From a virus: a stretch of DNA of 36,806 bases. The translations under genes and the position numbers were made by a program. The DNA lies in IMG/VR virus record IMGVR_UViG_3300005663_000126, positions 1 through 36,806 of that record. The stretch is one strand, 5' to 3'. The notes under the pieces were generated by a model. It made no database searches, was not told the DNA's origin, and worked only from the letters and a program-made list of their open reading frames with translations. Below are positions 1 through 36,806 of the stretch, in pieces. The number at the start of each line of letters is the position of its first letter. The first letter of the stretch is position 1.

Positions 1-26
1 GGTCTCCTTTAATTTAGAGGTATGTA

Positions 27-191
27 ATGAGTATTTTTACTAAAAAGCATAGATTTATAAAAAACACTTATAAGGGAAAGGGTCGCCCTAAAAAAACTGA
101 CTATGAATATAAAAATATGTTAGAAATACAACGAGAGATAGATGCAGTGTTTAACAAAATGATAGACTCTCGAATTATAGCGAGGATATAA
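27..191 (+). CDS. Small basic hypothetical protein (54 aa)
   Basis: Open frame of 54 codons starting at ATG 27 behind an AGAGG ribosome site at 16-20. The product is lysine/arginine-rich in its first half (KGKGRPKK near residues 17-24) and then forms a predicted helix. Its TAA stop shares a base with the ATG of the next gene, so the two are translationally coupled. No family is recognised. The GRPKK stretch resembles an AT-hook-like basic patch, but this is too short to assign DNA binding. Confidence 0.6.
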   Translation: MSIFTKKHRFIKNTYKGKGRPKKTDYEYKNMLEIQREIDAVFNKMIDSRIIARI

Positions 192-895
192 TGGCACGTC
201 TTAGCAGAGAGTTTGTAAAGTTAGAAACAAGGATAATAAATGACTATAGATTTTTCACAATGAGTGAATTTGAACAGCTTGTTTATATTAAATTATTGGG
301 TATTTCTCGCTCAAACAATAACCAAATACCAAAAGATTTTAATGTAATTAAGCAACTTTTGAGGCTCAAAAAAGAGGAAACCTGTTTTTATTTATCGCAA
401 ATCGGTTTTTCAAAACAGGAAATCAGCACTAAATCAGAGACAGAGCTGTATCAAAGCGCCCTCAAATCGGCAATCAAGCGGATAAAAGGTAATTTCCCTA
501 AGTTCAAGGAAAACAAGTACTTCTGGTTTTTCGATGGGTACGAATTAAGGTTAAGTAATTCTGCACCTAAAGAGGCAATTAATTCACAACGAGATGAAGA
601 TGAAGACTTAGATGTAGATAAAGATTTAGATAAAGACTTTACTACAATAGGTAAAGTTTCTAAAAATCTCACTAAAGACCAAGAAACTCAACTCCAAAAA
701 TACGCTGAATGGATGGCAAGAGATATACACAAGACAGGACAGACTAGAGACCAAATATATAAGATGTTTTTCAACACCGCGCGAAAACACGGATTTAATA
801 TAGTAAGTAATGCAGTAGAAAGCATATGGAACGGGACTAACCCGCACCCAAAGGATATATGGAACAAAATAAAATCAGACATAGCAAAAGCATAG
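191..895 (+). CDS. Replisome-organiser-like replication initiation protein
   Basis: A 234-residue protein laid out like phage replisome organisers. Residues about 1-115 look like a winged-helix region (an opening MARLSREFVKLETRI-type segment, then helices rich in Leu/Lys). An acidic Asp-rich linker follows at about 130-150 (alternating D, E and K, typical of linkers in initiator/loader proteins). The C-terminal helical domain at about 160-234 contains a W-x-x-D-I-W pattern. In known phages such proteins bind the origin and recruit helicase loader or helicase. No helicase or loader is seen downstream, so the pathway is incomplete here. The family assignment rests on architecture rather than a diagnostic motif. 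It ends in TAG. Confidence 0.5.
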   Translation: MARLSREFVKLETRIINDYRFFTMSEFEQLVYIKLLGISRSNNNQIPKDFNVIKQLLRLKKEETCFYLSQIGFSKQEISTKSETELYQSALKSAIKRIKGNFPKFKENKYFWFFDGYELRLSNSAPKEAINSQRDEDEDLDVDKDLDKDFTTIGKVSKNLTKDQETQLQKYAEWMARDIHKTGQTRDQIYKMFFNTARKHGFNIVSNAVESIWNGTNPHPKDIWNKIKSDIAKA

Positions 896-923
896 CAAAT
901 GTATACACTTGCATAAAGGAGAT

Positions 924-1115
924 ATGATGAAATGTCCAATATGTAAAGGAAAAGGAATAATAGATAAACCCAATGGTATAAATGCCAATGTAGCATTAAA
1001 ACACGAAGCTGTGGCTATTTTATATAAAGAGGGTTATGGCATAAGGCAAATTCAAAGGTTATTGAACTATAAATCGCCTCGTTCGGTACAGGTGATTTTA
1101 ATGCAAGCGGAATAA
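924..1115 (+). CDS. Small zinc-ribbon / helix-turn-helix protein
   Basis: About 63 residues. ATG 924 is chosen because it lies just after AAAGGAG (915-921); a start at 909 is open but lacks that site. The N-terminus carries CPICKGKG, a half zinc knuckle like that of DnaJ-type repeats (C-x-x-C-x-G-x-G). The rest resembles a resolvase-type helix-turn-helix: a helix, the turn EGYGIRQIQRLL, then a recognition-like helix with SPRSVQ. Probably a small DNA-binding regulator; its target is unknown. Confidence 0.6.
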   Translation: MMKCPICKGKGIIDKPNGINANVALKHEAVAILYKEGYGIRQIQRLLNYKSPRSVQVILMQAE

Positions 1116-1129
1116 AAGGGAGGTAATCT

Positions 1130-1300
1130 ATGAAAACCAATATTGATAAGAAACTCGATAAATTCATTGAAGGTGCGGTCAAGAAGGAATTAGAGAAGAT
1201 AGATTTTGATGTGTTATTAGAAAAAGTAATGTTGAAACTGGCAACTAAATTTAAGAAAGTCCGCCGAGGGTTAACGAAGGAATATTTTAAGAGGAAATAA
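1130..1300 (+). CDS. Small hypothetical protein (56 aa)
   Basis: A 56-codon frame with a strong AAAGGGAGG ribosome site 6-8 bases before ATG 1130. The product is a charged, mostly helical peptide rich in Lys, Glu and Leu, with a strongly basic end (KKVRRGLTKEYFKRK). No cysteine pairs, signal peptide or membrane segment. It lies 1 base from the next gene, in the same run of small early genes. Function unknown. Confidence 0.6.
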   Translation: MKTNIDKKLDKFIEGAVKKELEKIDFDVLLEKVMLKLATKFKKVRRGLTKEYFKRK

Positions 1301-1301
1301 A

Positions 1302-1520
1302 ATGGTATATCATAAATATTCAAAAATGCCTTTGCCAGAATGTATGCAACAATCAATGTTTAAACAAATTTTAGTTATTTGCCCTAAATGCAAAATCAAA
1401 AAATATATCTTTGAAAGATATTTTAATAGGTCAAGGTGTGTTTGTGGAAGTAAGTTTAAAAAGTTTAAGGCAAGTCGGTTTGGAAATTCAGGAGTTAGAT
1501 ACGGGTTAAAATTTATATGA
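1302..1520 (+). CDS. Zinc-ribbon hypothetical protein (72 aa)
   Basis: The product has CPKC at about residues 27-30 and CVCG at about 46-49, a spacing typical of a small zinc ribbon, with many basic residues between and after. It starts behind GAGGAAATAA and its TGA overlaps the next ATG (ATGA at 1517-1520). The opposite-strand frame at 1310-1528 is a shadow. Likely nucleic-acid binding, but no specific family is recognised. Confidence 0.6.
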   Translation: MVYHKYSKMPLPECMQQSMFKQILVICPKCKIKKYIFERYFNRSRCVCGSKFKKFKASRFGNSGVRYGLKFI

Positions 1521-1738
1521 AATATCACACGAAAATCTGCACATTTAAAGAAGCTCTTAAGTTTTTAATGTGGTGTCGTCGTATCCATAGAGATTATGCA
1601 AAACACCCTAAATGGTGCAGAGGATATAAGGGAAGCGTAGAACATCATAAACATTGTGTCCAGAGATATACTGAGATTATTAACCTTATTAAATTGGTTA
1701 TGCCGATAAAGGAGAAGACAAAATATGGGATACTCTAA
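1517..1738 (+). CDS. Hypothetical protein with Cys/His clusters (73 aa)
   Basis: Coupled to the preceding gene by an ATGA overlap. The product contains WCRRIHRDYAKHPKWCRGY and a downstream HHKHC, so it could bind a metal, but the spacing does not match a family I recognise. Basic, soluble, no signal peptide. It overlaps the start of the 1725 gene by 14 bases, in keeping with the compact layout. Confidence 0.55.
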   Translation: MKYHTKICTFKEALKFLMWCRRIHRDYAKHPKWCRGYKGSVEHHKHCVQRYTEIINLIKLVMPIKEKTKYGIL

Positions 1739-1904
1739 GAAAAAAATTATAGAAGTAGTAGAGGGATACTGGACACCAAATATAGATGGCGTAACAAAGA
1801 TAATAAAATTCGGGCATGATGCTTGGCATATTTCTGATGTATGGCTATTGAAACGCAATGATGATGAACGAAAGGTAAGAATAATAATAAAGGAAATAAA
1901 ATGA
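1725..1904 (+). CDS. Small hypothetical protein (59 aa)
   Basis: A 59-codon frame starting at ATG 1725 after GGAGAAG (1711-1717). It overlaps the upstream gene by 14 bases and shares ATGA with the downstream one. The product is mixed beta/basic with three Trp residues (GYWTP, DAWHISDVW) and an Ile/Lys-rich end. No domain recognised. Its good ribosome site and overlaps on both sides support it as a real gene despite its size. Confidence 0.55.
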   Translation: MGYSKKKIIEVVEGYWTPNIDGVTKIIKFGHDAWHISDVWLLKRNDDERKVRIIIKEIK

Positions 1905-2200
1905 ACAAAGAATTAGACAACCTTATAAACAAAGTAAATAAGTCCTTCCCTATCTACCAGCTCTTAGGCAAGATGAAAAAGTCAATCGGCTGGCTCCCGG
2001 ATGAAGTAGTAAATCGGATCTGCCAGTGCTACCTTAAAAACAGCCATAAGATAACTAAGCCCTGGCCTTGGTTCGTAAAAGCTACTAATGAAAGCTGGCG
2101 GGCTTATAATGCGGAGAAAAATATATCAGAAGGCGCGGCTCTAAAGAAAATGCCTGTGCCTAAAGAGCTTTTGGAGCTTATAAGGGGGGTAAAGATATGA
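1901..2200 (+). CDS. Hypothetical protein, replication-module neighbour (99 aa)
   Basis: A 99-residue, mostly helical protein with a central PWPWFVKATNESW segment. Similar W/F-rich stretches occur in small phage replication accessory proteins, but I cannot assign a family. The ribosome site AAAGGAAATAAA precedes ATG 1901. Its local base composition is less AT-rich than its neighbours, with codons such as CTC, CGG and GCG. No signal peptide or membrane span. Confidence 0.55.
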   Translation: MNKELDNLINKVNKSFPIYQLLGKMKKSIGWLPDEVVNRICQCYLKNSHKITKPWPWFVKATNESWRAYNAEKNISEGAALKKMPVPKELLELIRGVKI

Positions 2201-2229
2201 GCAAATACCCAGAACGATAAAGGAGAGGG

Positions 2230-2628
2230 ATGAAAGACACAGCAGTATTCTTAGACCAAGAACTCATATCTAAGAGTGGAAGCGTAGAGGATTATACTAT
2301 CTCTTTGGAGGAATACAATAAACTACTTAATAACTTCTTTGATATGTTAGAGAAAAAGACTAGCCTGGAGGTAGTCATCGCATTGCACCCAAGAAACAAG
2401 GAAAACTTATTTTTAAAAAGGAAATGCTATCAGAACAAGACTTGCGAATTGGTAAGAAAAAGTAACATAGTAATAGCCCATTACTCCACCGCTATCAGCT
2501 TTGCTGTGTTATTCTACAAACCTATTCTCTTTTTGACCTGCGATGGTTTTAAGGGGACGTGGACACAGAAATACATAGAGACGTTAGCTGTTTTGCTCAA
2601 TAGAAAGATTATATTGTTGGATCACTAA
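2230..2628 (+). CDS. C-terminal-half fragment of a GT-B-like surface-carbohydrate enzyme
   Basis: A 132-residue product resembling the C-terminal nucleotide-sugar-binding half of GT-B-fold capsule/sialyl-type transferases. It has an opening FLDQEL element, then VVIALHPRNK (a HP-x-N motif after a beta strand), then SNIVIAHYSTAISFAVLFYKP, which matches the family pattern of a strand followed by H/S-S-T and a hydrophobic helix ending in KP. Full-length enzymes have an N-terminal Rossmann half as well; here it is absent and no coding sequence upstream supplies it. It has its own strong site (AAAGGAGAGGG) and intact frame, so it is probably expressed as a stand-alone domain. Whether it is catalytic is doubtful. 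Confidence 0.5.
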   Translation: MKDTAVFLDQELISKSGSVEDYTISLEEYNKLLNNFFDMLEKKTSLEVVIALHPRNKENLFLKRKCYQNKTCELVRKSNIVIAHYSTAISFAVLFYKPILFLTCDGFKGTWTQKYIETLAVLLNRKIILLDH

Positions 2629-2639
2629 AGGAGGGGATG

Positions 2640-3323
2640 ATGAGTCTTAAAACTTCAAAAGGAAATATGTATGATTGGGTAACACATATGCACTCTCATT
2701 TGGGCGGTGAATGTCCGCATAAATGTAGTTATTGCTATGTGCAGCGTAATAGGTTTGGAGTAAACCTGAGGTACCAGGGGCCGCATAGATTTTTATCACA
2801 CGAGTTAAAAGTAGATTATGGCTATGGCAAAACTATTTTTATAGAACATATGAACGATATGTTTGCGCAAGGGATTCCGGGAATTGTGATACAACGTATT
2901 TTAGAACATTGTACTTTATATCCAGGCAATAAATATATCTTTCAAACTAAAAATCCAATTCGAGCTTATAGGCATACACACGAATTTCCAAAAAACTATA
3001 TGCTAGGAACTACGATTGAAAGCAATAGATATTATTCGGGATTATCACAAGCACCAGATCCAGTACAGAGATATGAAGCTATGCTAAAGTTTCCTGACGT
3101 AGATAAGTTTATTACTATCGAACCTATATTAGATTTTGATGTAGATGAGTTAGTAAAATGGATTGTAAATATAAAACCTTCTTTTGTCAATATCGGAGCA
3201 GATAGCAAAAATTGTAAATTACCGGAGCCGTCAAGTGCAAAGGTGTGGGCTTTAATAACAGCATTACAGTATAGAAAAATTACTATTAAAAAGAAAGTGA
3301 ACTTAGGCAGAATGTTAAATTAA
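2640..3323 (+). CDS. Radical SAM protein, phage Gp37/Gp68 (DUF5131) type
   Basis: About 227 residues. The cluster-binding motif CPHKCSYCY (C-x3-C-x2-C) near residues 25-32 is the hallmark of radical SAM enzymes, which bind a 4Fe-4S cluster and cleave S-adenosylmethionine. The following order matches the phage Gp37/Gp68-like group: a conserved H-x-N-D-M-F patch (EHMNDMFAQGIP), FQTKNP, LGTTIESNRYY, then a TIEPILDFD strand. The substrate of this group is not established. ATG 2640 is best spaced from AAAGGAGGGG; 2637 is also possible. It sits among unrelated small genes and no partner gene is obvious beside it. The family call is strong; a function is not offered. Confidence 0.82.
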   Translation: MSLKTSKGNMYDWVTHMHSHLGGECPHKCSYCYVQRNRFGVNLRYQGPHRFLSHELKVDYGYGKTIFIEHMNDMFAQGIPGIVIQRILEHCTLYPGNKYIFQTKNPIRAYRHTHEFPKNYMLGTTIESNRYYSGLSQAPDPVQRYEAMLKFPDVDKFITIEPILDFDVDELVKWIVNIKPSFVNIGADSKNCKLPEPSSAKVWALITALQYRKITIKKKVNLGRMLN

Positions 3324-3332
3324 GGAGGCCTT

Positions 3333-3614
3333 ATGAACGATAAACATTTAGAGGAATATGAAAGATTGAACGCAATAAAGATATTTAAGTTAATGATTAA
3401 AAGTTATGAAGAAAGAGGTGGTGGACACTCACAAAAAGAAGCCCTCACCTACGCCATTACTCAGTTAGAGAAGCCTGTGCTTGAGAGGTTGGATAAGGAG
3501 AAGGTAATAGAAAGTATACAGCATTTATTCCCAAAAGAAATGACACAATCATTTTTAAGAAAAGTAGCCCAAGCCATCTGTGCTAAATTTGGGAGGTGCA
3601 AATGCCAAACTTAA
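3333..3614 (+). CDS. Hypothetical protein (93 aa)
   Basis: A soluble, helical 93-residue product with no recognised domain. It starts at ATG 3333 after AAGGAGG and ends 13 bases inside the next gene. The C-terminus holds three cysteines (AICAKFGRCKCQT), possibly metal-binding. No signal peptide. Confidence 0.55.
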   Translation: MNDKHLEEYERLNAIKIFKLMIKSYEERGGGHSQKEALTYAITQLEKPVLERLDKEKVIESIQHLFPKEMTQSFLRKVAQAICAKFGRCKCQT

Positions 3615-4060
3615 AAGGAAAGAAGAACACTAACTATAAGCACGGAAAAAGCGGAACACAGTTATATAAGATTTGGGGATATATGATGACAAGATGTTGT
3701 AATAAGAATAGCTCTAATTATAAACACTATGGTGGAAGGGGTATAGAGGTTTGTAAAAGGTGGCTTAAATTTGAGAATTTTTATAAAGATATGCACAATA
3801 GTTATGAGGTTTCTCATTCTAACTTTGGAAAGGTGACTATAGACAGAGTTGATAATAATAAAAGATACTCTCTTTCTAATTGTAGATGGACAACCCAAAG
3901 AGAACAAAACAGGAATAAACGAAGTAATCTATGGCATACTTACAATGGTGTTTCTCTGATTCTCGCAGATTGGGCAAAAATATTCAAGATACCACTATCT
4001 ACTCTATGGGAAAGAATATACAAAATAAGTATGCCTTTTGAAGAAGCTATAGTTTATTAG
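3602..4060 (+). CDS. HNH/AP2-like putative homing endonuclease
   Basis: About 152 residues from ATG 3602, five bases after GGAGG; the in-frame GTG at 3596 lies inside that site. It has the layout of a widespread phage family: an N-terminal Y-x-x-W-x-x-M-x-x-R-C segment, YGGRGIEVCKRW, then TIDRVDNNKRYSLSNCRW followed by EQNRNKR (the D-R-x-D-N...N-C-R-W core). A C-terminal DNA-binding segment follows, with YNGVSLILADWAKIFKIP. Members are annotated as HNH or AP2-domain endonucleases that spread as free-standing homing genes. It overlaps the upstream gene by 13 bases. Two diverged relatives lie at 4317 and 6219. Confidence 0.7.
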   Translation: MPNLKGKKNTNYKHGKSGTQLYKIWGYMMTRCCNKNSSNYKHYGGRGIEVCKRWLKFENFYKDMHNSYEVSHSNFGKVTIDRVDNNKRYSLSNCRWTTQREQNRNKRSNLWHTYNGVSLILADWAKIFKIPLSTLWERIYKISMPFEEAIVY

Positions 4061-4088
4061 AAATTCGGTAAGGTAAAAGGAGAATAGG

Positions 4089-4205
4089 ATGATGAACTGT
4101 TTAGAGTGTAATATCAATAAACTCGTATCAAAAGATAAGGGTAAGGCATATTTATGTAGAAATTGCGATAGAGTAAAAGAACCTGATGTGGTGAAAGGAG
4201 AATAG
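4089..4205 (+). CDS. Zinc-ribbon micro-protein (38 aa)
   Basis: A 38-codon frame behind AAAGGAG. Two C-x-x-C knuckles (CLEC near residue 4 and CRNC near residue 23), 19 residues apart, form a minimal zinc ribbon. Similar two-knuckle peptides are common among phage early genes. It ends in TAG, just before the next small gene. Partner unknown. Confidence 0.55.
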   Translation: MMNCLECNINKLVSKDKGKAYLCRNCDRVKEPDVVKGE

Positions 4206-4207
4206 AT

Positions 4208-4309
4208 ATGTGGCAAGAATTTTTAACTATGATAAGACATCCATTTTTTTGGGGAGATTTTATAACTGTTGGTTATATAATGGTTAGACTTATACACGCA
4301 AGAATGTGA
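4208..4309 (+). CDS. Small hydrophobic peptide (33 aa)
   Basis: A 33-codon frame whose ATG follows the AAAGGAG at the end of the preceding gene by about nine bases. The product is Trp/Phe/Ile-rich (TMIRHPFFWGDFITVGYIMV) with a marginal membrane segment at its C-terminal half. No family recognised. The good ribosome site and packing support translation, but its size leaves real doubt. Confidence 0.4.
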   Translation: MWQEFLTMIRHPFFWGDFITVGYIMVRLIHARM

Positions 4310-4316
4310 GGGATAA

Positions 4317-4790
4317 ATGTCTAAGAACCTAAGAAATCGTAAAGTAGTTGGGGAAGAAACCCATTATCAATGTAGTAAGTGCAAAGAATATAAGCCTATT
4401 ACAGACTTTTTTAAGAGTAAAATATTGATAGATGGTATTAGATATTGGTGTAAGAAATGCGATATGAAGATTATGACCAAGACTAAAGACAACCCAAATA
4501 CAGCAAAATATATGAGGACATATTGGAAAAAGAAAAGGAAAAAAGAACCCTGGTATGCTTATTGGGACTCAAGCAAAAGAAGATGTATAGACAAATCAAG
4601 CAAGTATTTTAAGAAAGGTATTAAGCATTATCTAACAGTTGACCAAGCACGCAAACTATGGGAAAGAGATAAAGCGTTTCTATTAAAAAGACCGAGCATT
4701 CACCGCATAAACAACAAGGGCGATTATACTTTTGAAAATTGTGCATTTATAGAACTGTCTGAAAACTCACGATTAGGAAGAAAGGGGTAA
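4317..4790 (+). CDS. Zinc-finger HNH-like putative homing endonuclease
   Basis: A 157-residue product. An N-terminal zinc finger (CSKC near 19-22 and CKKC near 45-48) resembles the finger that often precedes phage HNH enzymes (YKPITDFFK between the knuckles). A basic middle part follows, then the core SIHRINNKGDYTFENCAFIELSEN, the same layout as the 3602 and 6219 genes. The usual D-R-x-D-N is H-R-x-N-N here, so both acidic residues of that motif are changed and activity may be reduced or altered. Free-standing; the site it invaded is not evident. Confidence 0.6.
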   Translation: MSKNLRNRKVVGEETHYQCSKCKEYKPITDFFKSKILIDGIRYWCKKCDMKIMTKTKDNPNTAKYMRTYWKKKRKKEPWYAYWDSSKRRCIDKSSKYFKKGIKHYLTVDQARKLWERDKAFLLKRPSIHRINNKGDYTFENCAFIELSENSRLGRKG

Positions 4791-4796
4791 ATAGAT

Positions 4797-5252
4797 ATGG
4801 ATATCAAAGAGGCGGTAAAATGGTCAAGGTTTGAGATAAGTCAATTACAATGGGTTATGGATTTACTCCCCAAGGATAAATTAAAAGGAGAGGCTCAAAA
4901 GAGATTAACAGAGGACTATGAACGAGCCGATAAAAGAATAGAGGCACAGAAAATTCTCAATTCCCTCGCAGAAAAAGTAGAGAGTGCAGAGATGCCGAAG
5001 AAAAAATCTCGCTTAAATATTCGCCCAAAAGTAGCCAATGATTTAATAATAGACAAAGAAAATGGTATCTACAATCAAGCCATAGACGACTGTAAACTAT
5101 ACATAGCGAAGATACTTGATGAGGGGAGGATAGAGAATATTATAGGAACTTTTGTTTTAGAGCAACAATCGGTTCGACAAGCAGGAAAGAATACAAAATA
5201 TGCAAAAGATTTAGCCAAAGCAATAGTTAAAGAACTTGGAGGTGAAAAGTGA
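4797..5252 (+). CDS. Hypothetical helical protein (151 aa)
   Basis: A charged, mainly helical 151-residue protein without cysteine knuckles, signal peptide or membrane span. The N-terminal part (MDIKEAVKWSRFEISQLQWV) resembles the start of many phage proteins annotated only as hypothetical. It is followed by a coiled-coil-prone stretch at about 35-75. It ends four bases inside the next small gene. Function unknown. Confidence 0.6.
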   Translation: MDIKEAVKWSRFEISQLQWVMDLLPKDKLKGEAQKRLTEDYERADKRIEAQKILNSLAEKVESAEMPKKKSRLNIRPKVANDLIIDKENGIYNQAIDDCKLYIAKILDEGRIENIIGTFVLEQQSVRQAGKNTKYAKDLAKAIVKELGGEK

Positions 5253-5419
5253 GATTAAAAAATATATTAAGTCCACAGACAATAGATAAAAATACTTGGG
5301 TATATTTAAAGGGTAGAAAAATTACACTTGTTCACGAAGTCAGAGATAAAGATGGCACATATCATAGAACGGTTCAAATAAATATATCAGAAGCCAAAAT
5401 AAAAAAATGGTTTAAATAA
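5249..5419 (+). CDS. Small hypothetical protein, GTG start (56 aa)
   Basis: A 56-codon frame beginning at GTG 5249, five bases after GGAGGTG (5238-5244), which decides the start. The product looks like a small beta protein (strands WVYLKGRKITLVHEV and TYHRTVQINI) with a basic end. No family recognised. It overlaps the preceding stop by four bases, consistent with coupling. Confidence 0.5.
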   Translation: MRLKNILSPQTIDKNTWVYLKGRKITLVHEVRDKDGTYHRTVQINISEAKIKKWFK

Positions 5420-5481
5420 GAGAAGAGGGAGGAATAGAAAGGGGTCATATTGTTGGAGATAGTGATTATTGTGGCGGAGAT

Positions 5482-5592
5482 ATGATAAATATAAATTGTA
5501 AACGGTGTAATTATTACTATCAAATTCCTATATCAGAAATGCCCTCAAAGAATTTTTTAAGAGATATTTATAACCAAGGAGGATTGAAATGA
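5482..5592 (+). CDS. Possible Cys-x-x-Cys micro-protein (36 aa)
   Basis: A 36-codon frame from ATG 5482. It contains one CKRC knuckle followed by aromatic residues (NYYYQIP). The frame stays open upstream to 5416 and encodes plausible protein (a Cys and Gly-rich stretch) but has no ATG, GTG or TTG there, so either the true start is non-canonical or the gene is decayed. The ribosome site at 5482 is close (CGGAGAT). Confidence 0.3.
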   Translation: MININCKRCNYYYQIPISEMPSKNFLRDIYNQGGLK

Positions 5593-6197
5593 TGCCATTA
5601 CAGAAAGCGAGGCGAATAATAAATATATTGATTTCATCTTGCAAGTGTTCTCTTGAGCATAGCTCCTTAAAATCAACTTCCCATATAGCCATTGATGAAG
5701 AATATGTTGAAGCCCTACAAACCCTTATAGATAGCACAAAGAAGATAGAGAAGATAAGGCAAGAATATGCCACGCAAGACAATAGAGCAACAGCATATCC
5801 TATTTATGTAAGTGTTCAAGAGTTATTTTGTGTAGGAGTGATGGCTGAAGGATATAGTGTTAATTGTCCTTATGGAGATGCAGAAACGATAAAGCATTAT
5901 AGATTATCCGAAGGAGACAGCCAAAGCCCTGACTGTGAAAGCAAGGAAGAGTTGTTTAAACAGATGGAAGAACAAGGTTGGGAAAATCCCGCAAAAGAAG
6001 AAATTACAGAATATTATCTTGGCTATATTTGGATTCCAAGAGAGTTTTTTCTTACCATAAAAGGGGCAGAAGAATATATGAAAGCCAATAAACATAATCA
6101 CGGACAGCTAAGAACCTATGTGCATCACTTTGAGAGAAGAAACTTTGAGATGAGAGAGTTATTAGAAGCTATTGGATTTAGCCAAAGCCGAAGTTAA
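5589..6197 (+). CDS. Phage hypothetical protein with conserved C-terminal helical region (202 aa)
   Basis: Starts after AAGGAGGA. Residues 1-65 form helices; the middle (about 75-145) contains a signature rich in Tyr and Glu. The C-terminus carries FFLTIKGAEEYMKANKHNHG then a helix with TYVHHFERRNFEMRELLEAIGF. This last part matches a C-terminal segment common in phage proteins of unknown role, where a conserved N-x-H-x pattern precedes a long helix. No catalytic motif is recognisable. It sits directly upstream of the 6219 homing-endonuclease-like gene, 21 bases apart. Confidence 0.6.
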   Translation: MMPLQKARRIINILISSCKCSLEHSSLKSTSHIAIDEEYVEALQTLIDSTKKIEKIRQEYATQDNRATAYPIYVSVQELFCVGVMAEGYSVNCPYGDAETIKHYRLSEGDSQSPDCESKEELFKQMEEQGWENPAKEEITEYYLGYIWIPREFFLTIKGAEEYMKANKHNHGQLRTYVHHFERRNFEMRELLEAIGFSQSRS

Positions 6198-6218
6198 AGA
6201 ACTTACTGGAGGTGAGTG

Positions 6219-6629
6219 ATGACATTTGAAAGTTCATATTTTAACGCAAAGCAAAGATGTAAAAGTAATTTTAAAAACTATGGTAGCAGGGGAATCAAAC
6301 TCTTAATGACCAAAGATGACTTTGAATATCTGTGGTACAGAGACAAGGCTCATTTAATGGATAGACCTACCATAGATAGAATAGATAATGATGGAGATTA
6401 TGCTCTGCAAAATTGTCGCTTTATAGAATTGAGAGAAAATTGTTGCAGAAATCACGACCTAAGAAAAAAAGTAACTCAACATACTATCGAAGGAAAATTT
6501 ATAAAAGAGTGGATTGGTATAGTTGATTTGAGCAAAACTTTAAATATAAGTAGAACTGCTATACAAAATTGCTTGAAAGGATTATCCAAAAGTGCTGGTG
6601 GCTACAGATGGGGGTATACCAATGTCTGA
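6219..6629 (+). CDS. Putative homing endonuclease with NUMOD1-like DNA-binding tail
   Basis: About 136 residues from ATG 6219, five bases after GGAGGTG; GTG 6216 is less likely. The core is TIDRIDNDGDYALQNCRFIELREN, an intact version of the D-R-x-D-N...N-C-R motif family. The C-terminal 45 residues (EGKFIKEWIGIVDLSKTLN, then a helix with SRTAIQNCLKG and GGYRWGY) match the NUMOD1-type DNA-binding module of homing endonucleases. It is the most complete of the three related genes at 3602, 4317 and 6219. It overlaps the next gene by eight bases. Confidence 0.7.
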   Translation: MTFESSYFNAKQRCKSNFKNYGSRGIKLLMTKDDFEYLWYRDKAHLMDRPTIDRIDNDGDYALQNCRFIELRENCCRNHDLRKKVTQHTIEGKFIKEWIGIVDLSKTLNISRTAIQNCLKGLSKSAGGYRWGYTNV

Positions 6630-6867
6630 TTTTGATGAACGGATACAAGAGGTGTTGGAAAAGCATGCTTGTCATTTTAAGACAACAGGAATGGGATTTA
6701 ACACAACAATAAGTAAAGAAGATTATAGCCTTCAATCCCTCTCCGCCATAAAGACTATCATAAAAGAGAGTTTGCCGAAGAAGATGCCTAAAAGCAATGA
6801 AGTGGCTCATTATGTAAGAGGCAGAAACGAAACTATTGACGAAATACATAAGAGGTTAGGGATATGA
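6622..6867 (+). CDS. Hypothetical protein (81 aa)
   Basis: ATG 6622 is preferred; the frame is open back to 6592 but that start lies deep in the preceding gene, while 6622 follows a GGGGGT stretch. The product is soluble with one Cys and an alternating helix/strand look. It ends by ATGA overlap with the NinG-like gene, so the two are likely co-translated. No family recognised. Confidence 0.55.
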   Translation: MSDFDERIQEVLEKHACHFKTTGMGFNTTISKEDYSLQSLSAIKTIIKESLPKKMPKSNEVAHYVRGRNETIDEIHKRLGI

Positions 6868-7283
6868 GACGTATAGAACGAACCCATAAACAGCTATTAA
6901 AGCGTGCTTGGGATGCCTTCTCCTTATTCATTCGATTAAGAGACTGTTTAAAGACAACTGGAACGATTGATCAGGGGAAATGTTATACTTGTGGAAGAAT
7001 ATATCATTTTAAAGACCTTCAAGCAGGACATTTTGTAAGAGGTCGTGGCGGTGCGGTCTTATTTGACGAACTTGGAGTTAAGGCTCAAGACGAGGGATGT
7101 AATATCTTTAGAGATGGAGAAGTCCTTATATTCCGCAAGAACTTGGTGAAAGAAGTCGGAGAAGAAGTCGTGGAGATACTGGAGAGCAAGCGTTGGAAGA
7201 TTAAGAAGCGTTCAAAAGTGGAATTAGAGGCACTATGTCTTTACTATAGACAGGAACACAAGAAACTATTAGATAAACTATGA
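6864..7283 (+). CDS. NinG-like recombination protein
   Basis: A 139-residue protein with the layout of lambda NinG/Rap-type proteins, which act in recombination on branched DNA. An N-terminal helical basic region precedes CYTCG (residues 40-44), then QAGHFVRGRG (53-62), a FDELG segment, AQDEGCN (74-80) and a C-terminal helical region. In typical members the last motif is A-Q-C-x-x-C-N. Here the first Cys is Asp (residue 75), so one presumed zinc ligand is missing. It is closely packed between a hypothetical gene and a tiny membrane-protein gene. Family call good; activity uncertain because of the substitution. Confidence 0.72.
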   Translation: MRRIERTHKQLLKRAWDAFSLFIRLRDCLKTTGTIDQGKCYTCGRIYHFKDLQAGHFVRGRGGAVLFDELGVKAQDEGCNIFRDGEVLIFRKNLVKEVGEEVVEILESKRWKIKKRSKVELEALCLYYRQEHKKLLDKL

Positions 7284-7387
7284 GAACCATATTATTTATC
7301 CTAATCTCAATCGCCATAATAATCCTCTCAATAATAGCAGTCTTTATATACTGTGTGTTTGGATTAAGGAAAATGGGAAAATTATAA
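7280..7387 (+). CDS. Single-span membrane micro-protein (35 aa)
   Basis: A 35-codon frame from ATG 7280, sharing ATGA with the NinG-like gene. Residues 4-28 are almost entirely Ile, Leu, Val, Phe, Ala and Ser, one clear membrane span, followed by a short basic tail (GLRKMGKL). It is the first of a run of small envelope proteins reaching 9306. Small single-span phage proteins can be holin-like, antiholin-like or membrane effectors; nothing here decides between these. Confidence 0.55.
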   Translation: MRTILFILISIAIIILSIIAVFIYCVFGLRKMGKL

Positions 7388-7390
7388 ATT

Positions 7391-7531
7391 ATGACAGGCA
7401 AATGCGATTGCTGTAAAAGGAAAAGAGAATTATTCCCTGATATAAGATGGGAAAAAGGAAAGGCGGTGGAATTTGCCTGCTGTAAGATTTGTCTGAATAG
7501 AAGCAATAAGAGTTTCTGGGAGAGGAAATGA
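7391..7531 (+). CDS. Zinc-ribbon micro-protein (46 aa)
   Basis: A 46-codon frame. CDCC near residues 5-8 and CCKIC near 30-34 form a four-Cys ribbon, separated by a charged segment. It resembles the many small zinc-ribbon proteins of phage early regions. Its TGA overlaps an ATG at 7528. No partner known. Confidence 0.5.
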   Translation: MTGKCDCCKRKRELFPDIRWEKGKAVEFACCKICLNRSNKSFWERK

Positions 7532-7705
7532 AAATACTTAAACAATTATGTAGACTTATCGGCTGGTCAATGCTTGGTACTTTTATCTTCAGTAGGCTTG
7601 ATAATTTTAGTTGTCTCTACGATCTATGAATGGTTTGCCTTTCGGAGTATGAAAAAGTGGGTAGAAGAGAAGGGTAAAATCTTTTATGGCAATGCGGATG
7701 AATAG
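7528..7705 (+). pseudogene. Small membrane-protein gene split between two frames
   Basis: ATG 7528 has a good GGGAGAGG ribosome site, but its frame closes at 7629 after 33 codons. The frame one base further on is open from 7532 to TAG 7705 and encodes a convincing membrane span (residues like LSSVGLIILVVSTIYEWF) with a charged cytoplasmic-type tail. Its only in-frame start is a TTG at 7574 without a ribosome site. A single +1 shift near 7575-7590 would join the good start to the good membrane protein. It could be a frameshift mutation, a sequencing indel, programmed frameshifting, or two tiny genes. Confidence 0.35.
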
Positions 7706-7835
7706 ACTGATATTGTTTGTATTATGTGTGGTGTTATGTGGATGTACACAAGAGATAAACTTATATGAACCGTTAAAGGAAAGGTATAATGTGGAAGATT
7801 TGGTTAATGATATGCGTGTGTATTATCCTGAATAG
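7698..7835 (+). CDS. Small lipoprotein (45 aa)
   Basis: A 45-codon frame with a type II signal peptide: basic start (MNR), hydrophobic core, and lipobox LCGC with Cys at about residue 16, followed by TQEIN. In-frame ATGs at 7686 and 7692 would add four or two residues; 7686 has the better-spaced GAAGGG. The mature peptide is about 30 residues. It overlaps the next lipoprotein gene by 47 bases in another frame. Overlapping small membrane/lipoprotein genes recall spanin pairs, but both partners here are lipoproteins, so the comparison is loose. Confidence 0.5.
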   Translation: MNRLILFVLCVVLCGCTQEINLYEPLKERYNVEDLVNDMRVYYPE

Positions 7836-8229
7836 TTGTATCTTTAAAGTACAGCAAATCCCAAATGAAGACTCCCAAGAAGGCGGGAAAGAAGAAAAGA
7901 TATATGTGTTAGAGTTTAAAATCGAAAATAAAGAGGAAAAGTATGATAATGATGTGAATAAGAAACTTAATGAATATAATTTATTGATGAAAATATTTAA
8001 TAAAAAAGAACAACTAATAATAAAGGCATTTGAGAAGAATGGTCAAGACCCATTTATAATTGCAAGACTATTAAAAGAAAGTAAAGTCAAGACATTGGAA
8101 GAATTTATAGAATGGTTAAAAAATGAATTATATAAAGAATATGCCACTAATAGCGAAATATTAGATAGAGAAATTTTTAATGAGATACATATGAATTATA
8201 ATTTACTGGAAGAAATGGAGGATTTATGA
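7789..8229 (+). CDS. Lipoprotein with helical/coiled mature domain (146 aa)
   Basis: Starts at ATG 7789 after AAAGGAAAGG. Residues 1-17 form a lipoprotein signal ending in LNSC, Cys about 17. The mature part is highly charged and helical (many Lys, Glu, Asn, Ile) and ends acidic (LLEEMEDL). It would be anchored to a membrane facing the periplasm. No catalytic domain is recognised. A moron-like envelope function or a spanin-like role are both possible. Its stop overlaps the ATG of the next exported protein. Confidence 0.65.
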   Translation: MWKIWLMICVCIILNSCIFKVQQIPNEDSQEGGKEEKIYVLEFKIENKEEKYDNDVNKKLNEYNLLMKIFNKKEQLIIKAFEKNGQDPFIIARLLKESKVKTLEEFIEWLKNELYKEYATNSEILDREIFNEIHMNYNLLEEMEDL

Positions 8230-8429
8230 ACCTAGTTTTACTTATAATCTGTATATGTGGAGCGATATATTCCGAAGATAGTCTTTTCTCTGGATGGGTA
8301 GTAGGGAAAAAACCTGAAGGAATACATAACGAAAGTGTAGGTTTTAAATGTAGTAAGTGTGGAAGGTTTATCGGCCATTCTGAAAATGATTGCCCGATGC
8401 AAAACCATACACATAGGGATGAAGGATGA
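8226..8429 (+). CDS. Exported Cys-rich zinc-ribbon-like protein (67 aa)
   Basis: Coupled by ATGA overlap to the upstream lipoprotein gene. The first 16 residues form a short signal peptide or membrane anchor (MNLVLLIICICGAIYS). The remainder carries CSKCGRFIGHSENDCPMQNH, a C-x-x-C...C-x-x-x-H metal-site pattern. Zinc ribbons are usually cytoplasmic, so one behind a signal peptide is odd; another example is the 12830 gene. Role unknown. Confidence 0.55.
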   Translation: MNLVLLIICICGAIYSEDSLFSGWVVGKKPEGIHNESVGFKCSKCGRFIGHSENDCPMQNHTHRDEG

Positions 8430-8773
8430 AACTATGGAAAAAGATTTTAATGCTTTTTGTGATTTGGGCTATAACTTACCCTCTGGGTGTAGTAATATAT
8501 CCTACTTATTTGGGTAGGGATTTTGCGGTTATAATGGGATACGAAAAATGGGAGTATTATTCAGAAGTAGCTCGCCACGCTTTCGGCTATTCCGTTATAG
8601 GATTTTTCTTTGGGTGGTTCGCTCCTGTTATGGGAATAATAGATGAGGTATCACAGATATTTTTAAAGGGTCGCAGGGTTTTCCAATGGATAGATATGTT
8701 TGCAAATATAATAGGTGCGTTGATAGGGATGGGAATAGCAAGGTTTATTAAAATAAGCTGGAGGGAGAGATGA
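8426..8773 (+). CDS. VanZ-like membrane protein
   Basis: A 115-residue protein with about three membrane spans (roughly 6-25, 52-71 and 91-108). The loop and last span hold the VanZ-family signature: IIDEVSQIFLKGRRVFQWID then a helix with N and repeated G (D73, E74, Q77, R83, D90, N94). VanZ family members are associated with teicoplanin resistance and envelope changes; the biochemical role is not settled. It is shorter than chromosomal VanZ proteins but retains the conserved core. It lies in the small envelope-protein cluster and shares ATGA with the upstream gene. In a phage it may alter the host envelope during infection. Confidence 0.7.
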   Translation: MKLWKKILMLFVIWAITYPLGVVIYPTYLGRDFAVIMGYEKWEYYSEVARHAFGYSVIGFFFGWFAPVMGIIDEVSQIFLKGRRVFQWIDMFANIIGALIGMGIARFIKISWRER

Positions 8774-8786
8774 GCAAGGAGGTTTT

Positions 8787-9017
8787 ATGAAACAATGGAT
8801 ATTAAGAATACTAATCTGTTTCTTCGACTCAATATGGTTTTATGCACTTAAACGGGGATGGGTTTATGTCGAAGGCTACCCATACAATATGGAGGATTTT
8901 CCTTATTCAACTGTGGTATTGTTGGCTTTCATCGCAATAGACTCAATCAAACTCCTATTTGTTTTAAAATGGACAACTGATTTATTCGAGAAACCGCGCT
9001 ATAGGAGAGAGTTTTGA
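8787..9017 (+). CDS. Two-span membrane protein (76 aa)
   Basis: Starts after AAGGAGG. It has two hydrophobic segments (about 4-20 and 42-62) separated by a Tyr-rich loop (VEGYPYNMEDFPYS), with a basic tail after FEKP. No family recognised; size and topology are compatible with a holin but also with many envelope micro-proteins, and no endolysin gene is adjacent. It overlaps the next gene through its TGA. Confidence 0.55.
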   Translation: MKQWILRILICFFDSIWFYALKRGWVYVEGYPYNMEDFPYSTVVLLAFIAIDSIKLLFVLKWTTDLFEKPRYRREF

Positions 9018-9232
9018 AATCAGGCGAAGTCCTACGGGGAGATAAATGGATAAAAATTACAATAGATACACTTATACAAGGATTGATAAGGATGATGGAC
9101 AATCCTAATGTAGAGTATCAGGAATACCGTATTATATACTCACGCAGGGATAAGGTTGGGAAAAAGGGTATACAGATAAAATATCCGGGTCCTGACGGTG
9201 TAGAAAGTATATTAAAAACATTGAGCGAGTAA
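9014..9232 (+). CDS. Small hypothetical protein, TTG start (72 aa)
   Basis: The start is TTG 9014 overlapping the preceding TGA (TTTTGA), five bases after AGGAGAG, which supports this unusual codon. The product is soluble, mixed alpha/beta, with an IIYSRRDKVGKKG basic stretch. No family recognised. It ends sharing a base with the next micro-gene. Confidence 0.5.
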   Translation: MKSGEVLRGDKWIKITIDTLIQGLIRMMDNPNVEYQEYRIIYSRRDKVGKKGIQIKYPGPDGVESILKTLSE

Positions 9233-9306
9233 TGGATTGGCAAAAGGTAGGGGGATATTTAATTATAGCGATAGTAATTTTAGTTATATGGTGGAAGAAT
9301 AGATGA
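9232..9306 (+). CDS. Single-span membrane micro-protein (24 aa)
   Basis: A 24-codon frame tightly joined to both neighbours (TAATG at its start, ATGA at its end). It encodes MDWQKVGG, one membrane span of Ile/Val/Leu/Ala, and WWKNR, a layout typical of short single-span peptides with aromatic-basic ends. The very small size limits confidence; exact overlap with both neighbours argues for translation. Confidence 0.45.
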   Translation: MDWQKVGGYLIIAIVILVIWWKNR

Positions 9307-9524
9307 AAGCCAAGACCAGAGAAATCCAAACAAGAATACCTTGTTTAAAATGCAAGAAGAAGTTTCTCATCTTTGAGACAAGGATTTATTATGAGGGACG
9401 ATTGATTAAGAAAAGAGTTGGTGCTAGGTTATGCCATATTTGTAAACAATCGAATAAAATAATCAAGACTTTGCCAAGTCAGCAGACAGAGCAGACTAAG
9501 CCGCTTAGTCGGTATATATATTAG
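9303..9524 (+). CDS. Zinc-ribbon hypothetical protein (73 aa)
   Basis: The product has CLKC near residues 14-17 and CHIC near 44-47, a compact zinc ribbon with a strand-rich middle (KFLIFETRIYYEGRLI). It resembles small phage regulators but no family is certain. It is the last gene of the left run. A perfect inverted repeat (GACTAAG, CCG, CTTAGTC; 9494-9510) lies in its last codons, just upstream of the promoter at 9528. Confidence 0.55.
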   Translation: MKAKTREIQTRIPCLKCKKKFLIFETRIYYEGRLIKKRVGARLCHICKQSNKIIKTLPSQQTEQTKPLSRYIY

Positions 9525-9527
9525 CTA

Positions 9528-9555
9528 TTGACAACAGATATTCAAGTAGTATACT
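9528..9555 (+). promoter_or_regulatory. Strong sigma70-type promoter for the packaging/virion operon
   Basis: TTGACA (9528-9533) and TATACT (9550-9555) are separated by 16 bases. The -35 is perfect and the -10 matches TATAAT at five of six positions. It stands in a non-coding gap between the small early genes and the terminase genes. Predicted transcription starts near 9562. Confidence 0.75.
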
Positions 9556-9561
9556 TAAAGG

Positions 9562-9668
9562 GTAGGATAATTAAATAAATCAAAATCTTCGCTTGTTTGG
9601 AGATTGGACTAACCCTATAAGTCGAGATTTTAGTAGTGTATTTTGCTACTAAAGTTATCGGCTTTTTT
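9562..9668 (+). ncRNA. Structured leader or small RNA ending in an attenuator-like hairpin
   Basis: About 107 bases from the predicted start to a T run. Segment AAAATCT (9582-9588) can pair either with AGATT (9601-9605) or AGATTTT (9625-9631), so two folds compete. GACT/AGTC (9607-9610 with 9620-9623) form a small hairpin. TTTAGTAG (9629-9636) pairs with CTACTAAA (9646-9653), and a broken extension (AAG..CG with CG..CTT) ends directly at the run CTTTTTTG. No open frame of note lies inside. It could be an attenuator, an antitermination leader, or a free small RNA. The pairing is seen by eye; the function is inference. Confidence 0.5.
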
Positions 9669-9691
9669 GTTGTTTAGAGTGAGATAAAATA

Positions 9692-9913
9692 ATGTCTTCA
9701 GGAATATATAATAATAAGGGTAAAGATAATCATTTTTATGGTAAGAAACATACCTTAGAAACCCGTCTTAAAATGTGTAAAAGTCATAAATCAGTTGTTC
9801 CTAAAATACTTCCCCAAGAATGGAAAGATAAAATTTCAAAAGCAATGGTGGGACATATTAAAAGACTGATAATTATAGAGGGCGTAAGAAAAGGAGCAAT
9901 AAATGTGTGCTAA
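9692..9913 (+). CDS. NUMOD3-motif protein, likely homing-endonuclease remnant
   Basis: A 73-residue product. Residues 3-30 (GIYNNKGKDNHFYGKKHT then ETRLKMCKSH) match the NUMOD3 DNA-binding motif (G-x-N-x-F-G/Y-G-K-K-H-T...E-T). That motif normally occurs in GIY-YIG or HNH homing endonucleases. No nuclease domain remains in this frame or nearby. It may be a decayed homing gene or a retained DNA-binding protein. It is the first gene of the transcript from the 9528 promoter and overlaps the terminase small subunit gene by 11 bases. Confidence 0.6.
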   Translation: MSSGIYNNKGKDNHFYGKKHTLETRLKMCKSHKSVVPKILPQEWKDKISKAMVGHIKRLIIIEGVRKGAINVC

Positions 9914-10289
9914 AGGAATAAATCCCATAAAGAAGCATAAGGTGAAACAAGCAATATTAAGAGGAGAGAGCTATAAGCAGGCTCTTAAGACAGCAGGATA
10001 CTCAGAAGCAACAGCAAAGCATTCAAGTGGAATGAGTGTAGTAAAGTGTAGTAAGGCGGAAATTATACAAGAACTAAGGGAAAGTGATATAACAGTAGAT
10101 TTTATCATAAAGAGATTGAATGAAGATAGGAGATTAGCTATAGAGAGTAAGGATAATTCAGTAGTTGTAAGGGTAGATGAGCTATTGGGGAAGATAATAG
10201 GGGTGTTTAAGGATAGAATAGAAGGCTCGCTTGAGGTTAATTTCATAAACGAAGCCCTTAACCTGAGAAGGCAATACCAACTAAACTAA
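9903..10289 (+). CDS. terS: Terminase small subunit
   Basis: A 128-residue, wholly helical protein starting at ATG 9903 after AAAGGAG. The N-terminal part reads like a terminase small-subunit helix-turn-helix: VKQAILRGESYKQALKTAGY followed by SEATAKHSS. The centre has IIQELRESDITVDFIIKRLNE, and VVRVDELLGKIIGVFKDR gives the typical oligomerisation helix ending in a L-G-K...G-x-F-x-D pattern. It would recognise packaging sites and load the large subunit. Its position ahead of TerL, though with about 800 intervening bases, supports this. The assignment rests on motif layout and context. Confidence 0.7.
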   Translation: MCAKGINPIKKHKVKQAILRGESYKQALKTAGYSEATAKHSSGMSVVKCSKAEIIQELRESDITVDFIIKRLNEDRRLAIESKDNSVVVRVDELLGKIIGVFKDRIEGSLEVNFINEALNLRRQYQLN

Positions 10290-10436
10290 GTAACTCCGTT
10301 ATGTTATGAGTAAGACAATTAGCCCTATGCAAACAGTCCCTATTGTGTAGTTAACATAATATGCATTATAAGACAGAAGGGGTAAAGGGTAGACTTAGCA
10401 GAGATAACCTCTCATATTCAATATTTGAAGGGCAGA

Positions 10437-10595
10437 ATGGTATCTATAGAGCAGTTAAGGCAGGAAATCCAGGTAATGACAAGACGAACCCTATTATATA
10501 AGGCTCTTAAAGAGGAACTAAGCACATTAGGATATTGGCGTAATAGAGCAAGAGGGAAGAATATAGCTGATGTTATGGCTAATAAGGAGTGTTAA
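10437..10595 (+). CDS. Small hypothetical protein between terminase genes (52 aa)
   Basis: A 52-codon frame starting at ATG 10437 after GAAGGG. The product is helical and basic (EQLRQEIQVMTRRTLLYKAL then GYWRNRARGKN). No family recognised. The neighbouring stretch 10290-10436 has no supported gene; it contains an 8-base inverted repeat, TTATGTTA near 10312 and TAACATAA near 10344. The downstream stretch 10596-10700 is a structured GC-rich element described separately. Confidence 0.45.
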   Translation: MVSIEQLRQEIQVMTRRTLLYKALKEELSTLGYWRNRARGKNIADVMANKEC

Positions 10596-10606
10596 CGAGT
10601 GTTAAA

Positions 10607-10674
10607 GGTATATGGGAGGACTGGATGTGTTCGACATGGTGCCCGGCATGACCCTACCCCCCTCTGTATATACC
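10607..10674 (+). other. GC-rich inverted-repeat element between terS and terL (candidate packaging site or structured RNA)
   Basis: GGTATAT (10607-10613) pairs with ATATACC (10668-10674). After a 2x3 internal loop, GAGG (10616-10619) pairs with CCTC (10661-10664). Inside, CATG (10635-10638) can pair with CATG (10647-10650) around GTGCCCGG. The C-rich run CCCTACCCCCC is unusual for this AT-rich genome. A direct repeat GAGTGTTAA lies just upstream (10588-10596 and 10598-10606). No frame of interest. The position fits a cos/pac-like site or a packaging-related RNA, but nothing proves either. Confidence 0.35.
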
Positions 10675-10700
10675 CTAACAAACAGTCACTCTACTAAAAT

Positions 10701-10958
10701 ATGAAACTTCCTAAACCATCTTTAAAAACCCCCAATAATTATATATATAAAAAAGGTAAATACAGCTTAGAACAAAAAGTAAGTATATTACAAGATTTAT
10801 TGAAGGAACTGATAAATGTCCGAATGGTCTGGTGCAGCAAGGAGAATGATTATATTGGGGTTTTAAGAAAAGTATGCAGGGATTTTGACAGACGATTTAA
10901 TGACAAGATACAGAAAAGGATAATAAATAGAATTATCAAGAGAAGAAATTATATATAA
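10701..10958 (+). CDS. Basic helical hypothetical protein (85 aa)
   Basis: ATG 10701 lacks a clear ribosome site but the frame is well formed. The product is strongly basic and helical (YSLEQKVSILQDLLKELINV, later KIQKRIINRIIKRRNYI), possibly nucleic-acid binding. It lies between terminase genes, where HNH or accessory packaging genes often sit, but no HNH motif is present. Function unknown. Confidence 0.45.
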   Translation: MKLPKPSLKTPNNYIYKKGKYSLEQKVSILQDLLKELINVRMVWCSKENDYIGVLRKVCRDFDRRFNDKIQKRIINRIIKRRNYI

Positions 10959-10978
10959 AATATGAAAACTGAAACCCT

Positions 10979-11134
10979 ATGACCTGTACCTTCTGCAACA
11001 AAGAGATAAGAGAGATACCATTTCACGAAGAAGGTAAACATTATCACACTCTCTGTAAACTATTACTCGATTTCGCTAAAGACAACCCTCAAAAGATAAG
11101 GGATTTATATGCTACGATTACGCCAATCAATTAA
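10979..11134 (+). CDS. Small Cys/His protein overlapping terL start (51 aa)
   Basis: A 51-codon frame starting at ATG 10979. CTFC near residues 3-6 and HYHTLC near 21-26 give a zinc-finger-like arrangement, followed by a helix. It overlaps the start of the large terminase gene by 26 bases, which would couple translation. The ribosome site is weak. Similar small Cys-rich proteins often precede terminase genes, so it is probably real. Confidence 0.5.
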   Translation: MTCTFCNKEIREIPFHEEGKHYHTLCKLLLDFAKDNPQKIRDLYATITPIN

Positions 11135-12833
11135 CGATAAAATAGCTAAGTACGAGAAAGTCATAAAACAATGCCTTGTAGATGGAAAAGACAGGGATGC
11201 TGTTCTTTTAGACCGGGATATGAAGCGCTGGAGATGTCGGAATGACTTATATTACCTTGCTAAAATAACAGGAGAGAATAGCGATAAAATTACCAAATAC
11301 AAATCATTTTATGAGCCATTCTGTGATAAAGTAAGTTTACAGACTTGGCAGGTAATTAGATTGGAGTTGCATAAAAACAACGAGGATTTGCTTCCGATTG
11401 ACAAAGTTGCGGATGAAAGGGATTTTAAATATATTCAGAGATTGTTTCTTTGCTATAGAACTTATTATAAGACAACTATTATAACTAAATTCCATTCTTT
11501 ACAATTACTTTTAAATTTTAATAACATCCATATAGTCTTATGTCACGATGTAGAAAATATTGCTTCTGATAATTTAGTGGCTATTAAGAATTACTTTCTT
11601 ACCACAGAAGTAGGTAAACTCTTTCCTGAATGTATCCCCAAAGGCAAGGAATGGGGCAATATGTCAGGTTTTAGTTTAGCTAATAGAACTGATTGGGGAA
11701 TAAGTGAGGAAAATATAGAAGCAAGGGGAAAGGCCTCAAATATAACTGGAGGGCATTGGCAAATAGCAAAAAAGAATGATTTGGAGAATGAAAATAGCGT
11801 AAATACTAAAGAACAATTAGAAAAAACTAAAAAGTGGGACGACCAATTTAATCTAGGAAACTTTCACGACCCCAAAACGCCCTTGCAGGATTATGAAGGA
11901 ACAATATATCATTTTTCGGATTTGTATATGAATAAAAAAGGTAATCCCGATATTGAGGTTATAGAAATTCCGCTTTTGAAAGACCAAAATCCCAATAATA
12001 TTACAGTTGAAAACATTACGCACCCTGAAAGGTTTAGTGTAGAGGATATTGAATTTATAAAAAGGGATAAGGGTATTTGGAGATTTATGTGCCAGATGCT
12101 TTTAAAACCTGAAGACCCTGCGAGGATGCAGTTTAAGATAGATATGCTTTCCTACTATTCGTCAATCCCTAAAGGAAGTATCTTTTATGAATTGGTAGAT
12201 CCTGCATCCGCAAGAAAGAAGAAATCAGATTATACTGTAATGCTGATCGTGGGATTGGGATATTTTGATGGGATCTTAAAAAAGTTTATCGCTGATGGGG
12301 TGAGGGATAAGTTAAACCCGAAACAGAGGATAGATCTATCGATTGACTTAGCAAAGAAATGGTCTATAAGGGGTTGCGGATGGGAAGCGATAGCGTTTCA
12401 GGAGACGGATTGCTATTACCTTGAGGAGGCAAGACGGAAGGCAAGGTTATATTATACGATTACTGAGATAAAATCCCATAAGGCAAGCAAAGAGGATAGG
12501 ATACGAGGGCTTGTCCCTGAATACTCAAATCACGAATGGCTCTGGCCAGAGAAGGGAAAGATAGTTAAAACTTCAATCTTTGATGGAAAGAGTTACGACT
12601 TGACCGAAGAATTAGAATATGAATTACGGCAATTCCCTTTAGCTGAACATGATGATTTAATGGATACACAAACATTTTTTAATCGTATATCCACTATAAA
12701 GCCAGAACAGGTCAAACAGGATAATGAGTCTCAAGGTATGACCTTCGGGGACTATGCTAAGTTAAAAGAGGACAGGATAGCGGAAGAGAATAAAGACCCG
12801 TGGGCTAGGTTTACAGTAGGGAGCCGGATATGA
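11109..12833 (+). CDS. terL: Terminase large subunit (ATPase-nuclease)
   Basis: A 574-residue DNA-packaging motor. The N-terminal ATPase region has a divergent Walker A-like CYRTYYKTT (residues 115-123), a strand HIVLCHD (141-147), and TGGHWQIAKKND (213-224) where other terminases have a T-G-x-H followed by an acidic D-D pair. Here only the second position keeps Asp. The C-terminal nuclease is clear: motif I VDPASARKKKSDYT (D364), motif II GWEAIAFQE (E426) and motif III HDDLMD (514-519). It cuts concatemers and pumps DNA into proheads through the portal at 13275. Start ATG 11109 lies inside the preceding small gene. Length is normal for the family. Confidence 0.9.
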   Translation: MLRLRQSINDKIAKYEKVIKQCLVDGKDRDAVLLDRDMKRWRCRNDLYYLAKITGENSDKITKYKSFYEPFCDKVSLQTWQVIRLELHKNNEDLLPIDKVADERDFKYIQRLFLCYRTYYKTTIITKFHSLQLLLNFNNIHIVLCHDVENIASDNLVAIKNYFLTTEVGKLFPECIPKGKEWGNMSGFSLANRTDWGISEENIEARGKASNITGGHWQIAKKNDLENENSVNTKEQLEKTKKWDDQFNLGNFHDPKTPLQDYEGTIYHFSDLYMNKKGNPDIEVIEIPLLKDQNPNNITVENITHPERFSVEDIEFIKRDKGIWRFMCQMLLKPEDPARMQFKIDMLSYYSSIPKGSIFYELVDPASARKKKSDYTVMLIVGLGYFDGILKKFIADGVRDKLNPKQRIDLSIDLAKKWSIRGCGWEAIAFQETDCYYLEEARRKARLYYTITEIKSHKASKEDRIRGLVPEYSNHEWLWPEKGKIVKTSIFDGKSYDLTEELEYELRQFPLAEHDDLMDTQTFFNRISTIKPEQVKQDNESQGMTFGDYAKLKEDRIAEENKDPWARFTVGSRI

Positions 12834-13174
12834 AGAAGATAATCTTTATTTTACTTATACTATCTATAGCGAAACTATCTTTTGCCGAAATCCCAATCTA
12901 CTGCCCTAATGAAAAGATACATTTATACGATTATCAAAAAGATGAGATAGCAATAGGGGAAGAATTATATGCCAAGGATTTTAAACCAGTAGGGGATATT
13001 CCGCAGCCGAATGAAAGCGATGAAATGGTATGCCCTATCTGCGAAGCCCCTCTTAACTGGTATGAATATCAGGCGTGGGAGAAAGGTCAATCTCCTCCAA
13101 TATTTTATGTGTGGGCGATTACATTATTAACTAAAAACGAAGAAGGATTTTACTGGATCCCGTACGATATATAA
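12830..13174 (+). CDS. Exported zinc-ribbon-like protein (114 aa)
   Basis: Coupled to terL by ATGA. Residues 1-19 form a classic Sec signal peptide (KK, a hydrophobic core, cleavage after LSFA). The mature part begins EIPIYCPN and includes CPICEAPL near residue 64-71 and an aromatic C-terminus. Small CP-x-C proteins occur next to terminase genes in other phages as cytoplasmic proteins. Here the same kind of domain follows a signal peptide. It is the last gene before the terminator at 13177-13257. Role unknown. Confidence 0.65.
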   Translation: MKKIIFILLILSIAKLSFAEIPIYCPNEKIHLYDYQKDEIAIGEELYAKDFKPVGDIPQPNESDEMVCPICEAPLNWYEYQAWEKGQSPPIFYVWAITLLTKNEEGFYWIPYDI

Positions 13175-13176
13175 AA

Positions 13177-13257
13177 CTCTAGGTCGCTCCTAGAGATAAC
13201 CAATAAAATAATTAAACCTATGGATGTGCACATACGTTCATAGGTTTTTTTATTGGT
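13177..13257 (+). terminator. Double hairpin intrinsic terminator after the terminase block
   Basis: First hairpin: CTCTAGG (13177-13183) pairs with CCTAGAG (13189-13195). Second: AAACCTATG (13214-13222) pairs with CATAGGTTT (13239-13247) and runs straight into seven or more Ts. An outer arm ACCAATAAAA (13199-13208) matches TTTTATTGGT (13248-13257), enclosing the inner hairpin. It lies in the gap between the 12830 gene and the portal gene. Confidence 0.8.
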
Positions 13258-13274
13258 AATAATTTGGAGAAAAT

Positions 13275-15308
13275 ATGCCAAACCTAACAAGAGAAGAAAT
13301 CAGAATATGGCAGGCGAGGATTGAACGGGCTGAAAGTTATCAATCCGAGAGACATCCTGAATGGAGAAACTCAATCAAGTTATACACAGGGACTTTCCTA
13401 GGACCTGTCCTTTCACAATCAGGGGATTTAAGCGAAGTGAATTTTGTATATGAATTTATGAAGATTTTAGTCGGTTCGACATATTCCCGCAATCCGTTTA
13501 TATTCGTAAAGGCTCGTTCTCCCAAGTGGACTAACTTCGCCTTTACTATGCAGACTGTCATTAACTATTACTGGAGAGAGAAGCACGTTAAACAGAAAAT
13601 GAAGTCTGTCATTATGGATGCAGTCCTTCAACCCCCAGGGTGGATAGAGATAGGTTATTTATTATTCGTTTTAAAAAACCAAGTCTTGAGGCAATTCGAG
13701 ACTGATTTTCCTGAACTTAAAGAGACTAACCAAAAGGTCGAGGAAGAACAAGGCGAACTTGACGAAACAATAAAAAACGATGATTGTTTTATAAATCATC
13801 GTTCAAGTTGGAAGATGTTATTTCCTGATGGATACCATGATCCTCGTACATCCCCATATATGATTAGAATTCAGGACATACCTTTATTGGATATTCTAAA
13901 TAACTCTATGTTCAAACCGATTAAAAATAGGCTTCGCAATCTTCCTACTTCCCGTAGGTCGGATAAGAGACCGCCTAAACTTTTGACTTTTAAATCTCCT
14001 CCTCCTCTGATAGAGGGAATAGAGGGAGGTCAGATAGATTTAGAGACCCTTCCGATAAGACTATATCATATCCACGATAGACGTTCAAGAAGACGCTTTA
14101 CCCTAGCACAGAACTTTATGGAAGGGGATTTGTTTAATACCGAGTGGAATTATTTTATAGATGGGTTTACATTTTATCCGTTAATTTTTAATGAAATCCC
14201 CGCAACAGATGATAGGGCTAACGGATACCCACTCTCAGATATAATTCCTATGTTCCCGCAACTAAAAAATCTATCCCTTACATACTCTATGATGAATAGG
14301 CACAGAAAACGCTCAGGGACAGTAGTATTAGTTAAAAAAGGAGTAATGACACCGACTCAGATTAGTAATGCTCAAAACGCTCAAGATTTAACTATAGTCG
14401 AAGTAGATGAGATTACAGACCAAGTATTAAAAGCCCTTACTCCACCGGCTCTCCCAAATGATGTCTACCGTATGTATGATATAGAACTTCAGAACTTATT
14501 AAGAATATCAGGCTTTAATCAACTCTTGCAAACAGCAAGAGGGATAGAGACAGCAACTGAATCTGAAAATGTCCGTATGGGTGCACAGATACGTCAAGGA
14601 GAAAAAGTAGATGTGATTGAAGATTTCACAGTAGATGTGGCAAGAGGCCTTTCAGGTCTGATATGGCAGTTTATTCAAGATAAAAAACGGATAGCTAAAA
14701 TAATAGGAGAGGATGAAGTTACAGAAGAGATGTGGCCATCTTTACCTGATGATGAGGATGAAGCACGCAGGATGATACAAGAAGAATTGGAATTTAGAAT
14801 AGACGCTGGTTCAACCCGTCCTCCAAAGGACACCGCAGTGGAACAGAAATTATTTGTTCAAGCAGTAGATACTATTGAAGCACGCTTCCCAGGCATTCTT
14901 CCTAAATCAGAAACAGTTAAGGCGATTATTAAGAAATTTCCTCATATGAAAGAATTAGAAGAACTTGTCAAGGGCTTTGACGAACAGGAAATTCAAGTAG
15001 CGCAAGAAGAAAATCAGCTTTTAATGCAGGGAATAAGACAACTCGTTTCACCTAATGAGAACCATAAACTTCATCTGCAAGTCCATTCACAGATCTATCA
15101 AACCCCAGGATTAGAACCAACTAAAGAGATGGATGAACATTTATTAAAACATAGTGAATTTGACCAAATGCAATCTCCTCAAACTGCACAACGAAGAGTA
15201 GAGACTAAAGCAGGCAGGGCACAAAAGGGTGGGGGAGTAGGGAGTTTCTCTGATTTAGTAGGGGCGGTTCGTAGTCAAAGAGGAGTGGGGGGAGAGAGCA
15301 CTAAATGA
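13275..15308 (+). CDS. Portal protein, P22-like type
   Basis: A 677-residue protein, the right size for podovirus portals. N-terminal helices (about 5-40) precede FVYEFMKILVGSTYSRNP and an aromatic/beta section (PPGWIEIGY). The centre has WKMLFPDGYHDPRTSPY, a beta-rich clip region with YHIHDRRSRRRFTLAQNF, and a stem/wing with SGFNQLLQTARGIETATESE, the E/T-rich motif typical of this portal group. The C-terminus (from about 490) is acidic then glutamine-rich, like a barrel/crown region. It forms the dodecameric vertex for packaging and tail attachment. ATG 13275 follows TTTGGAGAAA. Start and stop are coupled with the next gene by ATGA. Confidence 0.85.
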   Translation: MPNLTREEIRIWQARIERAESYQSERHPEWRNSIKLYTGTFLGPVLSQSGDLSEVNFVYEFMKILVGSTYSRNPFIFVKARSPKWTNFAFTMQTVINYYWREKHVKQKMKSVIMDAVLQPPGWIEIGYLLFVLKNQVLRQFETDFPELKETNQKVEEEQGELDETIKNDDCFINHRSSWKMLFPDGYHDPRTSPYMIRIQDIPLLDILNNSMFKPIKNRLRNLPTSRRSDKRPPKLLTFKSPPPLIEGIEGGQIDLETLPIRLYHIHDRRSRRRFTLAQNFMEGDLFNTEWNYFIDGFTFYPLIFNEIPATDDRANGYPLSDIIPMFPQLKNLSLTYSMMNRHRKRSGTVVLVKKGVMTPTQISNAQNAQDLTIVEVDEITDQVLKALTPPALPNDVYRMYDIELQNLLRISGFNQLLQTARGIETATESENVRMGAQIRQGEKVDVIEDFTVDVARGLSGLIWQFIQDKKRIAKIIGEDEVTEEMWPSLPDDEDEARRMIQEELEFRIDAGSTRPPKDTAVEQKLFVQAVDTIEARFPGILPKSETVKAIIKKFPHMKELEELVKGFDEQEIQVAQEENQLLMQGIRQLVSPNENHKLHLQVHSQIYQTPGLEPTKEMDEHLLKHSEFDQMQSPQTAQRRVETKAGRAQKGGGVGSFSDLVGAVRSQRGVGGESTK

Positions 15309-15706
15309 CCTATTTATATGAATGTTTAATCTGTGGAAAAGAATTTGAAATAGATATGCCTATGAACGCTAAACACGAAGCATATCACTGTGGCATAGAA
15401 GCTCGCAGGGTTTTTACGGTTCCATATACTAACAAAGACCAAATGTATAACTTTACAGACAATCATTCTTTTAAACAGGGATACGACATTCATTCTAAAC
15501 GTCAGTATTTAAGGATATGCAAAAAAGAAGGTTCAATACTTTTATCTCCTAGTGAACGGAAATCCTTAAAACCAAAGATGGATAAAGACTATGCACCAGC
15601 GAGAAAAAAATGCGCTGAAAACATAATGAAGAAGGTAGCCAAAGACGGTCTTATGAGTAAGTTTAAAAAATTACAGGATGCGTTACCTACAAAAAAGGAG
15701 AGTTGA
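15305..15706 (+). CDS. FmdB-like zinc-ribbon phage protein (133 aa)
   Basis: The N-terminus has the FmdB-type ribbon: YLYECLICGKEFEIDMPM (C7, C10), then C29 with EARRVFTVPY, the usual C...RVF ending. The rest is helical and basic. FmdB-like ribbons are common in phage head operons between portal and scaffold, with no defined role. Only three Cys are visible, so metal binding may use His28. It overlaps the portal stop by ATGA. Confidence 0.65.
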   Translation: MTYLYECLICGKEFEIDMPMNAKHEAYHCGIEARRVFTVPYTNKDQMYNFTDNHSFKQGYDIHSKRQYLRICKKEGSILLSPSERKSLKPKMDKDYAPARKKCAENIMKKVAKDGLMSKFKKLQDALPTKKES

Positions 15707-15707
15707 T

Positions 15708-15929
15708 ATGAGCAATGATAATGGAAAGGAAATAAAAGAACAGGAAGTATTTGTTAAGATTTCTCGTGTAGGAACATAGGTTAAATTCGAGACCAATGTG
15801 CCAGATGTGATAACTGGATATGGATTATGCGAGTACGGTAAAACTGGGATAGATGCCTATATGATTGCATTAGCACAGAAAAAGAAACCCTTGATTCAAG
15901 TCGCTAAGGGCGCATTTGGGAGGAGATAA
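15708..15929 (+). pseudogene. Small head-operon gene interrupted by in-frame TAG
   Basis: ATG 15708 follows GGAGAGTTGAT. The frame is open to TAA 15927-15929 except for a TAG at 15777-15779 (codon 24, after VKISRVGT). Codon choice and composition stay protein-like after the stop (VKFETNVPDVITGYGLCEYG then YMIALAQKKKP), giving a 72-residue product if read through. TAG ends many other genes here, so the codon is not reassigned. It may be a nonsense mutation, an assembly error, or suppressor-dependent readthrough. It stays tightly coupled (TAATG) to the next gene. Confidence 0.6.
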
Positions 15930-16123
15930 TGGGGCTATTTAATCTAAAAGAAATAAATAGTATGAAAATCGAACATCAGGGTATACCGCATAATGCGGGG
16001 ATTACAGTCGAGAAAGCAAAGACTATTTTAAGAGAAGGTGAAATAGGCGGTAAAGCTATTAGTAAAAAACAAAAGAGATTTTTTGGATTTGTCGCAGGAG
16101 GCGGTAAACCCACACGAGTATAG
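15929..16123 (+). CDS. Small phage head-region protein (64 aa)
   Basis: A 64-residue product with ISKKQKRFFGFVAGGGKP at its C-terminus. This resembles a short motif seen in phage virion-operon proteins (K-P/A-L/I-T/S-x-x-Q-x-R-F-F-G-x-x-A-G-G). It sits between portal and scaffold. No other domain. It shares TAATG with the interrupted gene upstream, so its translation may depend on that gene being read. Confidence 0.6.
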   Translation: MGLFNLKEINSMKIEHQGIPHNAGITVEKAKTILREGEIGGKAISKKQKRFFGFVAGGGKPTRV

Positions 16124-16153
16124 TAGGTCAAAAATTACGAAAGGAGGATTGAT

Positions 16154-16294
16154 ATGCCAGATCAGGTAATGAAACCAAAGCAGAAAAGTAACACACCTGG
16201 AATAGTAAAGCAGGTAAATCGTGGCCCGATACAAGGTCCGACAGGTTCAGCACAAACATTAACTCCATTTAACAGAAGCGGAAAAAAGAAATAA
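16154..16294 (+). CDS. Small basic proline/glycine-rich protein (46 aa)
   Basis: A 46-codon frame starting at ATG 16154 after AAAGGAGG, an excellent ribosome site. The product is low-complexity: Lys, Pro, Gly, Gln, Thr-rich, ending NRSGKKK. Its location between head genes suggests a minor head or assembly peptide, but no family is recognised. The opposite-strand frame at 16162-16428 is a shadow. Confidence 0.55.
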   Translation: MPDQVMKPKQKSNTPGIVKQVNRGPIQGPTGSAQTLTPFNRSGKKK

Positions 16295-16335
16295 CAAGAC
16301 CAAGTCGAAAGACAGTCTAACGATAAGGAGCAGAA

Positions 16336-17226
16336 ATGGCACACCAAGCGAAAGCAGTTGCCGAAACCTTTTATAGGAAATATGGTGTTTATCCTATAGG
16401 CGGTGGAGAGGAAAAACCAAAAGACCAAGTGAAAGAGAAAATCACAGTCGACGGTAAAGAAATAGAAGTAACAAAAGAGGAGCTTATAGAACTAGCTCAA
16501 AAAGGCAAAGACTATACCAAAAAATCGCAGGCTCTGGCAGAGGATAAAAAGTCACTCGAAGTCCGTGAAAAAGAAGTAGAAGGTTTAAAGGTCATTGTAG
16601 ATGAGATGGCAACAAATCCTATACTTAAACGGGAATTGAACAAGACTTACGATGATGTCAAAGCTGGTAAGATTTCTGAGAAAGAAGGAGAAAAAAAATC
16701 TCAGAAAATAATCGATGAATGGATAGGTGATACTGTAGACAAAGACGACCGTAAGGCATATGGGGATTTAAGGATAGCCATCAAAGAAGAGACCAAGGAA
16801 GCGATAAGACTAGCTGTAGAGGAAGCCACAAAGCCTTTAAAAGAAGAAGTATCACTTTTAAGGAACACTTCCACTATTAGTCTCTCCAATAAGGTAGAGC
16901 AAGATTTACAGAAGTTAGAAGATGAACTTGGCAAGGAATTTATCGATAAGCACCACAAGGAAATTAAATCCCTTGCTATAAAGTATCCTAACCAATCTGT
17001 AAAAAAACTTCTCTATCATATGGCTGATGATACTGCCTTAGAAGATGCCCTTGTAGCAAGAGCGGAAAAACGCAAACAAAAAGAATTAGAGAGAAAGAAA
17101 AGGGGTTCTTCCACTGGAGGCGAGGAAATTGTAACGCCAAAATCCAAGTACATTTATAACAAGGCTGGAGGAGTAACACCTGAAAGCATTGTCCAACGTG
17201 TCAAGGAAAGAGCGGGAATGGCCTAA
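16336..17226 (+). CDS. Scaffolding protein
   Basis: A 296-residue, highly charged, helical protein directly before the coat gene. An early strand pair (ITVDGKEIEVTKEELIELAQ) is followed by KGKDYTKKSQALAEDKKSLE, then a long coiled-coil stretch. This VDG-x-E...GKDYTKK layout is typical of phage scaffold proteins. The C-terminus is basic (KRKQKELERKKRGSSTGGEE) as in scaffolds that contact coat protein through a terminal helix-turn-helix. It would template procapsid assembly and exit or be degraded. ATG 16336 follows AAGGAG. Confidence 0.75.
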   Translation: MAHQAKAVAETFYRKYGVYPIGGGEEKPKDQVKEKITVDGKEIEVTKEELIELAQKGKDYTKKSQALAEDKKSLEVREKEVEGLKVIVDEMATNPILKRELNKTYDDVKAGKISEKEGEKKSQKIIDEWIGDTVDKDDRKAYGDLRIAIKEETKEAIRLAVEEATKPLKEEVSLLRNTSTISLSNKVEQDLQKLEDELGKEFIDKHHKEIKSLAIKYPNQSVKKLLYHMADDTALEDALVARAEKRKQKELERKKRGSSTGGEEIVTPKSKYIYNKAGGVTPESIVQRVKERAGMA

Positions 17227-17250
17227 CTCTAATTCTTAGAAAGGGTAATG

Positions 17251-18020
17251 ATGGCAGGTAATCTAAGTCTCACCAGAGAATATCAGCGTATATTCACTAT
17301 AGTGAGAGATGAGACAGAACCTGTCTTATGGGATAACGTATCAGCGAGGACTAAACTCTTATTTCGTATGAAAGAAATGGGAGCGATACTGAAGGTAGGC
17401 GGTAAACCTCATTTAAGGTTTAACATCTTAAAGGAGTTACCAAATACATCAGCGTATACAGATCTTGATACGTTAACACCAGTTCGTCCAGATCCATTTA
17501 CGAGTGTAGTGTTTGAGTGGAAACAGTTAAACACTCCCGTACAGGTCTCTGGATTAGATATGGTTAAGACAGGGGATGCAGGAATAATCAACCTCTTAGT
17601 AGCGTTCTTACAGGTAGCGGAAACTTCTATGAGAGATGCTATTGGAGGAAGTAGTGTAGGTATATTTTCATCCGCAGGTGAAAGCGATTTAACATCTTTG
17701 ACAGGTTTACAGAACTTTTTTACATCATCTAAAAGCACTGGTTCTGTAGGTCAGCTTTCCCGTGCAAGTCAAATAGCATGGAGACATCAGTTTCAGAATA
17801 TCTCCAGTGACTTTTCATCTAACGGAATAAACAGGCTTCGTACAATCTTTAGGGAGGCGTCATTTTTTGATGACACTCCTGACACGATAGTTGCAACAGG
17901 TGCTTTCGTAGAAAACTACGAGAAGAACCTTACTCAGACTTTTCGTGTGAACTTCCCATTACCAACAGGAAGTTTAGGGATGGCTGAGGCGGGGTTCTCA
18001 AAACGAGCCCCTTTAGCAAT
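17251..18020 (+). CDS. Major capsid protein, exon 1
   Basis: The N-terminal about 257 residues of the major coat protein. ATG 17251 is five bases after AAGGG; ATG 17248 is too close. It contains the early LTREYQRIFTIVRDETEPVLW region, a central NTPVQVSGLDMVKTGDAGI patch, and TIVATGAFVENYEKNL near the end, as in podovirus coats of HK97-like fold. Unspliced, the frame stops at TAA 18043-18045 after a nonsense-like tail (WKYWELN). The missing C-terminus (DDDGCPANQAYMLN...) is found at 18841-19056, beyond a group I intron. The exact exon edge is uncertain by about ten bases. Confidence 0.8.
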
Positions 18021-18044
18021 GTGGAAATATTGGGAGTTAAACTA

Positions 18045-18791
18045 ATGTATTGTGAATGTGGTTGTGGAAACATAACGAAGATAGCAAAAAGAAGTGATAA
18101 AAGAAAAGGTTGGATTAAAGGACAATCTTTTCGCTGTCTTTATGGTCATAGTCCTCTAAAGAAGTCAATCAATTATAAAGGAGTTGATAAGTGGATTATG
18201 ACTAATCAGAATAAACACCTTTGTAATTGTGGTTGCGGTGAATATATTAAGATCGCAACACATCATTATAGCGTAGGTATTCCACGATACATTCTTGGTC
18301 ATTATATGACTACCCCAGAAATGAAGGCAAAATCCAGAGAAATGTGTTGTAAGAGAATAGGCGAATTAAGCCCTCGATGGAAAGAAAATAGGGATGAGGT
18401 GAGGGGTAGAATTCGCTGTAAGGTAGATTTCACAAAACTACAAAAAAGAGATATTTTTATTAGAGATAAAGGTATCTGTCAGGATTGTGGAATTTTAACT
18501 CTTATCGATGCTCATACTGACTATCCAGAAAAGACTAATATCGACCACATAATAGCAGTAGAAGATGGTGGAATGAATATAATAGTCAATGGTCAAGTTC
18601 TCTGTTTAAAGTGCCACAAGAAAAAACACAGTGCTATCGAAAATCGGATGAATTCAGGGAAACCCAGAACGGGCAATCCTGAGCCAAGCGTGCAGAGCAC
18701 GAAGGTGCAGAGACTACTGGAGTGTAGCGATACACTTAATAACCAGATTAGCGTCCGACTCGAAAGAGATGATATAGTCCAAGCCCTATAG
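18045..18791 (+). CDS. Intron-encoded HNH homing endonuclease
   Basis: A 248-residue product starting at ATG 18045, overlapping the unspliced coat stop (TAATG); the frame is open back to GTG 18021. The N-terminal half has two CxC-type Cys clusters (CECGCG near 3-8, CNCGCG near 60-65), each followed by a GH element, as in phage intron endonucleases with tandem zinc modules. The HNH domain is at about 140-195: CQDC (145-148), IDHIIAVEDGG (166-176), LCLKCHKKKH (186-195). The last ~50 residues are translated from the ribozyme core itself and the stop lies in P9. It would cut intron-less coat genes and drive intron spread. Confidence 0.85.
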   Translation: MYCECGCGNITKIAKRSDKRKGWIKGQSFRCLYGHSPLKKSINYKGVDKWIMTNQNKHLCNCGCGEYIKIATHHYSVGIPRYILGHYMTTPEMKAKSREMCCKRIGELSPRWKENRDEVRGRIRCKVDFTKLQKRDIFIRDKGICQDCGILTLIDAHTDYPEKTNIDHIIAVEDGGMNIIVNGQVLCLKCHKKKHSAIENRMNSGKPRTGNPEPSVQSTKVQRLLECSDTLNNQISVRLERDDIVQAL

Positions 18792-18800
18792 GAATATAGG
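18651..18800 (+). ncRNA. Group I ribozyme catalytic core (P3-P9)
   Basis: The sequence closely follows the core of group IC-type introns, like those in cyanobacterial tRNA-Leu: AATTCAGGGAAACCC (18651-18665), GGGCAATCCTGAGCCAAGC (18671-18689), P6-like GTGC-AGA-GCAC (18690-18700), AAGGTGCAGAGACTA (18702-18716), and the P7 partner TAGTCCAAGCC (18775-18785). P8 is AGTGTA-GCGA-TACACT (18721-18736). P9 is CCTATA-GGAA-TATAGG (18785-18800) with a GNRA-type loop. These elements occur in the canonical order, so self-splicing is likely. Confidence 0.82.
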
Positions 18801-18840
18801 ATAACTTGTCGAGAATCTGAAATATAAAGGCGCTGTAATG

Positions 18841-19056
18841 TTCGATGACGATGGATGTCCAGCTAATCAAGCGTATATGTTAAATCTTCGCAAGTACATC
18901 CGTTTAATCGTTCGTGAAGGCAGAGACGCAGAGATAGGGGATTTCGTAAAATCCCAGACCAAGGACGACTTGGTTACATATGTATTAACCGCAGCTAATA
19001 TGGTAACCACTGGTTTAAGGTATGGTGGGCTAGTAGCTAATGGAGACATAGACTAA
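18841..19056 (+). CDS. Major capsid protein, exon 2
   Basis: About 71 residues starting FDDDGCPANQAYMLNLRKY, then IRLIVREGRDAEIGDFVKSQ and a final helix/strand pair. In related coat proteins the C-terminus has just this form: a short acidic stretch, C-P, an aromatic Y-x-L-N, then a strand with R-D. An ATG (18838) is in frame but without a ribosome site, so it is not a separate gene. Spliced to exon 1 it gives a coat of about 330-340 residues, a usual size. The exon start is uncertain by about ten bases. Confidence 0.78.
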   Translation, partial: FDDDGCPANQAYMLNLRKYIRLIVREGRDAEIGDFVKSQTKDDLVTYVLTAANMVTTGLRYGGLVANGDID

Positions 19057-19067
19057 GGGAGGGTAAG

Positions 19068-19616
19068 ATGAAGAAATTACTATCTATTTTACTAATCCCG
19101 TTACTTGTGTTTGCATTTAGCGGGATAGCATTTGGTTGGGGTTCAACAGGTGGAGATGGCGAGAGATATACCCAAATCCAGGAAACAGCAGTCTTTTTTA
19201 ATAACACTGCTAGTGCAGCGTATAGCGATTTCACAGTTTATCACGGACAAGCTGTGATACTAGACCTTGATGGTTCAGATGTATCAAGTGGCACGACTTT
19301 AGGTGCTTATGTAGAAAAACCTGGCGAGAATGGTTCTGATGCAGATAGTATCTTAGTAGTCGGTGTTGCTCAAGGTGGAACGACATCAGGTTGGTTAGTA
19401 TCAAGACCAATAGTTGTTATTACGAAAGGCGCGGCTTTAACTCAAGTATCAGATTTAACTGATGCCATTACAAGTGGCTCTGCTGTAGGCACTGCTGTAA
19501 CAGGCGGAGGAAACGTAGGTGGTGGAACAAATCTTGGTATAGCGTTAGAAGCAGGGGACGGAACAGATGCTGATGAAATAATCATCTGGGTAGCCCCAGC
19601 AGGTTCAGGAGATTAA
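19068..19616 (+). CDS. Capsid-decoration-like protein with Sec signal peptide
   Basis: A 182-residue protein immediately after the coat gene, starting after GGGAGGG. Residues 1-23 form a Sec signal peptide (KK, hydrophobic core, cleavage after IAFG). The mature part is beta-rich: HGQAVILDLDG, VVGVAQGGTTSG, SRPIVVITKGAAL, LGIALEAGDG, IIIWVAP. This order resembles DUF2190-type capsid decoration proteins (a V-G-V-A strand, then a G-rich turn and a G-x-A-L-E element). Such proteins coat the capsid exterior and are normally cytoplasmic, so the signal peptide is unexpected. A strong hairpin terminator follows. Confidence 0.6.
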   Translation: MKKLLSILLIPLLVFAFSGIAFGWGSTGGDGERYTQIQETAVFFNNTASAAYSDFTVYHGQAVILDLDGSDVSSGTTLGAYVEKPGENGSDADSILVVGVAQGGTTSGWLVSRPIVVITKGAALTQVSDLTDAITSGSAVGTAVTGGGNVGGGTNLGIALEAGDGTDADEIIIWVAPAGSGD

Positions 19617-19627
19617 GACAAGGGCTT

Positions 19628-19662
19628 GGAGGGAGGCTTTGGCTTCCCTCCTTTGCTTTATC
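19628..19662 (+). terminator. Intrinsic-terminator-like hairpin after the decoration gene
   Basis: GGAGGGAGGC (19628-19637) pairs with GCTTCCCTCC (19642-19651) in ten base pairs with one G-T, around a TTTG loop. It is followed by TTTGCTTTATCTT. The T tract is interrupted, so termination may be partial. It separates highly expressed head genes from the next gene, whose likely ATG is only three bases beyond. Confidence 0.65.
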
Positions 19663-19664
19663 TT

Positions 19665-20846
19665 ATGTGGTATTTACTATACGCACTTATATTATTGACT
19701 TCAGTAATGTTCTTGCCGATACCAGACGCATTCGGATTGCCGAAACAGGTAATCTTCATAGTGTTGGGATTTATGATGATAGCGGTAAGCCTGATGAATA
19801 AGAATACAAAAACCTTAACTTTAAGGAACAAGTGGCTTAGTCTCACTTTTATCTATGTAATTCTATCTTCTCTTGGATATTATATGCCTCTTTTATTCTC
19901 CCAAAAAAAGTACATAGGGTTCAGCATAAATAGTATCTTGGCAATATTGACTATAATTTTATCGATTTTAATTATTCAATGTTTAGTCGAATGGACGGAT
20001 GATTTGAACAGATGGGTAAAGGTAGGTAAGTTTTTATCTTGGCTTGGATTTGGATTTAGTTTATATGCGCTAATTCAATTTTGTGGATTAGACCAGATAT
20101 TTTCTTCTAATTTAGAGTGGGCGCATAATCCATATAATCTGACTCAGGGAAACTTTTTTGATAATCACAGGATGATTACATTTTTAGGGAACAAGCGTGA
20201 GACAGCGTGTTTTCTGGCGATACTTTCTCCAATGTGCCTTATGTTTAAAGGTTTAAAATATAAAATTATATATGCGGTGATAGCCCTGACCATACTGATT
20301 ACATCCAGTTTTATTGGTATGCTTAGTTTAACAGCAGGGTTCTTTTTATATCTTCTTTTATCTGGAAAATGGAAGTTAGCCTTAACTGGTATTTTAAGCA
20401 CTCCTTTAATCGGATGGGGGCTTTTAAAGATAAATACTGATTTCTTTAATTTCTATGGGAAAGGGGAAATATGGAAAAATGTATTTTTAGGGACTATTCC
20501 TAAGTTTTTATTCGGTCACGGATTAGGCAGTTTTCCTCTTTTAGGATATAAAAAAGGAGATGATTTGGTAATAAATGCAGATTTTGAATTATTGCAACTT
20601 CTATCAGACGGTGGTCTGGTGCTGGTAATTCTGGTTATAGGTTATGTAATCACGTTATATAGACGGATATTTTTGGAGTTTCTATCATCGAATTCAATGC
20701 TTTTAATCGGATACATAGTGGGGTTGACTACGTTTCTAATAATTATGGTAGGTGCAAGTCCGCTACATTTTCCAGCACTTTTACTTATAGGATTATGTTA
20801 TGTAGCCTGTTTGGAGGCACAAACACAAGGGGGAAATTATGCCTGA
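19665..20846 (+). CDS. O-antigen ligase/polymerase-like (WaaL/Wzy) membrane protein
   Basis: About 393 residues from ATG 19665; the frame also opens at TTG 19626, which lies before the hairpin at 19628-19662, so the start is uncertain. It has about ten membrane spans. A periplasmic-type loop after the fourth or fifth span (SNLEWAHNPYNLTQGNFFDN) precedes further spans. Near the C-terminus is GHGLGSFPLLGYKKG, then NADFELLQLLSDGG and another span, matching the WaaL/Wzy layout (G-x-G-x-x-x-F...H-N-x-x-L-x-x-x-x-x-x-G-G). The usual H-N is A-D here. Members join or polymerise surface polysaccharides. It stands between head and tail genes, an unusual place for an envelope enzyme. Confidence 0.65.
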   Translation: MWYLLYALILLTSVMFLPIPDAFGLPKQVIFIVLGFMMIAVSLMNKNTKTLTLRNKWLSLTFIYVILSSLGYYMPLLFSQKKYIGFSINSILAILTIILSILIIQCLVEWTDDLNRWVKVGKFLSWLGFGFSLYALIQFCGLDQIFSSNLEWAHNPYNLTQGNFFDNHRMITFLGNKRETACFLAILSPMCLMFKGLKYKIIYAVIALTILITSSFIGMLSLTAGFFLYLLLSGKWKLALTGILSTPLIGWGLLKINTDFFNFYGKGEIWKNVFLGTIPKFLFGHGLGSFPLLGYKKGDDLVINADFELLQLLSDGGLVLVILVIGYVITLYRRIFLEFLSSNSMLLIGYIVGLTTFLIIMVGASPLHFPALLLIGLCYVACLEAQTQGGNYA

Positions 20847-21513
20847 AGAAAAAATTATGATTGATATTCACACAGCCAACGAGACTGTGAAGGGACTGAA
20901 TGAGACTATTAAAGTTAAGAGTGAGCAAGTGAAAGCATTGGAGACAAGGGAACAGAACATACAAGACAGTATCCACAGGGCTGATGTAAAGAAAGTCCAA
21001 GATAACCGAAACGAAGAGACCAAAATTAGCGTTAAATTGATAGAAGGTAGACAGAAATTAGAGGGTGAACGAGCAGTCTTTGAGTCAGGCAAGCGTGCGG
21101 ATGATATAAAGAAAGGTGAACTCGCTCGCAGGTTTCACGATTTAGAAACCAGAGAAAAAGAGATAGTCGATATAGACAAGGCTCATAAAAAACTCAATGA
21201 GGAGCGTCAGAGGTTTGACCATTACAAGTTTAATATTGAGCGGGAACTTGAACAGGCAAATATTACTATTACGGAAGCAGGGGTGCAGGAGGATAAACTG
21301 GAAGCTATCCGTTCAGAGATTGAAGGAATGAGGATAACTTTAAAAGAAGAGTCGTTGAAAATAGATACTGAAAGGGGAGAATTAACCGAGCAAAGGAAAG
21401 ATGTCCAATCTGAAATCGAACATTTAGAGGGACTTAAAAAATGGCACGAACATAAAAAGGAGGAAAAAAATGGCGACCTTAGAAAAGTTATTGAACTTGC
21501 AGGCAAAAGTTAA
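20839..21513 (+). CDS. Long coiled-coil protein (224 aa)
   Basis: ATG 20839 overlaps the preceding stop by eight bases and follows AAGGGGG. Nearly the whole 224 residues are heptad-like Lys/Glu/Leu/Arg helix with repeated KALETRE / DLETREKE segments, so an extended coiled coil is expected. No enzymatic motif or signal peptide. It lies between the head genes and the adaptor; a structural or whisker-like role is possible but unproven. It overlaps the next coiled-coil gene by 44 bases. Confidence 0.6.
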   Translation: MPEEKIMIDIHTANETVKGLNETIKVKSEQVKALETREQNIQDSIHRADVKKVQDNRNEETKISVKLIEGRQKLEGERAVFESGKRADDIKKGELARRFHDLETREKEIVDIDKAHKKLNEERQRFDHYKFNIERELEQANITITEAGVQEDKLEAIRSEIEGMRITLKEESLKIDTERGELTEQRKDVQSEIEHLEGLKKWHEHKKEEKNGDLRKVIELAGKS

Positions 21514-21934
21514 GGATTTAGAAAGTTGTAGAAGTAACCTTGAGAAAGAGAACGAGAATATCACTAAAGATACATTGAAAAAGAAAAGCGATGCCAATAG
21601 AGAGATAACCAAACAGAAGGAAGATTTTGATATTTACAAAAGAGGGGTCGAACAAAACCATAAGAAAATAGAAACTTCTCTTACTAATAGAGAAAAGGAA
21701 CGCTTACTAAAGGAAAAAGAGGGAAGGGATTTAGATGCAGACATCCAAGACTTCAACAAGAAAAAGAGAAGTTTTGCTCAAGAGAAGAAAGATATTGAAA
21801 AACTAAAGTCCGAATATATAGATAGAGAGTACAAGGCAAATCTTCTAATCGCTCAATATAATAAGATGACAGGAGAATTGCCACAGGAGAAGCCAAAGGT
21901 TGAAAAAATATCTAAAAAGAAGAAAAAGAGGTAA
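21470..21934 (+). CDS. Second coiled-coil protein (154 aa)
   Basis: ATG 21470 follows AAAAGGAGG. It is a coiled-coil-rich protein (EKLLNLQAKVKDLESC, then K/E/R-rich helices) ending in a very basic tail (KKKKKR). Like the previous protein it carries repeated short motifs (TNREKERLLKEKEGRDLDAD). The two may have arisen by duplication and may pair with each other. It directly precedes the adaptor gene with a two-base gap. Function unknown. Confidence 0.6.
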   Translation: MATLEKLLNLQAKVKDLESCRSNLEKENENITKDTLKKKSDANREITKQKEDFDIYKRGVEQNHKKIETSLTNREKERLLKEKEGRDLDADIQDFNKKKRSFAQEKKDIEKLKSEYIDREYKANLLIAQYNKMTGELPQEKPKVEKISKKKKKR

Positions 21935-21936
21935 CT

Positions 21937-23088
21937 ATGCCACGCATGACTTTTAAGGACATCTATACTGATGTTCAGGATATTTCTGTCGTTAAGGTGA
22001 GCAGTAAGCTCGCTTTAATCAAACGAGGTATACAGGCAGGACTGGATATTTTAACTTCAAAAGACTTGCCCTATTTGATGACAGATGGGCTTTTTCCTAC
22101 AGTAGCTATTCATAATACAGGGAACGTGGATGTAACCAATGGTTCTGCTACTGTATCAGGAGGCGCGACCTCGCCTGTTTTTACATTAAGTATGGTTGGT
22201 AGGAAATTCCGTGCGGCAGATGAGAATACTTGGTATAGGATTAAAGCCTTTGTCTCATCGACAGAAATTACCCTAGAGACTGAATATTTAGGTGATACTG
22301 ATACTGACGCAAGTTACGAGATAATTAAAGACGAATATAGATTGGCTAGTGATATGGCGACCCATAAGGTAATGCGTCAAGTCCAGGATAAAGTTGCTAT
22401 GGGAAGTATTGAGTCTACTGCATTTGATATTTTAGAACCTTCAGCCATATCTCAAGGTTCTCCACGATTCGATATTATAGTCGGTTCCAAACTCGATTTA
22501 TATATTACCGGCACAGTTTCGGGGACAAGTGGTGCTGTTATAATCACGGGTTCATCAACTTTGTGGACAGGTGTGGAGGGATTAGGAAAAGGAACTCGGA
22601 TAACTGTAGGTAGTAATGTCTATACGGTGAAGTCAGTAGACTTGGATACACAGATAACTATATATGAAACATTAGCCAGCACTATCTCAGCAGGCACAAG
22701 TTATGAAATGTTAATGGATAATATGAGACTAAAGGTATTCCCGATACCTGATGAAGCTGAAATAATAAAATACCGTTATCAGAGGTTGGCTTATCCATTA
22801 AGGGCTGACACAGATATAGCGGACTTACCGGATGAATGGCACCACATACTTATAACTGCTGGTTTAATAACAGCCTATCAGACCAAAGATAAGGAAGAGG
22901 CCAATAGGCAATTTCAGAGATTTTTTACTTTAACAAATGCTTTCTGGCGCAGGGTAGGTGCTATATCATCATCAAGGACATATCCTCGGGCAGACCAAGA
23001 CGCATTGGCTTTACAGGCACTTTTTGGCAGAGGGGTTCGTATAGGCGCAGATTATGGAGTGCCTATTCCTTTAAATAGTTTAATATGA
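21937..23088 (+). CDS. Head-tail adaptor protein with two inserted beta domains
   Basis: A 383-residue protein in the place of a podovirus adaptor (T7 gp11 / P22 gp4 role). The N-terminus (TFKDIYTDVQDISVV, KRGIQAGLDILTSKDLPYL) and the C-terminus (KYRYQRLAYPLRADTDIADL, DEWHHILITAGLITAYQTKD) are the recognised adaptor helices. Between them lie two similar beta modules, about residues 62-130 and 190-259, each with a NGS/GSS start, T-x-x-G-R/T-x-F/I, a Y-x-I/V-K strand and a T/S-Y-E ending. Adaptors commonly carry such inserted modules. No signal peptide. Start follows the TAACT of the previous gene closely. Confidence 0.75.
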   Translation: MPRMTFKDIYTDVQDISVVKVSSKLALIKRGIQAGLDILTSKDLPYLMTDGLFPTVAIHNTGNVDVTNGSATVSGGATSPVFTLSMVGRKFRAADENTWYRIKAFVSSTEITLETEYLGDTDTDASYEIIKDEYRLASDMATHKVMRQVQDKVAMGSIESTAFDILEPSAISQGSPRFDIIVGSKLDLYITGTVSGTSGAVIITGSSTLWTGVEGLGKGTRITVGSNVYTVKSVDLDTQITIYETLASTISAGTSYEMLMDNMRLKVFPIPDEAEIIKYRYQRLAYPLRADTDIADLPDEWHHILITAGLITAYQTKDKEEANRQFQRFFTLTNAFWRRVGAISSSRTYPRADQDALALQALFGRGVRIGADYGVPIPLNSLI

Positions 23089-24671
23089 AAAAAATTCTTT
23101 CAATAATATTAGGTATTACCTTATTAGCTTCTTTTTCATTTGCGGCTGTAGATTGGCAACGCTTTGAATTTTTTGAAAATTCAGGGGGACTCAATGATCA
23201 ATTCTCTCCCATCTTAATTGAGGATAATGAAGCCAGTAATCTCCAGAATGTAGTCTTTACCAAAGCAAAACACTGGAAAACAAGAGATGGGTTTAAGGCA
23301 CTTAATACTGATATTATAGGTTCAGATATAACCTGCACAGGTGGTATATATTACAGGACTATAAAAGGAGTAAAGCATTTGGTAGCTATATTTAGCGATG
23401 GCACAATCCGAAAGATGGATTATAACGCTAACGGGCCAGATGGTACTTGGGATGATATTACTGGTTCAATAATATTTTTGGTTACACAAAATGATTTGGC
23501 AAGTTTTGCAATCGGGGAAGATACCTTAATCATAGAGGATGGAGTAACCGGTACTGCACCTTATAAGTGGACAGGTTCTGGGAATGCAACTGATTTAGGC
23601 GGCTCGCCTCCAAATGCCTCAATAGTAACATATCATAAACGCCACGCCTTTTTTGCGGGAGACAGAGACAATCCCTCCATATTATATTTCACGGATTTAG
23701 GGGATATTGAAAACTCGACAACTGGTTTAAGCGGTAATGTCGAGATTGAAACAAACGATGGCACTATTATAACAGCATTAGCCCCTGGGTTTGACGCTTT
23801 ATATATCTGGAAAGGCGGTTCAGCAGGCAGGGGTTCTATATGGCGGCTTTCAGGAGACGATAAGGATACCTTCAAACTTCAAAGAATGGTATCAGACGTA
23901 GGGACATTGTCTCCGAGGTCAGTCGCTTTAATCGGAAATTCCTTTTTTTTTATAGATAGTCAGGGTGATACTTATATTTACGATGGGGCGATTGGGTTAC
24001 GTCTTATCTCGACCAAGATAGAAGGGACAAGGGATAACCTTAATTTTGACAGGTTTCCATATATATCAACAGTTGCCTTTGATAAGGATTATTATATCTC
24101 TGTTTCAGATACTTCAGCAGCCTTCAATAATATGATTTTGGTTTTTGATACCTTTCCTTTAGCGTGGACGAAATTTAGCGGGTTTCACGCCAATGCCTTA
24201 TGGGTGGCAGATAATGGCTCTGGCCAAGATATGCTCGTGTGGGGAGGTTATAAAGGGGTTGTATTCAAGTATCCTTCGGGAACGAATGATGACGATGTGG
24301 CAATAGATATGTTCTACCATACAAAGAAATATAGTTTTCCCGAACTACGGAACCCAGAGTCAAAGGCTAATAAGGCGTGGAGGGCATTAAGGGTATTCTG
24401 TAAGCAGAAGGGCAATAATGATTTAATCATAGAACCGAGGGTGGATTTTGGTTCATCAGGTACTTCTTCAGATATGAATTTAAAAGGCACTAAATCGCTC
24501 TTTGGGACTGCTAAATACGGGACTGCTATATATGGCGGGAAGAATATTATAATAGAAAGGTTTGAACCAGATTTGGAAGGGGATTATTTCCAGATACTCT
24601 ATTCAAATAATACCAAAGACGAACCGATTGAAAATTTTGGTTGGCAGATTTCGATAGAGACAGTGGATTGA
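23085..24671 (+). CDS. Tail nozzle/hub beta-propeller-like protein with Sec signal peptide
   Basis: A 528-residue protein coupled to the adaptor by ATGA. Residues 1-20 form a Sec signal peptide (MKK, hydrophobic core, cleavage after FSFA). The mature region has propeller-like repeats of strand-turn-strand units: WKTRDGFKAL, HLVAIFSDGTIRKMDY, RHAFFAGDRDNPSILYF, ALYIWKGGSAGRG, SVALIGNSFFFIDSQGD, MLVWGGYKGVVFKYPSG. This is the layout of the long nozzle (tail tubular B-type / gp10-like) proteins of podoviruses. Nozzle proteins act on the virion outside the capsid, attached to the adaptor. The signal peptide is unusual for one made in the cytoplasm. Confidence 0.7.
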   Translation: MKKILSIILGITLLASFSFAAVDWQRFEFFENSGGLNDQFSPILIEDNEASNLQNVVFTKAKHWKTRDGFKALNTDIIGSDITCTGGIYYRTIKGVKHLVAIFSDGTIRKMDYNANGPDGTWDDITGSIIFLVTQNDLASFAIGEDTLIIEDGVTGTAPYKWTGSGNATDLGGSPPNASIVTYHKRHAFFAGDRDNPSILYFTDLGDIENSTTGLSGNVEIETNDGTIITALAPGFDALYIWKGGSAGRGSIWRLSGDDKDTFKLQRMVSDVGTLSPRSVALIGNSFFFIDSQGDTYIYDGAIGLRLISTKIEGTRDNLNFDRFPYISTVAFDKDYYISVSDTSAAFNNMILVFDTFPLAWTKFSGFHANALWVADNGSGQDMLVWGGYKGVVFKYPSGTNDDDVAIDMFYHTKKYSFPELRNPESKANKAWRALRVFCKQKGNNDLIIEPRVDFGSSGTSSDMNLKGTKSLFGTAKYGTAIYGGKNIIIERFEPDLEGDYFQILYSNNTKDEPIENFGWQISIETVD

Positions 24672-24961
24672 AAAGATTATTATTTATTCCATTAGTTTTG
24701 ATAACGGTATATGCCTTTGCGAAGAATATATCAGCTCCCCCGCCTCTTAAAGAAGAACCAGTTGCCGAGCAACATTATTTTCGAGAACTTTATGACAACT
24801 GGAACAACTTGGAGGAAACAACCACGAACCCGAATGGGAATAGGATAGGGAAATCAGGAGATATGGTGTTATACAAAAATAATCTATTGGAATTTTTCAT
24901 TACGGTAAATATAGACAGTGCTTTTCATTGGTGGGCTGTAAAATTAGAGGATTTATTATAG
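24668..24961 (+). CDS. Small exported tail-region protein, TTG start (97 aa)
   Basis: The likely start is TTG 24668, overlapping the nozzle TGA (TTGA); a frame open further upstream lacks a ribosome site. From 24668 the product begins KRLLFIPLVLITVYAFA, a signal peptide of normal shape, then a proline-rich KNISAPPPLKEEP. The mature part has aromatic and Asn-rich segments. No domain recognised. Its place between nozzle and spike suggests a tail accessory protein. Confidence 0.5.
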   Translation: MKRLLFIPLVLITVYAFAKNISAPPPLKEEPVAEQHYFRELYDNWNNLEETTTNPNGNRIGKSGDMVLYKNNLLEFFITVNIDSAFHWWAVKLEDLL

Positions 24962-24970
24962 GAGGAGATT

Positions 24971-26749
24971 ATGAAAAAAATTATTATAGCATTGTTTATT
25001 TTACTTTTTGCTTCTAATGTTTTATCTGCTCCAACCGATTTAATGACGGTTTCGCCTTCTGCGACTGATGATACAGTCATTGAGGCAACAGATGAAAATT
25101 CCCGTAATTCAACCATATCAACCCCGTATAATGTGCATTCACATAACGGTCTAATAGGTGCAGCTACATTATTCGTAGCTTCAAGTGGGGGAGAATTTAC
25201 GACAATCACCGCAGCGATGAATGCCGCTTCAAGTGGGGATATTATCCTTGTGGCTGAAGGGACTTACACAGAGAGTGTTACATTTGCTGCTGATGACATT
25301 ACTCTTGTCTCCATCGGTTCAATGGAGAACACTATTATTACTCAAACCGATGCAGATGTGGTAGATTTTTCTACAAGAGAAGGATGTGTATTAGATGGTT
25401 TTACGATTTCCTTAACAGCAGCGGATAACGCTACGGATGATGTCATATCAGGCGCAAGTGATACAACCGATGACACTTTTAACATTATACAAGATTGTAA
25501 AATTATAGCGACAACTGCGGATGTTATTTCGGGTTGGAATCCAGTTGGAACAAGTGACGGGAATTATAGATTTATACATTGTGAATTTGAAATTGACCAG
25601 AATAATATTGCTACTGCTGCGGTAGATGCTATGGTTTTTGTCGGCGGGAATGTTGATTTAATCGATTGTATTATTGATTTTCAATCTACCCAGACTGGAA
25701 CTGGAAATCTAATCGTACTCAGTCTTGGTGGAGGTTCATTCACTGCAAATATTGAAGATTGCAGGATAACATTAGATTCGGCTACTACTACCTTATCACA
25801 AAACATAGGTCTTGTCGGCTCATCAAGCGGATTTACAGTCAATATCCGTGATACCTTTATTCATGCCTATACTACTGCCTCTGGTGATGCTATTGCACTT
25901 AGGGCGGAAGGGGCAGGTACATTTAATCTTTATAATGTCATTCTGGATGCAAATAACAGTGATGCTGATGAAGAAGCTATTGACGTTACAGCAGGGGATA
26001 CTGTAAATGCTCATAATGTCAGCATTGTAGAGGGGACTATAACTAATAATGGAACACTCACCGAATGGGGTATAAGAGATGAAAACCAGAGGCCCCGTAA
26101 TGTTGCTGGTATGTATATTGGAACGGTACAAGATAATAATCTTTTTGATGATACCACTACTGGCGGCGGAACTACTACAATGTATATAGGCAATGGTGCA
26201 ATAAATGTAACCTGTTTTACTCAATATCATTCATATCAACTTGGAGATAAGGATTTAGAAACGGGTGAAGCAGTCAGGTTAGATAATGATGGACTTTTAT
26301 ATAGGACTACCTCTGAAAATGACCCGACATTTAGAGGTCTATTTTATAAAAAGACTGCGTGGAGGACTGCCTTTGGGGATGAGTTAATTCAAAAAGGGTA
26401 TGAAAAAATAGACGCCGAAGGTAAGAAACGACAGAAAGACAAGAAAAAAGATTATAAATACAAAACTAAAAAGAAGGCTACCAAAAATGATTATGCTTAT
26501 TATGTAGCAGTGATAGGCGATAGTTATGTCAAGGAAACAGGAGAAAGTGTATTTTTGGATGGTGCGTGGGTGTGCGATGAGGGTGGGTCGATAAATAATG
26601 GGGATTTTCTTACAACTGCCAATAGGGCTGGATATTTGAAAAAACAAACAGATGGTTTACACCATACATATACAGCAGGAAAGATGCGACAGGACATAAT
26701 ATTTGACATAGATGGAATAAATAAAACTGCTTATATGGATATTTATTAA
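24971..26749 (+). CDS. Beta-helix tail-spike-like protein with Sec signal peptide
   Basis: A 592-residue protein after GGAGGAG. Residues 1-20 form a Sec signal peptide (KK-rich start, cleavage after NVLSA). The mature N-terminus has a short NVHSH/HNGL-type attachment-like segment. Residues about 75-360 are Ile/Thr/Asn/Asp-rich with repeated strand-turn units (GGEFTTITAAM, LDGFTISLT, FVGGNVDLIDC, NIEDCRITLDS, FNLYNVILDA), typical of right-handed beta-helix spikes or pectate-lyase-like depolymerases. No catalytic residues can be named. The C-terminal ~200 residues (YVAVIGDSYVKETGESVFLD, then WVCDEGGSINNGDFL) resemble a trimer-maturation domain of the peptidase G2/chaperone type, tentatively. 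Role: receptor binding or polysaccharide cleavage. Confidence 0.65.
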   Translation: MKKIIIALFILLFASNVLSAPTDLMTVSPSATDDTVIEATDENSRNSTISTPYNVHSHNGLIGAATLFVASSGGEFTTITAAMNAASSGDIILVAEGTYTESVTFAADDITLVSIGSMENTIITQTDADVVDFSTREGCVLDGFTISLTAADNATDDVISGASDTTDDTFNIIQDCKIIATTADVISGWNPVGTSDGNYRFIHCEFEIDQNNIATAAVDAMVFVGGNVDLIDCIIDFQSTQTGTGNLIVLSLGGGSFTANIEDCRITLDSATTTLSQNIGLVGSSSGFTVNIRDTFIHAYTTASGDAIALRAEGAGTFNLYNVILDANNSDADEEAIDVTAGDTVNAHNVSIVEGTITNNGTLTEWGIRDENQRPRNVAGMYIGTVQDNNLFDDTTTGGGTTTMYIGNGAINVTCFTQYHSYQLGDKDLETGEAVRLDNDGLLYRTTSENDPTFRGLFYKKTAWRTAFGDELIQKGYEKIDAEGKKRQKDKKKDYKYKTKKKATKNDYAYYVAVIGDSYVKETGESVFLDGAWVCDEGGSINNGDFLTTANRAGYLKKQTDGLHHTYTAGKMRQDIIFDIDGINKTAYMDIY

Positions 26750-27168
26750 TGAATATGTTAGAACTTTGTAATCATATCTACGAGAATTATCCGAATATGA
26801 AAAAGATGTTTCCTCGCTGGAGGCTTTTAAGTCTTTTGGACAAGAACGAGGATAAAGTTTTCTATTTTAAAGAAAATGGTAAGTTTATCTGTGCTGCATT
26901 ATATGTAAAACTTACTGATAAGACCTTTGCGAAATTAGATTTAGGTTTTGTGAATATGCGTAATTCCGAAGAAGTACAGGAACTTTTAAAGGAGAATGGA
27001 AAAAATATCCACGTGATATATGTTTTAGCCAATGGAATGAAATCAATAAGGAAAGGTATTCGTAAAGTCATAGAAAAGGAAAATCCAAAAACATTTAGTT
27101 GGTATGAACCAGATATGAGTAGATTACATATTTATAAAATAAAGGGGGAGTTATGCCACAAGTTATAG
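26749..27168 (+). CDS. GNAT-like/internal-virion-A-like protein (139 aa)
   Basis: A mixed alpha/beta protein with strands KVFYFKENGKFICAALYVK, FAKLDLGFVN and IHVIYVLANGMK, then NPKTFSWYEPDMSRLHIYK. The last motif (a strand after N-P, then W-Y, then R-x-x-x-Y) recalls T7 gp13-like proteins and small GNAT-fold phage proteins that sit before ejection proteins. I cannot show an acetyl-CoA motif, so an enzyme call is not made. It lies between spike and ejection genes and overlaps the next gene by 16 bases. Confidence 0.5.
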   Translation: MNMLELCNHIYENYPNMKKMFPRWRLLSLLDKNEDKVFYFKENGKFICAALYVKLTDKTFAKLDLGFVNMRNSEEVQELLKENGKNIHVIYVLANGMKSIRKGIRKVIEKENPKTFSWYEPDMSRLHIYKIKGELCHKL

Positions 27169-28229
27169 TACCACTTATAACAATAGGCGGAGGGTTTTTA
27201 CTCCAACGCAAAGCTCGTAAACAACAGGAACAGGCTCAATCAAGAGCCGAGGAATTTGCAAGAGACCAAGCAGAAGAAGCCAAAGTAGAGCAAGTACGTT
27301 TAGAGGAAAAATTCGGTTTAACCCCAGGGGAACTCGAACGGGAAGAGAGAACATTTGCACTGGAACAAACTCGAATAACTGAGGCACAACGTCGTGCAGG
27401 TCTTACAGGTGAGGAACTCTTGCGTGAGGCTGGCCCAGAGACTCGTAGGCTTTTAGATAGCGTAGCTGAACGTTTCGGTATGACAGGGGAAGAACTTTTT
27501 AAGGCAGAGGGAGAGATACCTACTGCTTTAGCTGAACAGGTCTTAGCTGGGGTTCAGGAACCATCAAAGTTTTTTGAAGATACACTAAAAGAACAATTAG
27601 AACTAGCTCGTACTCAGATAAACGCAGAGGCACAAAGACGAGGCGTATTCGGTGGCAGACCTGAAGGCGGAATACGCTTTGAGATGTTAGGCAGAGCAGG
27701 GGTGGAGTTAGCCATAAAATCCGCAAGGGAAAAAGAGGCTGCCAGACAACAAGGTTTAAGCAACGCTTTTCAATTAGCACAGCAATTTGAGGAACTATCC
27801 TCTATTGCTAGAGGTGAGGCAGGAACAGTAGGGGAGCGTTCATTAAGCGAACAGGAACGTGCAAGAACAGAATTAGATACTCTTTTAGCTAATGTACAAG
27901 GATTATCAGAACGTGCAAGAGGTAGGGCTGCGGAGGTAGGAATACAAGCCAGGCAAGTTACTGAACCAGGCAGAGCATTTGAAAGAGAGACAATATCTGA
28001 TATAGAAGGTATTAGAATAGGCGAGGCTCAGGCAAGAGAAAGAGCAGGATTGGAACTTATAGGACAAGGGGTAGGTGATATTTTTGGGGGTGCGGGATTA
28101 CCAACTCCCGCTAAAGCAACTACCCCTCCTACACCAACAAATTTTGAATTTTTACAAAGAGAGCAGAGAAAAAAAAGATTAGGTGGTTTAACAGAACTTA
28201 CAGGAGCAGCAAATTTAAGAATATCCTAG
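27153..28229 (+). CDS. Putative ejection/internal virion protein 1 (358 aa)
   Basis: Starts after GGGGGAG. A short hydrophobic N-terminus (VIVPLITIGGGFLL) precedes a very long Glu/Arg/Ala-rich helix with repeated LTGEELL and LTPGELE elements. Podovirus ejection proteins of the first position usually look like this: one hydrophobic stretch then long alpha-helices. No signal peptide cleavage site follows. It would be packed inside the capsid and injected with DNA. The three consecutive genes 27153-30526 fill the usual three ejection slots. Confidence 0.6.
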   Translation: MPQVIVPLITIGGGFLLQRKARKQQEQAQSRAEEFARDQAEEAKVEQVRLEEKFGLTPGELEREERTFALEQTRITEAQRRAGLTGEELLREAGPETRRLLDSVAERFGMTGEELFKAEGEIPTALAEQVLAGVQEPSKFFEDTLKEQLELARTQINAEAQRRGVFGGRPEGGIRFEMLGRAGVELAIKSAREKEAARQQGLSNAFQLAQQFEELSSIARGEAGTVGERSLSEQERARTELDTLLANVQGLSERARGRAAEVGIQARQVTEPGRAFERETISDIEGIRIGEAQARERAGLELIGQGVGDIFGGAGLPTPAKATTPPTPTNFEFLQREQRKKRLGGLTELTGAANLRIS

Positions 28230-28238
28230 GAGGTTATT

Positions 28239-29126
28239 ATGGCACTTTTAGAGGGAGTCCGTCAAGGACGTGAAGGAGGCGGTGGAACGCCTTTAACCGC
28301 ACTAATAGGCGGTATAGTGACTGCCCGTAGACGCAGGGTAGAAGAGAACAAAGCCCGTCAAATAGAAGAAGAAGCATTAGAACGAGAACTTAAAATACTC
28401 AATGAAAAAGCCACACAGGATAGGATAACTGGATTACAGAAAGCTAAACAAGAAGGCCTAATAAAAAAGGGAGAACAAGAGCGGAAGTTTGGCTTCGAAA
28501 GAAGGCTAGGACGAGAAGAATCTAGACTTGAGTCAGAAGAAGAAAGACGTCAAGAAAAGGCTGGATTAAAAAAGTCTATAATATTAGAGAGGATTAAGGG
28601 TGGGGAGGCAAGGCGGACTTTAGAAAGAGAGATTAGTTTGGGATTAAAAGGCCCAGGCAAAAAAACTGCTGCACAAGAAAAAAGAGAGGTTGAAATAGGT
28701 GAATTAGAAGGTCAAGCAAAAAATTTAATAACCTTATTTAGATCTGCAAGAAAAGAAGCGGGAACAATACCCAAAATAGGAACACGAGGTATATTGGGTA
28801 GAGCTGCTGGACAGGTGGCTATAGGAAAAGGTAAATTAGGATTTTCCCCTGCCGTCAATGTATTTCAAGATAAAACAAAAGCGTTTGCTACTATCGTGGC
28901 AAAAGCAGCAGGAGAAGTAAGACCTACTGATAAGGATATTGAGAGATTTATGGGAACTCTTCCAACATTATCAAAAAATGATGCCGAAAATAAAATTATA
29001 ATAGAACAACTTGTAGGAGATTTAAGAGCTAAAGGTGCAAAGGCAGTTTGGGCACAAAGAGGGAAAAATCAAGAAGTTAAAGAGGGACAAACTTCAAGTG
29101 GGATTAAATTTACAATAGAGGATTAA
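28239..29126 (+). CDS. Putative ejection/internal virion protein 2 (295 aa)
   Basis: Starts after TAGGAGG. The N-terminus is glycine-rich and then basic helical (TALIGGIVTARRRRVEENKA), with Lys/Arg/Glu-rich helices to about 150. A second part (about 150-260) is globular with GTRGILGRAAGQVAIGKG and FQDKTKAFATIVAKAAGEV. No enzymatic motif. It sits between two other ejection-type proteins and resembles middle-position internal proteins by composition. No signal peptide. Confidence 0.55.
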   Translation: MALLEGVRQGREGGGGTPLTALIGGIVTARRRRVEENKARQIEEEALERELKILNEKATQDRITGLQKAKQEGLIKKGEQERKFGFERRLGREESRLESEEERRQEKAGLKKSIILERIKGGEARRTLEREISLGLKGPGKKTAAQEKREVEIGELEGQAKNLITLFRSARKEAGTIPKIGTRGILGRAAGQVAIGKGKLGFSPAVNVFQDKTKAFATIVAKAAGEVRPTDKDIERFMGTLPTLSKNDAENKIIIEQLVGDLRAKGAKAVWAQRGKNQEVKEGQTSSGIKFTIED

Positions 29127-29128
29127 TT

Positions 29129-30526
29129 ATGACTAAGATAAGATTTGAGACAGGACAAGTTATAGATTTTGATGGAACTCCTACTCGACAAGATATAGAT
29201 GAGGTAGCTCAACAATTAAATATCAAACCTGTAAGTCCTGTAACTGAAGAAGCTCCTAAGAGAACATCAATTCTTCCTCTTGTGGGTCAAATTGCTGGAG
29301 GTATAGCTGGGGGAGTAGCTGGGGCAACTGTAGGACGTCCATTTGTAGGTGCTGGAGTGGGTGGTGTATTGGGTAGGACTGGAGCAAGAGAATTTGAAAG
29401 ACAGACTGAAGAACTAATAGAAAAACCAATTAGAACAATATTTGAAACTGCAAAGGAACCGGTATTTTCTCCCATAAGAAGTATTTTAAGAAGAACTCCT
29501 GAAGAAAGAGAAGAATTAGGTAGAGAAATAGGAATAACTGCTGGAACAGAAGCGGTATTTGCTCCAGTCGGAATAGGGTTTAGTAAAATTATTGGTGTTG
29601 TAGGAAAAGGTATATCAGGTGGATTATTGGGAAGAAGGGTTACTCAACGTGGGATTGAACGTGGGTGGAAGGCTCTATTAGACCCAAAACTATATCAAAA
29701 TAGGATTTCAAAAGAAACAGCAGTTAAGACAAATAAATTTTTTACTAAGGTTTCAAATGTAACTGGCAAAAGAGTCAGTGATTTAGTAAATACCAAGTAT
29801 AAAAATGTTAAATTAAATATGATAGATATAAAAAACAGAGTAAGGGCATTATTACCTAAGAGTGGAAAACCAGAAGATTTGTTAGAAAGATTTGCTCCAA
29901 AATCACAAAGAGAACTCGTAAAAGGTTTAACTGATGATATATTGGAGGCAGGTGACACAAAAAGTATATCTGAATTATGGAAATTTAGAAAAGATGAATT
30001 AGATAAGGCTATATTCGGAAAAAGTTGGACTGAAGATGCTCTAACTTATCTTAAAGGATTAAGGCGAGCTATAAATGACCCCATAAGAAATGTGGGAGAT
30101 GATGTAGCAAGTGCCTTTGATAACTATGCTTTTGTAAAAAATGCGGAAGAAGAATTGGCTAAGAAGTTTACGGCAATCCAGAATAAAGCGACAGGTGAGA
30201 TTTTTGCTCCTGATTTAGAAAAATTTATAACAAGTTTGCTATCGGAAAGTAAAGATGAAACTATAAGATTATTAAGAAGTATGGATGCATTTCTCGATGT
30301 GTCTGATAGGGTCATAGAACAAGCGTTAGATGCAGCAGCAGCCGAATCATTAGAAAAAGGAGTAGGTATAACTTTAGTCGGAAGGATTATTGCAGGTCTT
30401 TTTGGAGGTAGAAAAATTCTTCCACGAATAGGACGCGAAGTTCAGCGCCCTGTAACTCAAGCTGTAAAAACTGGATTAGGGAGATTATTGCCTTCACTCA
30501 CTAGGGAAGGGATTGCCACGCAATAG
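29129..30526 (+). CDS. Putative ejection/internal virion protein 3, glycine-zipper type (465 aa)
   Basis: Starts two bases after the preceding stop. Residues about 45-80 form a glycine/alanine-zipper region (GQIAGGIAGGVAGATVGRPF and following G-x-G-x-G-G), suited to membrane insertion. A second hydrophobic section around 150-165 and a long helical domain (about 170-400) follow, and a third G-rich stretch near 415. Such patterns are typical of the ejection protein that forms a DNA conduit across the host envelope. No signal peptide despite its membrane-targeting role. The following 129 bases (30527-30655) have no supported gene. Confidence 0.6.
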   Translation: MTKIRFETGQVIDFDGTPTRQDIDEVAQQLNIKPVSPVTEEAPKRTSILPLVGQIAGGIAGGVAGATVGRPFVGAGVGGVLGRTGAREFERQTEELIEKPIRTIFETAKEPVFSPIRSILRRTPEEREELGREIGITAGTEAVFAPVGIGFSKIIGVVGKGISGGLLGRRVTQRGIERGWKALLDPKLYQNRISKETAVKTNKFFTKVSNVTGKRVSDLVNTKYKNVKLNMIDIKNRVRALLPKSGKPEDLLERFAPKSQRELVKGLTDDILEAGDTKSISELWKFRKDELDKAIFGKSWTEDALTYLKGLRRAINDPIRNVGDDVASAFDNYAFVKNAEEELAKKFTAIQNKATGEIFAPDLEKFITSLLSESKDETIRLLRSMDAFLDVSDRVIEQALDAAAAESLEKGVGITLVGRIIAGLFGGRKILPRIGREVQRPVTQAVKTGLGRLLPSLTREGIATQ

Positions 30527-30655
30527 AAACGATAAAAAATTACCTCGGATACTTTATGAACAAACAGCTAAACTGACATAAAAGTGCTACTACAATCAGG
30601 CTACCAATAATTTTTAACATACTACAACCATACCACACAATAGGAGACGAGTCAA

Positions 30656-30982
30656 ATGCCATTATCAGGATTTAGCATAACACATATGATAGCAGGGTTG
30701 TATGAAGCGGGGGCTTTTGAGAAACTGATAGTATCTAGTTCTGTAAAAATACTCACAGCAAGTAAATATACCAAGGGGAATGCTCTTGCTAAAAGAGCTT
30801 TTATCACTGTAGAAAATGCCTCGTTAAGATATAAACATAATGGCGACAATCCCTCATCTTCAGAAGGTCATATAGCCAGACCGAACTCAATTATAACTAT
30901 TCTAGGAACAGTTAATATAAAGAATTTTAAAGCGATAAGGATAAGTTCAAATGCGACTCTTCAAATTACTTACGGTTTTTAG
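30656..30982 (+). CDS. Small virion-associated beta protein (108 aa)
   Basis: Starts after AGGAGACGAG. It has a pattern frequent in phage fibre-region proteins: KRAFITVENASLRYKHNGDN, then SSSEGHIARPNSIITILG and NFKAIRISSNATLQITYGF. This reads as a small beta-sandwich ending in a strand with Y-G-F. Family members are usually annotated as hypothetical structural proteins. It lies just before a fibre gene, overlapping it by 32 bases. No signal peptide. Confidence 0.6.
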   Translation: MPLSGFSITHMIAGLYEAGAFEKLIVSSSVKILTASKYTKGNALAKRAFITVENASLRYKHNGDNPSSSEGHIARPNSIITILGTVNIKNFKAIRISSNATLQITYGF

Positions 30983-32624
30983 TTTTATATTTTTTTTAGC
31001 TACTACTTCTTTCGCTCGCAATGGGTCGGGTAGCAGTCTGGAATATGGAGCAGTATCCTCGATCCGTGATGCCTCTACAGAGACATACCCTTGGGAAGTA
31101 ACCTTTGTGCCTGATGGCGGAGTCCAAGATAATGGAGACGGTACAACTACGATAAATTTAGATACAGCGTTAGTAGGTACGTTTCTTCGGCTTGATACCT
31201 CAAACGACCCCCTTACAAACAATTTAACAATTCAAGGTGATTTAACCCTATCCACACCAAACGCCGCTATAAGACTAGAAGGCCCAACAGGGAGAAACTA
31301 TCACTGGTATAGAGAACCAGATAATTTATGGGTTATTGCTGATACGGATACTGGATATATATTCGTACAAGGAATACAAAATGACCACTTAGCTTTAGTC
31401 CCTATATCTGGTACGGTTTCAATAGGCGCAGGATTAGGACAGGGAACAGGGGAATTACTATATGTTGGTGGCACAACGAAGATAACAGGAGATACTACAT
31501 TAGGCGGAAACCTCACCTTTACAGGTTCTAGTGCTTCTATTTTAGCTTCCAGTGATTTAAAAATTCTACCTAACGCAGGAGGAAATATAATTTTATACGG
31601 TGATGTGGATGTCGGAGATGATGAAGACGGAAGAAGTTGGACTTTAAATAGAATGGCAGTTGAAGGAGATGATTTTATTAAAGTATTTATAGAACAATTG
31701 AGAAGAACCAGAATAGAAAGTAATAGAGCTATTGTTATAGATAGTGATGTAAATTTACAATTACAAAGAGAGGCCTCTGGCGATATTATATGTTTTGGTG
31801 CTGCCGTTTCTGGTGAAAATCCTTTTTTTCAGTTGAGGGGTTTTATTACTGCTGCTAGTGGAGTCAGACATACCTCCTCCCAAGTCTCCGACATCACCGA
31901 CAGATTAGAGGAAACAAGACAAGATGCGAATATATTAGGAAAGACTGTGAATATGCCTTTCACCGTTGACGCTGATGATGACGGGGGAAGTGATTTGGTT
32001 GTTGTAGATACTGCTGTTGGACTCGGGACAAATGACCCATTATCGTATGATAATAAAGCAGACGCTTTAGTTATAAAAAGAACAGGGGGTGCAGGACTTT
32101 CGATAGTAAGTGGAACGGCTAATGATGGAACTATTCTATTCGCTGATGGTATTGCTGGAACTTCTGCTGCTTTTATGGGAGGTATACAATATTTTCATAA
32201 CACAGATGAGATGTATTTGTGGAGCGGTGGAAGATTTAATGTTCCAGAGATAATTTTAGATAATGGCGATGTCGGCATTGGGACAACATCAGGTATAGAT
32301 TCTATTCTCGAAGTAGATGGCCCAATAGGAACTGCCATAGAAACAGTAACAGGTGATACTACATTAGACAATACTCATTCAACGCTTTTAGTAAATGCAA
32401 GTGGGAACGTGGTTATAACTTTGCCAAGTGTAGCTTCATCTTACAATAATACCGATGGAATCGGAAGAACTTACAGAATTAAAAAGATTGATGCTGATGC
32501 AGATACCGTGACCATCGATGGGGATTCGGCTGAAGAAATCGATGGAGAATTAACGGCAGTATTGACGGCACAGTGGGAATCAATTGATATTCAGTCGAGT
32601 GGCGTTGCTTGGTTTGTATTATGA
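30951..32624 (+). CDS. Tail fibre-like protein with Sec signal peptide (557 aa)
   Basis: ATG 30951 lies inside the previous gene. Residues 1-22 form a signal peptide (MRLFK, a Phe/Leu-rich core, cleavage after TTSFA). The mature part is a Gly/Thr/Asp/Asn-rich beta fibre with repeated segments such as GDTTLGGNLTFTG, NGDGTTTINLDT and DNGDVGIGTTSG, and a tip region with VTGDTTLDNTHSTLLVNASG then VTIDGDSAEEIDG, a common phage fibre/trimer ending. It would bind receptors or decorate the tail. The 3' end overlaps the minus-strand HNH gene by six bases. Confidence 0.65.
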   Translation: MRLFKLLTVFSFIFFLATTSFARNGSGSSLEYGAVSSIRDASTETYPWEVTFVPDGGVQDNGDGTTTINLDTALVGTFLRLDTSNDPLTNNLTIQGDLTLSTPNAAIRLEGPTGRNYHWYREPDNLWVIADTDTGYIFVQGIQNDHLALVPISGTVSIGAGLGQGTGELLYVGGTTKITGDTTLGGNLTFTGSSASILASSDLKILPNAGGNIILYGDVDVGDDEDGRSWTLNRMAVEGDDFIKVFIEQLRRTRIESNRAIVIDSDVNLQLQREASGDIICFGAAVSGENPFFQLRGFITAASGVRHTSSQVSDITDRLEETRQDANILGKTVNMPFTVDADDDGGSDLVVVDTAVGLGTNDPLSYDNKADALVIKRTGGAGLSIVSGTANDGTILFADGIAGTSAAFMGGIQYFHNTDEMYLWSGGRFNVPEIILDNGDVGIGTTSGIDSILEVDGPIGTAIETVTGDTTLDNTHSTLLVNASGNVVITLPSVASSYNNTDGIGRTYRIKKIDADADTVTIDGDSAEEIDGELTAVLTAQWESIDIQSSGVAWFVL

Positions 32625-33104
32625 GGTTGTTCTATGTTTTCTAGAAATCTTATAACATTTTTTACAATAGGATTTATGTTTAAAGATATTAGTAGTATCT
32701 CTAAAAAATTGAGTATAGGGTTTTGTAATTCTGCATTTACTGCATTCTCTACTATGTTTGCCAATAAAACCTTTAGTGTGATGAAGACTTGTATGTTTAG
32801 ACTTTGTAAGAATTTTCATATTTTTAATTCTATTATCAATTTTATTTCCGTTAATGTGGTGGGTTTCTTCGCTATCTGTAAGAGGTCTACCAAGATGTTG
32901 TTCCATAAGATAACGATGTTCTCTAACTTGATGTCCATTTATAGTGATAATTTTATAACCATAGACTTTACAAATATATCCAGAACCAGTAGAGGCTCTA
33001 TGAGTAATATTGGGGCTTCCCCATCTATGCCATCTCATATAATGTTTCTCGCAAAGTTTTCTACGTGTAGCCAAGTTATTGCATTTATTCATTTTACATT
33101 TCAT
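32619..33104 (-). CDS. Free-standing HNH homing endonuclease on the minus strand
   Basis: A 161-residue product, the only leftward gene supported here. The N-terminal zinc-like patch has Cys3, Cys8, Cys18 and His21. The HNH core is VREHRYLMEQHLGRPLTDSE (about 60-79), THHINGNKIDNRIKNM (81-96), and KSKHTSLHH (101-109), a typical HNH_3-type layout with catalytic His82/83 and Asn91. A C-terminal finger has CSKC and CKKC. It lies between two fibre genes, as mobile endonucleases do. The opposite-strand frame at 32634-33143 is its shadow. A consensus promoter stands right at its start. Confidence 0.85.
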   Translation of the reverse strand: MKCKMNKCNNLATRRKLCEKHYMRWHRWGSPNITHRASTGSGYICKVYGYKIITINGHQVREHRYLMEQHLGRPLTDSEETHHINGNKIDNRIKNMKILTKSKHTSLHHTKGFIGKHSRECSKCRITKPYTQFFRDTTNIFKHKSYCKKCYKISRKHRTTS

Positions 33105-33110
33105 AAAGTA

Positions 33111-33139
33111 ATTGTAACATATAAAACAAATTGTGTCAA
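33111..33139 (-). promoter_or_regulatory. Consensus promoter of the minus-strand HNH gene, likely leaderless
   Basis: On the minus strand, TTGACA (33139-33134) and TACAAT (33116-33111) are exactly 17 bases apart. The start codon ATG (33104-33102) begins only about seven bases after the -10, so the predicted transcript starts at or next to the A of ATG. No ribosome site precedes it. A leaderless message is therefore expected. Confidence 0.75.
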
Positions 33140-33159
33140 TTAAATTATAAGGAGAGATT

Positions 33160-34455
33160 ATGAAAAAACTACTAATTTTAAGTTTTATATTAAGTTTTGT
33201 ATTACTGGCTAATCCTTGTTTTGCTTCTCATCTTAAAGACGTAAATATAGCAACACAGGACTCCGAGGCATTAGACGCTTTTGGCAGGTTCAGGGTAAGT
33301 CAACCCTTCAATGTCTTTGATATGCAGTTTAACTATGACTTACAACCTCTATTTTTTGAAGAATCAGCCACAGGCGGTGGCGATGTAACTCACGTTCCAG
33401 CTTTGTCGTCAGCGAGATTGACTACGGGTGGGACTACTGATACTCATGGAGTCATCTTTCAGACAGGAGAATATTTCCGCTATCAACCGGGAAAAAGTCA
33501 ATTCGTGGTATGGACTTGTATATTAGGTTCTAAGACTTCCAATGTCCGTAAACGCATAGGATATTTTGACTCCGAAAACGGGTTCTTTTTTGAACAGGAT
33601 GGGACTAACTTAAAAATAATCCGCAGGACAAAGACTTCGGGTTCAATAGTAGATAACGCAGTAAATCAGTCCTCATGGAATTTAGATGTATTGGATGGCA
33701 GTGGAAAAAGCGGTGTTACTTTAGACGAAACTAAGGACAATATTTATGTCATAGATTTCCAATGGTTAGGAGCTGGAAGGATTCGTTTCGGTTTTGACTT
33801 TGGTGGTCAAATTACCTACGTTCATCAAATCAAATTCGCCAATACAGAAGCAGTGCCTTTTTCAGTAGCAGGCAACCTTCCTTTTAGGGCAGAGATATTT
33901 AACACCGCAACCGCAGCAGGAACAACCACATTTGATTTTACCTGTGTAGCCATAACGAGTGAAGGTGGGTTTAATCCATTAGGTATTCCCGGTTCGGTTA
34001 GTAATGGTGTAACCGAGAGAACAGTGTCTACCACGCCGTTGCCTATTCTGTCTATCAAAATGGCTGACACTTTCAATAGTATTACAAATAGATCCTTAAT
34101 TGAGCCGTTAAGTTACGAAATATATTCTCTTGATGAAAACATATTTTATCAAATAATCTTAAACGGGAGCTTAACCAATGCTTCGTTTAATGCGGTAGAC
34201 GCAACAAATAGCGCAGTAGTGTTTGATGTGGCAGCAACGGCGATAAGCGGGGGTTTTGTTATTGATAGCGGGTTTCTTACGGGGGCAAGGGATAAGAAAG
34301 AGGCAGGCATAGATAGGAGAGGTTTATTGGCAAAGTTATTTATGGCTCAAAACATAGCAGGAAATTCAGGGGATATTTTAAGTATTGTAATGACAAGAAT
34401 GGCGGCAGCAGACGCAAGTTGTTCGGCCGCTTTTACATGGGAGGAATTTAGATAA
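33160..34455 (+). CDS. Virion fibre/baseplate-like protein with Sec signal peptide (431 aa)
   Basis: Starts after AAGGAGAG. Residues 1-22 form a signal peptide with cleavage after NPCFA. The mature N-terminus contains DAFGRFRVSQPFNVFDMQFN, a hallmark segment (D-A-F-G-R-x-R-V-S...F-D) found in many phage structural proteins. The rest is a beta-rich fold with FVVWTCILGS, NGFFFEQDGTNLKIIRRTK, IDFQWLGAGRIRFGFDFGG and YSLDENIFYQIILNG, as in those proteins. It may be a tail fibre or capsid fibre. Coupled to the next gene at ATAATGG. Confidence 0.7.
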   Translation: MKKLLILSFILSFVLLANPCFASHLKDVNIATQDSEALDAFGRFRVSQPFNVFDMQFNYDLQPLFFEESATGGGDVTHVPALSSARLTTGGTTDTHGVIFQTGEYFRYQPGKSQFVVWTCILGSKTSNVRKRIGYFDSENGFFFEQDGTNLKIIRRTKTSGSIVDNAVNQSSWNLDVLDGSGKSGVTLDETKDNIYVIDFQWLGAGRIRFGFDFGGQITYVHQIKFANTEAVPFSVAGNLPFRAEIFNTATAAGTTTFDFTCVAITSEGGFNPLGIPGSVSNGVTERTVSTTPLPILSIKMADTFNSITNRSLIEPLSYEIYSLDENIFYQIILNGSLTNASFNAVDATNSAVVFDVAATAISGGFVIDSGFLTGARDKKEAGIDRRGLLAKLFMAQNIAGNSGDILSIVMTRMAAADASCSAAFTWEEFR

Positions 34456-34856
34456 TGGTTAAAAAAGCGGATATAGAATTAAAGTTTTTATGTTTTGTGG
34501 TGGTATGTATATTCGTAATATCTTTTTCGGTAAATTGTTTCGCACAGGACACTTTTGACGAAGTTACTGAAAACCCTAAAAATCCCATAGTTGATACAAT
34601 CTTGGACTTTGACAATATGGAGATACATCTTAAACATTCAGAGGTGCGTACTTATAAGGTACATCGGGATGCTAACGGGGATGAGGTAAGGAGAGAAGCA
34701 GGGCCGAATTTTATCTATAGAAACGAGGAGGAGAATAATCCTGATACTTCTTATGACGATACGCAAATGCACACTATCTTTATGCAGAAATTAGGATTGA
34801 ATAAAGCGGTAATCAAGCAGGCGGTAAAAGAGATGGAGTTGTTGAAACGAGAATAG
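34455..34856 (+). CDS. Exported hypothetical protein (133 aa)
   Basis: ATG 34455 overlaps the previous TAA by one base. Residues 1-30 form a long signal peptide (MVKKADIELKF then a Val/Phe/Ile core, cleavage after NCFA). The mature protein is highly acidic and Asn/Asp-rich (EENNPDTSYDD) with a helical C-terminus (KLGLNKAVIKQAVKEMELL). No domain recognised. It belongs to the cluster of small exported proteins after the fibres; function unknown. Confidence 0.6.
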   Translation: MVKKADIELKFLCFVVVCIFVISFSVNCFAQDTFDEVTENPKNPIVDTILDFDNMEIHLKHSEVRTYKVHRDANGDEVRREAGPNFIYRNEEENNPDTSYDDTQMHTIFMQKLGLNKAVIKQAVKEMELLKRE

Positions 34857-34866
34857 GGGAGGGGTG

Positions 34867-35196
34867 ATGAAAATAAATGATTTGACTGTAGGAAAAAGAA
34901 TAGTTATATCACTTATAGGTCCGATAATAATAGGTGTAATGGCTCTAGGTGGGTATAAGATTGTCTTGCAGGCAACTGCCGAGACTGTCAAGGGGCATAC
35001 TACTAAGTTAGCACGACTTGAATTAGACAATGTCAAGGTTAAAGAGCAAATTCCTGCGATAAAGGAAGACATCTCGGAGATAAAAGATACTATTAAAGAA
35101 CAGAGGATAGAATTTAGAGAATCCCTGCGAGAACAAAAGACAGATATGAACAGGAATATGGATATAATTTTAACGGAGATAAGAAATAGCAGATAA
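34867..35196 (+). CDS. Single-span coiled-coil membrane protein (109 aa), spanin-like topology
   Basis: ATG 34867 is two bases after GGGGAGGGGTG; GTG 34864 is an alternative. Residues about 11-31 form one membrane span (RIVISLIGPIIIGVMALGGY). Residues 35-105 form a coiled coil with K/E/R/I heptads (TKLARLELDNVKVKEQIPAI). This N-anchor plus coiled-coil layout is that of an inner-membrane spanin, and a lipoprotein gene follows at 35715, but it also fits other virion or membrane adapters. No endolysin gene is present to support a lysis cassette. Confidence 0.5.
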   Translation: MKINDLTVGKRIVISLIGPIIIGVMALGGYKIVLQATAETVKGHTTKLARLELDNVKVKEQIPAIKEDISEIKDTIKEQRIEFRESLREQKTDMNRNMDIILTEIRNSR

Positions 35197-35211
35197 CAAG
35201 GGAGGTGAGAT

Positions 35212-35361
35212 ATGACTAGATCTATTAAAATATTGAGAAAAATTGCCTTATATAATAATGTATGTTGTCTGCGTTGGCAATGTAAGAATATAAATATGGA
35301 TAAATGTAAACCTCTTTCAAGAAGAGGTAAGGACTATATAGAATGCGGATATTTTGGATAA
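35212..35361 (+). CDS. Small Cys-rich protein (49 aa)
   Basis: A 49-codon frame behind GGGAGGTGAG, a very strong ribosome site. It has five Cys (VCCLRWQCK, DKCKPL, IECGYF), which may bind metal or form disulfides. Soluble and basic. No family recognised. It lies between two envelope-directed genes. Confidence 0.45.
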   Translation: MTRSIKILRKIALYNNVCCLRWQCKNINMDKCKPLSRRGKDYIECGYFG

Positions 35362-35377
35362 CTAAGGGAGGTGTGGT

Positions 35378-35629
35378 ATGAAGGTATTAAAGGTATTTTT
35401 GGTAGCTATGTTTGTAATGGGTACAAGCATAGTGTACGCAGGGAGTACATCTGAGTGGCTTAAAGGAAATGACACAGAAGATCCATTGATGGTATCTTTC
35501 TATGTAGCAAAGTACTTTGAGAATGAAGATGAGAAGATGCCTGATGCAAGGATTAAGTTTGAAAGGAAGACTAATATCGGCTCATTCGATGATGCGGAAT
35601 ATACATTGTCGGCTGGTTTGGAGTTCTAG
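35378..35629 (+). CDS. Small exported protein with outer-membrane-like C-terminus (83 aa)
   Basis: Starts after GGGAGGTG. Residues 1-21 form a signal peptide, cleavage after SIVYA. The mature 62 residues contain at least two strands (MVSFYVAKYF and ARIKFERKTNIG), ending in TLSAGLEF. A terminal Phe after alternating residues is the usual signal for outer-membrane beta-barrel assembly. It is far too short for a full barrel by itself, so it might act as an oligomer, be a fragment, or be a soluble periplasmic protein. Confidence 0.5.
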   Translation: MKVLKVFLVAMFVMGTSIVYAGSTSEWLKGNDTEDPLMVSFYVAKYFENEDEKMPDARIKFERKTNIGSFDDAEYTLSAGLEF

Positions 35630-35634
35630 CAATA

Positions 35635-35705
35635 GAGGCCGATAGGTATAGGCACTTCCACAACACAACCTATAATAAAAGGGGAGAAAACTTCCTATCG
35701 GTCTC
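35635..35705 (+). other. Two-layered structured element (12-bp outer stem) upstream of a lipoprotein gene
   Basis: Outer stem: GAGGCCGATAGG (35635-35646) pairs with CCTATCGGTCTC (35694-35705), 12 pairs with one G-T. Inside, TATAGG (35647-35652) pairs with CCTATA (35669-35674) directly stacked on the first arm. An unpaired ATAAAAGGGGAGAAAACTT (35675-35693) joins inner to outer strand. No T run follows, so it is not a simple terminator. Ten bases later the lipoprotein gene begins. It may regulate that gene or process the transcript. Confidence 0.5.
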
Positions 35706-35714
35706 TTAAATAAT

Positions 35715-35918
35715 ATGAAAATTATTATAATAATAGCATTATGCCTAAGTCTAAACGGTTGCGTCTGGTTCCTTGCCAATAATAAGGGTGCGTTCGGTCT
35801 GGGTAAATATACAGAGGAATATTACGCAGATGGAACTTTGAAGAAAAAGAGTATGGAAAGTAAATCAATACTTGATGGGATATTCGGATTTAAGATAAAT
35901 ACAAAAACAGGGGATTAA
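35715..35918 (+). CDS. Lipoprotein (67 aa)
   Basis: ATG 35715 has no obvious ribosome site nearby; the GGGGAG at 35681-35686 lies inside the structured element upstream. Residues 1-16 are a lipoprotein signal with lipobox LNGC (Cys16) followed by VWF. The mature part has KYTEEYYADGTLKKKSMESK, a YADG-type pattern seen in small phage lipoproteins, and ends GFKINTKTGD. It may be an outer-membrane spanin-like partner for the 34867 protein, but this is not demonstrated. Confidence 0.6.
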   Translation: MKIIIIIALCLSLNGCVWFLANNKGAFGLGKYTEEYYADGTLKKKSMESKSILDGIFGFKINTKTGD

Positions 35919-35919
35919 A

Positions 35920-36312
35920 ATGAGCTCGTTTACTAAGCATCCGCCACTCCAACCATTATTAGATGGTATCCGTTGGCGTGTAATGGAGAGTTTTGAATAT
36001 CATATCGGCTCAAAGGACTCAGGCGAAGTGGTTAAAATCCCTAAAGACTTTTTGACTGATTTCGCCAGTATTCCTAAAATCTTCTGGTCAATTATCGGTG
36101 GCCCTTGGGGAAAGTATGGCTATGCCGCAATTTTACACGACTACCTTTATACAGTAGGAATTTACTCTCGTAAACGAACAGACCAGATATTTCTGGAAGC
36201 TATGAAAGTATTAAAAGTAAGTTGGTGGAAACGGAAACTGATGTACTATGCCGTTCGAGTTGGGGCCTGGGGGCCTTGGAAGAGATACCGCAAGAAAGAT
36301 AAACCTACCTGA
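35920..36312 (+). CDS. DUF1353-family phage protein
   Basis: A 130-residue protein after an AGGGGATTAAA site. It has the DUF1353 signature: IPKDFLTDFASIPKIFWSII, GGPWGKYGYAAILHDYLY and SRKRTDQIFLEAMKVL. The conserved elements are D-F-A-S-I-P, the A-x-x-x-H-D-Y-L-Y and an R-x-x-x-D-x-x-F-x-x-A-M pattern. The family is common near phage tail and lysis genes but has no defined activity. It is the last gene before the intergenic promoter at 36347. Confidence 0.8.
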   Translation: MSSFTKHPPLQPLLDGIRWRVMESFEYHIGSKDSGEVVKIPKDFLTDFASIPKIFWSIIGGPWGKYGYAAILHDYLYTVGIYSRKRTDQIFLEAMKVLKVSWWKRKLMYYAVRVGAWGPWKRYRKKDKPT

Positions 36313-36319
36313 AATATAT

Positions 36320-36331
36320 AGATAATTATCT
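36320..36331. promoter_or_regulatory. Perfect 12-base palindrome upstream of the methyltransferase promoter
   Basis: AGATAATTATCT reads the same on both strands and lies 16 bases before the -35 of the next promoter. It might be an operator or simply AT-rich chance sequence. No T run follows, so it is not a terminator. Confidence 0.35.
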
Positions 36332-36346
36332 GCCTTCAAATAATCA

Positions 36347-36375
36347 TTGACAATAATTATATAAAATAGTAAAAT
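36347..36375 (+). promoter_or_regulatory. Sigma70-type promoter for the methyltransferase gene
   Basis: TTGACA (36347-36352) and TAAAAT (36370-36375) are exactly 17 bases apart. The -35 is perfect and the -10 matches five of six. The ATG at 36381 lies only six bases after the -10, so the message would have almost no leader, as for the minus-strand HNH gene. No ribosome site is evident. Confidence 0.65.
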
Positions 36376-36380
36376 AATTT

Positions 36381-36806
36381 ATGGCTCACCCTAAAGATTA
36401 TCATGATTATGTCTTTAAGAATGGCAAATTCCTTGGTAAGTTTGATGAGATGTATAAATATTCAAAGGATATTCCATGGTATCAAGATAAAGCCCCTTTT
36501 AATTGGCATAATCAAATAGGGTTTATGATAATAAGGGATATTGTTAGAGAAAAAGGGAAATTTGAGAAAATCCTTGAGATGGGATGCGGATTGGGATATA
36601 ATATTATGCAATTTAAAGATTATGGGAAGAAATTATATGGATGTGATATATCACAGGTGGCGATTGAAAAAGCAAAGATTTTACATAAAGGCATTGATTT
36701 TTTTACTACAGATATAAAGAATAAAATGAAAGGAAAATATAATCTTATAATTGTAGCTGAAGTTATGTGGTATGTATTAGATGGATTAGAAAATATAAAT
36801 GATTCA
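36381..36806 (+). CDS. Class I SAM-dependent methyltransferase (partial, runs off window)
   Basis: The first 142 residues are present; the frame is still open at the window edge. After an aromatic N-terminal region (MYKYSKDIPWYQDKAPFNWH), motif I is ILEMGCGLGYN (about 64-74), then YGCDISQVAIEKAK with the acidic D (motif post-I), IDFFTTDI (motif II region), and YNLIIVAEVMWYVL (motif IV). This is a Rossmann methyltransferase; its N-terminal style resembles those in sugar and surface-polysaccharide clusters. Its substrate is unknown. It has its own promoter, so it may be a moron expressed independently of the virion operon. Confidence 0.8.
   Translation, partial: MAHPKDYHDYVFKNGKFLGKFDEMYKYSKDIPWYQDKAPFNWHNQIGFMIIRDIVREKGKFEKILEMGCGLGYNIMQFKDYGKKLYGCDISQVAIEKAKILHKGIDFFTTDIKNKMKGKYNLIIVAEVMWYVLDGLENINDS

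Follow-up and report, generated by a model that had tools for sequence, protein, structure and literature searches.

Tailed phages are thought to finish their particles in the cytoplasm. Why, then, does a late operon resembling that of P22 encode Sec signal peptides (SPs) on the proteins assigned to the outside of the virion? We addressed this question in the window, the whole stretch of 36,806 nucleotides analysed (IMG/VR record IMGVR_UViG_3300005663_000126, positions 1 to 36,806), which is known from sequence alone.

Signal peptides in the late operon

Sec/signal peptidase I (SPI) calls were made with a home-made rule-based scorer, using a weight matrix, together with translations and inspection by eye. 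The expected features (basic n-region, hydrophobic h-region, small residues at -3/-1) were present in the window set, both by the scorer and on inspection of orthologues. A first-pass annotation had read SPs at 19068, 23085, 24668, 24971, 30951, 33160 and 34455, and all seven were confirmed, the six other than 24668 by translations and scorer (Table 1; arrows mark predicted cuts). The sites for 19068, 24971, 30951 and 34455 are those of the scorer; the sites for 23085 and 33160 were placed by eye, the scorer putting the first one residue later and its best site for the second 3 residues later. The small tail protein had also been started correctly at 24668, a TTG that shares bases with the stop codon of the nozzle gene (TTGA) within a longest ORF that begins at 24641, and reads MKRLLFIPLVLITVYAFA↓KNISAPPP. 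Predicted mature ends of the exported proteins include WGSTGGDGER, AVDWQR and APTDLMTVSPSATDDTVIEATDENSR. Shine-Dalgarno-like sites precede 19068, 24971 and 33160. The twin-arginine motif was not seen, and Tat export was rejected.

Table 1. Features of the window discussed in the text
Feature	Position	Strand	SP (cut)	Basis
Terminase large subunit	11109..12833	+	none	phrog_38 E=8.9e-44
Exported CPxC (zinc-ribbon-like) protein	12830..13174	+	SFA↓EI
Portal-type protein, 677 aa	13275..15308	+	none	weak match to annotated head-to-tail joining protein; position
Scaffolding protein	16336..17226	+	none	phrog_3927 E=1.5e-4
Major capsid protein, first exon region	17248..18045	+	none	phrog_9953 E=1.9e-17; intact orthologue in L002
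Group I intron with HNH ORF (18021-18791), splits capsid gene	18021..18801	+		Rfam RF00028, 72 bits, 18577-18801
Major capsid protein, second exon region	18838..19056	+		matches C-terminus of intact orthologues
Decoration/cement-like protein	19068..19616	+	AFG↓W	scorer; weak family matches to PF09956/PF23982
Polytopic membrane protein, Wzy_C/O-antigen ligase (WaaL) type	19665..20846	+		PF04932 in orthologues; AF2 fold
Coiled-coil protein 1	20839..21513	+	none	translation, scorer
Coiled-coil protein 2	21470..21934	+	none	translation, scorer
Head-tail adaptor-type protein, two inserted domains	21937..23088	+	none	PHROG tail matches
Nozzle/head-closure protein	23085..24671	+	SFA↓AV	phrog_3287 1.6e-13; phrog_578 Hc3 3.9e-7; SP in orthologues
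Small tail protein, TTG start coupled to nozzle stop	24668..24961	+	AFA↓KN
Tail spike/fibre, SP ahead of N-terminal anchoring motif	24971..26749	+	VLS↓AP
Ejection-type protein 1	27153..28229	+	none	role from position
Ejection-type protein 2	28239..29126	+	none	role from position
Ejection-type protein 3	29129..30526	+	none	weak phrog_167 tape-measure match
Fibre	30951..32624	+	SFA↓RN	phrog_37034 at C-terminus
DAFGR virion structural protein	33160..34455	+	CFA↓SH	phrog_1645 7e-95
Small exported protein	34455..34856	+	CFA↓QD	scorer

By the scorer, no SP was present on the portal, scaffold, coat, adaptor, two coiled-coil or three ejection-type proteins, as first annotated. Short uncharged hydrophobic stretches lacking a basic n-region were seen in the products of 27153 and 28239. 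The exported list itself proved too short: the scorer also called a clear SP on the CPxC protein between terminase and portal and another on the 35378 product, and the 7789 and 35715 products are lipoprotein-like, indicating that export reaches beyond the proteins of the virion surface. The claim that the split tracks the outer surface of the virion therefore nearly held; the exceptions are 12830, 34455 and 35378, which have no known virion place and are at most candidates for a virion role.

The names "decoration" and "spike" are putative. Two of seven members weakly matched PF09956 Phage_cement_2 with the decoration-like protein (E=0.014 at best) and one matched PF23982 minor capsid (6.6e-4); hhalign gave no profile match to Mx9 p82, and a structure model with pLDDT 34 was not used. 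The spike N-terminus aligned with SP-less fibre N-termini (hhalign, E=9.3e-5, prob 59%). By eye, the C-terminus of the 30951 fibre resembled both an SP-bearing fibre of G003 and an SP-less fibre of G004.

Recurrence in relatives and the predicted cleavage point

In seven other family members (G001, G007, G008, G009c, G010, G011, L064), SPs were found on 38/39 exterior-type and 0/58 interior N-termini, the two classes being set by us from homology and position. Where measured, these members were 49-59% identical to the window at terminase or nozzle. In eight genomes of the family the exterior SPs were kept in the reading frame, as they were in L069, a more divergent contig with SPs on nozzle and spike and none on the adaptor, and small-x-small cleavage sites were kept across divergent sequences. 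Small tail orthologues had SPs in G007, G009c, G010 and L064, and in G008 at an upstream start. The pattern extended to a 15.8 kb fragment of an unrelated podovirus, G003, with SPs on DAFGR and fibres; its capsid (phrog_212, another capsid family) and T7-type tubular protein were both without SP.

By contrast, none of the 132 structural CDS of ordinary phages (P22, T7, lambda, N4, CRP-1, PA11 and HMO-2011) scored, against 38/136 genes in the same gene blocks of the window's family, a comparison whose Fisher value is only indicative because genes of one family are not independent. The excess over chance first claimed was thus borne out. The scorer was positive on lambda Lom, Bor and Rz1 and on P22 Rz1. 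No structural protein with an SP was present in the co-linear Mx9 and MW202803.

Homologues of the nozzle, spike and DAFGR proteins elsewhere lacked the hydrophobic segment; the counter-case raised at first, related phages keeping the same hydrophobic N-termini in ordinary cytoplasmic virions, was looked for and not found. An 80%-identical SP-less DAFGR relative (G004) begins MSHIRNVN, exactly at the predicted SPI cut (window FA↓SHLKDVN, G003 IA↓SHIQNVN, G004 M-SHIRNVN), and the alignment of the SP-less MaAM05 nozzle starts at its residue 3, against residue 26 of the window protein. In the 12830 family, orthologues in G001, G006, G009c and G010 have SPs, and lipoboxes replace the SPI sites in G008 and L064. 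Starts at the cut point and lipobox exchange point to real, cleaved export, as read from the sequences. With the family-wide split and the zero in ordinary phages, export before assembly, as first suggested, appears well supported, and the original observation is stronger than first claimed.

Proposed assembly in two compartments, and alternatives

The predicted N-termini suggest that this P22-like short-tailed phage probably builds its virion from two compartments. Portal, scaffold, coat, adaptor and ejection proteins would be made and assembled as usual with the packaged DNA in the cytoplasm, while the decoration, nozzle, small tail, spike, fibre and DAFGR proteins would be exported via their Sec signals, cut by SPI and held folded in the periplasm. 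They would join the DNA-filled heads on the periplasmic side, once the inner membrane opens late in infection. The exterior parts are very likely exported, judging from these signals; that export and cleavage actually occur, when and where the parts join, and why they leave the cytoplasm, we infer. Two points count against this model. In P22 the gp10-type nozzle helps retain DNA; with an exported nozzle, only the adaptor would close the filled heads up to the opening of the membrane. In addition, some exported proteins have no known virion role. Its wider form, in which a tailed-phage lineage and at least one unrelated phage share a virion with a Sec-exported, perhaps glycosylated outer set joined at membrane opening, is narrowly favoured.

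The reason for export may be modification by the WaaL-like enzyme encoded in the operon, or it may lie in how the host envelope is organised; disulfide formation was a weak candidate, several exported proteins having few or no cysteines. The first reason can be extended by giving the two-compartment model a definite purpose: the exterior proteins would be exported mainly for periplasmic sugar attachment by a phage WaaL/PglL-type enzyme before assembly. We regard this as unlikely. The WaaL-like gene lay directly 3' of the decoration gene in 7/7 genomes covering that region, PF04932 was above cut-off in the orthologues of G007, G008 and G009c, and the best fold match of an AF2 model (pLDDT 77) was WaaL (7TPG, E=2.2e-3, TM 0.58). 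PglL-type genes also adjoin an exported acceptor in 21/31 (PMC3643930). However, the window's own product stayed below the PF04932 cut-off, no such gene was seen in G003 (a 15.8 kb fragment), and PF04932 also includes polymerases and ligases working on lipopolysaccharide. Moreover, R, R and H residues are reported important in WaaL/PglL (PMC3643930); in alignments by eye the full set (R215, R288, H338, E. coli WaaL numbering) was present only in G007, and the His was missing in the window, G001, G009c and G010. Glycosylation en route is speculative.

Alternatively, exported copies could act on the infected cell, by blocking receptors, degrading surface polymers or excluding superinfection, with virions using unprocessed cytoplasmic copies. 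Spike and fibre proteins could indeed bind their own receptor from outside, but it is hard to see what nozzle, decoration and DAFGR proteins would do outside the virion, and the signals were retained in every family genome examined. No alternative start yields an SP-free form: near the cleavage points the reading frame offers no start codon with a Shine-Dalgarno-like site, leaving no obvious cytoplasmic isoform, and this explanation is improbable. Still less credible is that the hydrophobic N-termini, which all exterior parts share, stay uncleaved and anchor the exterior proteins, so that the virion is put together on a membrane or retains one, since the small-x-small sites are conserved and SP-less relatives begin at the cut point. 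The first-pass suggestion of membrane tethering or an enveloped virion is not supported: the sites are SPI sites, and by hydropathy counts the exterior proteins lack a further membrane segment, apart from single weak calls in L064 and in G003. An artefact, from misplaced start codons or from N-termini that are hydrophobic by chance, is hardly tenable: the starts are predicted, some being TTG or overlapping upstream genes, but the in-frame conservation, the ordinary-phage zero and the Shine-Dalgarno-like sites all speak against it.

Significance, host and known systems

The export signals follow the virion outer surface across a whole phage family. Two-compartment assembly, assuming real export, would be a new morphogenesis route for tailed phages and would explain how a phage surface could gain periplasmic folding or modification. 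Virus detection and annotation may then mistake proteins of this kind for secreted proteins of cells. A search of open-access papers found no published SP-bearing tailed-phage virion proteins; a rumen phage paper credits two Bacteroides phages with one or two SP proteins, not assigned to the virion in the part consulted. In the Hankyphage paper (PMC6199706), SP absence is used as support for a protein's being of phage origin.

The host is perhaps, on weak grounds, a planctomycete (Planctomycetota), and stays tentative because the MAG gave no 16S and a single weak PF07596 match. A terminase profile run against 392 genomes of the MAG's phylum returned only divergent terminases besides the known contig, and six terminase loci inspected there had no structural block of the window's type. 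The tetranucleotide correlation of 0.816 (eight stretches sampled; L058 and L059 had GC 0.0 and are apparently masked) may be circular, because binning itself often relies on composition.

The gene order (terminase, portal, scaffold, coat, adaptor, head closure/nozzle, ejection proteins) is that of P22 and Mx9, as read from PHROG matches and Mx9 co-linearity with portal and ejection roles partly from position. The nozzle matches the head-closure family phrog_578, and the coat resembles that of the Myxococcus phage Mx9. However, structural proteins of P22 and Mx9 lack the SPs that the window's exterior proteins carry, and the trimming of P22 gp7 by host OpdA (record note) is not export. Filamentous phages (M13-type) equip their virion proteins with Sec signal peptides that act before assembly, as may hold for the window's virion-type proteins; in those phages, however, the particle forms in the membrane and leaves by extrusion, whereas the window, with its terminase, portal, scaffold and major head protein families, represents a dsDNA tailed phage predicted to export only exterior parts. 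Sec-exported and signal-arrest-release endolysins are likewise phage proteins using host Sec, but they are lysis enzymes, not virion parts. The WaaL-like gene resembles PglL/WaaL (PF04932) in family match, in fold and in lying next to a gene for an exported protein, and differs in sitting in a phage late operon and in that most members do not conserve the important residues. The DAFGR protein is homologous to PHROG 1645 cyanophage proteins over nearly its full length; the homologues in G004 and in cyanophage S-RIM12 are SP-less, whereas the window and G003 copies carry SPs.

Predicted signal peptides and gene identities

Translations of every protein product of the window were examined with a rule-based Sec signal peptide scorer, which demanded a net positive n-region, an uncharged hydrophobic core and a site fitting an approximate von Heijne-type cleavage matrix. 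Clear signal peptides were called on the products of genes starting at 12830 (CPxC), 19068 (decoration), 23085 (nozzle), 24971 (spike), 30951 (fibre), 33160 (the structural protein DAFGR), 34455 and 35378, and lipoprotein-like N-termini at 7789 and 35715. The longest ORF for the small tail protein began at 24641; translation from a TTG at 24668, which overlaps the stop codon of the nozzle gene, yielded a textbook signal peptide. No signal peptide was called by the scorer on the portal, scaffold, coat, coiled-coil, adaptor or ejection-type proteins of the window. The signal-bearing proteins listed in the first-pass annotation were borne out, and 12830 and 35378 join them. The scorer recognized Lom, Bor, Rz1 and P22 Rz1, phage proteins already known to be exported. 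It called 0 of 132 structural CDS in ordinary phages (P22, T7, lambda, N4, CRP-1, PA11 and HMO-2011) and 38 of 136 family genes in blocks matching those of ordinary phages. Neither MW202803 nor the co-linear Mx9 yielded any call.

In PHROGs, 11109 matched terminase (8.9e-44) and 17248 the major head protein (1.9e-17); the hit for 23085 was to a head-closure/virion structural protein (1.6e-13), and that for 33160 to a virion structural protein (7e-95). The gene order matched that of P22-like phages, and the window was co-linear with Myxococcus phage Mx9. The 19068 product is a candidate decoration protein, judging from its place after the coat gene and weak matches of its relatives to phage cement/minor capsid families. 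The 24971 product is a putative spike because a profile alignment matched its N-terminal motif to the start of phage fibres that lack a signal (E=9.3e-5, probability 59%). The adaptor (21937-23088) contained two inserted domains (residues about 60-146 and 189-262) related to tail-fibre/tail-protein PHROGs.

Conservation and natural controls

Scans of viral and genome collections recovered further family members (G001, G005, G006, G007, G008, G009c, G010, G011, L001 and L064). Among the eight genomes with enough sequence, window included, 38 of 39 exterior-type N-termini scored as signal peptides versus 0 of 58 interior ones, figures that describe a pattern and are no formal test, since orthologues are not independent and the classes were our own assignment, based on homology and position. 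The single miss, the G007 fibre, had a hydrophobic N-terminus with too low a cleavage score. In L069, a more divergent contig, nozzle and spike bore signal peptides. Identity among orthologues was 40-47% in signal parts versus 46-60% in mature parts, while the signals kept their physical features, as expected of real signal peptides.

Structural proteins of G004, a fragment of a different phage, lacked signal peptides. Its DAFGR protein was 80% identical over residues 23-272 and started MSHIRNVN; the predicted cleavage points (slash) were FA/SHLKDVN in the window and IA/SHIQNVN in G003, another phage fragment, indicating that predicted cleavage leaves an N-terminus equal to that of the signal-free relative after methionine removal. 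The alignment of the MaAM05 nozzle homologue with the window nozzle began at residue 3 of the former and residue 26 of the latter. In G003, fibres and DAFGR had signal peptides, whereas a phrog_212 head protein and a tubular tail protein did not; since this head protein is of another family and the tail protein is T7-like, the trait extends beyond a single phage lineage. The 12830 family was of signal peptidase I type in six genomes (G005 fragment included) and carried a lipobox in two (G008 and L064), an exchange most easily explained by selection on export itself.

G009c, a 30-kb contig (NODE_1 of its assembly; sampled contigs were 2.5-5.6 kb), lay in a Planctomycetota MAG in which no 16S was found. 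Binning of this one relative weakly suggests a Planctomycetota host.

Assembly and possible glycosylation

The simplest reading of these sequences is two-compartment virion assembly. Heads would be assembled and filled with DNA in the cytoplasm, exterior parts would be exported and then cleaved, and the two would join late in infection, once the inner membrane opens. The exported proteins showed no internal start with a ribosome-binding site from which a cytoplasmic form could be made. Nozzle export would be a difficulty for this model: the P22 nozzle equivalent helps retain DNA, so the adaptor alone would have to hold the genome for a time.

As a secondary hypothesis, periplasmic glycosylation of exterior proteins is suggested as a possible reason for export. 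In every examined genome with the region, a polytopic membrane protein gene (window 19665-20846, inside the structural operon) lay immediately 3' of the decoration gene; its relatives exceeded the PF04932 cut-off, the predicted structure of the window product best matched WaaL (7TPG, E=2.2e-3, TM 0.58), and PglL-type enzyme genes usually adjoin the gene of an exported acceptor (PMC3643930). However, the full set of WaaL/PglL important residues was present only in G007, and the WaaL-important His was lost in several members. The membrane tether or envelope proposed in the first-pass annotation is unlikely, because the sites are of signal peptidase I type and exterior proteins generally have no further membrane segments.

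Other features

Signal-like N-termini on hydrolase-like ORFs hint that lysis too may use Sec.

Features of the window and its relatives
Feature	Location	Strand	Remarks
Exported CPxC protein	window 12830-13174	+	between terminase and portal; predicted signal peptide
Group I intron in major capsid gene	window, gene 17248-19056	+	RF00028, 72 bits at 18577-18801; contains HNH ORF 18021-18791
ORF resembling HNH endonuclease by eye	window 32619-33104	-	opposite strand in otherwise plus-strand late region
Cell-wall hydrolase-like ORF, by eye	G009c 1878-2243	-	hydrophobic, signal-like N-terminus
Cell-wall hydrolase-like ORF, by eye	G010 2265-2618	-	hydrophobic, signal-like N-terminus
Cell-wall hydrolase-like ORF, by eye RlpA-like	G007 9327-9746	-	hydrophobic, signal-like N-terminus

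The G009c coat gene had an HNH-like ORF inserted near its 5' end, and that of G010 was broken in the same 3' region as the intron-split capsid gene of the window. In the stretch read of MW495066 ('Microcystis phage MaAM05'), hppA, ftsH, proS, lepA, purB and glgX adjoined a phage structural block; this record of 274 kb resembles a bacterial contig that includes a prophage-like region.
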